From: Nonlabens sp. Ci31
GTDB lineage: Bacteria > Bacteroidota > Bacteroidia > Flavobacteriales > Flavobacteriaceae
Assembly (NCBI RefSeq): GCF_012974865.1
Contig: NZ_CP043633.1
Span: forward strand, 2,725,501 to 2,789,500
Direction: 5' to 3'
DNA length: 64,000 nucleotides
Below the pieces are notes generated by a model. The model was not told the DNA's origin. It saw nothing but the letters and a program-made list of their open reading frames with translations, and ran no database searches. Shown piece after piece: positions 1-64,000 of the stretch (position 1 is its first letter; the number at the start of each line of letters is the position of its first letter). Made by a program: the position numbers and the translations under genes.

Positions 1-1191
1 ACTTGTATTATTACTACTTGAAGATCTTGTAGTGGCAGCACTTCTACTCGGAGTAGTATGGCGATTAGATCTCGTAGCGGCAGCTCTGCTACTGGTTCTA
101 CTATCAGTAGTAGCAGCTCTTTCTGTGCGATTCACTCGATTACCAGCAGTAGCACTTGTGTGTCTATTCGATCGATTAGACCTATTTGTAGCAGCAGGAG
201 CTGTTCTCGTATTCCCAACACTTAGCGTTGTAGATCTTGATGTACCTCTTGTATTTCTAGGAGTAGCAGTTGTTGTTCTATTACTTCTAGTGTTTACAGC
301 GTTCGTACTTCTTCCATTTCTTGAAGTAGATCTCGTGCTAACAGCAGTTGTGTTAGGTCCCGTATTTCTATCAGTAGCCGCAGTAGTTCTTCCATTATTA
401 TTTCTAGTTACCTGACTTCTTCCGGTAGCAATTGCTTGTCTGTTTCTAGATACCCTATTGTTTACAGCTACAGATCTACCACGTGCATCACGTCGTCCTC
501 TTTCAAAACTTCTATAGTTTACTCGATCATAAGGTCTGTAGAAGTCACGTCTTACATTGGCTCGAGCATACCACCCATTATAATAGGAAGGCGTATTCCA
601 GTAGTTTCTGTGATAAGACCATGCATAACGTAGAGGGAAATATGATAATCGGTATGGCGTATTGTAAACAATACATCTATTTACCTGTGGAACACTATAG
701 AAATTGTGCCATGGCTGGAAAACATAGTTTCTATTATACACATTAATATATCCGTTATAATTATCGATGACACCAGGTCTGCTATAGAAAACATTCATGT
801 TACCTATACGGTTGATGTAACCACCACGATAGTTTATAAAAACTTCACCTATCTGGTTGACACGACCATAAGAGTCGTAGAATACAGGTATTTCTTCTAT
901 CTGTATAACCGCACCATAAGAATCGTACTGTACGAAGCGATTGTAATCATAACCGGTGTTGAAAGACACTTGTAGGTTTCCAGTGTTTACATACACATCG
1001 GTCCCATTTCTATCTTGTAAATAGTTAAAATCAAATTGACCGTCAGGAAATACAGCAAACTCAATTCCATCTTGATTAAAAATAAAGTTCTTTGTATAAT
1101 TACGGTAGCGTCGATTGTCTTCTGTGTTTTCTGCATTTGAAAAACCAATTCCAAAAAGGAAAACAAGTGTTAGTGTAAATAGCTTTTTCAT
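1..1191 (-). CDS. Secreted protein with YDSYG-type repeats and a basic low-complexity tail (3' end cut by window)
   Basis: The frame is open on the minus strand from an ATG at 1191 to the window edge (397 codons, no stop). The first 20 residues are a typical signal peptide (MKKLFTLTLVFLF..., cleavage likely after SNA). Residues about 85-150 contain imperfect modules of about 20 residues built around YDSYGxVxQI, followed by a Tyr/Asn/Arg-rich segment. From about residue 225 to the edge the protein is almost entirely Arg, Ser, Thr, Asn and Ala, so it is strongly basic and probably disordered. The N-terminal half is likely exported. I do not recognise a function. A hydrophobic open frame on the opposite strand (32-415) is the mirror of this Arg/Ser/Thr-rich tail and is not considered a gene. 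Confidence 0.75.
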   Translation of the reverse strand, partial: MKKLFTLTLVFLFGIGFSNAENTEDNRRYRNYTKNFIFNQDGIEFAVFPDGQFDFNYLQDRNGTDVYVNTGNLQVSFNTGYDYNRFVQYDSYGAVIQIEEIPVFYDSYGRVNQIGEVFINYRGGYINRIGNMNVFYSRPGVIDNYNGYINVYNRNYVFQPWHNFYSVPQVNRCIVYNTPYRLSYFPLRYAWSYHRNYWNTPSYYNGWYARANVRRDFYRPYDRVNYRSFERGRRDARGRSVAVNNRVSRNRQAIATGRSQVTRNNNGRTTAATDRNTGPNTTAVSTRSTSRNGRSTNAVNTRSNRTTTATPRNTRGTSRSTTLSVGNTRTAPAATNRSNRSNRHTSATAGNRVNRTERAATTDSRTSSRAAATRSNRHTTPSRSAATTRSSSSNNTS

Positions 1192-1335
1192 AATTATAGG
1201 TATTAATGTCAGTACTTCTGTATACCAACACTAATAACTAATCAACCAGCGTGCCAAACCTTAAAAAGCCCATATAGCATACGGTAGTATCTGTGTCTTA
1301 AATATCTTATTACTCTTTAAATCAGTGCTCTATAT

Positions 1336-1923
1336 TTATTTTCTTTGCACAGTGATTTCTAAAATAGCGGTTTGCTCAGGAATTTGAACTATTGTAGGAC
1401 TAGCGTTTTTTGCATCCAAACGAAAGGTTACATCTGGCTGTCTTACAAAAACATCTCCTTGCATTACACTACCTACTGCAGCGGCATTGGGATAGGTTTC
1501 TTTAAGATCAGCAAATACATTAGTAGGTTTTATCATGTTTTCTGGAACCGCTTCTGGTTCCAAGATGGTCATCATGAACATATATGTAATATCTGGATAA
1601 AACCTAATGATATCCTTTCCGTTTTTGTTAAGATAAATGACATCAAAGCTTACTTCTGCAGTCCTATAAACATCTCTGCGTAGGGTTTGACCTTTTTTTT
1701 CTAAAGTTTTTAAGTCAGGTAATTCTTCGCCTATGTCAAGTGATGCTATACCGTTGTATTTCAAAACTTCTGTCAAATCAAATGCTTGGAGTGTGTGATC
1801 ACTTTTTGAATAAACGATCTTAGGTATTTCTGTTTCTTGCGTTTCTACGGAAGGTAATTCTTTGTTTTCTTTACAACTTATACTAGTAAGTACGATTATA
1901 AAAAGGAGGGTTGTCTTTTTCAT
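1336..1923 (-). CDS. Lipoprotein of unknown function
   Basis: The likely start is the ATG at 1923 (MKKTTLLFIIV), seven codons inside the longest open frame, because it begins directly with a lipoprotein signal peptide ending in a Cys (SISC, followed by KENKE). The mature part is about 175 residues and probably anchored in the periplasm or outer membrane. It has no motif I can name. The middle (IASLDIGEELPDLKTL) and the C-terminal beta-rich stretch ending in ILEITVQRK suggest a compact folded domain. It lies 33 bp downstream of the FAD monooxygenase gene on the same strand, so the two may be cotranscribed. Function unknown. Confidence 0.7.
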   Translation of the reverse strand: MKKTTLLFIIVLTSISCKENKELPSVETQETEIPKIVYSKSDHTLQAFDLTEVLKYNGIASLDIGEELPDLKTLEKKGQTLRRDVYRTAEVSFDVIYLNKNGKDIIRFYPDITYMFMMTILEPEAVPENMIKPTNVFADLKETYPNAAAVGSVMQGDVFVRQPDVTFRLDAKNASPTIVQIPEQTAILEITVQRK

Positions 1924-1956
1924 GAAAATCAATTTAATAAACAAATCTACAATTAC

Positions 1957-3426
1957 TTATGGTTTTGTAGCTCCACTTTTTTTATGGAAAATACGTCCTC
2001 TAGGTTGATCCCCTTTATACAGCACCACTTCAGAATGTAAGAATTTTGCCGCTGCTGCAGAATCTTTTACTTTAGAAGCAGTTCGCTGTAACATTTCTGT
2101 TTCAAAGTTGGTTAAGACACTTTCTCTTACACCCTTTTTTTTCCAATTATTTTGGGGTCTACATCCTAATGCTATGCTGCGAGCTAATGCCAGTGCATCC
2201 AGCAATGCTTGATTAGCACCTTGACCTTTAAAAGGACTCATGGGATGGGCTGCATCTCCTATGAGTGTTACTTGTTTTCCCTTTTCTAATACTAAAGGGT
2301 CGAGTAATGCTCGGTCATAAACTGGATAACCAGAAACTTGAGTTACTGAAGTTGCTTCCATAATCTGTGGAATAGGATCGTGCCATTGGGTTCTGCGGCA
2401 AGCTTCCCGCTTAAGAGCTGCAGCTCCTTTTTCACTTAGGGCTTTAGCTTTATCCTCTTCCATTGGAAAGCTGAGTTGCCACATGATGGAATTTGCATCG
2501 TATGGCATCATATAAATGCGTTCGTGACCGTTAGCAGTTTGAAATACGGTAGCGGAGTCTAATAGTTCATGATCTAAATTATCGAGGTACTGCAAAGGAC
2601 AAATCCCCAAAATAACAATACAATCTAAGTAGCGCAGCGGATAAATATCTTCATCAATCAGTAATTTACGAACCGAACTACGAATTCCGTCGGCACCTAC
2701 TACTAGGTCTGCTTTCGTAGTTTTATTTACTCCATTTACTTCAAAGCTCAGTTCGACAGGTTTCTGTTGACTTGCTTTCAAATCTATCAATTGATGTCCC
2801 CATTGCACCATTTTTTGTCCACCCAGTTGATCGAGTAGTGCTAAGCGCAACGATTGCCTTGCGATATGAATATTGGTGCGTTTTGAATAGGTGTTCTCTT
2901 CTGATTCCAGCCATTTTCTAACTCCCCATTCACCGATAACAGTTCCATCTGTAGTATGAACCATATGTTTTGTAGATACTATTCCTTCTGCTAAGGAAAA
3001 TACACCAAATCCCTCCATGGCTTTACTCGCTTGTTGCAATGTCAAGCCATAACCCTGAGAACGAGCATCAAAACTATTGTCACGCTCGTACAGCGTAAAA
3101 GGAATTCCACGGTGCAAACAAGCTACAGCAAGTGCCACACCACCGATTCCTCCACCTATTATAGCCACATGCGGATAGTTCTCTATATCGGGAACAGTTG
3201 GAGAGGAAGCCGCAACCAACCCAGAACCTTTACACTCTGAGCAGGTAACTGAATGACCTTTTGGTTTCAAGGGAGCAGTTCCTTGACTATTCGACTTCTC
3301 AAACTGCTCTAAGGCTCGCTGATAGCTCAATCGTGCTTTCTTGCGCAGGCGCTGGCTTTTTTTACCTTGTCCTTTACAGGTTGGGCATGGGGTATAGTTA
3401 GGGATGTTTTGATGTTGTGTATTCAA
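1957..3426 (-). CDS. FAD-dependent monooxygenase with N-terminal DnaJ-like zinc ribbons
   Basis: This 489-residue protein has a Rossmann FAD motif at about residue 87 (VAIIGGGIGGVALA), the GADGIRSSVR motif in the middle, and GDAAHPMSPFKGQGANQALLD near the C-terminal third. These are the three hallmarks of the PHBH/UbiH-type flavoprotein aromatic hydroxylase family, which uses NAD(P)H and O2. The first 70 residues are unusual: they hold CPTCKGQG (Cys14, Cys17) and CSECKGSG (Cys62, Cys65), the CxxCxGxG signature of the DnaJ cysteine-rich zinc domain, separated by a Lys/Arg/Gln-rich linker. The start appears to be TTG at 3426; no upstream ATG lies in frame, and the first internal ATG is past the FAD motif. 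The substrate is unknown. Confidence 0.82.
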   Translation of the reverse strand: MNTQHQNIPNYTPCPTCKGQGKKSQRLRKKARLSYQRALEQFEKSNSQGTAPLKPKGHSVTCSECKGSGLVAASSPTVPDIENYPHVAIIGGGIGGVALAVACLHRGIPFTLYERDNSFDARSQGYGLTLQQASKAMEGFGVFSLAEGIVSTKHMVHTTDGTVIGEWGVRKWLESEENTYSKRTNIHIARQSLRLALLDQLGGQKMVQWGHQLIDLKASQQKPVELSFEVNGVNKTTKADLVVGADGIRSSVRKLLIDEDIYPLRYLDCIVILGICPLQYLDNLDHELLDSATVFQTANGHERIYMMPYDANSIMWQLSFPMEEDKAKALSEKGAAALKREACRRTQWHDPIPQIMEATSVTQVSGYPVYDRALLDPLVLEKGKQVTLIGDAAHPMSPFKGQGANQALLDALALARSIALGCRPQNNWKKKGVRESVLTNFETEMLQRTASKVKDSAAAAKFLHSEVVLYKGDQPRGRIFHKKSGATKP

Positions 3427-3754
3427 ATCAAGTAATAAAAGTTATTAATTATATTTCAAATTAATATTAAAATCATAAATAAAACAGATCTCTTTGCCTG
3501 TTACACTTTATTTCAGACAAATTCTAATGCAAAAAAAAGTTTCTAAAACAGAGGTACATATGTGCAAATGATACCCAATTGAGATATATAGCAGCAAATA
3601 GTATCACTGCTAAATAATACTATTAAAGTTTTATTATTTGAATCAAACCTAAAGGAATGCTTATCAACTTTTTAAGTAAAGAGATTTAATTTTCACTTTC
3701 AAGAGCGCCTATCATGATAAGCTTTAAAACTGTAAGTAAGAACTTATATTCTTT

Positions 3755-3970
3755 TTAAACATCAAAAGCTTGAAGCACCTCTGTGGCTTTTTCTATATCT
3801 GAATTTAAAACAAACAATTCAACACTTTCTCCAGAAGTGCCAAAACCAGCCTAGCTTCCTGACTCAATAGGATTTTTAATAATAGAAGGATTTGTTTGTT
3901 CTTCTAATAAAGAGGCCATTCTATTTACAATAATAGAAGATCCAATATATATTCTTACGTGTTCTTTCAT
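3755..3970 (-). pseudogene. DUF2007-family protein gene interrupted by an in-frame TAG
   Basis: Reading the minus strand from the ATG at 3970 gives MKEHVRIYIGSSIIVNRMAS and continues to IESGS, then a TAG at 3853-3851 (codon 40), then AGFGTSGESVELFVLNSDIE and KATEVLQAFDV before TAA at 3757-3755. The two halves match the shape of DUF2007 (putative signal-transducing protein; about 70 residues, central S..AGFG motif, then a beta strand and a terminal helix). One base change would restore a normal-length 71-residue protein. It is therefore called a recent nonsense pseudogene rather than two genes. A sequencing error is the main alternative. Confidence 0.75.
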
Positions 3971-4050
3971 ATCTTATTTTAAATTTTTATCAAAAACTGA
4001 ATATACGAATAAGTCTCAAAAATTACTGTTTTTCTAACTCGATCCCAATT

Positions 4051-5547
4051 CTAACTCCTTATTTCTCCACCACCGGGCCAAATTTCTCTTCCGGGATTGG
4101 TATGCTTACTTACAATCCTACGAGATTCAGCTTTCGACTTTGCGTCTTTTTTTATTCCATATAAAATGTCTTGTGCATGTTTTCGCGCAAGCGCAGCATC
4201 TACTATAGGTAGCGGATAATCTTTACCCAATTCAAAGTTTTGAAATACAGCTTCCATAGCAGGCATTTTCCATGGTTCATGGATATAAGGAACCGGTAAA
4301 TGCGCCAGCTCTGGCAGCCATTTTTTAAGAAATACAGCGTCTGGATCGTGGTCGAGACTATTTCTTACGGGGGAGTAAATACGTACCGTATTAATTCCGG
4401 TTACACCAGCTTGCATTTGTAATTGTGGGTAATGAATTCCTGGTTCAAAGTCTAAGAATTGTTGCGCCATATGTTCACTAGCGTCCTGCCAAGGTTGCCA
4501 TAAATGATGTGTAAAGAAACTCACTAACATGGCTCTAATTCTAAAATTTACAAAACCCGTGGTGACCAGACACCTCATTCCAGCATCCACCATAGGATAA
4601 CCAGTTTTTCCTTCTTTCCAAGCTTGTTGAATCTCAAGATTACTAGGTTTGTCCAAGGTTCTAAAAGCTGCATGCACATTGCGGTATTCCATCTGGTATT
4701 CCATCTCAAATTTCTCAATGAAATGTGCCTGCCATCTCAATCGTGATAAAAAGCTATTTAGATTGCGCTTGTTTTTAATTTGGCTCTTAAAACTAGCAGC
4801 CTTTTGTGCCACCATTCTAATACTTAGATTCCCCCAAGCGAGATATGGTGATAGCCTGCTGCTGTAATTTCGACTGGTCAGTGGTTTGGAATAATGCGTA
4901 TTGTATCCGTTAATACGTTCCTCCAGAAAGCCTTCAAAGTATTTAAGAGCCGTTGTGGTGCCACCTTTTTGAAAAAGCGTGGTCTTTTCGGTTCCTAAAT
5001 CGACTGATTTGAAACTGGATTCTATTTGTTTAACTCTCGAAACACTAAACAAAGTGCTGTTGTCAAAATTAGGGTGATCAAAGTCTTTATTGATAAAGGC
5101 ATTCCAATGCTCTTTCCAGTTGGTTCTGTTTTTTAATCCGCGTACGACTCCATTTGAAACAGACTCGCTCCAGTGGATCTTTTGAGTTTTAAAGTATTCT
5201 TTAAGTTGAATGTCTCTCTTAAAAGTAAGGAGTAAACCTGTTTCTTGGTAAGAAAATACATTCTTAATATCAAAACGGGAATTCAAGGTCTTAAAAGCAT
5301 GCAATGCATCACTTTCTATGATCAATAATTGAGTTCCTACAGCAATCAATTTCTCGTTCATATTAACGAGCGATTGTTTGATGAAATCAAAATGGCGCTC
5401 ACTGTAATGAGCGTCATTTAAAAGCATGGGTTCAAAAATATAAAGTAACAGGGTAGGAACTTCTGAATTTAAAGCAAGCATCAATGGCTCATGATCTAAT
5501 AATCTTAGATCTCGCTTCAACCATACGATGTTTACTTCTTGTTTCAT
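4051..5547 (-). CDS. Cryptochrome/photolyase family protein
   Basis: This 498-residue protein starts VNIVWLKRDLRLLDHEPL, the beginning of the photolyase alpha/beta (antenna) domain, which spans about residues 1-130. The C-terminal FAD-binding helical domain is clear from LRWQAHFIEKFE, GYPMVDAGMRCLVTTGFVNF and FRIRAMLVSFFTHHLWQPWQ. It differs from the class I CPD photolyase encoded nearby: it is longer, and its FAD region has QMQAGVTGINTVRIYSP rather than the WQWAAGSG type. It probably binds FAD and absorbs blue light, either repairing a UV photoproduct or acting as a photoreceptor; sequence alone does not decide. It is separated from the next photolyase gene by a 500-bp repeat-bearing spacer. 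Confidence 0.88.
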   Translation of the reverse strand: MKQEVNIVWLKRDLRLLDHEPLMLALNSEVPTLLLYIFEPMLLNDAHYSERHFDFIKQSLVNMNEKLIAVGTQLLIIESDALHAFKTLNSRFDIKNVFSYQETGLLLTFKRDIQLKEYFKTQKIHWSESVSNGVVRGLKNRTNWKEHWNAFINKDFDHPNFDNSTLFSVSRVKQIESSFKSVDLGTEKTTLFQKGGTTTALKYFEGFLEERINGYNTHYSKPLTSRNYSSRLSPYLAWGNLSIRMVAQKAASFKSQIKNKRNLNSFLSRLRWQAHFIEKFEMEYQMEYRNVHAAFRTLDKPSNLEIQQAWKEGKTGYPMVDAGMRCLVTTGFVNFRIRAMLVSFFTHHLWQPWQDASEHMAQQFLDFEPGIHYPQLQMQAGVTGINTVRIYSPVRNSLDHDPDAVFLKKWLPELAHLPVPYIHEPWKMPAMEAVFQNFELGKDYPLPIVDAALARKHAQDILYGIKKDAKSKAESRRIVSKHTNPGREIWPGGGEIRS

Positions 5548-5562
5548 TATTTTTTGATTTCC

Positions 5563-5994
5563 CGCACTAGATGCGGAATTTGCTGGAACTGATCTCGATG
5601 CTATTTGTAACGATAGTCGAAAATAAATGTTGCAAAACCCTTTTGGTTGCTCTTTCGGCTACGTCGAGTACGTCGCCAGCCTGTTTTCCACTTCGACCAG
5701 CTCAGTGCAAAGCCTTTGAAAAAGGGAAATGCTTTGGTTTATCTTAAATTCAGATTTGATTTTCTGCACTAGAGGCCGAATCTCCTGGAACTGATCTCCA
5801 TGCTTGTTGAATCAACTTTTTTGAGCGACTACAGATCGAGAACTTGTAAAAAGTTATTGACTATTGCTCCACCAAGCTTATTATTTTCCGCTTGCCTTTG
5901 CTGAGCGGTTCAAAATGATGCGGAATGCACTGGGAACTATCTCGATGCTAGTTGAATCTAATTTATCTAGCGATTATAAATCGGATTTTGAGTA
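5563..5994. repeat. Spacer with three degenerate copies of a ~60-75 bp repeat
   Basis: The spacer between the two photolyase genes (5548-6046) has no coding signal but contains three related segments, at about 5563-5620, 5766-5840 and 5918-5994. They share a core resembling TGGAACTGATCTCGATGCT followed by GTTGAATC and a trailing GCGA(C/T)TA segment. Similarity drops at the edges and between copies. They may be remnants of a dispersed intergenic repeat. I see no promoter or terminator that explains them. Confidence 0.55.
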
Positions 5995-6046
5995 CCGGAG
6001 TCCTTGCATGTTTCACATCCCACATTCTTAATAGCTCATCTCCATG

Positions 6047-7369
6047 TTAAGAAACTGCTTCCTTATAGGTTTTTAAGCATCTTTCTCGTGCCTCTTTATG
6101 GTCCACCATCATATCTGGGTAGCTCGAAGTTTCCAACTCTGGAACAAATTCTTTGATGTACTTACGTTCTTTATCAAACTTGTCTTTTTGAGTAATCGGA
6201 TTAAAAATTCTAAAATAAGGAGCTGCATCAACACCACTACCAGCGGCCCATTGCCAATTTCCTACATTGCTAGACATATCATAATCATTGAGTTTTTCAG
6301 CAAAATAGGCCTCTCCCCAACGCCAGTCGATCAATAAATGCTTAACGAGAAAACTGGCTACGAGCATACGCACTCGGTTATGCATATGACCCGTAGTATT
6401 GAGTTCCCGCATTCCAGCATCTACTAGCGCGTAACCGGTTGTACCGGTTTTCCATTTATCAAATTCATCTTCATCATTACGCCACTCTATACGATCGTAT
6501 TTAGATCTAAAAGCTGCGTCTTTGGTATGCGGGAAATGATATAAAATCTGCATAAAAAACTCCCTCCAAATGAGTTCGCTTAAAAATGTTTTGTTAGTTG
6601 CGTGATCAGCTTTACGTATCATTTTACGCACACTTACGACACCAAATCTTAAATAAATACCTAATCGCGACGTTCCTTTTTCTATAGCCGGAAAGTTTCT
6701 CGTTTTTTCGTAATCTTCAATCAAAGTAGGAGTGACTGTATATTCTGGAATCTCGATTTTTGATTTTGTAAACCCCATGTCGCTTAAAGAAAGGTTGGGC
6801 AACTGACTGTTTTTGATGCAATTATTTAGATAATCGTTGGTATAATAAAATTTTTGATCCTCTCCAGAACCAAAGTCTTTTCTAAAATGCTCCAACCATT
6901 TATTCTTATAGGGTGTGTACACCACATAAGGATTACCATCATTTTTTACGACATCATCCTTTTCGTAAACAACTTGATCTTTAAATGTTTTAAAATCAAT
7001 TTGATGTTCTGCGAGAAGCTGATCTATCTGTACATCTCTTTCTTTTGCATAGGGTTCATAGTCACGATTGGTATAAACAGTATCTATATCATAAGATTTC
7101 ATGATTTGCTTCCATACTTCCATAGGTCTTCCATAATACATGGCTACAGAGCTCTCGTGTTTATCTTGAAGTTCTGAACGCATGCGTTGCAGTTCTTCAT
7201 GAATAAATGTGACACGAGCATCATCTTGTGGAAGTTTGTCGAGAATATCGCGATCAAAAATAAAAATAGGTATTACTTTGAGGTCGCTTTTGAGCGCTTC
7301 ATAAAAGCCTACATTATCATCTAATCGTAAATCCCTTCGGAACCAAAATACGTTTACCTTTTCACTCAT
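6047..7369 (-). CDS. phrB: Deoxyribodipyrimidine photolyase (CPD photolyase, class I)
   Basis: This 440-residue protein uses FADH- and blue light to split cyclobutane pyrimidine dimers in DNA. The N-terminal antenna domain starts VNVFWFRRDLRLDDN. The FAD domain contains LGIYLRFGVVSVRKM, LIWREFFMQIL, TGYALVDAGMRELNTTGHMH (His-Asn-Arg follows) and VGNWQWAAGSGVDAAPYFRI, all standard for class I enzymes, at the usual length. The ATG at 7369 lies 3 bp after the stop of the SDR gene, so SRPBCC, SDR and photolyase form one tight operon read leftwards. Such neighbours accompany photolyase in many bacteria, often under light-responsive control; no regulator gene is visible here. Confidence 0.93.
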   Translation of the reverse strand: MSEKVNVFWFRRDLRLDDNVGFYEALKSDLKVIPIFIFDRDILDKLPQDDARVTFIHEELQRMRSELQDKHESSVAMYYGRPMEVWKQIMKSYDIDTVYTNRDYEPYAKERDVQIDQLLAEHQIDFKTFKDQVVYEKDDVVKNDGNPYVVYTPYKNKWLEHFRKDFGSGEDQKFYYTNDYLNNCIKNSQLPNLSLSDMGFTKSKIEIPEYTVTPTLIEDYEKTRNFPAIEKGTSRLGIYLRFGVVSVRKMIRKADHATNKTFLSELIWREFFMQILYHFPHTKDAAFRSKYDRIEWRNDEDEFDKWKTGTTGYALVDAGMRELNTTGHMHNRVRMLVASFLVKHLLIDWRWGEAYFAEKLNDYDMSSNVGNWQWAAGSGVDAAPYFRIFNPITQKDKFDKERKYIKEFVPELETSSYPDMMVDHKEARERCLKTYKEAVS

Positions 7370-7372
7370 ACT

Positions 7373-8068
7373 TTATCCTATACTTAGAGAACCTTTTCCT
7401 CCATTGACACCTATTACCTGACCGGTAATCCAACCTTCATTTTGATTTAGTAAAAATACGGCAACACTAGCAATATCGTCTGGGGTACCTACACGTTTTA
7501 ACGGGTGCATTTCGCCCATTTTCTCTTTCTTAGAATCGTTGTTCAGCAATCTGCCAGCAAGTGGTGTATCTACTAGTGATGGCGCGATAACATTTACTCT
7601 TACCGTTGGAGCATACTCAGCTGCAAGTGCTCTTGCATAACCTTCTATAGCACCTTTTGCGGCGGCAATACTGGTATGGAAAGGCAATCCTGTTGCTACT
7701 GCTACGGTGGAAAAGTAAACAATGCTACTGGTCCCTTCTTTAGTAAGTAATGGTAAAACAGTTCTAGTAGCCTTGATTAATGAAAAGAAATTAATTTCCA
7801 TATCTTCTTCAAAATGCGATTGTTTTAGCATTTTAAATGGCTTTAAATTGATGCTTCCAGGGCAGTAAACAAAACCGTCTAATGATTCTGGTAAAAGAGA
7901 AGTATCTAATTCTTCAGTTAATGCGTCGAATGGAATATGCGTTACTCCATCAGGTAAGTTTTCATTTTCTCTGGAAGCTACAAACACATTATTTCCTTTG
8001 TGCATGTGTTGTACAATTGCGTTTCCTATTCCGTGGCTTCCGCCTATAAGTAGTATATTTTTTGACAT
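7373..8068 (-). CDS. SDR-family protein lacking the catalytic Tyr (photolyase-linked)
   Basis: This 231-residue protein has a Rossmann fold with NILLIGGSHGIGNAIVQHM at the N-terminus (NAD(P)-binding), the serine-bearing strand SIVYFSTVAVA, and the C-terminal WITGQVIGVNGG typical of short-chain dehydrogenases. The active-site segment reads FHTSIAAAKGAIEGYARAL: the Lys of YxxxK is present but the catalytic Tyr position is Ile. The protein may therefore be a nucleotide-binding protein with altered chemistry rather than a standard dehydrogenase. It sits 1 bp from the SRPBCC gene and 3 bp from phrB. Its role in the photolyase operon is not known. Confidence 0.85.
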   Translation of the reverse strand: MSKNILLIGGSHGIGNAIVQHMHKGNNVFVASRENENLPDGVTHIPFDALTEELDTSLLPESLDGFVYCPGSINLKPFKMLKQSHFEEDMEINFFSLIKATRTVLPLLTKEGTSSIVYFSTVAVATGLPFHTSIAAAKGAIEGYARALAAEYAPTVRVNVIAPSLVDTPLAGRLLNNDSKKEKMGEMHPLKRVGTPDDIASVAVFLLNQNEGWITGQVIGVNGGKGSLSIG

Positions 8069-8069
8069 T

Positions 8070-8582
8070 TTAAAAAAGTATTTTTTGTTTTTTTTCTAAT
8101 TTTTGAAACTCATTTTGTTTTTCTTCAAATACACCGAAGTGTTTGATAAGTGCGCTTTCGCGAAAGCGGAATATTTCTTCCAACTTTTTTCTTACAAATG
8201 GAGCACCTAATTTACCTAGCGCACCAAATGGTAATCTATAATGAATCAAATCCTCCATTAATGTGCCTCCATTTAGCTCACTGATAAAGTGTTTATGATG
8301 CCAAGTAGCATAAGGACCATACATTTGTTCATCTACAAAGAATTTCTTCTCTTCCACTTGAGTAATGTGAGTTACCCAATTCGTTTTATAAAAAGGAAGT
8401 GGTGTTACCGAATATTCTATAAGCTGGCCTGGATACATACCTCTTTCTGTACCGTATTGAACCACCATATTTAATTCTGGTGGCGTTAGAAGTTTTAGAT
8501 TGTTGGCATCTGTCAAAAAATTCCAAGCTTCTTCTAAGGAGATAGGAAGCTTTTGTTGTGAGGAAAATGAATATAATTTCAA
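8070..8582 (-). CDS. SRPBCC-family (START-like) protein
   Basis: This 170-residue cytoplasmic protein has an SRPBCC lipid- or ligand-binding fold: N-terminal QQKLPISLEEAWNFLTDANN, then alternating beta strands (IEYSVTPLPFYKTNWVTHIT, KKFFVDEQMYGPYATWHHKH) and a C-terminal helix region ending EIFRFRESALIKHFG. Members of this type often accompany photolyase/cryptochrome genes. It is the first gene of the SRPBCC-SDR-photolyase operon. The iterated palindrome at 8153-8168 lies inside its coding sequence and encodes FRFRES. Ligand unknown. Confidence 0.8.
   Translation of the reverse strand: MKLYSFSSQQKLPISLEEAWNFLTDANNLKLLTPPELNMVVQYGTERGMYPGQLIEYSVTPLPFYKTNWVTHITQVEEKKFFVDEQMYGPYATWHHKHFISELNGGTLMEDLIHYRLPFGALGKLGAPFVRKKLEEIFRFRESALIKHFGVFEEKQNEFQKLEKKQKILF
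8153..8168. repeat. Iterated palindrome GCTTTCGCGAAAGC, inside SRPBCC gene
   Basis: A 16-bp perfect palindrome with core GCTTTCGCGAAAGC. In the SRPBCC reading frame it encodes FRES. Confidence 0.9.
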
Positions 8583-8949
8583 GCCTTTTTGTTTAGGTTA
8601 TAAAAGTAACCCTTAAACAAAACATAAAGAATAAAGACTTGTTAAATTCTTTATGAACTTGAACTTGAAATCGAATTTGAAGTCTGTAGTAAGATAAGGT
8701 ATTTCTCCATTTAAATGCAATGTACTGAACTCAGTCGAACAAAGTTAAAAATAGGTGGTACAACAAAAATAGCAAAACCTATTGAGCAACAAAAAGGATT
8801 TTACGGTTGAAAAGTAAAAAATGAATATTTTTACTAAAAACAATCCATATTCACAAGTTATTCTTTTCAACAATTCTGTAAACTCAGAAAATCGCTAATG
8901 CTCCAATTGGTATATTTCTTAAGTTCATCATCGAGTTGGAGTTCAAAAA
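8583..8949. other. Intergenic stretch without recognised features
   Basis: About 370 bp of A/T-rich sequence upstream of the SRPBCC operon and downstream of the outer-membrane barrel gene. No reading frame, strong hairpin or RNA gene was seen. The operon promoter presumably lies near 8590-8680, but no clear TAnnTTTG element stands out. Confidence 0.4.
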
Positions 8950-9702
8950 TTATTCATCCACACGATTTTCTCCATTGCTGTATTCTTTTCCTATTGCGAT
9001 TTTCACCCCTACGCTGAAAATCAGGTTAGAAGCATTAATTTTTTTGAAAATATTTTGTTGTATAGGTGCTGTGGAATTGTTGTCTCTAAAAGAATAAGCA
9101 ATAGGTTTCCCTAAAGTAGTATTGTATTGAGGGGAGAAAAATAGTTGAACCGATCTACGGAAGTAGTAATTAAATCGCAGTCCACCTTCTAGATAAGCGC
9201 TTGATGCCGAATCATTTGCTGGGTCATTTGAGAATACTTGTGTGTTACCAATTCCTATTTCAGAAACCCTATTCTCTGGATTGTTTAAAAAAGCAACCCC
9301 TGTTTTTGCAAAGACATCAAATTGAAACCTTCCTTTTGTGTAGGAGTAGGTAGGTCCTATAGCGATAGAAGTACTGGTCCAATTATGAGACGTCACATTG
9401 GTACGATCGTCATTTTGAAAGTCAAGATAACCAAATTCGTTGTATTGATGTCTTACGGAAATACCTAGTCCCAAATGCTTATTGGTGTAATAGGAAAATT
9501 CTGCACCTATTTGAAGTCCGGATCGAGCAACATCGCCATAATTTGCAATAGGTTGAGTTATACCTAGGTCTACGATCAAATTATTTCTAGGGATCTCCCT
9601 TAAATGTATGACATCTTGAGTACCCTTAAGTTGTAAAGAATCGGTTTGTGCAAAGCCAAACGCGGCAACAAATAAAACGATGAGTAAGGAAATATTTTTC
9701 AT
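8950..9702 (-). CDS. Outer membrane beta-barrel protein
   Basis: This 250-residue protein has a signal peptide (MKNISLLIVLFVAAFGFAQ). After a short linker come alternating amphipathic beta strands with aromatic girdles (NLIVDLGITQPIANYGDVA, IGAEFSYYTNKHLGLGISVR, FQFDVFAKTGVAFL, LEGGLRFNYYFRRSVQLFFS), ending NLIFSVGVKIAIG plus a short hydrophilic tail. This pattern fits a porin-like outer membrane beta-barrel of 8-10 strands (OmpW/OMP_b-brl type). There is no known substrate. It is apparently transcribed alone. Confidence 0.75.
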   Translation of the reverse strand: MKNISLLIVLFVAAFGFAQTDSLQLKGTQDVIHLREIPRNNLIVDLGITQPIANYGDVARSGLQIGAEFSYYTNKHLGLGISVRHQYNEFGYLDFQNDDRTNVTSHNWTSTSIAIGPTYSYTKGRFQFDVFAKTGVAFLNNPENRVSEIGIGNTQVFSNDPANDSASSAYLEGGLRFNYYFRRSVQLFFSPQYNTTLGKPIAYSFRDNNSTAPIQQNIFKKINASNLIFSVGVKIAIGKEYSNGENRVDE

Positions 9703-9858
9703 ATCATAAATATAAGGGTATCTTTTTTATTAAGATTCCTTTAGTGCGGGATTAAGGTATTATTAGTAAGTTTTTTCGGGTAGCGTGGTTATCTTGCACA
9801 CAGCAGATTAAAGAAAGATTTCAGGTGCGATAAGGAATAAGAAGGAAAGTTAGAATAG

Positions 9859-10008
9859 GCTCAAGTAAAAATCAAAGAAGAAGTTGAAAAACTATTTGAT
9901 GTTATATACACAAAAAGTGAAGAAGAAGCAGAACAAGCTAAAGGGAAAATTAAAGAGGAAATAGTTGAGGCTACTAGAAAAATAAAAAATACCTTTGACA
10001 TTAAATAA
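9859..10008 (+). pseudogene. Headless fragment of a helical Lys/Glu-rich protein
   Basis: The plus strand has 49 sense codons ending in TAA at 10006-10008. They encode AQVKIKEEVEKLFDVIYTKS, then EEEAEQAKGKIKEEIVEATR and KIKNTFDIK. The heptad-like Glu/Lys pattern resembles YtxH/LEA-like stress proteins. The frame is closed immediately upstream by TAG (9856-9858) and TAA (9838-9840), and there is no start codon. It looks like the C-terminal remnant of a decayed gene directly upstream of the pterin dehydratase gene. A non-ATG start or chance A/G-rich sequence cannot be excluded. Confidence 0.45.
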
Positions 10009-10015
10009 AATAACG

Positions 10016-10303
10016 ATGGAAAAATTAACAGAAGCACAAATAGAAAAGCATTTAGAAAATGTGGATGGATGGGATTATTATGATGATGCGATCCACACGA
10101 CATTTGAGTTTGACAACTTTATGGATTGCTTTTCTGTAATGACCCGTATCGCTATGGAGGCAGAAAAAATGGAGCATCATCCAGATTGGCATAATACCTA
10201 TGCAACTCTAGAGATTACTCTTTCTTCTCATGACGTAAACGGTCTAACTGAAAAAGATTTCAAACTAGCAGCCGCTATAGAACATATCGTAGGAGACGAG
10301 TAA
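10016..10303 (+). CDS. 4a-hydroxytetrahydrobiopterin dehydratase (pterin-4a-carbinolamine dehydratase)
   Basis: A protein of about 95 residues that dehydrates 4a-hydroxytetrahydrobiopterin, recycling the pterin cofactor used by aromatic amino acid hydroxylases. The family motif EKMEHHPDWHNTYATLEITL is intact, followed by LTEKDFKLAAAIEHI. I chose the ATG at 10016 (MEKLTEAQIEKHL) over the TTG at 9995, which only adds a short tail. It is monocistronic on the plus strand and ends at a strong bidirectional terminator. Confidence 0.9.
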   Translation: MEKLTEAQIEKHLENVDGWDYYDDAIHTTFEFDNFMDCFSVMTRIAMEAEKMEHHPDWHNTYATLEITLSSHDVNGLTEKDFKLAAAIEHIVGDE

Positions 10304-10320
10304 ATCTCTTTTAAATAAGC

Positions 10321-10360
10321 AAAAAGCCCTATAATTTACATAAAATTATAGGGCTTTTTT
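10321..10360. terminator. Bidirectional terminator between pterin dehydratase and SUI1 gene
   Basis: AAAAAGCCCTATAATT pairs with AATTATAGGGCTTTTT around a short loop and is followed by T-runs on both strands. It can end both converging transcripts. Confidence 0.85.
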
Positions 10361-10378
10361 TGTTTTATAAATGCTGAA

Positions 10379-10702
10379 TCAACCACCAACGCGCTTTACT
10401 TTAAAGCCCTTTTCCTTAAGCATTTCCATAATCCGGTCGCGGTAATCACCTTGAATAATGATTTGGTCATTTTTAAAACTACCACCTACACCTAGCTGTG
10501 TCTTTAACTCTTTAGCAAGAATTTTAAAGTCTTTGGTAGCTCCAGTGTATCCATCGATTACAGTATTTACTTTCCCTTTGCGCTTTTCAAATTTACATTC
10601 CAAAGGCTGATCTTGTAGCCAGATATTACTCTTTTCTGGTTGTTCTTCTTCCTTAAAATTGTGTTCAGGAAATAGGTTTTTAAGTTGATCACTTAAGTCC
10701 AT
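10379..10702 (-). CDS. SUI1/eIF1-like translation factor (YciH family)
   Basis: This 107-residue protein has an SUI1 domain over most of its length: LECKFEKRKGKVNTVIDGYT, then LKTQLGVGGSFKNDQIIIQG and a C-terminal KEKGFKVKRVGG. It is the bacterial counterpart of eukaryotic eIF1, proposed to affect fidelity of translation start in the cytoplasm. It is the last gene of the lipoprotein-MscS-SUI1 run (21 bp after the MscS gene) and precedes the shared terminator. Confidence 0.88.
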   Translation of the reverse strand: MDLSDQLKNLFPEHNFKEEEQPEKSNIWLQDQPLECKFEKRKGKVNTVIDGYTGATKDFKILAKELKTQLGVGGSFKNDQIIIQGDYRDRIMEMLKEKGFKVKRVGG

Positions 10703-10723
10703 CGAGTATTTTTTTTATTTTTG

Positions 10724-11275
10724 TTATATGGTTCGATCTACATCTTCATCAGGAGTGTCAAATATAGATTCTTTTTTCTCTTGTAATATAGAGACTCCTT
10801 TTTGTAGCAACAAGTTATTGGGATAGGTAATGATTTCTCCTTCGTCTGTAACAAGTAAGGTGTAAAAACCTTTGATATCACTAATAACCGCGGTTACCGG
10901 TAAGTCTTTATCGTGTATACGTATGCGATCACCTATTTTATAAGGGAAAGTAAAGTAGAGTATAAAGCTAGCGGTAATATTACTTAGTATGCTCCAGTTA
11001 GCAAATAAGGCCACACCTACTACAGCAAATGTAGATCCTAATGCTACCCAAAAACCTTCTGTAGCATTGCCCCAAACTAGGATTATTGATATAGCACAGA
11101 TACTCCATAATACATATCCTGTGTAACGGTTTAAGTATTGCTTTCGCAATTCTGATCTAGAAACTTTTTTTGAAAGCTTTAAAGCGCTCCAGATAATAAA
11201 ACGGTGAATGATAAAGGTGCAAACAAGTAAGGAGAGGGTAAGTATTACTTCCGATTTTAAAAAGAAATTGCTCAT
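10724..11275 (-). CDS. Small mechanosensitive channel (MscS-like) protein
   Basis: This 183-residue protein has an N-terminal membrane helix (EVILTLSLLVCTFIIHRFII), a second (YVLWSICAISIILVWGNAT), and a pore-like helix WVALGSTFAVVGVALFANWS. The beta domain of MscS follows (FPYKIGDRIRIHDKDLPVTA, then IITYPNNLLLQKGVSIL). The C-terminal cage domain of full-length MscS is missing, so this is a minimal version. It likely relieves osmotic pressure or acts as a regulated inner-membrane channel. Its start overlaps the lipoprotein stop by 4 bp (ATGA), indicating translational coupling. Confidence 0.83.
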   Translation of the reverse strand: MSNFFLKSEVILTLSLLVCTFIIHRFIIWSALKLSKKVSRSELRKQYLNRYTGYVLWSICAISIILVWGNATEGFWVALGSTFAVVGVALFANWSILSNITASFILYFTFPYKIGDRIRIHDKDLPVTAVISDIKGFYTLLVTDEGEIITYPNNLLLQKGVSILQEKKESIFDTPDEDVDRTI

Positions 11276-12189
11276 AATCCTAGGCTATCTCTCCTGACAG
11301 CATCTTTATTTGCGTTCTGTTTCCAATAAGGAGTTTTTATGGTTTTTTGGAGTGTTCCTGTAGAAACCATTGGAGCCGCCCCATCTTTATAACGATCCAT
11401 CCAAGATAGAATTCGGTAAGGGAATTCTTTTTCAGTTTTAAAAGCAATGGTTCTTCCAAGCTCTGTAAATTTAACACTGTACAAATACCCATCTGTGGTC
11501 TCACTTAATTTTGCAACGGCATCATAAGGTTTTGTCTCTACATGCTTTAATCTTAAATATTCTGTACTAGGAATCATCTGAATCTCACCTACAGGCATTT
11601 CTTTTGGGTCTAACCTCAATTGAGCAGCTAGTTGATTTTCAGTGATGACATTGTCCACTTCAAAGGCTGTATTCCCTTCACTTTGAAAATAGGAGTGAAG
11701 CATTACATCATATTGGTTCCCATCCTGATTGAGTTGCATGTAGGTATGACCGCACCATTCCTGAATAGAAGTGGCAATTTTAATAGCATTGTCTTTTTTA
11801 TCAAGAGGTAAAAAAGTACTGCTCATGATGCTGTAAGGATAGATGCCTGTATTAAAATCACGAGTGGCGTTTAGTTTTAAAACGGGTCTGTTAGTCTTTT
11901 TAGTTTGATCTGCTTTTATTTGGTCCTTTTTATCAAAAGGCTCTGTAACAAATATCATTACAGCTGTTCCTTCTCTCATCTCTCCATATCTAGCTTGACT
12001 TAATTCATAGCTAGAAATTTCGGCAGTACCGTTGAACCAATAGTCTTTAAATTCTTGAGAGAGCTGTCTGTCTTCCAATTTTGCCATAGGGTCTTCCCCT
12101 ATGATGGTTTTACCGTCTTTTTCAACGTTTATATTGTTGTTACAAGATACAAGCATCAGTGCTAAGGCACTCATCCAGAAACTTTTCAT
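11272..12189 (-). CDS. Conserved flavobacterial lipoprotein
   Basis: This 305-residue protein has a lipoprotein signal (MKSFWMSALALMLVSC) and a mature domain containing KDYWFNGTAEISSYELSQAR, YGEMREGTAVMIFVTEPF and a central TSIQEWCGHTYMQL. Relatives in Flavobacteriaceae are often labelled septum formation inhibitor Maf, but no Maf nucleotide-pyrophosphatase motif is visible, so I do not use that name. It is probably periplasmic or outer-membrane anchored. It is the first gene of an operon with MscS and SUI1 genes. Function unknown. Confidence 0.75.
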   Translation of the reverse strand: MKSFWMSALALMLVSCNNNINVEKDGKTIIGEDPMAKLEDRQLSQEFKDYWFNGTAEISSYELSQARYGEMREGTAVMIFVTEPFDKKDQIKADQTKKTNRPVLKLNATRDFNTGIYPYSIMSSTFLPLDKKDNAIKIATSIQEWCGHTYMQLNQDGNQYDVMLHSYFQSEGNTAFEVDNVITENQLAAQLRLDPKEMPVGEIQMIPSTEYLRLKHVETKPYDAVAKLSETTDGYLYSVKFTELGRTIAFKTEKEFPYRILSWMDRYKDGAAPMVSTGTLQKTIKTPYWKQNANKDAVRRDSLGL

Positions 12190-12300
12190 CTTTTATAATT
12201 TTTACAAAGGTAAAATTCTTGAAGGTGAAAGTATTATAAAAATTAGACTAAAGTTAAATATTTAATTTTATGAACTGGGATTTTTATTTGTCATTTTAAG

Positions 12301-13686
12301 TTAATCGGCATTTCTAATCATTAAATATGCTGATCTAATCTGTGCATTATTTGTTCCATTATTATTTGCTTGAACAATGAATTTAGCCACGCCTCCAATC
12401 CCTGCTGCAAAACTTCTCCAAGAAGTAGTAGTAATAATGCCACCACTGCCACTATTAGAGGTATAAAAAGTATCTCCACTTGCGATCACTGTGACGCTGC
12501 CTCCGGAGTTATTTATTCCCCTTAATTGGTAATCGGTAGTACCGTTACTATTAAATGTTTGATCAATTACCAGTCGTACTTCTAAATTACCAGTTGTAGA
12601 TATGGCTCCTATATCAAAGACAGTTTCCATACCGCCTCTATCAGTAAAACTTCCCGTATTAATTATGTCATATTGATTATCTTCATTTCCCCATAAATCA
12701 ATTGTTACTATATAACGAGTTAAAGGTAAATTCATCCATTCCGTAACCGCCGTAGTTTTGCCTAAAACAGTAGCAACTGAATTAACGGTCAAAACTTGTC
12801 CTGGAGTTCCAGAAACAGTAGGCACCTCATAGCCGTCAATATCAGCTTCATTTCTTATAGCAAAACGATCCCCTCTAAAATAACCAGAGTAGGACGGGTC
12901 TGTTGTAGTAGTACCGTGTTGAGCATAACTATAGACGGCATAATTAGTACCTCGTGAATTGGAGCTGCCTATCTCTGAGCGTAAGCCATAATTTATACTG
13001 TTCGTTCCGTTTGTTGCTCCTACATTATTATAGATACCTGTCAATGAAGTTGTAGCAGAACCGCTGTCATAAACGTTATTTTTAATTCCAATATGATCAC
13101 CAACTCCGTTACTAGAAACATCATTTCTTATCCCAAATTTATTTCCAGTTGTGCTGCTGGTATTTTCAGAATATATAGCGTAAGTGGCTGTTGTACTATT
13201 ACTACTGTTGGCATTATCGATACGCAATGCAGTTCGTATTCCCACAAGATCAGTAGATTCAATCTCGATATTTAATTGACCTGTGTTTAAACTTCCACCT
13301 ATACTTACCTGACCTTCTCTTTCAATAGCTGCTGTCGTATTTATGGCAGGTGTAGCAGTTCCATTTTCATAAAAAGCAGGTGTAGTTGTGGCAGAATTTG
13401 TAACATTTTGAAAAGAAATTCCATCAAAGAAATATAAACCTTCTGTGTCCGTGCCGCTTTCTAAATAAAGAATCAAACCTTTTTGCGCTGGGGTAGGTAA
13501 AGAGGCTCCGGTAGGTAAAGCTGCAACCTTAGGAATAATAATTCCGTTAAACTCACCTGTGGTTAGACTTGTTTTGGAAACTATTTCTAAATCAGCAGTA
13601 GGTGTTGCTGTCCCAATACCGACTTGAGCAAAAGAAATAGAACTGAAAAAGACACATACAATAAGAGTATAACAAGAATGTAACAT
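12301..13686 (-). CDS. Secreted fibre-like surface protein (VGIGT type)
   Basis: This 461-residue protein has a signal peptide ending SSISFAQ, followed by VGIGTATPTADLEIVSKT, the recurrent N-terminal motif of flavobacterial tail-fibre-like or trimeric surface proteins. The body is rich in Thr, Ser, Asn and Gly with short beta repeats (SNSTTATYAIYSENTSSTTG, FGIRNDVSS, IGIKNNV), and the C-terminal part has a jelly-roll-like pattern ending AYLMIRNAD. It is likely exposed on the cell surface. The same N-terminal style occurs in the gene interrupted by the insertion sequence near 62-64 kb. No T9SS type B sorting domain is visible. Confidence 0.7.
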   Translation of the reverse strand: MLHSCYTLIVCVFFSSISFAQVGIGTATPTADLEIVSKTSLTTGEFNGIIIPKVAALPTGASLPTPAQKGLILYLESGTDTEGLYFFDGISFQNVTNSATTTPAFYENGTATPAINTTAAIEREGQVSIGGSLNTGQLNIEIESTDLVGIRTALRIDNANSSNSTTATYAIYSENTSSTTGNKFGIRNDVSSNGVGDHIGIKNNVYDSGSATTSLTGIYNNVGATNGTNSINYGLRSEIGSSNSRGTNYAVYSYAQHGTTTTDPSYSGYFRGDRFAIRNEADIDGYEVPTVSGTPGQVLTVNSVATVLGKTTAVTEWMNLPLTRYIVTIDLWGNEDNQYDIINTGSFTDRGGMETVFDIGAISTTGNLEVRLVIDQTFNSNGTTDYQLRGINNSGGSVTVIASGDTFYTSNSGSGGIITTTSWRSFAAGIGGVAKFIVQANNNGTNNAQIRSAYLMIRNAD

Positions 13687-13897
13687 AATAGTAGAATTAG
13701 TTAGCGAATACTACCTAAAGGTACAACTATATCAACCTATTTACAATGTAACAATCTCATTTTGAGGTATTCTAGTATTTTTAATCGGTAATTAACGCTT
13801 GTCATCTAAAAAAAACGTTGATATGTTATAAAATCCGACAAATTAATGGCGAAAAAGAGAGTAATAAACTAATTGTCAAGCTGTAACAGTTGGAATA

Positions 13898-15898
13898 TTA
13901 AGCGTTTTTCACTTTTTCTTGCATCATTTTAATCTCATCTCGTAATCTTGCGGCTTCCATAAAGTCCAATTCTTTGGCCGCTTTTTCCATCATTTTACGA
14001 GTATTACGGATCTTTTTTTCTAATTCCGCTTTCGACAGGTATTCTGCTGCTTCCTCAGCAGCCTTTAATGTGAGCACTTCTTCAATAGCGTAAGTTGCTG
14101 CATTTTTTCTATATAAGGCTGTTTCTAACTTTTTCTTTATCGCTGTAGGCTTTAAACCATTAGCTTCGTTGTAGGCAATTTGTTTGGAACGACGGTAATC
14201 AGTTTGATCGATGGTTTTTTGCATACTGGCTGTAACTTTATCAGCATATAGAATAGCAAGTCCGTTAATGTTACGTGCTGCACGTCCTATAGTTTGAGTA
14301 AGAGAACGTTGATTACGTAAAAAACCTTCCTTATCGGCGTCTAAAATAGCTACTAAAGAGACCTCTGGTAAATCCAGCCCTTCTCTTAATAAATTCACAC
14401 CTATCAACACATCAAATACTCCACGACGCAAGTCTGACAAGATTTCTACACGTTCTAAAGTATCTACATCGCTATGAATATAGCGACATCGCACATTGAT
14501 ACGAGAAAGGTATTTGGTCAGCTCTTCTGCCATACGTTTGGTAAGAGTAGTGATTAATACCCGTTCATCACGTTCTTCTCTCAATCGTATTTCTTCCACT
14601 AGATCATCTATTTGATTTTGACTAGGTCGTACTTCAATAACAGGATCTAATAGTCCCGTAGGTCTTATGATTTGTTCTACAACGACTCCCTCGCTTTTAG
14701 CCAACTCATAATCTGCAGGAGTAGCACTTACGTAAAGAACTTGATTTTGCATAGCTTCAAACTCCTCAAACTTCAATGGACGGTTGTCCATAGCAGCTGG
14801 AAGCCGAAAACCATAATCGACTAAATTTTCTTTTCTAGACCTATCGCCGCCGTACATGGCACCTACTTGTGGTACGCTCACATGACTTTCATCAATAATC
14901 ATGAGGTAATCATCGGGAAAAAAGTCCAGTAAGCAGAAAGGTCTTGTTCCTGGTTGGCGTCCATCTAGATAACGACTGTAATTTTCAATCCCAGAACAGT
15001 ATCCCAGTTCCCTAATCATCTCTAAGTCAAATTCGGTTCTTTCTTCCAGTCGTTTAGCTTCCAGTGGTTTTCCTATCTCCTTGAAGTAATCGGTTTGTTT
15101 TACCAAGTCTTCTTGGATCTCATGGATAGCACCTTGTAAAATGTCTGGAGAAGTCACAAACATATTTGCTGGATAGATAGTAACTTGTTCAAATCGTTCT
15201 AATACGGTTCCATTCACTGGATCAAAACGTTCAATTTCCTCAATCTCATCGCCAAAAAAATGAATTCGAAAAGCGGTATCTGCATAACTCGGGTAGACAT
15301 CTAGGGTATCTCCTTTTATTCTAAAATTACCTCTATTGAACTCTGCAGTGGTTCTGGAATATAAAGATTGAACTAATTTATGAAGTAATGCTGTTCTAGC
15401 AATGACTTCATCTTTTTTGATTCGCACAACGTTTTTCTGGAACTCCACAGGATTTCCAATACCATAAAGGCAAGAAACCGAAGCGACCACTATAATATCT
15501 CTTCTCCCAGAAAGTAGGGAAGAAGTGGTACTCAATCGCATCTTTTCTATTTCTTCATTAATAGAAAGGTCTTTTTCAATATAAGTTCCTGAGGATGGTA
15601 TAAAGGCTTCTGGCTGATAATAATCATAATAAGAAACAAAATACTCTACCGCATTATCGGGGAAAAAGTCTTTAAATTCAGAGTATAATTGAGCTGCTAA
15701 AGTTTTGTTGTGACAGAGAACCAGTGTTGGTTTTTGCACACCTTGTATCACATTTGCAGCCGTAAAGGTTTTACCACTTCCAGTAACACCCAGAAGCGTC
15801 TGATATTTGTCATTAGCCTCGATGCCACTAATAAGCTTTTTGATCGCTTGTGGTTGATCTCCAGTAGGAGAAAATTCTGATACAATATTAAAATCCAT
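13898..15898 (-). CDS. uvrB: Excinuclease ABC subunit B
   Basis: This 666-residue, full-length UvrB is the DNA helicase-like damage-verification subunit of UvrABC nucleotide excision repair. It has Walker A TGSGKTFTAANVI near residue 40, the beta-hairpin region YFVSYYDYYQPEAFIPSSGT, the DEAD-like motif LMIIDESHVSVPQ, helicase motifs VLITTLTKRMAEELTKYL and LIGVNLLREGLDLPEV, QTIGRAARN, and a C-terminal UVR domain (ELDFMEAARLRDEIKMMQEK) that contacts UvrC. It is apparently monocistronic. An iterated palindrome lies just upstream, and a degenerate half-copy (CCGCTTTCG near 14025) sits within the gene. Confidence 0.97.
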   Translation of the reverse strand: MDFNIVSEFSPTGDQPQAIKKLISGIEANDKYQTLLGVTGSGKTFTAANVIQGVQKPTLVLCHNKTLAAQLYSEFKDFFPDNAVEYFVSYYDYYQPEAFIPSSGTYIEKDLSINEEIEKMRLSTTSSLLSGRRDIIVVASVSCLYGIGNPVEFQKNVVRIKKDEVIARTALLHKLVQSLYSRTTAEFNRGNFRIKGDTLDVYPSYADTAFRIHFFGDEIEEIERFDPVNGTVLERFEQVTIYPANMFVTSPDILQGAIHEIQEDLVKQTDYFKEIGKPLEAKRLEERTEFDLEMIRELGYCSGIENYSRYLDGRQPGTRPFCLLDFFPDDYLMIIDESHVSVPQVGAMYGGDRSRKENLVDYGFRLPAAMDNRPLKFEEFEAMQNQVLYVSATPADYELAKSEGVVVEQIIRPTGLLDPVIEVRPSQNQIDDLVEEIRLREERDERVLITTLTKRMAEELTKYLSRINVRCRYIHSDVDTLERVEILSDLRRGVFDVLIGVNLLREGLDLPEVSLVAILDADKEGFLRNQRSLTQTIGRAARNINGLAILYADKVTASMQKTIDQTDYRRSKQIAYNEANGLKPTAIKKKLETALYRKNAATYAIEEVLTLKAAEEAAEYLSKAELEKKIRNTRKMMEKAAKELDFMEAARLRDEIKMMQEKVKNA

Positions 15899-15927
15899 GA
15901 AATGTAAAAATAGGTTTTTTACAATTC

Positions 15928-15943
15928 CGCTTTCGCGAAAGCG
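15928..15943. repeat. Iterated palindrome GCTTTCGCGAAAGC upstream of uvrB
   Basis: A 16-bp perfect palindrome, 30 bp upstream of the uvrB start and 26 bp before the T9SS gene's stop, in intergenic DNA. Confidence 0.9.
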
Positions 15944-15969
15944 AGGTTAAAATAATACCAACTACTTGT

Positions 15970-18942
15970 TTATCTTTTGAGAGAAAAATGCCCCTTAAAA
16001 CTGCGGCCATCAATTAATTCCACAAGGTACCAATAATCGGTACTAGGCATAGGCTTACCGTTATACATTCCATTCCACCCAGGTCCAACTGGGCTTATTT
16101 GTTTTAAAAGTTTTCCAAAACGATTAAAAATGTAGATCTGTGCGTCTGGTTCGGTTTCAATCGCAGTTACTTGCCAGTAGTCGTGAAACCCGTCTTCATT
16201 AGGGGTGAAATAAGGAGGCGCGGCGATTATGGTTGCTGGAGCTGTTACCAGGTCACAACCATTAAAATCTCGTACATAAACGGTGTAATATCCAGGAAGT
16301 AAATTGGTAAAAACATTACTTTCCTGAAAAATAAAGTTGTCGATGCTGTATTCAAAGGGACCATCTCCGATAACGGACACCTCAATGCGGTTGGATCTCA
16401 AGGTAAATTGTTCAATTACTACCGTGACAATTTGAGTGGTTTGGAAATTAGTCACTGTTGTGGAGCTGCTATCTTCACAGCCGTTTTGATCTGTTGCAAT
16501 TACAGTATAGGTTCCCTCATCAGTAATGCTGATACTCGATGTGGTAGCTCCTGTATCCCACAAATAAGTGGCAAAACCTGGAGTTGCCTCAATAATGCCC
16601 TCTTCGGTAATACATTTTGAGAAGTCAGCTGTGGTGTTGACTATAGGTTTAGGAAATACTTCTAAACGCAAAGGCTGTACATCATAACAAATAGCTATAT
16701 CGTTGTTCTCTAAGCGTACCCATAAAACTTCTTGTATCATGGTATTTGAATAATTAGTATTCAAAGGATTATCATCTAATTCTGCATCTTGTAGTGAACT
16801 ATGAAATGTAGTTGTAAGATTTCCAGATTGTGTATTTTCAATAGAGGCTATTAAAGAATTCAAATCAAAAACGGCTACTAAATCTCTAGATTCATCATCA
16901 CAAATAGCCATATCATTTATTATAGGAATCACAGGCTGTGCTACTACATGAAGATCAAAAGAAACCACTTCATAGCAATTTGTGTTGGTCACATTCTCAT
17001 AGCGTATGAAAATCTCTTCATTAGCCATAGTATTGTCGTATGGGGAACTAATTGGGTTCTGTCTCAAGTTTGCTTCATTTTGAGATGCATAAAAGGAATA
17101 CTCAACTAGTATCGGGTCCTGAGTTCCCAAACCTTGAACAGCTGCAATGTCTAAATCAAATGATTCTATATTATCGTTACTAAAATCGTCACACAGGATC
17201 AAATCGTCTACCATCGATGCTACAGGAATGCTGTTAATAGTCACATCAAAAGAAGTAGTTATATAGCAACCGTTTGACATCCGGTTATCGATTCTTATAA
17301 AATAGGTACCGCTAGCAACTGGATCGTTATCAGCTATGGAATTAAAATCGTTCTCTGCATCTTGAAGACTGGAATGAATAGTAACTTCAAAATTGTTGGT
17401 GTTTTGAATACCTAAGGCACTCATTCTCGTAGCAGTAAAGTCTAAGGGTGCGATACCATCATTGGAACTGTCATCGCATAAAAATAGGTCACTAACGGTA
17501 TTTATAAAAGGAGTATCGACTATTTGGATAATGCGACTGGAATTAAAAACATCTGTAGGAGTCGTAATCACCAGACTTACGGTATAGGTGCCAGCAATGG
17601 TGTATACATGAGTAGGATTTATCAGCGTAGAACTGTTATCTATACCACTTGCTATATCTCCAAAATCCCAAAGAACAGAATTATTAGGACAAGTGGCTAT
17701 TTCATCTGCAATGAGTTGGGTAGAGGCTGTGCTGCAACCTTCTATTACAGAAAATGACGGGTTAAAAAAGGCGTTGTAAAAAGGAGGCAAACCTTCCTTA
17801 CTTGTTGTCCCTGGAGTTAATGGCAAACCGTTGTATTGAAAGTTACATAATGCACCTATACTATTAGGGTTGTTAATTACTGCGAGCCATTCTTGTTCAT
17901 CACGGGCATAGTATATCTTTTTATCGGGGGCAATTTGTAGCGCACCACGAGTCACATCATCATTAGGATTGTTTGCATCACTTTGATAAATAAGAACTGG
18001 ATTGTTTTCAAAATTAGGGGCTGTAGTATCGTATTGTAGCAACCGTCTTTCGGCTGCTATAAGCCCATTTCCTAATGTATTGAGATCCACATACACCAGT
18101 CTCGAGTCTAAGGAAAACTCCGTTCCATAAGCTTGATAGCCGGCAGGAAAATTCATCCTTACAGGGTTATTCACCACACCAGTACGGTTATCAAAATCAA
18201 ATAACCAGGCGCCTACACCAGATTCATCTGGGATGCTCGTGTCCACATAAAATTGTGTCATCATAGCTACTTTTGTGCCATCTGGAGATACTTTTAAGTA
18301 CCCCCGTTTATCTGTAGTGCGAGTAGCCTGACTGAGAGAATTTACAGTAGCCGACAAATCCATCCCATTAGGCGTTAGTTTAAAAGCATAAAACTGATTA
18401 AAACTTAAACTACCTGAAATACTTTCTGCATAGGTAACGATCCATGCGTCTTGACCGTTTGCGGCAACTGCTCCAAATAACTTTTCTGTACTGTTAGCCA
18501 GTAAACTGATGTTTTTTTGGGAAACGATCACATCGCCAGTCCCAGCATTTAAATTCATGTCTACAACCGAATAATAAAGGCCTGTGGTAGTACCTATCGA
18601 AATAGAAAAAACATAATAGAGATCGGGGTTATTTGGTAAAGGAATCACAATAGCAGACTGTGTACTGGAAGGATTTCCAAATAAGCCATTACCATTGGGC
18701 ATGACCAGGTGATTGCGATCCCATACGCTAATTCCATCCGTATAAAAAAGTAATCCGCCACAGGCATCTGAGATAGCAGAGCAGCCTTCTATAGTGTTTA
18801 GTTGTCCTATGTTATTAGTTACAGGAACGCCCGTATTAAAATCAATCCCTGCATTAGAACCAAAAAACCACCAATTAGCTTGATTTTGTGACACTACAGG
18901 AAGAGCTAGCAGCAGTAGGAAGATGGAAACAAATTTTCTCAC
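15970..18942 (-). CDS. T9SS type B sorting-domain surface protein with PKD domain
   Basis: This 990-residue protein has a signal peptide (MRKFVSIFLLLLALPVVS). An N-terminal region of about 380 residues (WWFFGSNAGIDFNTG... and repeated strand motifs) resembles a beta-propeller and is shared with the 1767-residue protein at 31.9-37.2 kb. A PKD-like domain (VLWDFGDIASG...HVYTIAGTYTVSLVI) follows, then three repeats of about 95 residues marked by LCDDSSND, LCDDFSND and ICDDESRD. An Ig-like segment comes next, and the C-terminus is a gliding-motility/T9SS type B domain (PYFTPNEDGFHDYWQVT...DYWYLVELIDG...KGHFSLKR). It is exported by the Sec pathway and type IX system and likely mediates adhesion or binds polymers. 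Confidence 0.88.
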   Translation of the reverse strand: MRKFVSIFLLLLALPVVSQNQANWWFFGSNAGIDFNTGVPVTNNIGQLNTIEGCSAISDACGGLLFYTDGISVWDRNHLVMPNGNGLFGNPSSTQSAIVIPLPNNPDLYYVFSISIGTTTGLYYSVVDMNLNAGTGDVIVSQKNISLLANSTEKLFGAVAANGQDAWIVTYAESISGSLSFNQFYAFKLTPNGMDLSATVNSLSQATRTTDKRGYLKVSPDGTKVAMMTQFYVDTSIPDESGVGAWLFDFDNRTGVVNNPVRMNFPAGYQAYGTEFSLDSRLVYVDLNTLGNGLIAAERRLLQYDTTAPNFENNPVLIYQSDANNPNDDVTRGALQIAPDKKIYYARDEQEWLAVINNPNSIGALCNFQYNGLPLTPGTTSKEGLPPFYNAFFNPSFSVIEGCSTASTQLIADEIATCPNNSVLWDFGDIASGIDNSSTLINPTHVYTIAGTYTVSLVITTPTDVFNSSRIIQIVDTPFINTVSDLFLCDDSSNDGIAPLDFTATRMSALGIQNTNNFEVTIHSSLQDAENDFNSIADNDPVASGTYFIRIDNRMSNGCYITTSFDVTINSIPVASMVDDLILCDDFSNDNIESFDLDIAAVQGLGTQDPILVEYSFYASQNEANLRQNPISSPYDNTMANEEIFIRYENVTNTNCYEVVSFDLHVVAQPVIPIINDMAICDDESRDLVAVFDLNSLIASIENTQSGNLTTTFHSSLQDAELDDNPLNTNYSNTMIQEVLWVRLENNDIAICYDVQPLRLEVFPKPIVNTTADFSKCITEEGIIEATPGFATYLWDTGATTSSISITDEGTYTVIATDQNGCEDSSSTTVTNFQTTQIVTVVIEQFTLRSNRIEVSVIGDGPFEYSIDNFIFQESNVFTNLLPGYYTVYVRDFNGCDLVTAPATIIAAPPYFTPNEDGFHDYWQVTAIETEPDAQIYIFNRFGKLLKQISPVGPGWNGMYNGKPMPSTDYWYLVELIDGRSFKGHFSLKR

Positions 18943-19054
18943 ACTTTAAAAATATAGAAATAAATTAATACGATCGTTACTATTCAGATTAATTCATTTT
19001 TACCATTCTGAATATGTCGATGCCTAATTTGTGGTGTATGGAAAGCCTGTCATT

Positions 19055-19084
19055 AAAAATGCCCGCTATAAAGCAGGCATTTTT
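19055..19084. terminator. Terminator downstream of ilvE
   Basis: AAAAATGCC pairs with GGCATTTTT, enclosing a further short GC stem around TATAAA. It ends the leftward ilvE transcript and has A/T-runs on both sides. Confidence 0.8.
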
Positions 19085-19106
19085 AATAAAATAATTCATC
19101 TGATAT

Positions 19107-20168
19107 TTAGATTTGAACTCTCCAGCCATGACGATCTTCAGCACGATTGTATTGAATATCTTTTAAAGCTTTCATCAATTGAGCAGCATAGGAATTTGTT
19201 AATACAGGAAGTTCGTATTTGAAATCTTCATGCTTATACCCTTTAATAGGAACAATCACCGCGGCAGTTCCACTACCAAAGATTTCTTTAAGAGTTCCAT
19301 CATTAGAAGCTTCTTTTAATTCCTTAACAGAAACACGTCTTTCTTCAACAGTAATACCGTGATCTTTTGCCATTTGTATCACACTTCTACGGGTAACCCC
19401 GTTAAGAATACGGTCATTATGAGGCGCAGTGAGTAATGTGTCTCCTATTCGTACGAATATGTTCATGGTACCAGCTTCCTCCAAGTATTCATGAGAAGCA
19501 GCATCAGTCCATATAATTTGTTGATATCCTTCTTGAATCGCAAGGTTGTTTGGGTAGAAACTAGCCGCATAATTTCCAGCAGCTTTTGCATAACCTACTC
19601 CGCCATTGGCTGCTCTAGAAAATTCTGAGGCGATAACAACACGTACATCTCCTTTGTAATAAGCAAATGCAGGGGACATGATGATCATGAATTTATATTC
19701 TGTTGAAGGTGCTGCAGCAACACCATTTTCACTGGCTATCATAAATGGTCTTAGGTAAAGTGATAATCCCTCACCGTATCGTACCCATTCTTTATCAAGA
19801 TTCACAAGTTTCTTAAGACCTTCTATAAAGATTTCCTCAGGAACTTGTGGCATAGCAAGACGTTTAGCACTTTCATTAAAACGTTTCCAATTGTCTTCTG
19901 GTCTGAAAAGAAATACTTCTCCAGTAGAATCTTTAAAAGCTTTCATCCCTTCAAAAATGGCCTGACCGTAATGAAATACCTTACAGCTAGGTTCAATTTG
20001 AATAGGGCCATAAGGTTTTATCTCTGCGGTCTTCCATGATCCATTGCTCCAAGTACATTCTAGCATGTGGTCTGTAAAAGTCTTGCCGAAGGTTAAATTA
20101 TCAAAATCAATCTTGCTGATTTTTGATTCTTTTACCTTATCTATAACGATTTCGTGAGTAGGAGTCAT
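19107..20168 (-). CDS. ilvE: Branched-chain amino acid aminotransferase
   Basis: This 353-residue class IV PLP aminotransferase makes or degrades Val, Leu and Ile by transamination with 2-oxoglutarate/glutamate in the cytoplasm. Features include FHYGQAIFEGMKAFKDSTGE, YLRPFMIASENG, the PLP-lysine region GVGYAKAAGNYAASF, and YLEEAGTMNIFVRIGDTLLT. The length fits the larger bacterial/eukaryotic-like IlvE subgroup. A TAnnTTTG-type promoter element sits 19 bp upstream, sharing a short divergent control region with the DUF4920 lipoprotein gene. A terminator follows. Confidence 0.94.
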   Translation of the reverse strand: MTPTHEIVIDKVKESKISKIDFDNLTFGKTFTDHMLECTWSNGSWKTAEIKPYGPIQIEPSCKVFHYGQAIFEGMKAFKDSTGEVFLFRPEDNWKRFNESAKRLAMPQVPEEIFIEGLKKLVNLDKEWVRYGEGLSLYLRPFMIASENGVAAAPSTEYKFMIIMSPAFAYYKGDVRVVIASEFSRAANGGVGYAKAAGNYAASFYPNNLAIQEGYQQIIWTDAASHEYLEEAGTMNIFVRIGDTLLTAPHNDRILNGVTRRSVIQMAKDHGITVEERRVSVKELKEASNDGTLKEIFGSGTAAVIVPIKGYKHEDFKYELPVLTNSYAAQLMKALKDIQYNRAEDRHGWRVQI

Positions 20169-20186
20169 GCTGGTTTATTTTTTTTG

Positions 20187-20194
20187 CAAATATA
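20187..20194 (-). promoter_or_regulatory. Candidate Bacteroidota -7 element for ilvE
   Basis: TATATTTG on the minus strand matches TAnnTTTG perfectly, 19 bp from the ilvE start. No good -33 TTTG was found at the expected spacing. Confidence 0.45.
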
Positions 20195-20230
20195 CTTCAT
20201 TAGGACTAGGAATAAATGCAAACGAATTCC

Positions 20231-20238
20231 TAAATTTG
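20231..20238 (+). promoter_or_regulatory. Candidate Bacteroidota -7 element for the DUF4920 gene
   Basis: TAAATTTG matches TAnnTTTG perfectly, 16 bp upstream of the ATG at 20255. The -33 element is not evident. Confidence 0.45.
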
Positions 20239-20254
20239 TTTAAATTATAAACTT

Positions 20255-20806
20255 ATGAAACAGTTCATTATAGCAGTATTTGCATTTTTTTTATTGATAG
20301 GATGCAAAGAACAGAAACAAGAAGAAGAAATGCCGGCTATTAATGACGAGCAAGTTCAAGAAATGGCTTTTATGGATTACGGCGCTGAGTTTTCTAACAA
20401 TGACGTTATCGATGCTATGGAATTAGGAGCTATGTATAAGACTATGAAAGTAGGCGACACCACAGCAGTAAAAGTAAAAGGAATTATTGCAGAGGTATGC
20501 GTAAATAAAGGATGCTGGATTAAAATGCCAGTAGGAGATGCTTCAGCGACAGTTAAATTTAAAGATTATGGTTTTTTCCTTCCTAAGAATGGTCAAGGAA
20601 AAGAAGTTATTTTAAATGGAAAAGCATTTAAAAACATTACTCCTGTAGAAGAATTACGTCACTATGCTGAAGATGCTGGAAAATCTAAAGAAGAAGTTGC
20701 AGCAATTACAGAAGAAGAAGTTACTTTAAGCTTTGTTGCAGATGGTGCTCTTGTGGAGAAGTTTGACAATCCAGATGTAGAAGAAGCTGCAAAAACAGAA
20801 GAATAA
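20255..20806 (+). CDS. DUF4920 lipoprotein
   Basis: This 183-residue protein has a lipoprotein signal peptide (FFLLIGC). The DUF4920 domain follows: MDYGAEFSNNDVIDAMEL, then VKGIIAEVCVNKGCWIKMPV and VKFKDYGFFLPKNGQGKEVI. The conserved VCxxKGCW stretch, with two cysteines, could bind a metal or form a disulfide. A C-terminal acidic tail follows. Its stop is immediately followed by the ATG of mnmD with no gap, so the two are translationally coupled despite having no obvious functional link. Exact function unknown. Confidence 0.85.
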   Translation: MKQFIIAVFAFFLLIGCKEQKQEEEMPAINDEQVQEMAFMDYGAEFSNNDVIDAMELGAMYKTMKVGDTTAVKVKGIIAEVCVNKGCWIKMPVGDASATVKFKDYGFFLPKNGQGKEVILNGKAFKNITPVEELRHYAEDAGKSKEEVAAITEEEVTLSFVADGALVEKFDNPDVEEAAKTEE

Positions 20807-21511
20807 ATGAAGCGTGAGATCATAACTACAGGCGATGGATCAAAAACCATTCACATGCCCGATCTCAACGAGCAATACCATTCCAAACACGGCGCCTTGC
20901 AAGAGGCGCTTCATGTTTTTATAGAAATGGGTTTAGAACATTTCTTAAAAGTCACAAATTCCCAAGCTGACTTGAGCTCTTTAAAGGGAAAGCGTTATTT
21001 TCACTTGGAGCCCCTTCAGATTCTTGAGTACGGTTTTGGAACTGGTCTTAATGCTATGCTCACGGCTCAGCAGGAATATCATATACCTATGGTTTATACC
21101 GCAGTAGAGGCTTTTCCTATCAATGAGGAAGAAGTTCTCGAGATGGATTACGGTCAGTTTTTAAAAGACCAGCCATTGTATGAAGCTCTGCATCAATCTG
21201 GCTGGGAGGAAAATCAAGAGATTACATCACATTTCACCTTGTGTAAACAGCAAAAAACTTTTGAAAAAATTGAAAATAAGGATCAATTTGACTTGATCTA
21301 TTTTGATGCTTTTGGTCCGCGTACCCAACCAGAATTATGGACAGAGGCTATTTTTAACGCTGCATATAAGGCATTAAAGAATGGTGGTGTTTTAACCACT
21401 TATTGTGCCGCCGGGCAGGTGCGACGCAATATGCAAATTGCTGGATTTATGGTAGAGCGTTTGCCAGGACCACCGGGAAAAAGAGAAATGCTTAGAGCTA
21501 CTAAGAAATAA
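20807..21511 (+). CDS. mnmD: tRNA 5-methylaminomethyl-2-thiouridine methyltransferase (MnmD)
   Basis: This 234-residue SAM-dependent methyltransferase corresponds to the stand-alone N-terminal half of MnmC; the FAD oxidoreductase half is absent. It completes mnm5s2U at wobble position 34 of tRNAs for Lys, Glu and Gln. Motifs are LEYGFGTGLNAMLTA (SAM-binding glycine loop), DLIYFDAFGPRTQPELWTEA (catalytic region) and GGVLTTYCAAGQVRRNM. It starts directly after the DUF4920 stop. Cytoplasmic. Confidence 0.9.
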   Translation: MKREIITTGDGSKTIHMPDLNEQYHSKHGALQEALHVFIEMGLEHFLKVTNSQADLSSLKGKRYFHLEPLQILEYGFGTGLNAMLTAQQEYHIPMVYTAVEAFPINEEEVLEMDYGQFLKDQPLYEALHQSGWEENQEITSHFTLCKQQKTFEKIENKDQFDLIYFDAFGPRTQPELWTEAIFNAAYKALKNGGVLTTYCAAGQVRRNMQIAGFMVERLPGPPGKREMLRATKK

Positions 21512-21731
21512 GAATCAGGATGGTAAAAAAGAACAATTCATTTCAATATCCAAATACGTGGGATTGATCAATTTAACCGCCTTTATTTAAAAGCATTGTT
21601 TAGAACTTATCTAATAATCCCTTAACTTAAGTATTATCCATCCTATCAAATTTTGTATTCGATAGAGAAAATTGGATGATCATCATCAATCATTTAGCAA
21701 ATACTTAAGGTGAGAACTTTACAAGTACTGC

Positions 21732-21739
21732 TATATTTG
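21732..21739 (+). promoter_or_regulatory. Candidate Bacteroidota -7 element for pepD
   Basis: TATATTTG, a perfect TAnnTTTG match, lies 18 bp upstream of the pepD ATG. The -33 region is not convincing. Confidence 0.45.
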
Positions 21740-21757
21740 TAAAAATCATAAATTTTT

Positions 21758-23215
21758 ATGTCCAAAGAAGTAAGAGAACAAGAACCGCAATTATTATGGA
21801 ATCATTTTGCAGATTTAAATGCTGTTCCACGACCTTCTAAAAAAGAAGAGCGTGTTCGTGCATTTATGGTAGCATTTGGTAAATCACTTGACCTCGAAGT
21901 GATAGAGGATGCCATAGGTAATGTGATTATTAGAAAACCTGCTACTTCAGGAATGGAGGACCGCGAGAGTATCATCATGCAATCTCACCTAGACATGGTG
22001 CATCAAAAGAATAATGATACCGACTTCGATTTTCTAACCCAAGGAATTGACATGTTTGTTAAAGGGGACATTATCAAAGCTAGAGGTACTACTTTAGGAG
22101 CAGATAACGGTATAGGAGTCGCCGCAATCATGGCGGTACTTTCCTCAAAAGATATAGCACATCCAGCTATAGAAGCCTTGTTTACTATAGACGAAGAAAC
22201 GGGAATGACCGGAGCAAAGGAACTAGATAAAACTATTCTTACTTCAAAAATTCTATTGAACTTAGATACAGAAGAAGATGACGAGATAGACATAGGTTGT
22301 GCCGGTGGCGTAGATGTTACAGCAACTAAAAGTTATGCATTAGATACTGTTTCTAATGAGTATGTCTCTAAAAAAATTACGGTAAAAGGTCTTAACGGTG
22401 GTCATAGTGGTATGGACATTATTAAAGGATTGGGTAATGCAAATAAAATGATCACGCGTCTTGTAGATTCCATGCAAAAGAAAGGCGCTGTTCATTTTCA
22501 GTCCTTGAATGGCGGTAGTTTAAGAAATGCCATACCTCGTGAAGCTGCTGCTGTTGTTAGCTTTCGCGAAAGCGATAACGATTCCATTATTAAGACATTT
22601 AATAATTGTAAAGAGGCTATTCTAGACGAATATAAATCTCTAGAAGAAAACCTTAGTATCACCATAGAGGCTGCAGATAAGGGTAAAGTCCTTACTGAAA
22701 GCGATAGCCGTGATTTAGTATATTGCTTATTAGGAATTTATAATGGAGTGTACCGTATGAGTCCAGATATAGATGGTCTTGTAGAAACTTCTAACAACTT
22801 AGCTCGAGTAACTTTAGAAAACGGGGAATTGCAGATTGCTTGTTTGACAAGATCTTCTGTAAAAAGTTCTAAGACCGATCTTTCTTCCAGTATTGTTGCT
22901 GTAATGAAGCTTGCAAAAATGGAAACCAAACTCTCTGGTAATTATCCAGGATGGCAACCTAATGCGAGCAGTGCCATGTTAGATATTACCAAAGCAAAAT
23001 ATACAGAACTGTTCGATCATCAACCTAGAGTAGTAGCCTGTCACGCAGGACTAGAATGTGGTCTTTTAGGAGAGCGTTATCCAGGGCTGGACATGATTTC
23101 CTTTGGGCCCAATATAAGAAGAGCACACAGTCCAGATGAGTATGTAGAAATCACATCAGTGCAGAAGTTTTGGAAGCTTCTTTTAGAAGTTTTAAAAGAG
23201 ATTCCTAAAACTTAG
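21758..23215 (+). CDS. pepD: Aminoacyl-histidine dipeptidase (Xaa-His dipeptidase)
   Basis: This 485-residue M20-family zinc metallopeptidase hydrolyses Xaa-His and other dipeptides in the cytoplasm. Metal and catalytic motifs are visible: MQSHLDMVHQKN (His, Asp), GADNGIGVA (Asp), FTIDEETGMTGA (Glu-Glu), LNLDTEEDDEI, and CHAGLECGLLGERYPGLDMI near the C-terminus. Length matches PepD. The coding sequence includes one iterated palindrome (22560-22574, encoding SFRES). It is monocistronic, with its own promoter-like element and a terminator downstream. Confidence 0.93.
   Translation: MSKEVREQEPQLLWNHFADLNAVPRPSKKEERVRAFMVAFGKSLDLEVIEDAIGNVIIRKPATSGMEDRESIIMQSHLDMVHQKNNDTDFDFLTQGIDMFVKGDIIKARGTTLGADNGIGVAAIMAVLSSKDIAHPAIEALFTIDEETGMTGAKELDKTILTSKILLNLDTEEDDEIDIGCAGGVDVTATKSYALDTVSNEYVSKKITVKGLNGGHSGMDIIKGLGNANKMITRLVDSMQKKGAVHFQSLNGGSLRNAIPREAAAVVSFRESDNDSIIKTFNNCKEAILDEYKSLEENLSITIEAADKGKVLTESDSRDLVYCLLGIYNGVYRMSPDIDGLVETSNNLARVTLENGELQIACLTRSSVKSSKTDLSSSIVAVMKLAKMETKLSGNYPGWQPNASSAMLDITKAKYTELFDHQPRVVACHAGLECGLLGERYPGLDMISFGPNIRRAHSPDEYVEITSVQKFWKLLLEVLKEIPKT
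22560..22574. repeat. Iterated palindrome GCTTTCGCGAAAGC inside pepD
   Basis: A perfect 14-bp palindrome plus one flanking base, inside the coding sequence, read as FRES (same frame use as in the SRPBCC gene). Confidence 0.9.
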
Positions 23216-23238
23216 TCGTTTTATAGAATATACTAAAG

Positions 23239-23265
23239 CTCTTGAGAAATCAAGAGTTTTTTTTT
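23239..23265 (+). terminator. Terminator after pepD
   Basis: CTCTTG pairs with CAAGAG across a 6-nt loop and is followed by nine T residues. Confidence 0.85.
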
Positions 23266-23385
23266 GTTAGGACATTAAACAAGCAACTATAGCTCCAAGG
23301 GGCATTGATTTGTAATTCCAGAAAAATGATAGTTCCAAATTTGTCTGGAATCTAACAGTACGACTTTTGGATGAATAGAAAATTA

Positions 23386-24144
23386 CTACTCAAACCTAAA
23401 CTCTATCTTCCCATTCTCAAAAACGACATTTTTGGAAGGAAAAATGCTTTGTAATTGGTTAGAAGCTATAAAATCGACGGTAGATTGATGGGTAATGTTA
23501 CCTTTATGTATGCTCACGACTTCATCGCTTAAGGACATGGCAAGTTGGATTTCGTGCGTGGCATAAATAATTGTTTTTCCCTTTTCATGACAGTAATCTC
23601 TCAATAGCAGTAGCAAATCGGCTTTGTGATTGATGTCGAGGTGGCTGGTAGGCTCATCCATAAGTATGTATTCCGTGTCTTGAACGATAGCTCTGGCAAT
23701 TAAAACTCGTTGCAACTGGCCATCACTCAAGGTCCCTGCTCTTCGGTTTTCCAATCCTTTAAGATCAAAACTCTCTAAGACTTCATTGATGATTTCACGG
23801 TCTGCATCACTAAGCTTTCCTATATAGTTGGTGTAGGGCGCGCGACTTAATTCTAATAATTCTCTAACACTTAAGAAGAAGCTAAAAGCCCTTTCGGTCA
23901 GTACTATCGAGATAAATCGGGAACGTTCTAGTGCGTTATAATCCCTCCAGTTTTGATTTTCTAAGAGCACCTTTCCGTTGATGAGGTGTTGCCCACTAGC
24001 TATGGCTCTTAATAAAGTAGATTTCCCTGATCCATTGGCTCCTATAATGGATATGAGTTTCGCTTTCGCGAAAGCGAGATCGCCAGCATACTCAGCCACA
24101 ACACAATGGCCATATCCTACCTGTATGTTTTCTAGTTGAATCAT
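23386..24144 (-). CDS. ABC transporter ATP-binding protein, FecE/BtuD type (probable vitamin B12 import)
   Basis: This 252-residue ATPase powers import of iron-siderophore or cobalamin through the adjacent permease. Motifs: Walker A SIIGANGSGKSTLLRAI, signature LSDGQLQRVLIARA, Walker B YILMDEPTSHLDI, and switch histidine YATHEIQLAM. It shares one base with the permease stop, so the two are tightly coupled. Together with the BtuF-like protein and the riboswitch-controlled TonB receptor nearby, cobalamin is the most likely substrate. An iterated palindrome (24061-24076) lies in the coding region just before Walker A, encoding AFAKA. Confidence 0.87.
   Translation of the reverse strand: MIQLENIQVGYGHCVVAEYAGDLAFAKAKLISIIGANGSGKSTLLRAIASGQHLINGKVLLENQNWRDYNALERSRFISIVLTERAFSFFLSVRELLELSRAPYTNYIGKLSDADREIINEVLESFDLKGLENRRAGTLSDGQLQRVLIARAIVQDTEYILMDEPTSHLDINHKADLLLLLRDYCHEKGKTIIYATHEIQLAMSLSDEVVSIHKGNITHQSTVDFIASNQLQSIFPSKNVVFENGKIEFRFE
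24061..24076. repeat. Iterated palindrome GCTTTCGCGAAAGC inside the BtuD-like gene
   Basis: A perfect 16-bp palindrome coding for part of LAFAKAK, in a different reading frame from the pepD and SRPBCC copies. Confidence 0.9.
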
Positions 24145-25151
24145 TAAAAGTGTAAATTACGTTTTCTCATGATGAGCCAGATGATTAGTGGCGCACCTAG
24201 TAACGAGGTCACTGCGTTAATAGGTAAGGAATAGTTGGAAAATGGCAGTTGTGATACCAGATCGCAAAAGAGGAGGAGAGTGGCCCCTAATAATAAGACG
24301 GTAGGGATTAATATTTTGTGATTCACTGTAGGTAATAAGAGTCGGGCTAAATGTGGTACAGCAAGACCTATAAAAGCAATAGGCCCAGCAAAAGCAGTAA
24401 TACTACCTGCGAGAATACTGGTAATTATAATGATGATCCAACGTGTTTTCTTAATATTGATTCCTAGACTAAGCGCATAACTTTCTCCTAATAACAAAGC
24501 ATTCAATGGTTTGATGATCCAAAGTAATAAGAACATAGCAATTACAAACAACAAAACTATAATTAGTAAATCATCCCAATTGATACTTCCTAAACTTCCT
24601 AAAGACCAAAATACATAACGCTGCAATTCTTCACTACTGCTGAAGTAACTTAAAATACCTACCACGGCGCTGCTCAAACTACCAACCATCAATCCTACAA
24701 TCAATAAACCCATAGTGTCTTTGATTCTAAGCGACATGAGAATAATCAATAATAATACGGCTAGACTTCCTACAACGCTTGCTGTAATGATCCCGAAACC
24801 AGAAATAGCGCCTATTCCTAGAGCTGTTGCGCCCATAATAACCAGTGCCACGCCTAATCCTGCGCCACTAGAAATACCGAGAACAAAAGGACCCGCCAGT
24901 GGGTTCCTAAAGAGCGTTTGCATGAGTAATCCTGCAATGGCAAGTCCAGCACCAGTAAGCACTGCCATGACTGCACGAGGCAATCTCAAATCAGTGATGA
25001 TGTATCGTAATGTTGTACTTGTTTCTGGGTTTTCAAGGCCTAATAAGGCATCCAAAACCTGTTGAGGTCTTATATAAACGGTACCTAAACAAATGTCTGC
25101 TATAAAGAAGACTAAGAGCAGGGTACTGAGTATGATGAATTGTTTTCTCAA
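24144..25151 (-). CDS. ABC transporter permease, FecCD/BtuC type
   Basis: This 335-residue polytopic inner membrane protein has about 9-10 hydrophobic segments. The family is clear from GAGLAIAGLLMQTLFRNPLA and GPFVLGISSGAGLGVALVIM in the N-terminal half and LAGSITAFAGPIAFIGLAVP with PHLARLLLP in the C-terminal half. It forms the translocation channel of a type II importer for cobalamin or ferric siderophore. It is transcribed just before the ATPase gene (1-bp overlap). The periplasmic binding protein gene is 2.3 kb away on the same strand. Confidence 0.9.
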   Translation of the reverse strand: MRKQFIILSTLLLVFFIADICLGTVYIRPQQVLDALLGLENPETSTTLRYIITDLRLPRAVMAVLTGAGLAIAGLLMQTLFRNPLAGPFVLGISSGAGLGVALVIMGATALGIGAISGFGIITASVVGSLAVLLLIILMSLRIKDTMGLLIVGLMVGSLSSAVVGILSYFSSSEELQRYVFWSLGSLGSINWDDLLIIVLLFVIAMFLLLWIIKPLNALLLGESYALSLGINIKKTRWIIIIITSILAGSITAFAGPIAFIGLAVPHLARLLLPTVNHKILIPTVLLLGATLLLFCDLVSQLPFSNYSLPINAVTSLLGAPLIIWLIMRKRNLHF

Positions 25152-25330
25152 AGGGATAATGATAATCTCAATTTTTAAATAAAAAACGAAGGTAAGGTAG
25201 AAAGGAGCATCAGACTTTTTTATTAGGGGCTATTGTTTTCTTTAGCGATGTAACCTATATAAAGGGACTGCCTTTAAATTATAGGCGACCTATTGTTATA
25301 GAGCTTCAAATGGAACTACCAATTTTCAAC

Positions 25331-25381
25331 AAAAAAACGCCCATTGATTTAAACATATGTTCAAAACACTGGGTGTTTTAA
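25331..25381. terminator. Possible weak terminator after the SnoaL-like gene
   Basis: AAAACGCCCA can pair with TGGGTGTTTT (one G-T pair) across a long loop of about 20 nt. It lies downstream of the leftward lipoprotein gene. The long loop makes it uncertain. Confidence 0.4.
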
Positions 25382-25409
25382 GGTACATATTTAATTTGTT
25401 TTTATGGGA

Positions 25410-25994
25410 TTAATTGCTAGAACTCAGATCTACATTTAGTAGTTGCACGATACCAGTTCTGTCGTAATAAGAAAAAACCTTTTGTATTTTATCATCATCG
25501 TTAAAAGAGAAAACGATGTGTTGTCTTACAATTGTAGAACCAGCCTTACCATAAATAGTAACGTCACCATAGTACAGTACGACAACACCAACGACATTAT
25601 ATTGATCAGTTGATTTGTTAGTTTTAAGAGGCATAAAATCAGAGTTGTAGAATTGCATGCTTTCCACACCAGAAGTTTCCCTCCAATTTTTCCAAAAGTT
25701 GATCACATTTTCCTTTCCCTTAATAATGGAACGTGTTTCCATACCTCCATTAGGCCAGTACCATTGGACATCATTAGCAAAGTAAGTCCCTAATCCATCA
25801 AAGTTAAAGTCTTGCATGACATTCAAACTTTCTTGCACAATATCAGCATATTTTTGAGATGCTGCTTCAACTGCTGGTTGTTCTATTGTTACTTCGGCTA
25901 CTTCATTTTCTTTTGTTTCTAAACAAGAAATTAAAAAAACAGAACTAAATAACAGTCCTAATGGTAACCTGAATTTTCTAGTTATCGTTTTCAT
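25410..25994 (-). CDS. NTF2/SnoaL-like lipoprotein
   Basis: This 194-residue protein has a lipoprotein signal peptide (LLFSSVFLISC), a short Glu-rich linker, and an NTF2-like cone domain from about residue 50: LNVMQDFNFDGLGTYFANDV, WYWPNGG, IKGKENVINFWKNWRE, and the last strands RQHIVFSFNDDDKIQKVFSY. SnoaL-like domains bind small ligands or have diverse enzymatic uses. It interrupts the spacing between the B12 permease pair and the binding protein gene without an obvious link to B12. Confidence 0.75.
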   Translation of the reverse strand: MKTITRKFRLPLGLLFSSVFLISCLETKENEVAEVTIEQPAVEAASQKYADIVQESLNVMQDFNFDGLGTYFANDVQWYWPNGGMETRSIIKGKENVINFWKNWRETSGVESMQFYNSDFMPLKTNKSTDQYNVVGVVVLYYGDVTIYGKAGSTIVRQHIVFSFNDDDKIQKVFSYYDRTGIVQLLNVDLSSSN

Positions 25995-26162
25995 TTTGTT
26001 TCCTTTTGAATAACAGTAACTTAAAGGTACTCTTTTTAAATTTATCAGTTTAAAAGAAAAGGTTTACCTGAAGGCAAATATTAATTTATCAATCATTAGA
26101 AAAGTTTAAAAGTCATATTTCAAAAAGAGTTTAAAACAAAACTTTGAAGCCATACCGCCAGT

Positions 26163-27350
26163 TCAATCAGCCTTATTCAAGTAATCAGCTAAAAATACAC
26201 CTGTACTCGCGCAAGCTTGTAACAAATAACCACCAGTAGGCGCATCCCAATCCAACATTTCTCCGATACAAAATTGATGAGGTAGTTTTTTAAGTTCAAA
26301 ATTGGTTGATACTGCGTTGAGATGTATACCGCCAACGGTTGAAATAGCCTCGTCTAAAGTTGTTGTGCTTTTTATTTCTAAAGAGAATTTTTTAATGTTT
26401 TCAGCTAATAAAGCGGTATCTAAATAAGACTCTTTAGAGAGGTACATTTTTAATAAATCAATGGCAGGAGCACTCAATCTGAGCTCTTTTTTCAGAACAT
26501 CTGTAGTAGATCGATACGTAGACAATTTTATTTTAGAATAAACTTTTTCTAAAGTTAATGACGGTTTAAAATCTATATAAACAGTCGCACTTGAATTTGC
26601 TTGTAATTGTTTTCTTATTTGCGGACTCAGTCCATATATAGCGTTTCCTTCTATTCCATATGTGGTAATAACCGCTTCTCCTTTTTGAATGACATTATTG
26701 CAAGAAACAGCAATGTTTTTCAGAGGAATTCCTTCATTCTTTTTTATAAAATTAGTTTTCCAATTGATGTGATAACCGCAATTGGACGCTTGAAAAGCCT
26801 TGGTATGTATTCCCTTTTTTGAAAAAGTATCCAGCCAGCCTCCATCAGAGCCTGTGACTTTCCAGCTTGAGCCACCTAAGGAAAACACCGTATAATCTGC
26901 TGCTATAGAATGGTTATTGATCATAGCATTTCCATAATGATCCCAATCAGAAAAAGTATGCTCATATTTCATAACGACATCCTTTTCTGTAAGGTGTTTG
27001 AGAATTGCGTTAAGTACTTCAATAGGTTTGACACCTTCTTTTGGGTATACTCTTTTACTACTTCCTATATAAGTGGGGATACCTATTTGATCGAGCCAAT
27101 TTCTAAAATCAGTATTGCTAAAATGACAAAGGGCGCTTGCCAAAAAATCGTCTGGTGTATACCTATGGATCAATTGCTCCACAGCTTCAGAATGCGTTAG
27201 ATTAAAACCTCCTTTACCAGCAACTAAAAATTTACGACCTGAAGTTTTGTTTTTCTCATAAATGGTAACCGTGAACTTTTCAGCATCTAAAAAAGCAGCA
27301 AGTAAAAAAGCTGCTGGTCCACCACCAATAATCGCAACTTTTTTTTTCAT
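26163..27350 (-). CDS. NAD(P)/FAD-dependent oxidoreductase, HI0933/YhiN family
   Basis: This 395-residue flavoprotein starts KKVAIIGGGPAAFLLAAFLD (FAD dinucleotide-binding), followed by SGRKFLVAGKGGFNLTHSE, which is diagnostic of the HI0933/BaiN family. GGSSWKVTGSDGGWLD and the C-terminal STVGGIHLNAVS and GEMLDWDAPTGGYLLQACAS match the TIGR03862-type subgroup. It is cytoplasmic and its physiological substrate is unknown. It is on the same strand as, and 58 bp downstream of, the BtuF-like gene, so cotranscription is possible. Confidence 0.88.
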   Translation of the reverse strand: MKKKVAIIGGGPAAFLLAAFLDAEKFTVTIYEKNKTSGRKFLVAGKGGFNLTHSEAVEQLIHRYTPDDFLASALCHFSNTDFRNWLDQIGIPTYIGSSKRVYPKEGVKPIEVLNAILKHLTEKDVVMKYEHTFSDWDHYGNAMINNHSIAADYTVFSLGGSSWKVTGSDGGWLDTFSKKGIHTKAFQASNCGYHINWKTNFIKKNEGIPLKNIAVSCNNVIQKGEAVITTYGIEGNAIYGLSPQIRKQLQANSSATVYIDFKPSLTLEKVYSKIKLSTYRSTTDVLKKELRLSAPAIDLLKMYLSKESYLDTALLAENIKKFSLEIKSTTTLDEAISTVGGIHLNAVSTNFELKKLPHQFCIGEMLDWDAPTGGYLLQACASTGVFLADYLNKAD

Positions 27351-27408
27351 AACGTAAGGTACTAGATATTAGAAAATCAGAAATATTTTAAGTGTCTTTT
27401 GTTATAGA

Positions 27409-28566
27409 TTAATCTCTCAGGGGTTTAAAGAAATACAACTCGTGATCCAGAAGTAGCTCTGGGTGTAGTATTTTAACAAGGTCTTTTAAAACCAGATCTG
27501 GTCTCATGCTGGCTTCTTCGTAATAAGTCACGCCGCCCTTTGCACCTATAGTAAGTGCGTGAGTATACACCTGTTTGTTTTTAAAAGCATCAAAAAGAGC
27601 GTAGGATTTATTATCTGCTAACATTTTAGAATAACTGGTGTATTGTGCAGGTGCAATCCAGTAAGTGGCTTTACGACCGTCTATCAGTACTTTTTCTATG
27701 TTATAGGCTAGTGAGCCATTTCCTTCTGTTGCGGCATAAATATAGTCTGCTCCTGCGTCTTTTAAAATTTTCCCTTGCCAAGAGTTTCCGTAAGGCAAAT
27801 ACCATTGATCCTTCCAAGTCGCGCCACTTAATACTTGTGGCTTCTCCACATTTTCAATATGTTTCAAAGTGTTTAAATATTCCTTTTCTATAGCATTAAA
27901 AATACTGTCGGCTTCCTTTTCTTTACCGTACAACACTCCAAAAAGCTTGATCCACTCTGCTTTTCCTAATGGATGTTCTTCTACCCATTCCCCATTGTAG
28001 AGCACCGGAATACCAGCTTCTTCTATTTTTTGATAGGTAGGATTACTGTCATCGATGCTAAAACCCATTACCAAGTCTGGCTCCAGTAGTATAGTGCTTT
28101 CTACATTCATGAGTTGATTGGTTCCCAGTTCTTTTACTTTTCCAGTTTCGATTAAAGCTCTTATCTCTGGAGCGCTGATATAATCGGTACCTGGAAAACC
28201 AGTCAAGGATTTTTCTTCTCCTAATAACACTAGTGGCGGGATATGAGTAGTGGAAGTCAGGACTATATTTTCTATAGGAATTGGAATTGTTATTGGTGCA
28301 TCTGCTTCTTGAACTAATTCCCTTCCTTGATTTTTAATCAGTTTAAAAGGGTAATTCACAGTACTTTCTGGCCATGGGTTCTTTATGGTCACGTAGTAAC
28401 CGGTCTCGGTAGTTTGAATTTGGAAACCATGGGCATAATTGATCTCGATCTCTTGGTAGGTAGCACCTTCAGATCTTTCCGGTGTGTTTTTAACGATTTT
28501 GTTCTCGTTTTTACAAGATGCTAATACAGAGCAACAAATAAGAAGGTATAGAAAGGTCTTTTTCAT
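27409..28566 (-). CDS. Cobalamin/iron ABC transporter substrate-binding lipoprotein (BtuF/FecB-like)
   Basis: This 385-residue protein has a lipoprotein signal (LLICCSVLASC). The periplasmic-binding-protein fold of type III is shown by IVLTSTTHIPPLVLLGEEKS, SAPEIRALIETGKVKELGT, LEPDLVMGFSIDDSNPTYQK, GIPVLYNGEW and KADSIFNAIEKEYLNTL. It captures the substrate delivered by the TonB receptor and hands it to BtuCD. It faces the cobalamin riboswitch and BtuB-like receptor gene divergently across about 170 bp. A promoter-like TACTTTTG on the minus strand lies close to its start; no second riboswitch is visible on this side. Confidence 0.87.
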   Translation of the reverse strand: MKKTFLYLLICCSVLASCKNENKIVKNTPERSEGATYQEIEINYAHGFQIQTTETGYYVTIKNPWPESTVNYPFKLIKNQGRELVQEADAPITIPIPIENIVLTSTTHIPPLVLLGEEKSLTGFPGTDYISAPEIRALIETGKVKELGTNQLMNVESTILLEPDLVMGFSIDDSNPTYQKIEEAGIPVLYNGEWVEEHPLGKAEWIKLFGVLYGKEKEADSIFNAIEKEYLNTLKHIENVEKPQVLSGATWKDQWYLPYGNSWQGKILKDAGADYIYAATEGNGSLAYNIEKVLIDGRKATYWIAPAQYTSYSKMLADNKSYALFDAFKNKQVYTHALTIGAKGGVTYYEEASMRPDLVLKDLVKILHPELLLDHELYFFKPLRD

Positions 28567-28573
28567 GAGTCTT

Positions 28574-28581
28574 CAAAAGTA
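28574..28581 (-). promoter_or_regulatory. Candidate -7 element for the BtuF-like gene
   Basis: TACTTTTG on the minus strand matches TAnnTTTG, only 8 bp upstream of the ATG, which would imply a very short leader. Tentative. Confidence 0.35.
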
Positions 28582-28712
28582 GCAATAATGATGGGTTTGA
28601 ATGGCTTTCTTTCTGATTTTGATAATTTTCTTCTGTTTTTAAGTTTCTAGGGATGTTTTAATAGTACTTTCGCAGCTTTAAATATGGTTTTTTTAGTTGG
28701 ATGGAAGTTAGG

Positions 28713-28726
28713 CTTTCGCGAAAGCA
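28713..28726. repeat. Iterated palindrome GCTTTCGCGAAAGC upstream of the cobalamin riboswitch
   Basis: A perfect 14-bp palindrome immediately 5' of the riboswitch core, in intergenic DNA. Confidence 0.9.
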
Positions 28727-28734
28727 AAAAAATT

Positions 28735-28895
28735 AAAAGGGAATCTAGTGCAATTCTAGAGCTGTTCCCGCAACTGTAAACAAAATGTCTCTTTACATAG
28801 AGGCATCCTATTTTTGATAGGATAAAATCAATACGGCCACTGAGTCCAGGACTTGGGAAGGCGATTTTATTTTGAAGTCAGGAGACCTGCCACAT
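28735..28895 (+). ncRNA. Cobalamin (vitamin B12) riboswitch
   Basis: The leader of the TonB receptor gene contains the conserved cobalamin aptamer blocks in order: the P3-P6 core AGAGCTGTTCCCGCAACTGT, then GCCACTG and TTGGGAAGGC, and the canonical B12 box AGTCAGGAGACCTGCC at 28876-28891. It senses adenosylcobalamin-type ligands and would lower expression of the receptor when B12 is abundant. It lies about 180 bp before the start codon. No clear intrinsic terminator follows, so control may be at translation start or through a more complex expression platform. Confidence 0.95.
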
Positions 28896-29072
28896 TTTAA
28901 AATAAATTATTGTTCATCTTCGGGATAGAGATAGCGATGAGTTTTATGATAATGCTGGTGGGTACTGAACTTAATTCAGCACTGCCTGCATCGAGACCTT
29001 TTTTGATCGTTGTATCAATAGGATTATTATACCTGCTCCTCAAATTTCCTTTCCGAGCCTAAAAACCTAAAA

Positions 29073-31031
29073 ATGAAAAAACAAATCATCGCCTGGAGCG
29101 CTATGATTGCAGTAGCTGTGTCGGGAAATGCACAAGTAGATTCTACTGCAACAAAACTGGAAGAAGTAATCGTTACGGCTTCGTCAAAATTTGATTTACA
29201 ACGCAAAGACAGTGGTAAACCTGTCATTAAAATTACCAGAGCAGACATTGAAGCCCAGCGTGCATCGAGTATTGCAGACCTTCTAAATCAGTATGCAGGT
29301 ATAGAGATTAATGGTGCTAGAAGCAATGCTGGACAGAATCAAAGCTTCTTTGTAAGAGGAGGGAACAGCCGGCAGGTTTCTATCTTAATAGATGGTGCAC
29401 AAGTAAACGACCCCAGTAATATTTCTAGTGAGTTTGACTTAAGGTTAGTAGATCTCGATCAGATTGAAGAAATCGAAATTTTGAAAGGAGCTGCGAGTAC
29501 ACTTTATGGTGCTAATGCCAGTACCGCTGTTATCAATATTAAATTGCGTAAAGCACCTGTATCTGGTGTACGCGTTAACATAGCTTCTTTTGTAGGGACC
29601 AATAACAGTAGCCAGCAAAACACTTCTGGAATAGACGAGTACAACAATAGTGTACAACTACAAGGAACTGCTAAAAATGGTCTTACTTATGGAGTAGGGT
29701 TGAATCATCAAAGTACCAACGGACTCAGTGCTGCAGAAAGTGCTGACGAAAACGAAGTATTTGACGCTGACCAATTTGACCGCGTTAATCTTTTAAGTCG
29801 CATAGGTTATAACAACCATAAGGACTTCAAATTGAGCAGTTACTTATCTTTTGATGAGTACGTGGCAGAGTTTGATAATGGAGCCTTTGCAGATGGCGAT
29901 AATGAGACTTATAGCCGTCAAATACGATGGGGAACGAACATGAACTGGAAGTACTCTGAGAAAGGAGAACTGGTTTATGCTGATGTCAGTACGCATACTC
30001 GTAGAGATAACAGGAGCAATTTTCCCTCTCTCTTCAATGCAGACGGATATTCTTTAGATCTTTATAATAAATATACGTTTGACTTATCTGAAGATTCTAG
30101 TTTAAAAACCATTCTAGGTTTTAACTTCAATAACCAGACCTATGAAGATTTTAGTATTCCATTCGGTAGTACGGCATTCGTGCAAAATGCCGATACGGAC
30201 GAGGTAAATTTCCAGATTTATGACCCTTATTTTAATGTGGTCTATTTGAGTGGTACAGGCTTTAATGTAAATGCTGGAGCACGATATAATATGCACAGTA
30301 ATTATGATGGGAAGTTGGTTTATAATTTAAATCCGTCGTACCGTTTTAAAGTAGGAGAAAATATATTTAAGGCCTATGCGAGTTATAGTACTGCTTATAT
30401 CACGCCATCGTTGTTTCAATTATATGCGAGCGGTTTTGGAAATGAAGACTTAGCACCAGAAGAAAATGCAACTTTAGAAGCTGGAGTTTCATGGAGTAAA
30501 GACCAAACAAGTATCGGGCTTAGTGTTTTCCAACGGGAAGAAAATAATTTGGTTCAGTTTGTTACTATTGACCCAGTCAATTTTATATTTCAATATCAAA
30601 ATGTGCAGGAACAATTGACCGCTAGAGGAGTGGAAATTATGGGGCAAACTATTTTATTTGAAAGATTAAACTTAACAGCCAACTACTCTTTCACTGAAAG
30701 AGATAATGTACCTCAATTGAGACGTATTCCTAAACATAAAGTAAACGCTAGTGCTAGAATAGAGGCTTTTGAAGGTGCTTTTTTAACAGCGAGATATCAA
30801 TACAATCACCAACGAGCAGATGCGTTTTTTGACCTCAATACTTTTAGTACACAAAACGTAGAGTTAGAAAGCTACCAATTAGTGGATCTCGATGCGACTT
30901 ATAAATTAAATTCTAAAGAAGTAACCTTTTTTCTAGGGGTATCTAATGTACTGGACGAGGATTTTCAAGAAGCAGTAGGTTTTCAAACCAGAGGGCGCAA
31001 TTATAAAGTAGGAGTTCGCCTAGGGTTTTAA
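29073..31031 (+). CDS. btuB: TonB-dependent vitamin B12 receptor (BtuB-like)
   Basis: This 652-residue outer membrane receptor has a signal peptide (ending SGNAQ) and a TonB-box-like LEEVIVTASS. The plug domain (ITRADIEAQRASSIADLLNQ, NQSFFVRGGNSRQVSILIDG, QIEEIEILKGAASTLYGANA) is followed by a 22-strand barrel ending in YKVGVRLGF with a terminal Phe. There is no N-terminal carboxypeptidase-like extension as in SusC proteins. The upstream cobalamin riboswitch makes cobalamin the likely substrate. A hairpin terminator follows at 31105-31138. Confidence 0.93.
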   Translation: MKKQIIAWSAMIAVAVSGNAQVDSTATKLEEVIVTASSKFDLQRKDSGKPVIKITRADIEAQRASSIADLLNQYAGIEINGARSNAGQNQSFFVRGGNSRQVSILIDGAQVNDPSNISSEFDLRLVDLDQIEEIEILKGAASTLYGANASTAVINIKLRKAPVSGVRVNIASFVGTNNSSQQNTSGIDEYNNSVQLQGTAKNGLTYGVGLNHQSTNGLSAAESADENEVFDADQFDRVNLLSRIGYNNHKDFKLSSYLSFDEYVAEFDNGAFADGDNETYSRQIRWGTNMNWKYSEKGELVYADVSTHTRRDNRSNFPSLFNADGYSLDLYNKYTFDLSEDSSLKTILGFNFNNQTYEDFSIPFGSTAFVQNADTDEVNFQIYDPYFNVVYLSGTGFNVNAGARYNMHSNYDGKLVYNLNPSYRFKVGENIFKAYASYSTAYITPSLFQLYASGFGNEDLAPEENATLEAGVSWSKDQTSIGLSVFQREENNLVQFVTIDPVNFIFQYQNVQEQLTARGVEIMGQTILFERLNLTANYSFTERDNVPQLRRIPKHKVNASARIEAFEGAFLTARYQYNHQRADAFFDLNTFSTQNVELESYQLVDLDATYKLNSKEVTFFLGVSNVLDEDFQEAVGFQTRGRNYKVGVRLGF

Positions 31032-31104
31032 GAAAAAGGCGCTTATAAACGATCAAATAGTAGGCTAGCACCCCTATTTTATTAGAAAACCTAAATCAAT
31101 ATCC

Positions 31105-31145
31105 AAATAACCACTGAAAGAAATTTTAGTGGTTATTTATTTTTG
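31105..31145. terminator. Terminator between btuB and the small membrane protein gene
   Basis: AAATAACCACT pairs perfectly with AGTGGTTATTT across a 12-nt loop, followed by a T-rich run. It serves the rightward btuB transcript and overlaps the last bases of the converging small gene. Confidence 0.75.
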
Positions 31146-31358
31146 CAGTCCAAACTTAATCGCAACGAGAAGCAAAATAAAAGAGATGAACCCAAGAAGC
31201 ACCCAGAATACACCTTTATAATTTTTCTTATGCAACTTTTTATCTTGGAGATACATGAATGAAATAATCACAACAAATACGATAAAAAAACCTATTCCAA
31301 AATAAATTTGACCGCTGCTAAACATAGGATCTTTTACAACTAGTGGAAATACATTCAT
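31137..31358 (-). CDS. Small two-helix membrane protein
   Basis: This 73-residue protein has two hydrophobic helices (IYFGIGFFIVFVVIISFMYL and VFWVLLGFISFILLLVAIKF) joined by a basic loop, QDKKLHKKNYKG. It is probably an inner membrane protein. No family recognised. It is divergent from the MazG-like gene across 54 bp; a TAATTTTG promoter-like element lies 17 bp upstream. Confidence 0.65.
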   Translation of the reverse strand: MNVFPLVVKDPMFSSGQIYFGIGFFIVFVVIISFMYLQDKKLHKKNYKGVFWVLLGFISFILLLVAIKFGLQK

Positions 31359-31374
31359 AGAAAACTTATTTTTA

Positions 31375-31382
31375 CAAAATTA
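31375..31382 (-). promoter_or_regulatory. Candidate -7 element for the small membrane protein gene
   Basis: TAATTTTG on the minus strand matches TAnnTTTG, 17 bp before the ATG. Confidence 0.4.
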
Positions 31383-31412
31383 CAAACCAATACTAGCAAA
31401 AGCACCATAGAT

Positions 31413-31808
31413 ATGAAGAAACAAATAGAAAGTGTCCATAAATTTCACACTGTCTTTAAACTAGGTATGAATAATAATCCTGTTGCCCATATAACAGAGC
31501 GCCGCAACCAATTGCGCTTTGAATTGATGAAAGAAGAAAATGAAGAGTATCTAGAAGCTGCTCAAAATAACGACCTTGTTGAAGTGGCAGATGCGTTGGG
31601 GGATATGCTGTATATCCTTTGTGGAACTATTATAGAACACGGAATGCAGGATGTTATAGAAGAAGTCTTTGATGAAATCCAGCGATCCAACATGTCTAAA
31701 TTAGGAGCAGACGGACTACCCACATATCGTGAAGATGGAAAAGTACTCAAAGGACCTTCTTATTTTAAACCTAATTTTGAAGAGATCCTTAACAAAGCCC
31801 TCAAATAA
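31413..31808 (+). CDS. MazG-like / PRA-PH family nucleotide pyrophosphohydrolase
   Basis: This 131-residue all-helical protein has the MazG signature: KEENEEYLEAAQ, then EVADALGDMLYILCGT, with the acidic EExxE and ExxD metal ligands in place. A substrate-specific C-terminal tail follows (NMSKLGADGLPTYREDGKVL). Such enzymes hydrolyse (d)NTPs or phosphoribosyl-ATP to the monophosphate, cleaning the nucleotide pool. It is probably not the histidine-pathway enzyme because no his genes are nearby. Cytoplasmic, monocistronic, with a strong terminator downstream. Confidence 0.85.
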   Translation: MKKQIESVHKFHTVFKLGMNNNPVAHITERRNQLRFELMKEENEEYLEAAQNNDLVEVADALGDMLYILCGTIIEHGMQDVIEEVFDEIQRSNMSKLGADGLPTYREDGKVLKGPSYFKPNFEEILNKALK

Positions 31809-31873
31809 TTATATCAAAATAAGATTTGTTTTTATGCCGTTTTCGCGCCAGCTGTGCAGATCTATTAAAATAC

Positions 31874-31908
31874 AAAAGCGAGTTATTTTTCAATAACTCG
31901 CTTTTATT
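31874..31908. terminator. Bidirectional terminator between MazG-like and T9SS genes
   Basis: AAAAGCGAGTTATT pairs perfectly with AATAACTCGCTTTT across a 4-nt loop. It lies between converging transcripts and is symmetrical for both. Confidence 0.9.
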
Positions 31909-31927
31909 ATTTAGGAACCAGTTGGGA

Positions 31928-34900
31928 TTATCGTTTTAAAGCAAAGTGGCCTTTAAAACTACGCCCGTCAGCTAATTCTACTAAGTACCAGTAATCACTG
32001 GATGGCATAGGAGCTCCATTATAAGTTCCGTCCCATCCTCGACCCGTAGCGCTTACTTGTTTTAATAATTTACCGTGACGGTCAAAAATATAGATGCTCG
32101 CGTCAGGAATGGTTTCTACCGCAATGACTTGCCAGGTATCGTGATACCCATCTTGATTAGGAGTAAAATAAGGAGGTCCGCCTATGATGACAGCACTCAT
32201 AGATACGGTTCCACAACCGTTTTTATCTTTTACATAGATGGTATAGAATCCTGGATACAGATTATTAAATCGCTGGCTGTCTTGATACACGAAGTCATCT
32301 AATGAGAATTCGTAATCACCACTTCCAGTGACAATCGCAGTTAGTGTGTTGGTATTCACTTCAAACTGTCCTACATCGATTCGTTCAATTACCGCTACAT
32401 CAGACTCCACAACCGTTACTGTTGCCGTACTGTCACAACCATCGCTGTTGGTTACCGTTACCGTATAATCGCCACCAGAAGCAACATCAATAGTTTGTGT
32501 TGTTTCCCCAGTAGACCACAGGTAGCTAGAGAATCCTGGGCCAGCGTCAATTGTTTCGGCAACACCTGCACAAATAGTATAAGGTCCTTGGTCAGCAATA
32601 ACAGGTCGTGCAAATACTTCTATTCTAAAAGTAGATAGGTCATAACAATCTTGATGAGCAGCATTCTCTATTCTTGCATAAATAGTTTGTGTTCTAGAAG
32701 TATTGGTATAAGGAAAACTCAAAGCATTGACATCATTGTCAGCATCTGTTGCATTGCTGTGATACGTCACATTGAAGTCCGTTGTACTTTGACCGTTATA
32801 GATCGCAGCATCTTGTGTACTGAAGTCAAATTCTTCAAAACCATCGTTACTGATGTCATCACAACCTACCACGTCAGTTCCAGTTCCTGCCGTAGGCTGT
32901 TCACTTACGGTTAAGGTAAAACTGGTCGTATCAAAACAAACCGGATTTGAGATTGCTTCTATTCTCACAAAAATAGTTTCTGGAGTAATGCTGTCACTTG
33001 CATAAGAAGTAGCTAACGCAGCAGTATTCATGTTGGCATCATTTTGTGATGGGTGGAAGGTGATATTGAAATCACTGGAGTTTTGTCCAGTTAATACTTG
33101 GCTATTTGCCATGCTTAAATCAAATACCTCAGAGCCATCATTTCCAGGATCATCACAAGTAATCATATCCAATACTGGATTTGCCGTAGGAGTAGGACTG
33201 ATCACAAATCTAAAAGTAGTTGTCGTGTAACAGCTATCATTATCAGCATTATCTATTCTAGCAAATAGATTAGGTGTGGTGCTGGTCACTGCATAAGGAC
33301 TGGACAATGGACTTGCATTAGCATTAGCATCTGCTTGAGAGGCGTGATAGGTCACATTAAAACTAGGGTTGGTCTGTCCATCGAGGATCGCACTATCAAA
33401 CTGAGATAAGTCCACATCTTCTGTTCCATCGTTAGACGGATCATCACACACAATAATATCTGCTGGAGTTCCTGCAAGTGGTAATGGGTCTACAAATAGA
33501 TCAATTACAGCAGTGTCGTAACAGCTGTTATTGGCATTGGTCTGTATTCTTACAAAAAGCGTCGCAGAACCACTATTGTAAATAGTAGGTAACGGAGTTG
33601 CTCCACCAGTACTTCCCAAATCAGCATCTGCTTGTGAAGTAAAGTATGCTATGGTAAAGTTAGCGGCGTTTTGAGTTCCTAAAACTTGACTGTCTTGAGT
33701 ACTAAGGTCAAAATCTTCTAGCCCGTCGTTACTAGCATCATCACAAATACGGTATTCGGCAACGTTGTTGGCCACTGCTTGCTCATTAAGGATGATCGTG
33801 ATAGGAGTGGTATTGTAACAGGTTTGATTATCTGTATTGTCTATTCTTGCAACTATGGTCGTTGTACCTGTCGTAATATTGAAAGGACTCGTAAGTCCCG
33901 GAGCGTCAGCATCAGCATCTGCTTGATTCAAGTGGTAAGACACTGCAAAAGTAGAAGTAGTTTGTCCATTTAATACAGCAGCGTCAAATTGTGAAAGCGC
34001 AATATCTTCGGTCCCGTCATTACTAGCATCATCACAAATAATCAAATCTGCTGGAGTTGTTGCTAGGGGTAAATCATCGACTACAAGATTAAAACTTGTG
34101 GTATTATAACAAGTGGCATTGGCTGCAGTTTCGATACGCACAAATACAGTTTCGCCACTACTGTTATAAGAAGTTGGCAGCGGACTTGCTCCTCCGGCAC
34201 TTCCCAAATCGGCATCAGCTTGAGAAGTAAAATATTCGATATTGAAGTTTGCTGGGTTTTGAGTGAGCAGGACTTCTGTATCTCTGCTACTCAGATCAAA
34301 GTCTTCTACACCGTCATTACCTGTATCACAAATACGGTATTCACTAACTGGATTAGCTAATGCTTGCTCGTTGAGAATGATATTGATAGCAGTGGTATCA
34401 AAACAAGTTTGATTATCGCTATTGTCTATTCTTGCAACTATGGTCGTTGTACCTGTCGTAATAGTGAAAGGACTCGTAAGTCCCGGAGCGTCAGCATCAG
34501 CATCTGCTTGATTCAAGTGGTAAGACACTACAAAAGTAGGAGTAGTTTGTCCGTTTAAAATAGTGGTATCAAATTGTGAAAGCGCAATATCTTCAGTCCC
34601 ATCATTACTAGCATCATCACAAATAATCAAATCTGCTGGAGCTGTTGCTAGTGGGAGATCATCTACAATGATATCAAATGATGTGGTATCAAAACAGTCG
34701 GTATTGGCATTATTTTCTATACGTGCATACATGATTTGTCCAGCACTACTATAAAGGTTGCTTACAGGAGTCGCCCCACCTACAGATCCTAAATCAGCAT
34801 CTGCTGGAGAGGTGAAGTATTCTATATTGAAATCGGCTGGGTTTTGAGTGAGAAGAATTTCAGGATTTATAGAAACCAGATCAAAGACTTCAGAATTATT

Positions 34901-37231
34901 GTTAGAGGGATCATCACATAACCTATAGGTCGCTACTGGATGAGCTATTGGTTGTGTATCTAAGGTCACTATAAATGAAGTGGTATCAAAACAAGGCTCG
35001 TTATTTAGGTTATCAATACGAGCAAAGAATGTTGTTGTTGCTGTAAGGTCAAATGGGGATGCTTGATCGTTTGCACCAGTATCAGCGTCAGCTTGATTTA
35101 AGTGATAGGTAATCACATAATCGGTATTTGTCTGAGCAGCAATTACCTCGCTATCAAAGTCAGTTAAAAGTATGATTTCAGAGCTATCATTTCCTGCATC
35201 ACAGACTGCGGTATTCATTACTGGATTTGCAATAGGAGTATCCCAAACAAATACATCTACTTCAGTAGAGGAAGTACAACCACTAGGACTGTTATCTTGA
35301 AGTCTAATAAAAACTCGTTCGGTATTTACCGTAACGTTAGTGTAGGTTGCTGGATTTGGGATAGGGTTCATTCCAGTTCCTGCTTCAGCGGCAGTATTGT
35401 GATAAGTAATGGTAAATGCACTGGCAGGTAAACCATTTAGGACTTCTGTTTCTGTAGAGGTCAAATCAAAAGTAGAGAAACCATCATTGTTATCGTCACA
35501 ATTATTTAAATTCATAGGTCTTGTGGCACCAGCACCACTGGCAACTATTACATCAAAGAACCCGGTATCAAAACACAATCTAGAAATAGCATTTAAATTA
35601 TTCGTAATCCTTGTGTATACGGTTGTAGTACCCAAAGGAAAATCATAAGGTAAAGTAATAGCCCCTACATTATTGTCTGCTTGATTCTGAGTTAAGAAAT
35701 AAGCAACTAAATAGCTAGGGTTGGTTTGCATGTTGAGTACTTGAGGAGTTTCTACTACATCAAGATCTCTGCTTTCTATTCCATCTCCATCACTATCACA
35801 TAGAAAAACGTCAGCCACCGTATTGGAAATAGGGTTGGAATAAATGGTAATATCTGAGGTTGCTGTAAATCTAAAGCCACCATTACGGACTATTAAGGTA
35901 ACGGTATAAACTCCAGGAGCAGGAAAGGTATGGATGGGATTTAATACAGTACTAGTTGGGCTACCATCGCCAAAATTCCAAGTTACTGTTGAAGTAATAC
36001 AGAAATCTGTCGTGGAGGCTTCAAATTGTACAGGAGTTTGATCACAAAAATTCACTTGATTGATGGAACCACCACTAGCACTTCCAGCAGGAAACGAACT
36101 AAAAGAAGGTTCAAAAAAGGAAGTGATAAAAGGAGGTAATCCTTCTCGAGAATTATTATTTAGAGCCACCCCATCATCAGTATAAGCAGCTCCAACGCCA
36201 ACGACATCTGGGTTTCTTACAACTCCTAACCAGTTTTGACATACTCTGGCATGGTAAATTTTACCGTCGATTCCCAATTGTAAGGCACCTCGACCGCTAT
36301 TTGCTCCTGTCGCAGCAAGTGCAAAAGGCGTAGAATTCCATCCACCACCACTATTGATGTTGTATTGAAGTATATCTCGTGTGTTAGTAGCTCCACAACC
36401 ATTTCCAGTATCATTGGAATTAGCATTTAAATAAACTAATTGAGAATTTGGAGAAAACTCCGTGCCATAAAATCTATTACGAGTACCTGGAGTAGTTAAA
36501 GCAATAGGGTTACTAACGACCCCAGTAGAATTATTAAAATCAGCCAGCCATGCAGTTCCAGGATTACCAATGGATGTGTTGGAGATTTTACGAGCATTTG
36601 GTGATAATCGGATATAACCTCGGGCATCAGTTAAGCTATTCGTTCCTGCAACTGTTGAGTTCACACCTCTTGATGGAAGTATGATACCACCAGCAGCTGG
36701 GTAGGAACTGTACACCCCATTATCAAAAGTTACAATCCAATAAAAATTACCGTTATCGCTTAAGGCTGCAGTTACCTTTTCTTGGGTGTTTTGTTGAATA
36801 AGTATGTCTCGTCGGCCCGGCATAACATCTCCAAGGCCTCCATTTAAGTTCATATCAACAATACTATAACGCAGACCAGCTCCTGAGCCAATGGTGACTA
36901 AAAAATACCTGCTCGTGCTGCCTAAATCTGGAATGATAATAGCTGATTGAGCACTAGAGGAGTTTCCAGAGAGTCCTGTTCCATTAGGCATAGGAAGACC
37001 ATTTCTATTCCAAACCGTGCTTCCATCAGAATACATTTGTAGATTTCCACAAGAATCGGAGATAGAGCTACAACCTTCATCCGTATCTAAGCTACCAGCA
37101 GGAGCTGCTAAAGGAGCACCAGAATTAAAATCTACACTTGCAGTAGTTCCAAAAAACCACCAAGCGGCTTCTAGCTGGGCGAAGGCTATTATCGGAATAA
37201 ATAAGAAACTAAGGAGGAATAGTTTTTTCAT
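31928..37231 (-). CDS. Giant T9SS type B surface protein with 11 tandem repeats
   Basis: This 1767-residue protein has a signal peptide (MKKLFLLSFLFIPIIAFA), an N-terminal propeller-like region (WWFFGTTASVDFNSGAPLAA...), and a PKD domain (VTWNFGDGSPTSTVLNPIHT). Eleven repeats of about 95 residues follow, each with a CDDxxNDGxE loop and (Y/F)H..Q(A/N)DAD and (V/A)RI(D/E)N segments. Next come an Ig-like stretch and the T9SS type B C-terminal domain (PYFTPNQDGYHDTWQVIA...DYWYLVELADG). Asp/Asn-rich loops could bind calcium. The N- and C-terminal regions closely match the 990-residue protein at 16-19 kb. It is likely a cell-surface adhesin exported by Sec and type IX secretion. Confidence 0.9.
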   Translation of the reverse strand: MKKLFLLSFLFIPIIAFAQLEAAWWFFGTTASVDFNSGAPLAAPAGSLDTDEGCSSISDSCGNLQMYSDGSTVWNRNGLPMPNGTGLSGNSSSAQSAIIIPDLGSTSRYFLVTIGSGAGLRYSIVDMNLNGGLGDVMPGRRDILIQQNTQEKVTAALSDNGNFYWIVTFDNGVYSSYPAAGGIILPSRGVNSTVAGTNSLTDARGYIRLSPNARKISNTSIGNPGTAWLADFNNSTGVVSNPIALTTPGTRNRFYGTEFSPNSQLVYLNANSNDTGNGCGATNTRDILQYNINSGGGWNSTPFALAATGANSGRGALQLGIDGKIYHARVCQNWLGVVRNPDVVGVGAAYTDDGVALNNNSREGLPPFITSFFEPSFSSFPAGSASGGSINQVNFCDQTPVQFEASTTDFCITSTVTWNFGDGSPTSTVLNPIHTFPAPGVYTVTLIVRNGGFRFTATSDITIYSNPISNTVADVFLCDSDGDGIESRDLDVVETPQVLNMQTNPSYLVAYFLTQNQADNNVGAITLPYDFPLGTTTVYTRITNNLNAISRLCFDTGFFDVIVASGAGATRPMNLNNCDDNNDGFSTFDLTSTETEVLNGLPASAFTITYHNTAAEAGTGMNPIPNPATYTNVTVNTERVFIRLQDNSPSGCTSSTEVDVFVWDTPIANPVMNTAVCDAGNDSSEIILLTDFDSEVIAAQTNTDYVITYHLNQADADTGANDQASPFDLTATTTFFARIDNLNNEPCFDTTSFIVTLDTQPIAHPVATYRLCDDPSNNNSEVFDLVSINPEILLTQNPADFNIEYFTSPADADLGSVGGATPVSNLYSSAGQIMYARIENNANTDCFDTTSFDIIVDDLPLATAPADLIICDDASNDGTEDIALSQFDTTILNGQTTPTFVVSYHLNQADADADAPGLTSPFTITTGTTTIVARIDNSDNQTCFDTTAINIILNEQALANPVSEYRICDTGNDGVEDFDLSSRDTEVLLTQNPANFNIEYFTSQADADLGSAGGASPLPTSYNSSGETVFVRIETAANATCYNTTSFNLVVDDLPLATTPADLIICDDASNDGTEDIALSQFDAAVLNGQTTSTFAVSYHLNQADADADAPGLTSPFNITTGTTTIVARIDNTDNQTCYNTTPITIILNEQAVANNVAEYRICDDASNDGLEDFDLSTQDSQVLGTQNAANFTIAYFTSQADADLGSTGGATPLPTIYNSGSATLFVRIQTNANNSCYDTAVIDLFVDPLPLAGTPADIIVCDDPSNDGTEDVDLSQFDSAILDGQTNPSFNVTYHASQADANANASPLSSPYAVTSTTPNLFARIDNADNDSCYTTTTFRFVISPTPTANPVLDMITCDDPGNDGSEVFDLSMANSQVLTGQNSSDFNITFHPSQNDANMNTAALATSYASDSITPETIFVRIEAISNPVCFDTTSFTLTVSEQPTAGTGTDVVGCDDISNDGFEEFDFSTQDAAIYNGQSTTDFNVTYHSNATDADNDVNALSFPYTNTSRTQTIYARIENAAHQDCYDLSTFRIEVFARPVIADQGPYTICAGVAETIDAGPGFSSYLWSTGETTQTIDVASGGDYTVTVTNSDGCDSTATVTVVESDVAVIERIDVGQFEVNTNTLTAIVTGSGDYEFSLDDFVYQDSQRFNNLYPGFYTIYVKDKNGCGTVSMSAVIIGGPPYFTPNQDGYHDTWQVIAVETIPDASIYIFDRHGKLLKQVSATGRGWDGTYNGAPMPSSDYWYLVELADGRSFKGHFALKR
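32605..35835 (-). repeat. Tandem repeat array within the giant T9SS gene
   Basis: Eleven in-frame units of about 270-310 bp encode CDDxxNDG repeats. In the middle, alternate units form a higher-order repeat with a 585-bp period: bases around 33832-34075 and 34417-34660 are nearly identical at exactly 585 bp offset, indicating a recent two-unit duplication or gene conversion. Confidence 0.85.
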
Positions 37232-37347
37232 GACTTTTGTTTTGGAGTCCTAAAATAAGCTATTTTAATGGATTCCACGTACTGAACAAAAAGCCGATAA
37301 ATAGTCTATTTAAAAGAGTTTAGGGTATAGAATTGTTCATTTATAAG

Positions 37348-38058
37348 TTATCCTTGAATGATAAAAATCGCTGGTCTTTTATGAAGTTCTGGAATTTGCT
37401 TTTTCCAAAGGTCTACAGTTAGGGTTTTTATAAATTCTGTCGGTAAACTGATATCGCAAGCGATGCATATTTTTGTATTTCCAGATAAAGACAGCAGCAG
37501 CTCTTCTAACATTTTGTTATTTCTATAAGGTGTTTCTATAAAAGATTGGGATTGCTGGTTTTTTATAGAACTGCTTTCAAGTTCTTTTATTTTCTTACGT
37601 CGTTCTTGCTTATCTATAGGCAAGTATCCATTAAAAGCAAAATTCTGACCGTTCAATCCGCTGGACATCATGGCCATAAGAATGGAACTAGGGCCAACAA
37701 GTGGCTGTACTCGTATTCCTTTTTCATGGGCGATAGCAATAACATCGGCACCAGGGTCTGCTATTCCAGGAACACCTGCTTCACTCATAAGGCCCATGTT
37801 TTTACCTTCTAAGCAGGGTTGCAGAAAGGCTGGTAATTCACTTTGTTCGGTAAATTTATTGATGGTTGAAAATTGTAAAGAAGGTTGCGATTTAGAGGGG
37901 TAAATACTTTTTATAAACCGTCTTGCTGTTTTTTCATTTTCTACAATATAATGATCTACCATTCCAACTACTTTTTTTACAGACAGCGGCAACACCTCTA
38001 AAGGACTTATGTCTCCTAAGGTTACTGGTATCAGAAATAATTTACCTTTTTCTTCCAT
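37348..38058 (-). CDS. Tetrapyrrole-methylase (RsmI-like) SAM-dependent methyltransferase
   Basis: This 236-residue protein has KLFLIPVTLGDISPLEVLP at the N-terminus, MGLMSEAGVPGIADPGADVI and VQPLVGPSSILMAMMSSGLN in the middle, and FIETPYRNNKMLEELLLSL later. These are the hallmarks of the TP-methylase fold shared with RsmI (16S rRNA C1402 2'-O-methyltransferase). The N-terminal glycine motif differs from the canonical TPIGNLxD, so it is probably the Bacteroidota paralogue rather than RsmI itself. The substrate is uncertain. It lies 74 bp downstream of the exonuclease/GIY-YIG gene. Confidence 0.82.
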   Translation of the reverse strand: MEEKGKLFLIPVTLGDISPLEVLPLSVKKVVGMVDHYIVENEKTARRFIKSIYPSKSQPSLQFSTINKFTEQSELPAFLQPCLEGKNMGLMSEAGVPGIADPGADVIAIAHEKGIRVQPLVGPSSILMAMMSSGLNGQNFAFNGYLPIDKQERRKKIKELESSSIKNQQSQSFIETPYRNNKMLEELLLSLSGNTKICIACDISLPTEFIKTLTVDLWKKQIPELHKRPAIFIIQG

Positions 38059-38132
38059 GGTTTGAATTCTTGGTTAGTTTTGAATAGTGGTCTAGATTTT
38101 GCTCCTTTGTTTCCGGTAGGAAATCAAATTGT

Positions 38133-39392
38133 TTATAAATCAATGACTTGGTGTACTCTTTTATGTCTTAAGTAACTGCTTATAATATGAGTCACTTGCT
38201 TATTTCCATCAATAGGAGTTAATAGGCTTTTGAGCATGGAAGTATTTGTCATTTGTATTCTCAGACTAACAAATGCATAGCCTATGACTTTTCCTTCTTC
38301 TATAAGAATGACGCTGCGCTCGCTTGCCTCACGACCTCGATCTACAATAATCTTACTTTTCCCTAAGATGCTATATTTCTCTTTTACTTCGGCAATAATA
38401 GTTTGAGGAGATTTATTTTCTTCTTCTTGTTTTTCTAAAAAGGTAGTTCCAGATTTTGAAGAGGAAAAGCTGAGTATATAATTAGGGTTCTTTACAGCAG
38501 ACTTTACTTGAAGCGTTGGATGATCTTGCTCATCTACTTGAACATATAATCCATGTGAGAAATTAGTTCTTTTAATCTTACCGTTTAAAAAAGGCTCGTG
38601 CTTTCTAACTTCTATAAATTCCTTTAAAATGGAAATTAATTCATTTCCAGTTTTTTCAAAAGTGACATCGGTTACTTGCTTTTGAATTTCTTTAGATTTT
38701 TTATTAGAGCCGGTAAAGAGTTGGGTAACTTTCTTCTTTACATTTTTACTTTTCCCTATATAAATAATTTCTCTACTAGAGTTATAGATGTAAAATACTC
38801 CTGTAGTGTTGGGGATGCTGTCTAGTATTACTTTAAGATTGGGTTCTATTTTTAAAGGTTTAAAGTATTTTAAACTTTGAGAAATGATCTTTTTATCGAC
38901 ATCTTTTTGAAGTAATAATTTAAACAACTTCACGGTAGCAAGTGCATCACCTGTTGCTCTGTGCCTATCGGTAATAGGAATCCCTAATGCTTTACTGAGT
39001 TTGCCCAGATTAAAACTTTTTTGTTCTGGTAGGAGGCTCTGTGCTAATTCTACCGTGCAAAGTGTAGGGCGCATGTAATCAAAGCCTAACCGGTCAAATT
39101 CTAATCGCAACATGCGGTGATCAAAATCGGCATTGTGCGCAACTAGAGTGACCCCTTCTGTGATTTCTATAATTCTCCTTGCTACTTCATAGAATTTAGG
39201 AGCGCGTTTTAACATGGCGTTATTAATACCAGTAAGTTTTACCACAAAAGGTTGAATTTCTTTTTCTGGATTTACTAAGCTTGCAAACTGATCTACTATT
39301 TCATGACCGTCAAATTTATAGATGGCGACTTCAGTAATCCCCTCTTCATTATACTTTCCACCGGTGGTTTCTACATCTACTATTGCGTACAA
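38133..39392 (-). CDS. DnaQ-type exonuclease fused to a GIY-YIG domain
   Basis: This 419-residue fusion has, at residues 1-170, a DEDDh 3'-5' exonuclease like DNA polymerase III epsilon: AIVDVETTGG (Asp, Glu), LVAHNADFDHRMLRLEFDRL (Asp), and HRATGDALATVKLF (His, Asp). At about residues 195-280 is a GIY-YIG nuclease domain like the UvrC N-terminus (GVFYIYNSSREIIYIGKSKN). The rest is family-specific. Such fusions are known in Bacteroidota and some Actinobacteria and are presumed to act in DNA repair or processing. No UvrC C-terminal endonuclease domain is present. Confidence 0.88.
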   Translation of the reverse strand: MYAIVDVETTGGKYNEEGITEVAIYKFDGHEIVDQFASLVNPEKEIQPFVVKLTGINNAMLKRAPKFYEVARRIIEITEGVTLVAHNADFDHRMLRLEFDRLGFDYMRPTLCTVELAQSLLPEQKSFNLGKLSKALGIPITDRHRATGDALATVKLFKLLLQKDVDKKIISQSLKYFKPLKIEPNLKVILDSIPNTTGVFYIYNSSREIIYIGKSKNVKKKVTQLFTGSNKKSKEIQKQVTDVTFEKTGNELISILKEFIEVRKHEPFLNGKIKRTNFSHGLYVQVDEQDHPTLQVKSAVKNPNYILSFSSSKSGTTFLEKQEEENKSPQTIIAEVKEKYSILGKSKIIVDRGREASERSVILIEEGKVIGYAFVSLRIQMTNTSMLKSLLTPIDGNKQVTHIISSYLRHKRVHQVIDL

Positions 39393-39440
39393 TTCTCCAT
39401 TTTTAAAAGACCATTAGGTCTATATTATGATGCGTAAGCT

Positions 39441-39473
39441 AATAAAAAAAAGCCGTGTTATAAACACGGCTTT
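39441..39473 (-). terminator. Terminator after the acyl-CoA ligase gene
   Basis: AAAGCCGTGTT pairs with AACACGGCTTT across a 3-nt loop. On the minus strand a run of U residues follows. Confidence 0.85.
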
Positions 39474-39495
39474 AGGTAATTTATGCAACGACTTA

Positions 39496-41274
39496 TTAAA
39501 TCTTTGCACCATAAATCTTGCTGTAAAGGTCTTGGTAGCGTGCTTTAATATTTCTGCGTTTTAATTTAAGAGTAGGAGTGAGGTGCTCTGCCTCGATGGT
39601 CCACTCCTCAGGAGTGAGCTCAAAGGTTTTGATACGTTCCCATTTCCCAAACTTCTGGTTGTGTTCTTCAATTTCTCGTTGATATCTTGCAATAACTCTT
39701 TCATTATTGCACAAATCTTTCCAATTTTCAAAAGCAATTCCTTTGTGTTTTGCCCAATCGGTAAGAAATTGAAAATTAGGCTGTATAAAAGCTGCAGGCA
39801 TTTTCTCTCCTTCACCTATCACCATAATTTGTTCGATAAAACGACTTTGTTTCATCATGTTTTCTATGAGTTGTGGTGCTACATACTTCCCACCAGAAGT
39901 CTTAAACATTTCCTTTTTACGATCGGTAATTTTAAGAAAGCCTTCAGAATCAATTTCACCTATATCTCCCGTATGGAAATAACCATTTTCATCAATGGCT
40001 TGTTTTGTTTTTTCTTCATCCCTATAATAACCCATCATGCGTTGCGGACCATTAATCATGATTTCTCCGTCCTCAGCGATAATGACATCAGTATGTGCAA
40101 GCATTTTACCAACAGTACCTATTTTAAAACCACCATCTCTCATATCATTAACAGAAATTACGGGACTTGTTTCTGTAAGTCCATAACCTTCCATTACAGG
40201 AACTCCTGCAGCGTTAAATATCCTTGCTAATCTAGGCTGTAAAGCTGCACTACCACTGGCAATAGCTTTTAAGTTACCGCCTAGGGCTTCCTGCCATTTA
40301 GAAAAGATTAATTTTTTAGCCAGACCTAGTTTTTTCTCGTACCACCATCCGTTTGCTCCGTAAGGTTCCCATTCGAGACCTAGTTCTACCGCCCAAAAGA
40401 ATAGTCTTTTCTTGATACCGGTAAGATCAGCTCCTTTAGCAATAATTTTATCATACACCTTTTCTAACAATCTAGGTACAGCGCTCATTACTTCAGGAGA
40501 GATTTCTTTTAGGTTTTCTGAAATGGTCTCAAGAGACTCTGCAAAATAAATTCCAGTTCCTGTATACGTATACATGTATTGAAGCATGCGCTCGTATATA
40601 TGACAAACAGGTAAAAAACTTAAAGCTTTTGATCTGCCTAATTCTAGAGGTAACCTACCAGCACTGGTCATGGCGTTACTAGAAATATTTTTATGAGATA
40701 GCATAACACCTTTAGGACGTCCAGTTGTTCCAGAGGTATATATTAAGGTAGCGAGATCTTCTACCTCAATAGCAGCCATGATATCTTCTAGCGCTGCTTG
40801 ATTGCTGTCGTCTTTTCCTAATTCTTTAATCTCTTTCCAGCTTTTACAGCCTTTGATGTCTTCAAAGGAATACACCTCTACTAAAGAAGCTACCTGGTCT
40901 TTAATTTTCATGACTTTATCATAAACCTCTTGATCAGAAACAAAAACATGTTTTGATTCACTGTGGTTCAAGACATAAGCATAATCTTCTTCAGAAATAG
41001 TAGGATAGATAGGTACATCCTGGGCTCCAGTTTGCATAATTCCTATATCCATAATATTCCACTCGGTTCTGTTGGTGGTAGAAATGATAGCTATTTTATC
41101 ATTCTTTTGAACTCCTAATCTCAATAGACCTCTAGAGACGGCATTTGCCTGCTCCACAAAGGACTGCGTAGAAGTTTTTATCCATTCACCCTTTACTTTT
41201 GAAACTAGTGCATCTTCCCGGGGGAATGTTTCTAGCTGATAATGAGGGAAGTCAAAAAGTCTTTTATATTGCAT
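39496..41274 (-). CDS. Long-chain fatty acid--CoA ligase (AMP-forming)
   Basis: This 592-residue ANL-superfamily enzyme activates fatty acids to acyl-CoA using ATP. Motifs: P-loop-like TLIYTSGTTGRPKGVMLSHK (A3), PVCHIYERM, VMEGYGLTETSPVISVND (A5), GYFHTGDIGEIDSEGFLKIT (A7), DRKKEMFKTSGGKYVAPQLI (A8/A10). The architecture matches FadD15-type long-chain acyl-CoA synthetases. It probably supplies lipid metabolism or recycles free fatty acids at the inner membrane face. Monocistronic; an iterated palindrome lies about 85 bp upstream. Confidence 0.92.
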   Translation of the reverse strand: MQYKRLFDFPHYQLETFPREDALVSKVKGEWIKTSTQSFVEQANAVSRGLLRLGVQKNDKIAIISTTNRTEWNIMDIGIMQTGAQDVPIYPTISEEDYAYVLNHSESKHVFVSDQEVYDKVMKIKDQVASLVEVYSFEDIKGCKSWKEIKELGKDDSNQAALEDIMAAIEVEDLATLIYTSGTTGRPKGVMLSHKNISSNAMTSAGRLPLELGRSKALSFLPVCHIYERMLQYMYTYTGTGIYFAESLETISENLKEISPEVMSAVPRLLEKVYDKIIAKGADLTGIKKRLFFWAVELGLEWEPYGANGWWYEKKLGLAKKLIFSKWQEALGGNLKAIASGSAALQPRLARIFNAAGVPVMEGYGLTETSPVISVNDMRDGGFKIGTVGKMLAHTDVIIAEDGEIMINGPQRMMGYYRDEEKTKQAIDENGYFHTGDIGEIDSEGFLKITDRKKEMFKTSGGKYVAPQLIENMMKQSRFIEQIMVIGEGEKMPAAFIQPNFQFLTDWAKHKGIAFENWKDLCNNERVIARYQREIEEHNQKFGKWERIKTFELTPEEWTIEAEHLTPTLKLKRRNIKARYQDLYSKIYGAKI

Positions 41275-41359
41275 GGTCGATTATTTCGTAATGGCAAAGT
41301 AGTGAAACATTGGGAATTTTCAAATGCTCTTTTTACGATAATTATAATTTTATGGGTCT

Positions 41360-41375
41360 CGCTTTCGCGAAAGCG
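41360..41375. repeat. Iterated palindrome GCTTTCGCGAAAGC between clpB and the acyl-CoA ligase gene
   Basis: A 16-bp perfect palindrome in intergenic DNA, upstream of the ligase and downstream of the clpB terminator. Confidence 0.9.
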
Positions 41376-41401
41376 TAATTTTTAACAGTCTTATTCATCA
41401 A

Positions 41402-41433
41402 AAAAGCCCATTCCTAGTTAAGAATGAGCTTTT
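41402..41433 (-). terminator. Terminator after clpB
   Basis: AAAAGCCCATTC can pair with GAATGAGCTTTT (one mismatch) across an 8-nt loop. On the minus strand it ends in a U-run. Confidence 0.7.
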
Positions 41434-41483
41434 ATAACTTCTTGCCATTTTTGTTTAAAGTAGTTACATTAACGTATTCATTT

Positions 41484-44090
41484 TCATACGTCTACGTTGT
41501 TGGTTTGGTTTCTAAAGACCAATTCGTTTTCAAAAGCATCTACAAGAACAATACTATCTGCAGCTATTTTACCTGATAATATCTGTTTAGAGAGTTCGTT
41601 AAGAACCTCTTTTTGAATCACTCGTTTTACTGGTCTTGCTCCGTACTGAGGATCATAACCTTTCCTTGCCAGTAACTCAATAGCTTGCTCTGTTGCATCA
41701 ATAACAATTCCTTGTCCTTGCAATAATTTAGTAATTCCTTTAAACTGTAAACTTACTATTTGCTTGATTTCATCTTCATTAAGAGGTGTAAACATCACAA
41801 TATCATCAATACGGTTGATAAATTCGGGACGTACACGTTGCTTTAAAACAGTAAGAACTTCTTTTTTAGTGGTTTCGGTAAGGCTGGCGATATCTCCATC
41901 AAAATTATCAAAATTTTGCTGTATGATATCTGATCCCATATTAGAAGTCATGATAATAATCGTGTTTTTAAAATCTGCTACGCGACCTTTATTGTCTGTT
42001 AGTCTTCCTTCATCGAGTACTTGCAACAAGATATTGAACGTATCTGGATGGGCCTTTTCAATTTCGTCGAGTAATACCACGCTGTAAGGCTTTCTGCGTA
42101 CCGCTTCTGTAAGTTGTCCACCTTCATCATAACCTACATATCCAGGAGGAGCACCTACTAATCTACTCACGCTATGACGTTCTTGATATTCACTCATATC
42201 AATACGCGTCATAGAATTCTCATCGTTAAAAAGAAACTCGGCTAGTGCTTTTGCAAGTTCTGTTTTACCAACTCCTGTCGTTCCTAAGAAAAGGAAAGAG
42301 CCCACTGGTTTTTTCTGATCTTGTAATCCAGCACGACTTCTTCTTACAGCGTCGCTTACTGCCTGTATAGCTTCTTTTTGTCCTACAACACGATGGTGAA
42401 GTTCGTCTTCTAGTTTTAAAAGTTTTTCACGGTCACTTTGAAGCATTTTAGTAACAGGAATTCCGGTCCATTTAGCAACTACTTCAGCGATGTCTTCATA
42501 GGTCACTTCTTCTTGGATCAAATTGTTAGAATTGTCGTTTGCTTCCATATCAGCAAGCAATTTGTCCAGTTCCTCTTGAGCTTGTTTAATTTTTCCGTAA
42601 CGCAACTCTGCTACTTTTCCATAATCTCCATCGCGTTCGGCACGTTCGGCTTCGAGTTTAAAGTTCTCGATGTCTGTTTTTGCGCTTTGAATGTTATCGA
42701 CTACGCTTTTTTCATTTTCCCATTGTGCGTTAAGTTCGTTGCGAGATTCTTTAAGATTAGCCAGTTCAGACCTCAGATTCTTTAGTTTGGTCTCGTCGTT
42801 TTCTCTTTTAATAGCTTCAAGTTCAATCTCTAACTGCATGATCTTACGATCGAGTACATCGAGTTCTTCAGGTTTTGAATTGATCTCCATACGTAACTTT
42901 GCCGCTGCCTCATCCATAAGGTCAATGGCTTTGTCTGGTAAAAATCTATTGGTAATGTAGCGTTGTGACAATTCTACGGCACCTATAATCGCTTCATCCT
43001 TTATTTGTACTTTATGATGTGTTTCATATTTATCTTTGATACCTCTTAAAATAGATATAGCACTTTCTGTATCTGGCTCATCAACCATTACTTTTTGAAA
43101 TCGACGTTCCAAAGCTTTGTCTTTTTCAAAATATTTTTGGTATTCGTCTAAAGTAGTCGCGCCTATGGCTCTCAACTCGCCACGAGCAAGAGCAGGTTTT
43201 AAAATATTTGCGGCATCCATTGCGCCTTGACCGCCACCAGCTCCTACTAGCGTGTGGATTTCATCAATAAATAGAACAATGTCTCCATCGCTAGAGGTCA
43301 CTTCCTTAATTACCGCTTTTAAACGCTCTTCAAACTCTCCTTTATATTTAGCTCCTGCAATAAGGGCTCCCATATCTAAAGAAAAAATTTGCTTGTCTTT
43401 AAGATTATCGGGAACATCACCAGCTACTATACGGTGTGCAAGGCCTTCGGCAATGGCAGTTTTACCAACACCAGGTTCTCCAACAAGTATAGGATTGTTT
43501 TTGGTGCGTCTGGAAAGGATTTGTAAAATGCGGCGTATTTCTTCATCACGACCTATCACAGGATCAAGCTTACCTTGATCTGCTAGCTGATTGAGGTTCT
43601 TTGCGTATTTATTGAGGCTGTTATAAGTTTCCTCGGCGCTTGGAGAAGAAACGTTAGTACCATTTCTTAATTCTTCAATAGCTGCCTCTAGATTTTTCTT
43701 TGAAATCCCTTGATCTTTTAACAGTTGAGCTGTTTTTGATTTTCCATCAAATATAGATAAGAGCAGGTGTTCAATACTTACGTATTCATCATTCATCTTT
43801 GTAGCAAGTGTCATTGCTGCATTGATAACTCTATTGGTTTCCCGAGACATTTGCAACTCGCCACCTTCTACTTTAGGTAAGGATTCAATCTGACTTTTAA
43901 GCAACTGTATCACCAGACCTAATTTTACATGAAGTTTTTTAAATAAAAAAGGCAACACATTTTCATCTACCATAGTTATAGCAAGAAATAGATGGGCGTT
44001 CTCAATTTGTTGTTGGCCGTATTCTTGTACCAATTGCTGCGCTTTTTGCAGCGCTTCTTGCGATTTTGTAGTCAGTTCATTAGTATTCAT
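41484..44090 (-). CDS. clpB: ATP-dependent disaggregase ClpB
   Basis: This 868-residue hexameric AAA+ chaperone dissolves protein aggregates with DnaK. In order: N-terminal double Clp-N domain; first AAA+ module with Walker [19 protein letters not shown] and Walker [18 protein letters not shown]; the long coiled-coil middle domain (about 400-520, [20 protein letters not shown]); second AAA+ module with [32 protein letters not shown] and sensor arginine [13 protein letters not shown]. The middle domain identifies ClpB rather than ClpC/ClpA. Likely heat-induced, but no obvious regulatory motif is seen upstream. Confidence 0.97.
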
Positions 44091-44225
44091 AATAGTAATT
44101 TTCTAAATTATTTCAATTGTTATACCCTTTATGTAAGTTGACAATAAGTCAGTTTAAACTACTTTTTTAACAGACATTATGTCGTGTTTATAAAAGCCTT
44201 AAGATTTTTACTTATCGGGACTGGA

Positions 44226-44233
44226 TATATTTG
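44226..44233 (+). promoter_or_regulatory. Candidate -7 element for ytxJ operon
   Basis: TATATTTG matches TAnnTTTG, 94 bp upstream of the ytxJ ATG. This would give a leader containing a degenerate copy of the iterated palindrome. Confidence 0.35.
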
Positions 44234-44327
44234 TAATTTAGTACTTTATAGGTAATACTATTATTGATATTCCGCTTTCGCCATATGCCTGTCGGTAGGT
44301 AGGAAAACGAAACACAAAAAAAATGCT

Positions 44328-44735
44328 ATGGGATTTATGGATAAGCTGTTTAAAACACAGCAAAATAATGCAAAGGAAGTACCAACTGGAATCCCTTGGG
44401 AGCCGCTAGAATCTGAGGATCAATTAGATAATGTGATCAACAATTCTACCTTAAAACCAAAGGTTATTTTTAAACACAGCACGAGATGTGGTATTTCTAG
44501 AATGGTCTTAAAGCAGTTTGAAAATGGTTTTGAAAAAAACGATGATGAAGTTACCTTTTATTTTCTCGATTTATTAAATTATAGAGAGGTAAGTGCTGCT
44601 GTTGCTAGTAAACTTAATGTGGTGCACCAGTCGCCACAAGTGATTATCTTATATAATAAAGAGATTTTACATACAGAATCTCATCAAGGTATTGATATCA
44701 AAAAAGTTCAACAAATTGTGACTAATAAAAAATAA
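44328..44735 (+). CDS. ytxJ: YtxJ-type bacillithiol-system redox protein
   Basis: This 135-residue thioredoxin-fold protein has the family motif FKHSTRCGISRMVLKQFENG with a single active Cys, followed by HQSPQVIILYNKEILHTESH near the C-terminus. It is a monothiol bacilliredoxin-like protein expected to reduce mixed disulfides with bacillithiol. The ATG at 44328 (MGFMDKLFK) gives the expected N-terminus. It is followed after 3 bp by the M48 peptidase gene, so the two form an operon. Confidence 0.88.
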   Translation: MGFMDKLFKTQQNNAKEVPTGIPWEPLESEDQLDNVINNSTLKPKVIFKHSTRCGISRMVLKQFENGFEKNDDEVTFYFLDLLNYREVSAAVASKLNVVHQSPQVIILYNKEILHTESHQGIDIKKVQQIVTNKK

Positions 44736-44738
44736 ATT

Positions 44739-45563
44739 ATGCATCGTAATAAATACCTTTTAATCGCTGTAGTTTTTGTTTTATTCTCTTGTAAAACAAA
44801 TGTTTTTACAGGTAAAAAAACTTTGAACTTTGTGTCTGATAGCACTTTGTTTCCAATGGCTTTTACTCAGTACAATCAGTTTCTGGGAGAAAACAAGGTA
44901 ATTACAGGAACTACAGAGTCTGAAATGATTACTAGAGTTGGTCAGAAAATCAAGACAGCTGCTCAACGATGGTTGAATTCCATCGGTGAAGAAAAATACT
45001 TAGCTGATTATCAATGGGATTATAAATTAGTTCAAGATGAATCGGTAAACGCATGGTGTATGCCTGGCGGTAAAATTGTTTTTTACACAGGCATTTTACC
45101 TATTTGCCAAGGAGAAACAGGTGTAGCAATAGTGATGGGTCACGAAGTGGCTCATGCTTTAGCAAATCACGGCGCACAGCGCATGAGTGCTTCACAAGTA
45201 CAAGCTTTAGGTGCTGTAGGAGTTGCTGTAGGTGGTCAAGTTGCTGGAGCAAGTCAAGAATCGCAACAGCTCATCAATCAAGCCTATGGGATAAGTTCTC
45301 AATTAGGAGGTATGTTGCCATTCTCCCGAGCACATGAAACAGAAGCAGATAAAATAGGTCTGTACCTTGCTGCTATTGCAGGCTATAATCCAGAAGAAGG
45401 CGCACTATTATGGGCACGTATGAAAGCTAATAGCGATGGACAAGCGCCACCAGAATTTTTGAGTACGCATCCATCTAACGATAGCCGTATTGCAAACTTA
45501 AAAGCGCTCGCCCCTCAAGCAAAAGCAGAAGCTGCAAAATACGGAGTAACTTCTTTTCAATAA
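44739..45563 (+). CDS. M48-family zinc metallopeptidase lipoprotein
   Basis: This 274-residue protein has a lipoprotein signal peptide (AVVFVLFSC) followed by an M48 domain. The zinc site is VAIVMGHEVAHALANHGAQR (HExxH), with the third ligand in AHETEADKIGLYLAAIAGYN. It resembles Oma1/LoiP-type periplasmic proteases that degrade misfolded envelope proteins. It follows ytxJ by 3 bp. A short hairpin lies between its stop and the next gene. Confidence 0.9.
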   Translation: MHRNKYLLIAVVFVLFSCKTNVFTGKKTLNFVSDSTLFPMAFTQYNQFLGENKVITGTTESEMITRVGQKIKTAAQRWLNSIGEEKYLADYQWDYKLVQDESVNAWCMPGGKIVFYTGILPICQGETGVAIVMGHEVAHALANHGAQRMSASQVQALGAVGVAVGGQVAGASQESQQLINQAYGISSQLGGMLPFSRAHETEADKIGLYLAAIAGYNPEEGALLWARMKANSDGQAPPEFLSTHPSNDSRIANLKALAPQAKAEAAKYGVTSFQ

Positions 45564-45585
45564 ACGTTTAAAAAGATATACTTTT

Positions 45586-45610
45586 AAAGGGTTCTTAAGG
45601 AACCTTTTTT
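45586..45610 (+). promoter_or_regulatory. Hairpin abutting the MFS transporter start codon
   Basis: AAAGGGTTC pairs with GAACCTTTT (one G-T pair) around a 5-nt loop. A T-run ends at 45610, and the MFS ATG is the very next base (45611). It could be a terminator for the M48 gene or a translational control hairpin for the MFS gene. Only two T residues lie outside the stem. Confidence 0.6.
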
Positions 45611-46942
45611 ATGAAACATAATCTTCCTCGAGGCTCAAAAAAATTGCTCCATGCATGGGCATTTTATGATTGGGCAAATTCCGTATATTCTCTAGTAATT
45701 AACAGCGCTATTTTCCCTATTTTTTACGCAGCGATTAGTATCAAAGCATTTGAAGAAGGAAACGTACCGGAGATGCTTAAAGGAATAAATAATGAATCTA
45801 TCATTATTATAACTACCGCGATCGCTTTTTTAATCGTGAGTATTATTTCTCCCATTCTTTCCGGTATTGCTGACTACTCTGGTAAGAAAAAACGCTTTTT
45901 ACAATTCTTCTGTTATTTAGGAGCTATCTGTTGTATAGGTCTTTCTATGTTTAGCTTTGATTATTTATGGATTAGTTTATTGATTTATATGCTCGCATTG
46001 ATTGGATTTTGGGGAAGTCTGGTTTTTTATAATTCTTACCTTCCAGACATTGCTTTTCCGGAGCAGCAAGACGCTATAAGTGCTAAGGGGTTTTCTATGG
46101 GATATTTAGGAAGTGTACTACTCCTTGTTATTTGTCTGGCATTATTAGAAGGTGGTTTTTACCCAGAAGAGGGTTTGTTGCCAAATAATGAGTATTTCAA
46201 ACTCTATTCTTTTCAGCTTTCTTTTATACTAGTAGGATTGTGGTGGATGGGTTTTGCCCAATACACTTATAAATACCTTCCTTTAGGAACTAAAAAGGAT
46301 CGAAGTGATGTCAAAAACATTTTTACCAATGGTTTTGAAGAACTCAAAAAAATAGGGAAGAGTCTATCTACTAATCTACAGATGAAACGTTATTTAGGAG
46401 CCTTTTTTATCTATAGTATGGCGGTTCAAACAGTTATGTTAGTAGCAACTTATTTTGGTACAGAAGAAGTGCAATGGGAAGAAGACGGCGCTACCATGGG
46501 TTTGATTATCAGTATCCTACTGATCCAGCTGGTAGCTATTTTTGGAGCTTGGTTGGCCAGTTTGCTTTCGCGAAAGCTAGGTAATATCAAAACTCTAATC
46601 GTCATTAATATACTGTGGGCAGTTATATGTGTTTATGGATATTTTGTGGTAACTCCTATGCAATTCTACATAACAGCAGGTTTTGTAGGGCTAGTAATGG
46701 GGTCTATACAAGCCTTATCACGCAGTACCTATTCTAAGATGATTCCAGATGGAAATCCAGATACGGCATCTTATTTCAGCTTCTATGACGTAGCAGAAAA
46801 AATAGGGATCGTGATCGGGATGCTCCTATTTGCCATAGTAGGTGAGATCAGTGGCTCCATGCGAGAGCCTATTTTGTTTTTAATAGTCTTTTTTATAGTG
46901 GGGATAATTCTCCTCTCTAGAGTTCCTTCTTTGAAGAAATAA
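45611..46942 (+). CDS. MFS transporter, UMF1/Atg22-like
   Basis: This 443-residue polytopic membrane protein has about 12 hydrophobic helices. The N-terminal AWAFYDWANSVYSLVINSAI is typical of the UMF1/Atg22-like subgroup (vacuole effluxer family), and IISPILSGIADYSGKKKRFL carries the MFS A-like loop. The GLVMGSIQALSRSTYSKMIP region is also shared by this subgroup. The substrate is unknown; amino acid efflux is proposed for yeast relatives. The coding region contains an iterated palindrome (46564-46577, encoding LSRK). Confidence 0.87.
   Translation: MKHNLPRGSKKLLHAWAFYDWANSVYSLVINSAIFPIFYAAISIKAFEEGNVPEMLKGINNESIIIITTAIAFLIVSIISPILSGIADYSGKKKRFLQFFCYLGAICCIGLSMFSFDYLWISLLIYMLALIGFWGSLVFYNSYLPDIAFPEQQDAISAKGFSMGYLGSVLLLVICLALLEGGFYPEEGLLPNNEYFKLYSFQLSFILVGLWWMGFAQYTYKYLPLGTKKDRSDVKNIFTNGFEELKKIGKSLSTNLQMKRYLGAFFIYSMAVQTVMLVATYFGTEEVQWEEDGATMGLIISILLIQLVAIFGAWLASLLSRKLGNIKTLIVINILWAVICVYGYFVVTPMQFYITAGFVGLVMGSIQALSRSTYSKMIPDGNPDTASYFSFYDVAEKIGIVIGMLLFAIVGEISGSMREPILFLIVFFIVGIILLSRVPSLKK
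46564..46577. repeat. Iterated palindrome GCTTTCGCGAAAGC inside the MFS gene
   Basis: A perfect 14-bp palindrome in the coding region, read as LSRKL, which is the third possible reading frame of the motif. Confidence 0.9.
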
Positions 46943-47043
46943 AGGCAATTTTAAATAGTTTAAATCAATTGATAATTCAAAACCAATAGTATTTAGCTAT
47001 ACTAATGTAGTTATAAAAAATTAAGCTTGGAGATGCGCATTCA

Positions 47044-49338
<2,295 letters not shown>

Positions 49339-49354
49339 ATACATCATGCTTTTA

Positions 49355-49400
49355 AATAATAATTCCCCAAATCAGCAGGTTGATTTGGGGAATTATTATT
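49355..49400. terminator. Very stable terminator after katG
   Basis: A perfect 20-bp stem (49355-49374 pairing with 49381-49400; core AATTCCCCAAATCA) around the loop GCAGGT. It lies between katG and the converging adhesin operon and can serve both strands. Confidence 0.9.
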
Positions 49401-49417
49401 TTACGGGATGCTATAAG

Positions 49418-50146
49418 CTACATTTTCGTAATATCACCACTACCCATAATATTTTTTTTTATTTTGCTGGGAGCTCCTTTATATCTTAAATCTCCAGAAC
49501 CTACTATGGAGGCTTGAAGTTCTCCACCAGTGCAATAAACAGAAACGTCACCACTTCCTGCAATGGACGCATCTACATTATTTGCTTTAAGATTAAATGC
49601 TGAAATATCGCCGCTTCCAGCTACACTTGCATCCAGATACTCCGTACGACCGCTCAATTTTACATCACCACTTCCAGCAATGTTTACCTGAAGTTTTTCT
49701 GATTCTACGTCTACAGAAATATCGCCGCTTCCAGCTACAGAAATATTCATATTTCTAGACTTGAGTTTTATAGTACTTGTAATATCACCACTTCCAGCCA
49801 TACTTAAACTACTGATTTTTTCCACTGTAACGGTAATTTGAATTCCTTTACGTGTGTTGATGTTGTAACCATCTTCAATTCCTATTTCTAGTCGGTCCCC
49901 TTTTACTTCGACCTCCAGGTGTTGCATAATGTTAGATTCGGCCTCCACGGTTATAGTTCCTTCTTTTCCTTCTACGAGAATAATGTCTAGACTGTTTCTA
50001 CCAGAGATTTTGTCATAATCAGACGTTTGGAACACTTTAGTGATGACCTCGCCATTTCCGTTGACGCGTTTATTACTTCCCCACCATTGGGCGTTTGAGG
50101 TATTGATTCCCAATATAGCTATTAGGAGTAGGAGCATATGTTTCAT
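49418..50146 (-). CDS. Head-GIN-domain (DUF2807) secreted protein
   Basis: A protein of about 242 residues from the ATG at 50146 (MKHMLLLLIAILGINTSNAQ), chosen over an upstream in-frame ATG because it begins with a signal peptide. The mature region shows the regular repeats of a right-handed beta-helix built on AGSGDI: SMAGSGDITSTI, SVAGSGDISVDV, NIAGSGDVKLS, SVAGSGDISAF, SIAGSGDVSVY. This is the putative auto-transporter adhesin head GIN domain. It is the last gene of a four-gene operon with a sigma factor, 59 bp after the DUF4097-type gene. Confidence 0.88.
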   Translation of the reverse strand: MKHMLLLLIAILGINTSNAQWWGSNKRVNGNGEVITKVFQTSDYDKISGRNSLDIILVEGKEGTITVEAESNIMQHLEVEVKGDRLEIGIEDGYNINTRKGIQITVTVEKISSLSMAGSGDITSTIKLKSRNMNISVAGSGDISVDVESEKLQVNIAGSGDVKLSGRTEYLDASVAGSGDISAFNLKANNVDASIAGSGDVSVYCTGGELQASIVGSGDLRYKGAPSKIKKNIMGSGDITKM

Positions 50147-50205
50147 GATATAGTAGTTTTTAAGTTTTTTTTTAGATGGCACGTGGTTTTGAGTCGGCTG
50201 ATTAT

Positions 50206-51303
50206 TTAATTTTTCTTTAGACTCACACCTCCAAAGCTGGATCTTATGTTGATGACTGCTGTACTGCTTTTAGGACCGCAATAGCCAGATTTTTGCTTGT
50301 CTGTGTTGTCACTTTCAGAACTTGTTACCGTTAAATCATCGGAGAGTTTGATACTGGAAAACTCTGTGTCAATATCAAATCTAAAAGAGGCCTCTGGATG
50401 ATAGTTGATTTTTATAGTGGTGTATTCTGATTTAACAGTCGCTTCTTTAAAATCACGTCCTAGCTCTGCAATACTGATGGATCCAAAGTCTGTATTTAAG
50501 TTGACAAGCTCTTTTACATGACCTATTTTTATGGTAGTATAGTCGCCCCGACCTATTAATTTAGTCACATCATCTGTTTGTATGGTAGAAAAGTCTCCAT
50601 TAAAATCTAGAATTTTCACATTGTGGAACTTAGCTTTGGTATAATCACCTTTGTAGGTGACTTTTTCTGCTCCGTAAAGCTCAAAGCCACTAAAGTCAGC
50701 TTGTATGTTTCCTGACTTCATGTAGTCTATGTGTGAGTTATTAGTATAATCAAATTTAAGATCATTATTCTCTGCTAGGAGTTGACCTATGTCCAGCCTT
50801 CCAAAGTCACATTTGATAGAGGCGCGGCCTTTTAACCTATCGAGAATTACAGCGCCATAATCGTTACTTATATCTAGTGAAGCGGTAACCGGCATCTTGA
50901 TGATGTAATCTATTTTCATATTAGAACTTCGGTTGGAATCGCTTCCAAATAATAAGTTCCATAAACCGCCACTGTTGTTAGAGCTGTGCTCAGCATCAGT
51001 TATAGCACTCACCTTAGAAGCACTAGCTTCAAAATCTATATCTATATCTTGGAGTTGGTCGATAACGCGATCTTCATTATTACCACTTACTTGAACAGTA
51101 ATATCTATAGATACAGTAGGAGAATCCCAGGTGGTAATGCTCACACTACCGAACTCGTTTTGAATAGCCACCAGACAATTTTTATTGACATTAAAAGTTT
51201 TACTAATTTTTTTGGACTTGGTATATTTCCCGTCTTCAGGACCAGCAGCAAGTAATGCTGGAAGTAAAAACAGCAGGATACTTAATTTATATAAATGTTT
51301 CAT
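50206..51303 (-). CDS. Secreted beta-helical adhesin-like protein (DUF4097 type)
   Basis: This 365-residue protein has a signal peptide (LLFLLPALLAAG). It has repeated strands of DUF4097/GIN-like type: LVAIQNEFGSVSITTWDSPT, ISNDYGAVILDRLKGRASIK, KCDFGRLDIGQLLAENNDLK, LNTDFGSISIAELGR, and DTEFSSIKLSD. It is probably a periplasmic or surface-exposed beta-helix. Its start overlaps the anti-sigma gene by 17 bp, indicating coupling. With the GIN protein it is likely the regulon output or sensor of the upstream ECF sigma system. Confidence 0.82.
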   Translation of the reverse strand: MKHLYKLSILLFLLPALLAAGPEDGKYTKSKKISKTFNVNKNCLVAIQNEFGSVSITTWDSPTVSIDITVQVSGNNEDRVIDQLQDIDIDFEASASKVSAITDAEHSSNNSGGLWNLLFGSDSNRSSNMKIDYIIKMPVTASLDISNDYGAVILDRLKGRASIKCDFGRLDIGQLLAENNDLKFDYTNNSHIDYMKSGNIQADFSGFELYGAEKVTYKGDYTKAKFHNVKILDFNGDFSTIQTDDVTKLIGRGDYTTIKIGHVKELVNLNTDFGSISIAELGRDFKEATVKSEYTTIKINYHPEASFRFDIDTEFSSIKLSDDLTVTSSESDNTDKQKSGYCGPKSSTAVINIRSSFGGVSLKKN

Positions 51304-51895
51304 CTTCTTGTTCTTTAAAATTTTTCAGTTGTTCTATTTGTTTAAGAGCAGTTTCTAATAAATCGATTCTATTTTGAAAATTTTGAATCATTGCAGCGAT
51401 AACCGCTTTACTATCGTTATTTATTTTAAAATCTGCTTTGATGGACTTGTAATCCACTTCTAATTTATTCAATGTCTTTTTGGTGTCGGCGATGATGCGC
51501 TCTGTATGAGGGGTTTGTTCTTTGTTGAGCTTTTCTAACTCTTCTTGGATAGTTGTTGTGAAAAAGTCTTGTGCTTGCGCCATTTCTGGTGACACACTAG
51601 AAAGTCCGTTATCTACTGCTGCGGTAGGAGCTAGGCGCATTCCCACAAACCCTAATAAAACAGCCAGTCCAGCAACTAGCGACCATTTGAACCAGGAGTT
51701 CATAGGGATCACCTTGAGATCTTTCTGTGCTTTATCAACAGGGAGTGAGTCCATAAGGATCACATCACTTTCTGGATGCTCCTCTTCTTCACAAGCTGCT
51801 TCCAGCTTTTCTAAAAATCTATTTCTATGGCCGCTAGGCAATGATTCTGTATTAAAATCTTGTTTTGCAAACCATTCCTTCATGTCCTTTTTCAT
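51287..51895 (-). CDS. Probable anti-sigma factor (single-pass membrane protein)
   Basis: This 202-residue protein starts MKKDMKEWFAKQDFNTESLP and GHRNRFLEKLE, has one transmembrane helix at about residues 72-92 (WFKWSLVAGLAVLLGFVGM), and then a periplasmic coiled-coil-like region (TIQEELEKLNKEQTPHTERI...LLETALKQIEQLKNFKEQED). Size, membrane topology and the 4-bp overlap with the ECF sigma gene indicate an anti-sigma factor, although no zinc-binding HxxxCxxC motif is seen. Confidence 0.75.
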   Translation of the reverse strand: MKKDMKEWFAKQDFNTESLPSGHRNRFLEKLEAACEEEEHPESDVILMDSLPVDKAQKDLKVIPMNSWFKWSLVAGLAVLLGFVGMRLAPTAAVDNGLSSVSPEMAQAQDFFTTTIQEELEKLNKEQTPHTERIIADTKKTLNKLEVDYKSIKADFKINNDSKAVIAAMIQNFQNRIDLLETALKQIEQLKNFKEQEDETFI

Positions 51896-52440
51896 ATCAG
51901 TTGCATTTTATTTCTCAGGCTTTCTTTGGCTCTTGAGATCGTGGTTCTGCACATGGCATTTGACACTCCCATAATCTCACTTATTTCTTCATTATCCATT
52001 CCTTCGATAAGGCTTAGCGTTAAAACTTGTCGGTAATTATCTTGTAGTAATTTCATGACTTCGAGTACTTTCTTAGCGGTCATTCCAGCAGCTTCCATGT
52101 CGATCTGCACATCTGTTTGCTGTTCCATATCGTAGGCGACATCATCATAAGCTACCTGAGGCATTTTCTTTGCTTTCTTTAAGTGTGTCAGACTATTGTT
52201 GATTACGATTTTTTTCAACCAGCAGCCAAAAGTCGCTTCACGGTTCCATTGTGCCATCTTAGCAAAAGCTGTGATCATGCTTTCTTGCATAATATCTTCG
52301 GCTAGAGCGCTGTCTTTTACAATTCTTAATGCCACATGGTACATTCCACCAGCATATTGATCATAGACACGCATTTGTGCCTTGCGATCGCCTTGTTCAC
52401 AGCCGTTATAAAGTTCTATTTCAGTTATCGATAAAGTCAC
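51892..52440 (-). CDS. ECF-type RNA polymerase sigma factor
   Basis: This 182-residue sigma-70-family protein has region 2 (YHVALRIVKDSALAEDIMQE, SMITAFAKMAQWNREATFGC) and region 4 (LTLSLIEGMDNEEISEIMGV, SNAMCRTTISRAKESLRNKM), with a helix-turn-helix. It is the first gene of an operon with a probable anti-sigma factor and two adhesin-like beta-helix proteins; all junctions in the first three genes overlap. It probably directs RNA polymerase to envelope-related genes. The -7/-33 recognition sites are not evident. Confidence 0.9.
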   Translation of the reverse strand: MTLSITEIELYNGCEQGDRKAQMRVYDQYAGGMYHVALRIVKDSALAEDIMQESMITAFAKMAQWNREATFGCWLKKIVINNSLTHLKKAKKMPQVAYDDVAYDMEQQTDVQIDMEAAGMTAKKVLEVMKLLQDNYRQVLTLSLIEGMDNEEISEIMGVSNAMCRTTISRAKESLRNKMQLI

Positions 52441-52612
52441 TTGGTCAGTGTTACGCTTTAAAGATGCAATTTATTCCAGGATGTTACACTTCATGGCAAG
52501 GAATTTGAAATTTATGATAGGAGTACGTAGTAGAATGTGTAGAACACCTTTCTATGAGAACCTGTAAGACTGTTTAGTAGTTTGATAATGTGGTTCTTAT
52601 GTGTTGTAATTC

Positions 52613-52628
52613 CGCTTTCGCGAAAGCG
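52613..52628. repeat. Iterated palindrome GCTTTCGCGAAAGC upstream of lon
   Basis: A 16-bp perfect palindrome in the divergent spacer between the sigma factor operon and lon, 67 bp before the lon GTG. Confidence 0.9.
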
Positions 52629-52694
52629 AAACAGTTACCAACACCGTGCAAAAAATAATTATTACAAATAAAAGCCAACAGTCTATATGACATT

Positions 52695-55166
52695 GTGGCG
52701 ACTGAAAAAGATATGTTCAAACCAAAGAAATTTTCAATAGACAACTTGTCACTCCAAGAATTTGATCAAGACGCGGAATTTATCCCCTTATTGAGCAGCG
52801 AGGACGAGGAAGAAATGAATAAGGAAAGTGTGCCAGAAACCTTATCCATACTGCCATTGCGCAACATGGTATTATTTCCTGGTGTCGTAATTCCCATCAC
52901 TGCAGGACGTGATCGTTCTATTAAATTATTACAGGAAGCTAATAAAAAAGGGCTCGCTATAGGTGTTGTAGCTCAAAAGGACGAAGATGTCGAAGAGCCT
53001 TCTATTGAAGACCTTCACACGACTGGTGTGGTAGCAAAAATATTGAAGATTTTCAAAATGCCTGACGGTAATACAACCGTAATTATTCAAGGTAAGAAGC
53101 GTTTTGAAATGGGTGAAATGGTAACAGAGCAGCCTTTTATCACTGCTGTAGCTAAGGATATTCCAGATATACGACCAGTAAAAGAAGATCCAGAATTCAA
53201 GGCGATTATTGAAAAAATCAAGGAACTAGCTCTTGAGATCATTAAAGAAAGCCCCAACATTCCTAGTGAGGCTTCTTTTGCTATTAAGAATATTGAGTCT
53301 GATTCATTTTTAGTGAATTTTGTCTCTTCTAATATGAATTTGAAAGTAGAGGAAAAGCAAAAAGTTCTTGAAATCGATGATTTAAAAGAACGAGCACTAG
53401 AGACTTTGCGTTTTATGAATATAGAACGTCAGAAATTAGAGCTTAAAAACGATATACAGTCTAAAGTACAGACAGATATCAATAAGCAACAACGAGAATA
53501 TTACTTGCACCAGCAAATGAAAACCATCCAAGATGAGTTGGGTGGCGGCGTTTCTTCTCATCAAGAAGTGGATGAAATGCGCCAGCGCGCCAAGAAAAAG
53601 AAATGGGATGATACTGTAAAGGAGCATTTTGAAAAAGAGTTGTCAAAGTTGCAACGCATGAATCCACAAGTAGCTGAATATTCTATACATCGTAATTATT
53701 TGGACTTAATTCTCGATCTGCCATGGAACCACTATTCTAAGGATAACTTTGACTTGAAACGCGCCATGAAAATTCTAGATCGCGATCATTACGGTCTGGA
53801 CGAAGTAAAGAAACGCATCATTGAATATCTAGCCGTTTTGAAACTGCGTAATGATATGAAGTCGCCTATACTTTGTTTGTACGGCCCTCCAGGAGTTGGG
53901 AAAACATCTCTAGGTAAGTCCGTTGCTGAGGCCTTAGGACGGGAGTATGTGCGTATTTCCTTAGGTGGATTAAGAGATGAAGCAGAAATACGTGGTCACC
54001 GTAAAACCTACATAGGAGCGATGCCTGGACGTATCATACAAAGTATTAAAAAGGCCAAAACTTCAAATCCTGTTTTTGTACTGGATGAGATTGATAAATT
54101 GAGCAACTCCCATAATGGAGACCCTTCTAGTGCGATGCTGGAAGTGCTAGATCCAGAGCAAAACAATTCCTTTTATGACAACTTTCTAGAAATGGGGTTT
54201 GACTTAAGCAAAGTGATGTTTATTGCGACTAGTAATAGTTTAAACACCATACAACCTGCATTGCGCGACCGTATGGAGATCATCAATGTGACGGGTTACA
54301 CGATAGAAGAAAAAGTAGAAATAGGAAAACAACATTTACTTCCTAAGCAATTAAAGGAGCACGGACTGGACAAGTCTCATATCAAAATAGCCAAACCTCA
54401 GATTGAAAAAATTGTAGAAGGTTATACACGTGAAAGTGGCGTGAGATCTCTAGATAAGCAAATTGCTAAGATGGTACGTTATGCAGCCAAAAGCATTGCC
54501 ATGGAAGAGGACTACGATCTTAAAGTGACTAATGAAACGGTTATTAAAGTATTAGGATCGCCTAGAATGGAACGCGATAAGTATGAGAATAATGATGTTG
54601 CCGGTGTGGTTACAGGACTGGCATGGACTCGAGTAGGTGGGGATATTCTTTTTATTGAATCCATTCTTTCTAAAGGGAAAGGAAATCTTACCATAACGGG
54701 TAACCTTGGTAAAGTGATGAAGGAAAGTGCTACCATAGCGATGGAGTACATCAAATCTAACGCCGAAGAATTGGGGATAGATAGCTCGGTATTTGAAAAA
54801 TACAACGTACATATTCACGTGCCAGAAGGAGCTACTCCAAAAGACGGGCCTAGTGCCGGAGTAACCATGTTAACTTCATTAGTTTCTTTGTTTACACAAC
54901 GTAAAGTGAAGAAAAGTCTTGCGATGACTGGAGAAATCACGCTTAGAGGTAAAGTATTACCAGTAGGTGGTATCAAAGAAAAAATTCTTGCGGCAAAACG
55001 TGCGAGAATTAAAGAGATCCTTCTTTGTGAGCAAAATCGTAGAGACATAGAAGAAATCAAAGCCGATTATATCAAAGGCTTGACCTTTCATTATGTAAGT
55101 GATATGAGTAATGTGCTGGAATTAGCCCTTACGAAGCAGAAAGTAAAGAATGCAAAGAAATTGTAA
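52695..55166 (+). CDS. lon: ATP-dependent protease Lon
   Basis: This 823-residue AAA+ serine protease degrades misfolded and regulatory proteins. It has an N-terminal LON substrate-binding domain ([20 protein letters not shown]), Walker [21 protein letters not shown], Walker [21 protein letters not shown], and a C-terminal protease domain with catalytic Ser in [15 protein letters not shown] and Lys in [14 protein letters not shown]. The start may be GTG at 52695 or ATG at 52713; the GTG start gives an extra MATEKD. Followed by a strong terminator. Confidence 0.96.
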
Positions 55167-55187
55167 ATAAAATAATTTCTAATAGAT

Positions 55188-55220
55188 AAAAAGGTCGAGA
55201 AGCAATTCTCGACCTTTTTT
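55188..55220 (+). terminator. Terminator after lon
   Basis: AAAAAGGTCGAGAA pairs perfectly with TTCTCGACCTTTTT across loop GCAA, and a T-run follows. Confidence 0.93.
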
Positions 55221-55657
55221 GTTTTATGTCATTTTGCTGCATAGCGCAGCTCACTAATTTTATCTGGTGGTCTGTTCATTAGCAGTATGTTGCTTTGCTG
55301 AGAATGAAAAGTGTTTTATTTGAAATTTGTTCTATCTAAATTGATCATTATACGGAGCAGAATGAATGCTGCACTGTATGATGATTTCTTAATTTTTAAT
55401 TATAATAGAGATCATTTTCCAGTATTGCTGCACCCTTCTGACCAATGCACCTTGCACTTACTTTGACCTCTAGTGCATTTATACTTCAGTCTTCTGATGC
55501 AGGCTTCTTAGTAGAGTATATTTTTAAAGCCTGTAGAGCTATGGGCTGTAGCGCCTATTCTAATAAAAGGGTTTTGAAATCATGCTTAGTTGAGCACTCC
55601 AACTAACTTAGTAATGTCAAATCTGCTGATTTTACCTCTTCAGGCTTACAAGCAAAA
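55221..55657. other. Intergenic stretch without recognised features
   Basis: About 440 bp between the lon terminator and the end of the small secreted protein cassette. No convincing reading frame, promoter, hairpin or RNA gene was seen. Confidence 0.4.
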
Positions 55658-56092
55658 TCACATCTTACTATAATCCACCACCAGCTTCTTGTACCATTTC
55701 CCTAAGTCTCCTGGGATCTCTTTATAATTCTTAGTCAGTTCTGTTGCTAGTCTGGAGTTAGAACGCTCTTTTACGGATGGATTTGCGGTCAGATAGCCTT
55801 GGAATTTCCCAGCATCATCTATAATTTTTGGTGCTTTGTTTGAAACGCTGTTCCATGGTGACAGCGGATTATTTGGATCTCCATAATTATTTAAATCGTT
55901 CCATATAGAACTGTTGCTAAAATTACTTCCATAATCACCAAAAGCATTCCATATGGACTTGCTATCAAATCTAGAACAGTCTAGACAGCCTAAATACTCG
56001 GTATAATCTGCGCCCCCGTAGAGATGTAAGTTTTGAGAACTAGCGTAGGTACTGCTGGCAATAAAAAAAAGTAAGGCTATAATAACTTTCAT
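55658..56092 (-). CDS. Secreted protein with SIWN-type repeats
   Basis: This 144-residue protein has a signal peptide (MKVIIALLFFIASSTYASSQ). It begins LHLYGGADYTEYLGCLDCSR, with a CxxC pair, followed by three loose repeats containing S(I/P)WN: SIWNAFGDYGSNFSNS, SIWNDLNNYGDPNN, SPWNSVS. Then comes KIIDDAGKFQGYLTANPSVK. This arrangement matches a widespread but uncharacterised bacterial family I recognise by its YLGCLxC...SIWN pattern. It starts 2 bp after the stop of the 99-residue gene, so they form an operon. Confidence 0.7.
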   Translation of the reverse strand: MKVIIALLFFIASSTYASSQNLHLYGGADYTEYLGCLDCSRFDSKSIWNAFGDYGSNFSNSSIWNDLNNYGDPNNPLSPWNSVSNKAPKIIDDAGKFQGYLTANPSVKERSNSRLATELTKNYKEIPGDLGKWYKKLVVDYSKM

Positions 56093-56094
56093 AA

Positions 56095-56394
56095 TTAATT
56101 CTCTATAACAACTTTTAATTTTCCATAAGGAACGTAAGCACCACCTACCTCATCAATATTTATATCAAGCTCATCATTGGTGCTAATATTACTGATATCA
56201 ACTTTTATAGTTTCATTATTCGTAACGCGCACGTTGATACTTCCATCGTTATTTAATGGAACGGCAACAAACCTCTTGGTTAGTTCAGTAGTATCCTGGG
56301 AAGTAAAATTATCTAAGATTTTATCAACACTTAAGAAGCTTAAGTTCCATGCAATAACAGCTAAAATCCCTTTGGTAAATAGATCTTTGTTCAT
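56095..56394 (-). CDS. Small anchored protein, partner of the SIWN-repeat protein
   Basis: This 99-residue protein has one N-terminal hydrophobic segment (TKGILAVIAWNLSFLSVDKI) and a soluble C-terminal part that is beta-rich and acidic: VAVPLNNDGSINVRVTNNET, VDISNISTNDELDINIDEVG. It looks like a membrane-anchored periplasmic domain. Its 2-bp spacing from the SIWN-repeat gene suggests the two work together. Function unknown. Confidence 0.65.
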   Translation of the reverse strand: MNKDLFTKGILAVIAWNLSFLSVDKILDNFTSQDTTELTKRFVAVPLNNDGSINVRVTNNETIKVDISNISTNDELDINIDEVGGAYVPYGKLKVVIEN

Positions 56395-56472
56395 AAGGTT
56401 ATTTTTAAAATGAGTTCCACAGTAGTGGTATTACTAATATATACAAATACTAGTTTTAAAAAGATAAATCGA

Positions 56473-58308
56473 TTATTGATAACCAGCAGCTTGTAAATTA
56501 AACAATTGCTCATACAACTGTGGAGCAGCCATAAGTTCTTCATGGGTACCTATTTCGGCGACTTGACCATCTTCGAGTACTAGTATACGATCAGCCATAC
56601 GTACGGTGGAGAATCGGTGTGAGATGATGATGCTGGTTTTTCCTTTAGTAAGACCAATAAAACGTTCAAAAACATCGTATTCGGCTTGTGCGTCTAATGC
56701 GCTGGTAGGCTCATCGAGCACAATAACATCAGCATCTTTCATGTAAGCGCGAGCCAGTGCTACTTTTTGCCATTGTCCACCGCTCAATTCTTGACCTTTT
56801 GCAAAGCGTCTTCCTAACTGTTGATCGATACCACCCTTCATAACGGCAATAACTTGATCTGCTAGGCTGCGTTGGGCAGCATCATTGATCATAGTATCAT
56901 TAGAAAGTTCTTCTATATTCCCTACGGCTATATTTTCACGCAAGCTAAATTCATACTTAAAAAAGTCTTGGAAAATAACACCAAAACGCTTTCTGTATTC
57001 TTGTTTGTCAAACTGCGCAATGTTGATGCCGTCGAGTAATATCTCTCCTTGGGTAGGTTCATAAAAGCGCAAGATCAATTTGATCAAGGTTGTTTTTCCT
57101 GCACCATTCTGACCTACAAAGGCTATTTTTTCTCCAGCTTTGATTTTAAAACTCACTCCTTTCAGCACATCTGTATCGCTACCGGCATAACCAAAATGTA
57201 CATTTTTAATCTCAAAACCTTCTTGAATACTGTCAGGAAGTGGAGTGGTGGATGACGCTTCATCTGTAACCTGTATATCTAAAAAGTCAAAGTAATCCCT
57301 TAAATACAGCGAGCTCTCAGAAATAGCAGTGAATCTGGAAAAGAAGCCTTGAAGGTTATTTCGCAAACGGTTAAATGACCCAGATAAGAAGGTCAATTCT
57401 CCTATGGAAAGAATTCCTGTAATTACTTTAAAAATAATAAAGATGTAAGCCCCATAATAAGAGAGAATTCCTAAAATATTAAACAAGGAACCGTACAAGC
57501 TTTGCTTTAAAGAGAGCTTTTTATTGATTTCATAATAATCGCCAGACAGTTTTTTAAATCGCGAGGCGATATAGTCGGTCAGTCCAAAAAGCTTGACTTC
57601 TTTTGCCGTTTGATTATTAGCGCCTATAAAACGTAAATAATCCAGTTCACGACGCTCTGCTGTCCAGCTGCGAGCTACAGAGTACCTGTGGGAGCTGAAT
57701 TTGGCTTCATTAATAAACGACGGGATAATACTTAACACTAGAAGAATGATCAATAAGGGTTCAAAATAAATCAAACCTGCGATCAAGGAGCCTATGGAAA
57801 TAATGCTTTGAATTTGGCTTAAAGAAGCGCTCATCAATCCTACGCGACCGCTGGTTTGCTGCCTGGCTCGTTCTAGTTTGTCATAAAAATCAGGATCTTC
57901 TAATTGTTCTAAGCTCAGTTCGTTTGTTTTCCTAATGATTCTTTCAGAAGAGGCGTTGGAATACAAATCACCTATCAATCCATCGGTAAGGTTGATCAAT
58001 CGGTTTAACAAATCGGCTACGACGGCAACACTTAATTCGATCGCAACATAAGTCCAGAGTTGGTTCAGGTCTTTTTCATCGAGAGAGATTTGTAAAATAA
58101 CTTCATCAATAATTAATTTCCCTACCCATAACAATATGACTGGACTCAGTGCAGTAAGCATTCTTGCGATAAAGTTGGTCACAAAAAGCTTTGGGCTTAC
58201 TCTCCAAATTTCTTTAAAGAATCTCGGTAAGGTTTTTAAGGCGCTAAAGGAGAATGTTTTACTTTTTTTACTTTGCTCTTTTATTGATGCCGGTACATTT
58301 CTTGCCAC
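56473..58308 (-). CDS. ABC transporter, fused permease and ATPase (exporter type)
   Basis: This 611-residue MsbA-type half-transporter has about six transmembrane helices (residues about 40-310, with the coupling/membrane helices around LFVTNFIARMLTALSPVILL and ISIGSLIAGLIYFEPLLIIL), then an ATPase with Walker A IAFVGQNGAGKTTLIKLILR, signature ELSGGQWQKVALARAYMKDA, Walker B VIVLDEPTSALDA, and H-loop IIISHRFSTVRM. It is a homodimeric exporter of lipids, peptides or drugs; the sequence does not decide which. Monocistronic. Confidence 0.92.
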   Translation of the reverse strand: MARNVPASIKEQSKKSKTFSFSALKTLPRFFKEIWRVSPKLFVTNFIARMLTALSPVILLWVGKLIIDEVILQISLDEKDLNQLWTYVAIELSVAVVADLLNRLINLTDGLIGDLYSNASSERIIRKTNELSLEQLEDPDFYDKLERARQQTSGRVGLMSASLSQIQSIISIGSLIAGLIYFEPLLIILLVLSIIPSFINEAKFSSHRYSVARSWTAERRELDYLRFIGANNQTAKEVKLFGLTDYIASRFKKLSGDYYEINKKLSLKQSLYGSLFNILGILSYYGAYIFIIFKVITGILSIGELTFLSGSFNRLRNNLQGFFSRFTAISESSLYLRDYFDFLDIQVTDEASSTTPLPDSIQEGFEIKNVHFGYAGSDTDVLKGVSFKIKAGEKIAFVGQNGAGKTTLIKLILRFYEPTQGEILLDGINIAQFDKQEYRKRFGVIFQDFFKYEFSLRENIAVGNIEELSNDTMINDAAQRSLADQVIAVMKGGIDQQLGRRFAKGQELSGGQWQKVALARAYMKDADVIVLDEPTSALDAQAEYDVFERFIGLTKGKTSIIISHRFSTVRMADRILVLEDGQVAEIGTHEELMAAPQLYEQLFNLQAAGYQ

Positions 58309-58784
58309 ATTTTTAATTTAGAAGACAAAGGTACGATACAGAGAATTGTTTTATGGTGTTTTCGCTTTCCTTGCGCATCACTTTGATGCTCCAATAAATG
58401 CAGCAGAGGAAAACTCCCTAAGAGCAAGGGCGGCATAAACTTCTTTTTTTTAAAAAGAAAAAGAAAGCAGTATATATTGATAAAAATAAAAACCTTTAAT
58501 CGATATGCTGTGTTCTATGGATTGTTTGGGATTAAGATCTGTCAGGTTGCCCTTTTAGCTTAGATAATTTTTTTAAGGTGAAACCTCACAGGTTAGTAGA
58601 TGGTTAGTTTTGTTTAATTAATAAGTTAATATTTAACTACTTACGGATTTGATAAGATGGCAAAAAGGTTTGGACGTATCCCCTGCTGAATTTAGTTCCT
58701 TGTTCCACAAAACCTAAAATCATTCCATTAAAAACCACCAATCGTTAGTTGATTTTCTACCTGCCACATACCAAAGACTGCTTC
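58309..58784. other. Intergenic stretch without recognised features
   Basis: About 475 bp between the ABC exporter and aldo/keto reductase genes. A weak partial copy of the iterated palindrome (TTTTCGCTTTCC near 58358) is the only recognisable element. No coding signal. Confidence 0.4.
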
Positions 58785-59699
58785 CTAAGGCAAATCCTTA
58801 CCCATCGAGGCCACATAAATATGAAACCATTGCTCTAGTGACATCTTGATATTTAAGGAATCTACAGCAGTTTTGATGCGCTCGATTTTACCAGTTCCTA
58901 AAACGGGAATAATACCCGATGGATGCATCAATAGCCACTGATAAATCACTTTATCTAATTGTGATTCACCTGTTTCTTGCGCTACTTTTTTAACCGCTTC
59001 TAGCACTCTGGTTCCTTTATCTGTTTTGGGTTGTAACAACTCACCTCCAGCAAGAGGCGACCAGGCCATAGGGCGTATTTTTTTAGAGATCAGGTAATCT
59101 AGGTTTTGGTTTTCAAAATGCTCTAAAGAATAAGCAGAGATTTCGATTTGGTTGGTGACCAATGGCTTTTCCACATAGGCTTGCAACGATTCCAATTGCA
59201 ATGGAAGAAAATTAGAAACCCCAAAATGAAGCACTTTACCGCTGGATTGGAGTTGGTCAAAAGCGGAAGCTACTTCCTCTGGATTAAAAAACGGGGAAGG
59301 GCGATGTAATAATAGTATATCTAAGCGATCGGTTTGCAGGTTTTTAAGCGATTGTTCTACCTGAGAAATGATGTAGGAGGCGCTGTAATCATAATATTTT
59401 ATTTGGCGCTCTGGAAATTTGTCAGTGGTGAGTTTGATTCCACATTTAGTAACCAGCTGCATTTGGTCGCGCAATGCGCTTTCATTTTTTATCACTTTTC
59501 CAAAAGCCGCTTCACATTCATGGTTCCCATAAATATCGGCATGATCAAAGGTGGTCACGCCACTTTCTATAGACTGCTTGATAAAAGACAACAATTCTTG
59601 ATCGGTTTTATTCCAGTCCAGCAAGCGCCACATTCCTAAAACCAGTCTTGATATTTCTAAATTTGCGGCAAGCTTTGTATTCATATCCATAGAGGACAA
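58785..59699 (-). CDS. Aldo/keto reductase
   Basis: This 304-residue NADPH-dependent oxidoreductase has a TIM-barrel fold. Catalytic residues are in place: Asp and Tyr in TTFDHADIYGNHECEAAFGK, Lys in LVTKCG, and His in LLLHRPSPFF. The cofactor site is MAWSPLAGGEL and IPVLGTGKIERIKTAV. It is close to the YdhF-type subgroup of aldo/keto reductases. The start at 59699 (MSSMDMNTKL) could also be an ATG at 59690 or 59684. It follows the TlpA-like gene by 5 bp, so the two are an operon. Confidence 0.9.
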   Translation of the reverse strand: MSSMDMNTKLAANLEISRLVLGMWRLLDWNKTDQELLSFIKQSIESGVTTFDHADIYGNHECEAAFGKVIKNESALRDQMQLVTKCGIKLTTDKFPERQIKYYDYSASYIISQVEQSLKNLQTDRLDILLLHRPSPFFNPEEVASAFDQLQSSGKVLHFGVSNFLPLQLESLQAYVEKPLVTNQIEISAYSLEHFENQNLDYLISKKIRPMAWSPLAGGELLQPKTDKGTRVLEAVKKVAQETGESQLDKVIYQWLLMHPSGIIPVLGTGKIERIKTAVDSLNIKMSLEQWFHIYVASMGKDLP

Positions 59700-59704
59700 A
59701 GTTA

Positions 59705-60193
59705 CTATTGATTTTTAATTAAATTATCAATAGTTTCTTCCGTTAATTCAAAGCCTTTTTGTTGAGGCCATCCTTCCCAAACCACAATGCCGTCTGGATT
59801 AATGATCACACAATGTGGTATGCCTTGCACTTCATAAATTTGGTTCAATCGCCTTTGAGTGTCTATGGCGCTGTAGTATTCCATTTCAGGACTTTTCATC
59901 CTTTTTACCGTTCCTTTCGCTTCAGCGCTAATACCAATAACAACTAGGGAATCTTTATACTTATTGTGAAAAATATTCAATTCAGGAATTGCCTTTTTAC
60001 AAGGACCACACCAGGTTGCCCAGAAATCGATTAAAACAAATTTTCCTTTTGTCTCTGGTTTTTCAGTTAACCACTCTTCAACGACCAATTCAGGTGCTTT
60101 TTGATTGATAAATGATTTAGCCCATATTTTTTTCTCTTGGGAATAAGAACTAGCGGCAGAAAGTATAATTAATAGGATTATAATTTTTTTCAT
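59705..60193 (-). CDS. TlpA-family periplasmic thioredoxin
   Basis: A protein of about 162 residues from the ATG at 60193 (MKKIIILLIILSAASSYSQ), chosen because the longer open frame starts with an implausible Cys/Trp-rich prefix. A Sec signal peptide is followed by an AhpC-TSA/TlpA thioredoxin domain with FWATWCGPCKKAIPELNIFH (WCGPC active site) and the cis-Pro region VQGIPHCVIINPDG. It is exported to the periplasm, where it reduces disulfides, for example in cytochrome c maturation. First gene of an operon with the aldo/keto reductase. Confidence 0.9.
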   Translation of the reverse strand: MKKIIILLIILSAASSYSQEKKIWAKSFINQKAPELVVEEWLTEKPETKGKFVLIDFWATWCGPCKKAIPELNIFHNKYKDSLVVIGISAEAKGTVKRMKSPEMEYYSAIDTQRRLNQIYEVQGIPHCVIINPDGIVVWEGWPQQKGFELTEETIDNLIKNQ

Positions 60194-60564
60194 AGTTGGA
60201 AGGTTATTGGTAACCGTATTCTTTTTAAAGATAAATGACATTATGGAAGCTTTTAATTTACAGCAGCTATTCCATAGGAGCAAACTCATCCACCTAAAAT
60301 AGAAAATTTTAAAAGATTCAAGTGAATTAGCGGAAAGAATTTCCAATTGGTTGGTGCAATATGTAGCTTACTAACTTTTCCACCAGCCTTATTTTACACT
60401 TGCTTTATGGGTGCTATCTTAGTAAGTGCCGTTGGGCACAGGTATGTTTTAGATCTTCAGTTTTTTAGAAGTTGTTTTCTAGTTCCTATAAAATAGATCG
60501 AGTGTTACCTATTAAATAGTTGGGATAAAATTTAAATTCCAACATATCAGTTTATATTTTTCGC
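60194..60564. other. Intergenic stretch without recognised features
   Basis: About 370 bp upstream of the TlpA-like gene and downstream of the SDR gene. No reading frame, RNA gene or clear hairpin was seen. The promoter of the TlpA-aldo/keto reductase operon must lie here, but no consensus element is clear. Confidence 0.4.
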
Positions 60565-61284
60565 TTAAGGATTTGTAGACCATAAAGAAGCGCTTTTAAG
60601 CATCGCTCTCTTAGGCAATTTCAATCCGGCAACAATCAACTCGGCAAAATCTTCTGCTTGTAATACACTGTCCTCAGAATCTTTATCTGCTATCCCTAAA
60701 TCTACTGCCATATCTGTTGCGATGGTGCTTGGTGTTAGTGTGCAAACTCTGATATTGTTTTTACGCACTTCTTTCATCAAGGATTCTGACATCCCGATCA
60801 CTGCAAATTTGGAAGCCGAATAAGCCGAAGTACTTGCAATACCGCTCAAGCCTGCGGTAGAAGAAACGTTGATGATGTCACCTTTGTTTTGATCGATCAA
60901 ATAGGGAAGGACTTCTTTAGTGACATAATACATTCCCATAAGGTTGGTTTGTATGATCTGACTCCACTGATTTACATCCATATCGTTGAGCGTGCCAAAA
61001 GCCGCAATACCCGCATTGTTGACAAGAATATCCACCGCACCTAAGTGCGCGACTAAAGTTTTGATGTGGCTTTGTACCTCTTTATAATTACTTATGTCAA
61101 ATGCTGCATAAGTGGCTTGGACACCTAGCTGTTCTAATTCGCTAACCGTTGCTTTTAACGCTTTTTCATCTCTACCAGTAATGGCGACGTTTATTCCTTC
61201 TTTTGCAAATGCTATTGCTGTAGCTTTCCCCAAGCCACGGTTACCGCCTGTTATGATCGCGTTTTTACCTTTTAAATCTTGCAT
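60565..61284 (-). CDS. Short-chain dehydrogenase (FabG/3-ketoacyl-ACP reductase type)
   Basis: This 239-residue SDR enzyme is called from the ATG at 61284 (MQDLKGKNAIITGGNRGLGK), because this is the normal SDR N-terminus. The cofactor motif is TGGNRGLG, the NNAG motif is DILVNNAGIAAFG, the catalytic Ser is in IINVSSTAG, and the YxxxK is intact in SAYSASKFAVIGMSESL. It is probably NADPH-dependent and cytoplasmic. The substrate is unknown. The C-terminus (ASLWSTNP) resembles stand-alone FabG-like oxidoreductases. It appears monocistronic. Confidence 0.9.
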   Translation of the reverse strand: MQDLKGKNAIITGGNRGLGKATAIAFAKEGINVAITGRDEKALKATVSELEQLGVQATYAAFDISNYKEVQSHIKTLVAHLGAVDILVNNAGIAAFGTLNDMDVNQWSQIIQTNLMGMYYVTKEVLPYLIDQNKGDIINVSSTAGLSGIASTSAYSASKFAVIGMSESLMKEVRKNNIRVCTLTPSTIATDMAVDLGIADKDSEDSVLQAEDFAELIVAGLKLPKRAMLKSASLWSTNP

Positions 61285-61518
61285 GTATGTTGTTTTAAAA
61301 TTGAAATGAATACCATAAAAGCTATGGATTATAGGAAGGGGTAACACTAACAAAAGCTTCTTATATAAAATAACTTAAAGCAGTAAAATTAGAGTTTTTA
61401 AATGGTTCTTCTAGACGATTAGGTCTTAATCCTTTGTGAATAAAGTACTGTTTTTGTAAATAAAGAAACAGGTGGCACTTGGTTTTTATAACTAGAGTAC
61501 AAGCCTTAGTTGTTGAGT

Positions 61519-61540
61519 TCCGCTTTCGCGAAAGCGGAAC
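61519..61540. repeat. Iterated palindrome, extended 22-bp copy
   Basis: The core GCTTTCGCGAAAGC is extended to a perfect 22-bp palindrome with CCG and CGG flanks plus TT/AA, in intergenic DNA between the SDR gene and the broken surface protein. Confidence 0.9.
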
Positions 61541-61596
61541 CTATTCAAGATTTTTAGGGATTTAGCTTTTCAGACATTCTTAAAACATCCGTAAAC

Positions 61597-61629
61597 AACA
61601 AAGCCTCGCTCTTAGAGCGAAGCTTTGTT
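61597..61629 (-). terminator. Terminator of the interrupted surface protein gene
   Basis: AACAAAGCCTCGCTCT can pair with AGAGCGAAGCTTTGTT (one mismatch) around a 1-nt gap. It lies just downstream of the C-terminal fragment on the minus strand. Confidence 0.65.
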
Positions 61630-61645
61630 TGATATAGGGTATTTC

Positions 61646-61903
61646 TTATTTATTTGAATCGTAATCTTGAAGCGTTTGCTCCATAGGTTCTAATTTAGAA
61701 GGACCTATAGGGAAGCGCACATCGACATGTTTTGAAGATAGGCTTCCATCTGCATGGAGAGCATCGGCCCTGTTAGCGACTAAATTCCATGAAAAACTCA
61801 CATTGGACTTCCCGTTTTGCAATTCTTTCACCTTAAAACCATCTTTAGTTTTTTCAGTTACATACACCCCTTTACAATCTCCTTCTAGTTGTATAAAAAC
61901 TTT
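61646..61903 (-). pseudogene. C-terminal fragment of a fibre-like protein, cut off by IS insertion
   Basis: Reading leftwards from the IS end, the frame encodes KVFIQLEGDCKGVYVTEKT then KDGFKVKELQNGKSNVSFSW and NLVANRADALHADGSLSSK, ending at 61646. It continues the frame of the upstream part exactly: the gene's last residues before the IS are ...EHPIKVF and the continuation after removing one target repeat is IQLEGDCKG. It has lost its own promoter and start; GTG at 61867 is only the first codon usable as a start within it. Confidence 0.9.
61896..61903. repeat. Left copy of the 8-bp target-site duplication
   Basis: AAAACTTT directly left of the IS. The identical bases lie at 62863-62870 on the right. 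Confidence 0.8.
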
Positions 61904-62862
61904 TTGAGTTAGTCATATAGTTTCCGTATCTTGTTATCATTAATAACACGGGTTATGGAAGTATTTAAAGGTCAAAATATACTGAGTTTTGTGAAAGAAC
62001 TGCCAGATGATGATACTTGTAAAGCATATTTAGCAAAAATAAAATGGCAGGATGGTTTTACATGTACAAAATGTGGTCACACTAAGGGCTGTGAAAAATC
62101 TGGTTATAGATATCACTGTTACAGTTGCAATCACGTTGAAAGCGCCACTGCAAACACCTTGTTTCATAAGGTTAAATTTGGTTTGCAAAAGGCATTCTGC
62201 GTTGTGTTTGAAATGAGTACTAGTACCAAGAGTGTTTCCAGTGTTCAAATGGGAAAGCGATTTGATATCCGTCAAGGTACCGCTTGGTATTTCATGCAGA
62301 AAGTTAGAAAGTCAATGAAAAGCAGTCAAAAATATCCTCTAACCGAAATAGTTCATGTAGATGAATTTACCGTAGGGGGAAAAGAACAAGGCAAGCAAGG
62401 TAGAAGTTACGATTCAAAAAAGAAAAAAGCAGTGATAGCGGTAGAACTGAGCGCCGAACATAAAATCAAAAGAGTTTATGTGAAGTCTATAGATGATTAC
62501 TCAGCTAAATCACTAACTCCAATATTTGAAGAACATATAGATCCCTCTGCAAAAATAGTTACCGATAAATGGAGAGGTTATGCTCCACTTAAAAAGAATT
62601 ATGATATAGAGCAGAAACTAAGTAATAACGGAAGTAATTTTAAAGAACTACATGTTGTAATTATGCAGTTAAAATCTTGGTTGAGAGCAATACCTACACA
62701 TGTTAGTAAATGGCATGTGCAAAGCTACTTTGACGAATTCTGTTTTAGAATTAATCGATCTCAATCCAAACAGAGCATATTCCATAAAACAATAGAAAGA
62801 ATGGTAATAGCTAAACCAATTTATCATAAAGATATAAAACAGATGCTAAGTGTGTAACTCAA
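61904..62862 (+). mobile_element. IS1595-family insertion sequence
   Basis: A 959-bp element with one transposase gene, terminal inverted repeats TTGAGTTA (61904-61911) and TAACTCAA (62855-62862), and an 8-bp direct repeat AAAACTTT on each side. An 8-bp duplication is usual for IS1595. The exact ends are ambiguous by 1-2 bp because target and end sequences both have A/T runs. It sits inside a surface protein gene. Confidence 0.88.
61955..62857 (+). CDS. IS1595-family transposase
   Basis: This 300-residue, apparently intact transposase starts at the ATG at 61955 (MEVFKGQNILSFVKELPDDD). It has an N-terminal zinc ribbon (CTKCGHTK...CYSC), the DDE_Tnp_IS1595 core with first Asp in VHVDEFTVGGKEQG and second Asp in KIVTDKWRGYAPL, and a third acidic residue in HVQSYFDEFCFRINRSQSK. 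It catalyses transposition of the element. No frameshift or internal stop is present, so it may be active. Confidence 0.93.
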   Translation: MEVFKGQNILSFVKELPDDDTCKAYLAKIKWQDGFTCTKCGHTKGCEKSGYRYHCYSCNHVESATANTLFHKVKFGLQKAFCVVFEMSTSTKSVSSVQMGKRFDIRQGTAWYFMQKVRKSMKSSQKYPLTEIVHVDEFTVGGKEQGKQGRSYDSKKKKAVIAVELSAEHKIKRVYVKSIDDYSAKSLTPIFEEHIDPSAKIVTDKWRGYAPLKKNYDIEQKLSNNGSNFKELHVVIMQLKSWLRAIPTHVSKWHVQSYFDEFCFRINRSQSKQSIFHKTIERMVIAKPIYHKDIKQMLSV

Positions 62863-64000
62863 AAAACTTTTATAGGATGCTCTTCGTCTACATAAATGTT
62901 TCTAGATAAAACTGGATCCACTTTGATATAAGCCTCACCATTTACCAGCTGTCCTGTTCCAAAATCTTCAAATAAAATTTCTGGAGTCTCTGTAGCAAAT
63001 AGTATTCTATTATTATCCTCTACATCTTTAACCATAGTGGATACAGAACCACTTCCCAATATTTTGTAGGAAGTGCCGCCAGTACTAGCGCCCACGAATG
63101 CAAAACTTGGAGTTGCATTTGCACCGTTACCGTTACTGATATTGGCATCAAAATAACCTCCGTAAGTTATATCTGATGAAGGCATAGAACCTACAGTACG
63201 CGCGAAATCCTTACCTGCGATTCTTGCAAATGGGCCAGTTGAAGTATTAATATTATCATCTTGATCGTATTCAAAAGATCCAGCATAATAATCTACAGTA
63301 CTTTTACCAACGCCTCTTGCATGTAATCCTGTTGTTCCTTGTGCTGACACACCAACTGATTCCCCACGTAATTCGGTAAAAGCTGTTCTACCTGCAACCC
63401 CTAGAACACCAGTTACAGTACTCGTACTATTTGCTGCCAAATTTGTACTGATACCAATGACACCTCTACCACCATTTGCGTCAAAATTTCCTCCGTCCAA
63501 CACATAAGTCGTTCCAGAGATATTAGTAGCTCTTATGGTTACAGGAGAACTTTGACCAGCCGCATAAAGGCCTATTTGTGTTCCAGTAGGGTAGACGCTC
63601 GTCAACGTGTTAGTTAACGTGGTATTATTATTACCAATAATTAAAGAACCGTCATTTTTAATGGTTGCTCTTCTAAGGTCATTGGTCTTAAATTGGATAT
63701 CCAGATTATCTGATGTACCAAGGTAATTTGTGCCAGGAGTGGTGCCAGCATTTCCTGACAGCGACCAAAATTTAGTATTCTCAGTTGCTGGTTCAAGAGA
63801 AATCCACAAACTTCCATTCCAATAATAAAAACCTGGATTTACTGTGTTGACTCCTGTTCCAGCAGTTGCCGTATTATATACCATAACACCAGTTGCAATT
63901 GGGGATGGGGCAATAGGAGCTTCTAGGTTTTTTGCTTGTAAAGGCACTCTAGGGATTAACAATCCTTTGGAATCGCTTTCTATTTGTAAAGCAACACCAT
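62859..64000 (-). pseudogene. Fibre-like (VGIGT-type) surface protein, interrupted by IS1595 and cut by the window end
   Basis: The open frame continues to the right window edge (no start in view), so the 5' end is outside. The visible part begins GVALQIESDSKGLLIPRVPL, common in flavobacterial fibre-like proteins, and has Gly/Thr/Asn-rich repeats. It then enters the conserved C-terminal domain (ILFATETPEILFEDFGTGQL, AYIKVDPVLSRNIYVDEEHP). It stops at a TGA contributed by the IS (62861-62859), losing about 85 terminal residues. The rest lies at 61646-61903. Confidence 0.9.
62863..62870. repeat. Right copy of the 8-bp target-site duplication
   Basis: AAAACTTT directly right of the IS, matching the left copy at 61896-61903. 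Confidence 0.8.

Follow-up and report, generated by a model that had tools for sequence, protein, structure and literature searches.

Palindromic sites of the parS, Noc and SlmA/matS types are bound by dimeric proteins with a role in chromosome organisation. A different kind of site is the cyanobacterial palindrome HIP1 (GCGATCGC), which spans 8–10 bp and is tied to DNA methyltransferases. HIP sequences are reported to occur at 1000–2000 per million nucleotides, with a GC content of 75% or more and one exception at 50% (PMC4390886). DNA uptake sequences form a third class of dispersed site; in Haemophilus influenzae and Neisseria gonorrhoeae their over-representation falls steeply from zero to one mismatch (PMC1939737). 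Riemerella is naturally competent and R. columbina takes up self DNA in preference, but an uptake sequence is not established for it (PMC7965970).

Here we describe a palindrome, GCTTTCGCGAAAGC, 14 bp in length with eight of its 14 bases G or C (57% GC), from a Nonlabens (Flavobacteriaceae) genome. The window, by which we mean the whole 64-kb stretch of DNA analysed, contains nine exact copies, the number given in an earlier note on this DNA, whereas copies at exactly one mismatch are absent; the motif did not occur in any of 100 dinucleotide shuffles of the window. The sites named in that note are the right ones, with start positions that are off by 0–3 bases. The nine copies, all of them exact matches with no strand assigned, are as follows, with the corresponding places in a second motif-rich genome, G242:

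8154..8167, within an ORF at 8070-8582 (minus strand); G242 has a copy at the same place.
15929..15942, between uvrB (13898-15898, minus strand) and the gene for a T9SS-sorted protein (15970-18942, minus strand); position shared with G242.
22560..22573, within a dipeptidase ORF at 21758-23215 (plus strand); absent at the aligned place in G242.
24062..24075, within an ABC ATPase ORF at 23386-24144 (minus strand); position shared with G242.
28712..28725, between divergent ORFs; position shared with G242.
41361..41374, between an AMP-binding enzyme gene and clpB; the corresponding G242 interval lacks the motif.
46564..46577, within an Atg22-like transporter ORF at 45611-46942 (plus strand); position shared with G242, G010, L085 and L086.
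52614..52627, upstream of lon at a distance of 81 bp from its start; present at -81/-82 in five of five Nonlabens, with diverged flanks.
61522..61535, between divergent ORFs, inside a perfect 24-bp palindrome at 61517-61540; only one side aligns to G242.

By the ORF list, four copies (8154, 22560, 24062 and 46564) are within ORFs and five are between them, in line with the mixed coding and intergenic placement noted earlier. Inspection of the flanks shows palindromic extension to at least 16 bp in six of the nine, so that most copies do reach 16 bp as had been claimed, and the copy at 61522 forms a perfect palindrome of 24 bp, where the note gave one of 22 bp. We note that the locus at 22560 aligns to G242 without gaps in one alignment and with gaps in a motif-masked one.

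The same palindrome recurs throughout the 3.74-Mb genome (G000), with 487 exact copies, compared to none for a reversed-letter control and a chance expectation from base composition of about 0.005 copies per genome. Allowing up to one mismatch raises the count to 590, 103 of which have exactly one mismatch, and within 824 kb there are 107 copies of the motif as against a single match in total for 200 palindromes with shuffled half-sites. The genome-wide iteration of mostly single, unclustered copies proposed in the earlier note is borne out by the 487 copies, and the two outcomes that would have spoken against it, a count close to expectation and restriction to the window, are the opposite of what is seen. 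Nine genomes are rich in the motif, with 408–857 copies each at 130–240 per Mb: five Nonlabens, two Dokdonia, and two of further genera. Elsewhere it is scarce, with 0–19 copies in 294 of 299 genomes sampled from the family, and 0–6 copies in 394 of 395 sampled from the phylum. Among the papers listed by a search of mainly open-access literature (palindromes in the genus, uptake sequences, nucleoid), judged by title and abstract opening, none describes the motif, and searches with the sequence strings themselves returned only unrelated-looking titles for TTTCGCGAAA and no paper for CTTTCGCGAAAG; this agrees with the prior statement that no named system with this sequence is known in the group.

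Around the exact 14-bp core lies a larger dyad-symmetric element, whose less strict but still sequence-specific flanks run for about 18 bp to either side. These are evident as a C at -1 (84% of copies in G000 and 96% in G242), a T at -4 (77–78% in the two genomes), a T at -10 (71–83%), and a depletion of C that reaches about -18. The flank consensus is present in coding copies and is somewhat stronger in intergenic ones. Called genes contain 71 of the 107 copies, with each of the three reading frames represented, and the motif is enriched in intergenic DNA; few of the intergenic copies that were classified lie between convergent genes (G000, 1 of 30; G242, 3 of 28). The arms do not covary (157 sites; summed complementarity 8.41 observed and 8.59 expected, P 0.87), as would be expected of duplex DNA read by a protein and not of a hairpin. 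A hairpin, REP element or intrinsic terminator is rejected on these grounds, i.e. the lack of covariation, the large share of copies in genes, and the few at convergent ends. A long-range switch in strand composition at the sites is likewise dismissed, as the G+T asymmetry tails off within a few hundred base pairs.

The copies are spaced more evenly than random placement would give. Over 0–763 kb of G000, the 99 gaps have a coefficient of variation (CV) of 0.681 compared to 0.991 for random placement (0 of 20,000 simulations), and only four gaps are shorter than a quarter of the mean where 21.7 are expected (0 of 20,000 simulations). The pattern recurs in G242 (49 gaps, CV 0.708, P 0.005; no short gaps, 10.7 expected), in G190 (80 gaps, CV 0.691, P 0.0001; six short gaps, 17.6 expected), and in the Dokdonia genome G307 (49 gaps, CV 0.481). 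Close pairs are few but present, for example 489 bp apart in G000 and 237 bp apart in G307. Large gaps might be recent islands; ten proteins inspected in two of those in G000 include a transposase fragment and an ORF6N protein in one gap, and RimK-like, channel and ATP-grasp genes in the other.

In 28 stretches, each of 20 kb, the copy number averages 2.75 with a variance of 1.16 and shows no strong gradient from origin to terminus, and a role in segregation is thus unlikely. This bears on the reading of the sites as parS, the binding sites of ParB, which we regard as extremely improbable. The TTTC...GAAA arms do resemble the parS consensus, and the palindromic form is shared with the parS, Noc-type and SlmA/matS sites, but the canonical GTTTCACGTGAAAC is present separately at 1,090,578 and 1,092,471, and instead of a few sites close to that sequence near the origin there are hundreds spread evenly, with no origin or terminus bias large enough to be seen in the sample. 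Moreover, a search of 20 genomes revealed no additional ParB common to the nine rich ones. Ten of 20 ParB loci gave a usable frame, and in the putative DNA-reading stretch these ten read GKNRSTI in two rich genomes (G307 and G206) and five poor ones, GKKRSTI in one poor genome (G051), and GKSRSAI in two Nonlabens. A ParB paralogue as the reader of the palindrome is rejected, given the lack of a shared extra ParB in the 20 genomes searched and the separate canonical parS.

Comparisons between genomes show both retention and turnover of positions. In a stretch syntenic between G000 and G242, seven of ten G000 sites are kept where flank identity is about 77%; for the other three, and for 10 of the 17 sites in G242, no counterpart was established. 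Upstream of lon in the five Nonlabens, all 14 motif columns are invariant, compared to 36 of 134 and 19 of 68 columns in the flanks; 51 of 68 columns are invariant at the start of the lon coding region. Exact copies exceed one-mismatch copies 3–11 fold in all nine rich genomes. In Leeuwenhoekiella G315 one-mismatch copies predominate instead (22, against 7 exact), as they do in G144, which adjoins it in the lon tree (20, against 9 exact); other poor genomes show no such reversal (exact and one-mismatch copies: G076, 16 and 10; G287, 19 and 9; G051, 17 and 7). Taken as relics, the one-mismatch copies in G315 and G144 could point to lineage-specific maintenance, although the numbers are small and an old transfer is also possible. 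A similar argument from 18 stretches of motif-poor genomes (38 exact copies, 8 at one mismatch and 5 at two) was dropped because the ratio resembles that of G000 and the stretches were picked for having exact copies. The motif probably marks DNA that has left these genera, for example in islands read as metal-resistance islands.

A mobile palindromic element (a REP, MITE or similar) inserting genome-wide would also yield short identical copies by the hundred, as every rich genome has them. We consider this highly unlikely, since most copies are in called genes in three frames, they occupy identical places in several species despite diverged flanks, a consensus runs through the flanks, covariation between the arms is absent, and the spacing is even.

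The resemblance to HIP1 remarked on earlier is genuine in that both are palindromes over-represented genome-wide (here 487 copies against a reversed control of 0), both have extensions that keep the palindrome (PMC4390886, for HIP1), and both are restricted to a clade. Close kinship is not supported. At 57% GC and 130–240 per Mb the palindrome is neither as GC-rich nor as dense as HIP sequences, its 14-bp core with dyad flanks is longer than HIP1, its copies are evenly spaced, and it has no DNA methyltransferase shared among the rich genomes in the three families searched. Specifically, among eight rich genomes PF00145 is absent in five, PF01555 over the cut-off in five, and PF02086 in six, and G242, with 664 copies, has no match to any of the three. 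The methyltransferase link, under which every genome with the palindrome should encode a cognate enzyme, is thus rejected for these three Pfam families. An element of the HIP1 type, made and kept by methylation-linked repair, is accordingly very unlikely, and even spacing is not what biased repair acting site by site should produce.

The main rival, raised in the earlier note alongside chromosome organisation, is a DNA uptake sequence, for which competent cells would prefer DNA bearing the element and transformation with recombination would have multiplied and preserved it; we regard this as unlikely. Even spacing (as in Haemophilus), a core that is sharp where its flanks are less so, placement in coding and intergenic DNA, and restriction to a clade all match uptake sequences. 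Competence is not known in Nonlabens or Dokdonia. The palindrome differs from the Haemophilus and Neisseria sequences in being symmetric, uptake sequences not being known to be palindromic, and its density is several-fold below the one per kb or so of those genera. Uptake sequences are expected to be absent from the phages of their host, and the phage evidence is divided: P12024S and P12024L, both recorded as Nonlabens phages, of a host strain that may or may not be rich in the motif, have no copies; three contigs that bear phage genes (for portal, capsid, tape measure and integrase), L251, L268 and L302, not assigned to a host, carry 2–3 copies each, several of them well flanked. In L302 a copy at 6705 is inside the capsid-protease gene, and in a distant-mode comparison with annotated phages this contig gave only short matches, to one Tenacibaculum and one Winogradskyella phage. 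Avoidance by phages as a general rule is dropped in view of such contigs.

The same observations bear on a mark for recombination or repair, or a passport for self DNA, at which an enzyme processing ends or foreign DNA would be stopped or redirected, so that every few kb of resident DNA would need a copy. Such a mark would work like Chi while being effective from both sides through its palindromic form; it too seems doubtful, more so than uptake. Spacing on a scale of several kb, with close pairs avoided, would suit it, as would the well-flanked copies in phage contigs, including that in the L302 capsid-protease gene. Known Chi sites are 5–8 nt, non-palindromic and read as single strands, whereas dyad flanks of about 18 bp per side suggest a dimer on double-stranded DNA, and the two recorded Nonlabens phages carry no copy.

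The explanation that we favour, tentatively and at somewhat less than even confidence, is a chromosome-wide array of sites bound by a putative dimeric protein and retained through selection for coverage. The element would be the recognition site of a protein, probably a homodimer, that reads this sequence in double-stranded DNA and whose activity is presumably limited to the rich lineages. Selection would retain one good site or more in each stretch of several kb and not any particular site; coverage, as opposed to site identity, is indicated as a second site near an existing one would not be maintained, and selection of this kind would give both even spacing and turnover of positions. The least certain step is the process served, which may be structuring of DNA on the scale of the chromosome, by bridging or by the forming of domains, and not the regulation of genes. 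A requirement for 14 exact bp is unusual among nucleoid proteins.

Why a palindrome should be iterated hundreds-fold has been a standing question since HIP1, and a second instance now comes from a different phylum, lacking, for the three families tested, the methyltransferase link that dominates thinking about HIP1. Two of its properties, the even spacing and the long dyad flanks seen within genes and between them, speak for a binding protein and for coverage as the thing selected, and Nonlabens and Dokdonia are culturable marine bacteria. It is possible, with a little more doubt than attaches to the array itself, that this is a new kind of coverage system, in which a clade-specific putative dimeric protein reads a dyad of about 50 bp that is needed every few kb. 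Such a system would be unlike HIP and methylation, parS, Chi or any described uptake sequence, and if it exists, the bacterium, the islands that integrate into it, and some phages would alike carry spaced copies.

The earlier note claimed nine exact copies of the 14-bp palindrome GCTTTCGCGAAAGC for the window, and nine are counted, with no copies carrying exactly one mismatch; the 14-mer is absent from 100 dinucleotide shuffles of the window. Its over-representation extends genome-wide, with 487 copies in the 3,740,082-bp single contig of Nonlabens sp. Ci31 (G000), in which the window occupies positions 2,725,501–2,789,500, against approximately 0.005 expected from base composition, and no occurrence of the reversed-letter control in the whole genome. 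All occurrences of the octamer TTCGCGAA lie inside the full 14-mer, both in the window (9 of 9) and in a 224-kb sample of which it is part (34 of 34). In 824 kb of G000 the matches with 0–4 mismatches number 107, 25, 13, 23 and 161, and 200 palindromes with permuted half-sites yield one match in all over the same 824 kb.

Only five of 299 family genomes are motif-rich, three of them from one genus (G000; G010, 578 copies; G242, 664) and two from two other genera (G190, 408; G206, 857), and the remaining 294 have 0–19 copies. The best matches to the G000 Lon protein, from Nonlabens dokdonensis (92%) and from N. antarcticus (88%), together with proteins carrying T9SS sorting domains, assign G000 to Nonlabens. 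A second sample of 25 genomes, taken from 25 of 80 named loci with Lon matches, includes as rich an N. dokdonensis isolate (G299, 701), N. antarcticus (G300, 611) and two uncultured Dokdonia (G305, a 5.5-Mb metagenome-assembled record, 740; G307, 570), with 0–7 copies in the other 21. A phylum-wide draw of 395 genomes has G000 as its only rich member, the others having 0–6 copies. The five rich family genomes have 526–1107 copies of the inner decamer TTTCGCGAAA, and none of the other 294 has more than 34 (reversed control, 0–28). We note that 93–97% of these decamers are within the full 14-mer in G000, G010 and G242, compared to 73% (408/559) in G190 and 77% (857/1107) in G206, a possible dialect. 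On a 40-row lon tree the rich taxa fall into two groups, one of Nonlabens and one of G190, G206 and Dokdonia; Leeuwenhoekiella, Salegentibacter and Christiangramia lie next to the latter. Motif richness requires two changes on this tree, one sufficing in 2% of bootstrap trees; with a single gene and a midpoint root, one gain with losses and two gains are both possible histories.

In each of the nine rich genomes exact copies exceed one-mismatch copies (the total at up to one mismatch minus the exact count) by 3–11 fold; the one-mismatch copies number 103, 87, 74, 65 and 118 in the Nonlabens genomes G000, G010, G242, G299 and G300, and 128, 160, 116 and 98 in G190, G206, G305 and G307; the reversed one-mismatch control gives 0–5. 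One-mismatch copies are in excess in Leeuwenhoekiella marinoflava G315 (22 versus 7 exact), in G144 (20 versus 9), which adjoins it in the lon tree, and in G042 (19 versus 6). Although the numbers are small, this looks like decay after loss of maintenance, with an old transfer as the alternative. Other poor genomes have no such excess (exact and one-mismatch copies: G076, 16 and 10; G287, 19 and 9; G051, 17 and 7; G101, 6 and 6; G012, 6 and 3).

The copies are evenly spaced, as judged from 20,000 random-placement simulations per test, using the coefficient of variation (CV) of the gaps and the number of short gaps (those less than one-quarter of the mean length). The 99 gaps in the first 763 kb of G000 have a CV of 0.681 versus 0.991 for random placement, with 4 short gaps where 21.7 are expected, and the 29 gaps at 2.73–2.99 Mb have a CV of 0.720 (P 0.036; short gaps 1 versus 6.2). 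Gaps are likewise more even than random for 49 gaps in G242 (CV 0.708, P 0.005; 0 versus 10.7), 49 in Dokdonia G307 (CV 0.481; 2 versus 10.7) and 12 in G206 (CV 0.419, P 0.001). The first 12 gaps of G190 are not significant (CV 0.640, P 0.07), and 80 gaps give a CV of 0.691 (P 0.0001; 6 versus 17.6). Close pairs are few but present, for example 489 bp apart in G000 and 237 bp in G307. Across 28 sampled 20-kb stretches of G000 the copies are under-dispersed (mean 2.75, variance 1.16), with no strong gradient seen between terminus and origin, which by skew and parS is likely near 1.09 Mb. One 20-kb palindrome-free gap contains three successive ORFs of about 1,550 residues (approximately 2,908,800–2,923,600). 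Site-by-site creation would be expected to leave random gaps, and selection that ensures one or more sites in each stretch to leave even ones.

Using a simple gene caller of our own, which called 78% of G000 (probably too low) and 87% of G242 as coding, we place 71 of 107 copies from G000 within genes and 36 outside, and 22 of 50 from G242 within genes and 28 outside. The genic G000 copies are split 39, 20 and 12 among the reading frames, encoding the peptides AFAKA, (R/S)FRES and LSRK. The window encodes proteins with T9SS sorting domains, including large proteins with type B domains at 31928–37231 (1,767 residues) and 15970–18942 (990 residues), and an IS1595-family transposase with an ISXO2-like domain and a zinc ribbon at 61931–62857. 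Among 30 G000 sites in 264 kb, 20 have no homologue in the 300 kb fetched of G242. At seven of the other ten the motif is at the matching place (six within aligned sequence and one at a similar offset where the interval did not align), with flanks about 77% identical when the motif is masked; of the other three, one is replaced by different sequence, one falls in a motif-free interval, and one is alignable on one side only. Viewed from G242, 7 of 17 sites are common, 6 are missing from G000 and 4 are undecided. In the interval bounded by the common sites at 15,929 and 24,062 of the window, G000 has one site of its own (22,560 of the window) and so does G242 (14,871 of the joined stretch), a single case that suggests turnover with spacing kept. 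All five Nonlabens have the motif at −81/−82 of lon, where all 14 motif columns are invariant, compared to 36/134 upstream, 19/68 between motif and lon, and 51/68 at the lon start.

Alignment of copies on the core, with both arms averaged, reveals a longer element, with C at −1 (84% in G000, 96% in G242), T at −10 (71% and 83%), T preferred at −3/−4, G/T at −12/−13, and few C as far as about −18. Coding and intergenic copies both show this pattern, which is somewhat stronger in the latter (T at −4 in 71% and 88% of G000 copies, respectively). Complementarity between the arms (8.41) is not above that predicted from their separate compositions (8.59, P 0.87; 157 sites, 24 positions), so the half-sites appear to be read independently; a dimeric protein on duplex DNA fits this result, and a hairpin does not.

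A methyltransferase link is not supported for the three families searched: PF00145 has no match in five of eight rich genomes tested, and matches over cut-off are missing for PF01555 in five and for PF02086 in six, G242 being without all three. ParB/parS is rejected as the palindrome's system, since no additional ParB common to the nine rich genomes was found, the putative ParB reading helix, compared in 10 aligned proteins, is identical between two rich genera and the majority of poor genomes (with small changes in Nonlabens and G051), and canonical parS in G000 lies elsewhere, at 1,090,578 and 1,092,471, 1.9 kb apart and near a GC-skew sign change marking the likely origin region. The G000 parB gene is distant from this pair, at about 2.906 Mb.

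Copies in several motif-poor genomes are clustered. Four loci (L046, L047, L048, L052) have in common two copies spaced exactly 933 bp apart, their flanks matching, and three others (L051, L056, L060) have further common copies by their flanks; translations of L048, one of the clustered stretches, were read as a multicopper oxidase, a CusA/CzcA-type pump and a TolC-like gene. These patterns suggest that such stretches in otherwise poor flavobacterial genomes are islands whose donor was motif-rich. G012 and G101 have 616-residue frames with a ParB domain at distances of 6.5 kb and 13 kb from copies of the motif. At least 132 flank-scored matches are in viral contigs among the matches listed, of which at least 17 keep five or six of six flank marks and at least 94 keep at most two, the latter looking like chance matches. 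Some well-flanked matches are clearly in phage, including L302 (portal, capsid, adaptor and tail genes, with one copy within a gene for a capsid protease) and L251 (integrase and tape-measure genes). Motif copies with identical or near-identical flanks recur within the contig groups L302, L323 and L326, and L251, L269 and L293; the phages of these groups may infect motif-rich flavobacteria. Two phages with Nonlabens as recorded host and no annotated integrase, P12024S and P12024L, have no copies, and their host strain may itself be motif-poor or motif-rich.

No earlier description of the motif was found in the titles and abstract openings of the open-licence literature searched. A DNA uptake sequence is a live rival, and is directly testable in this group because R. 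columbina is reported to take up its own DNA preferentially, no uptake sequence being established there (PMC7965970). A mark for end processing or for self-DNA is a second live rival. The best-supported reading is that the palindrome is a chromosome-wide site of a putative dimeric DNA-binding protein, kept for coverage at a scale of several kb, and as a first guess the process served by these sites would be chromosome structuring.
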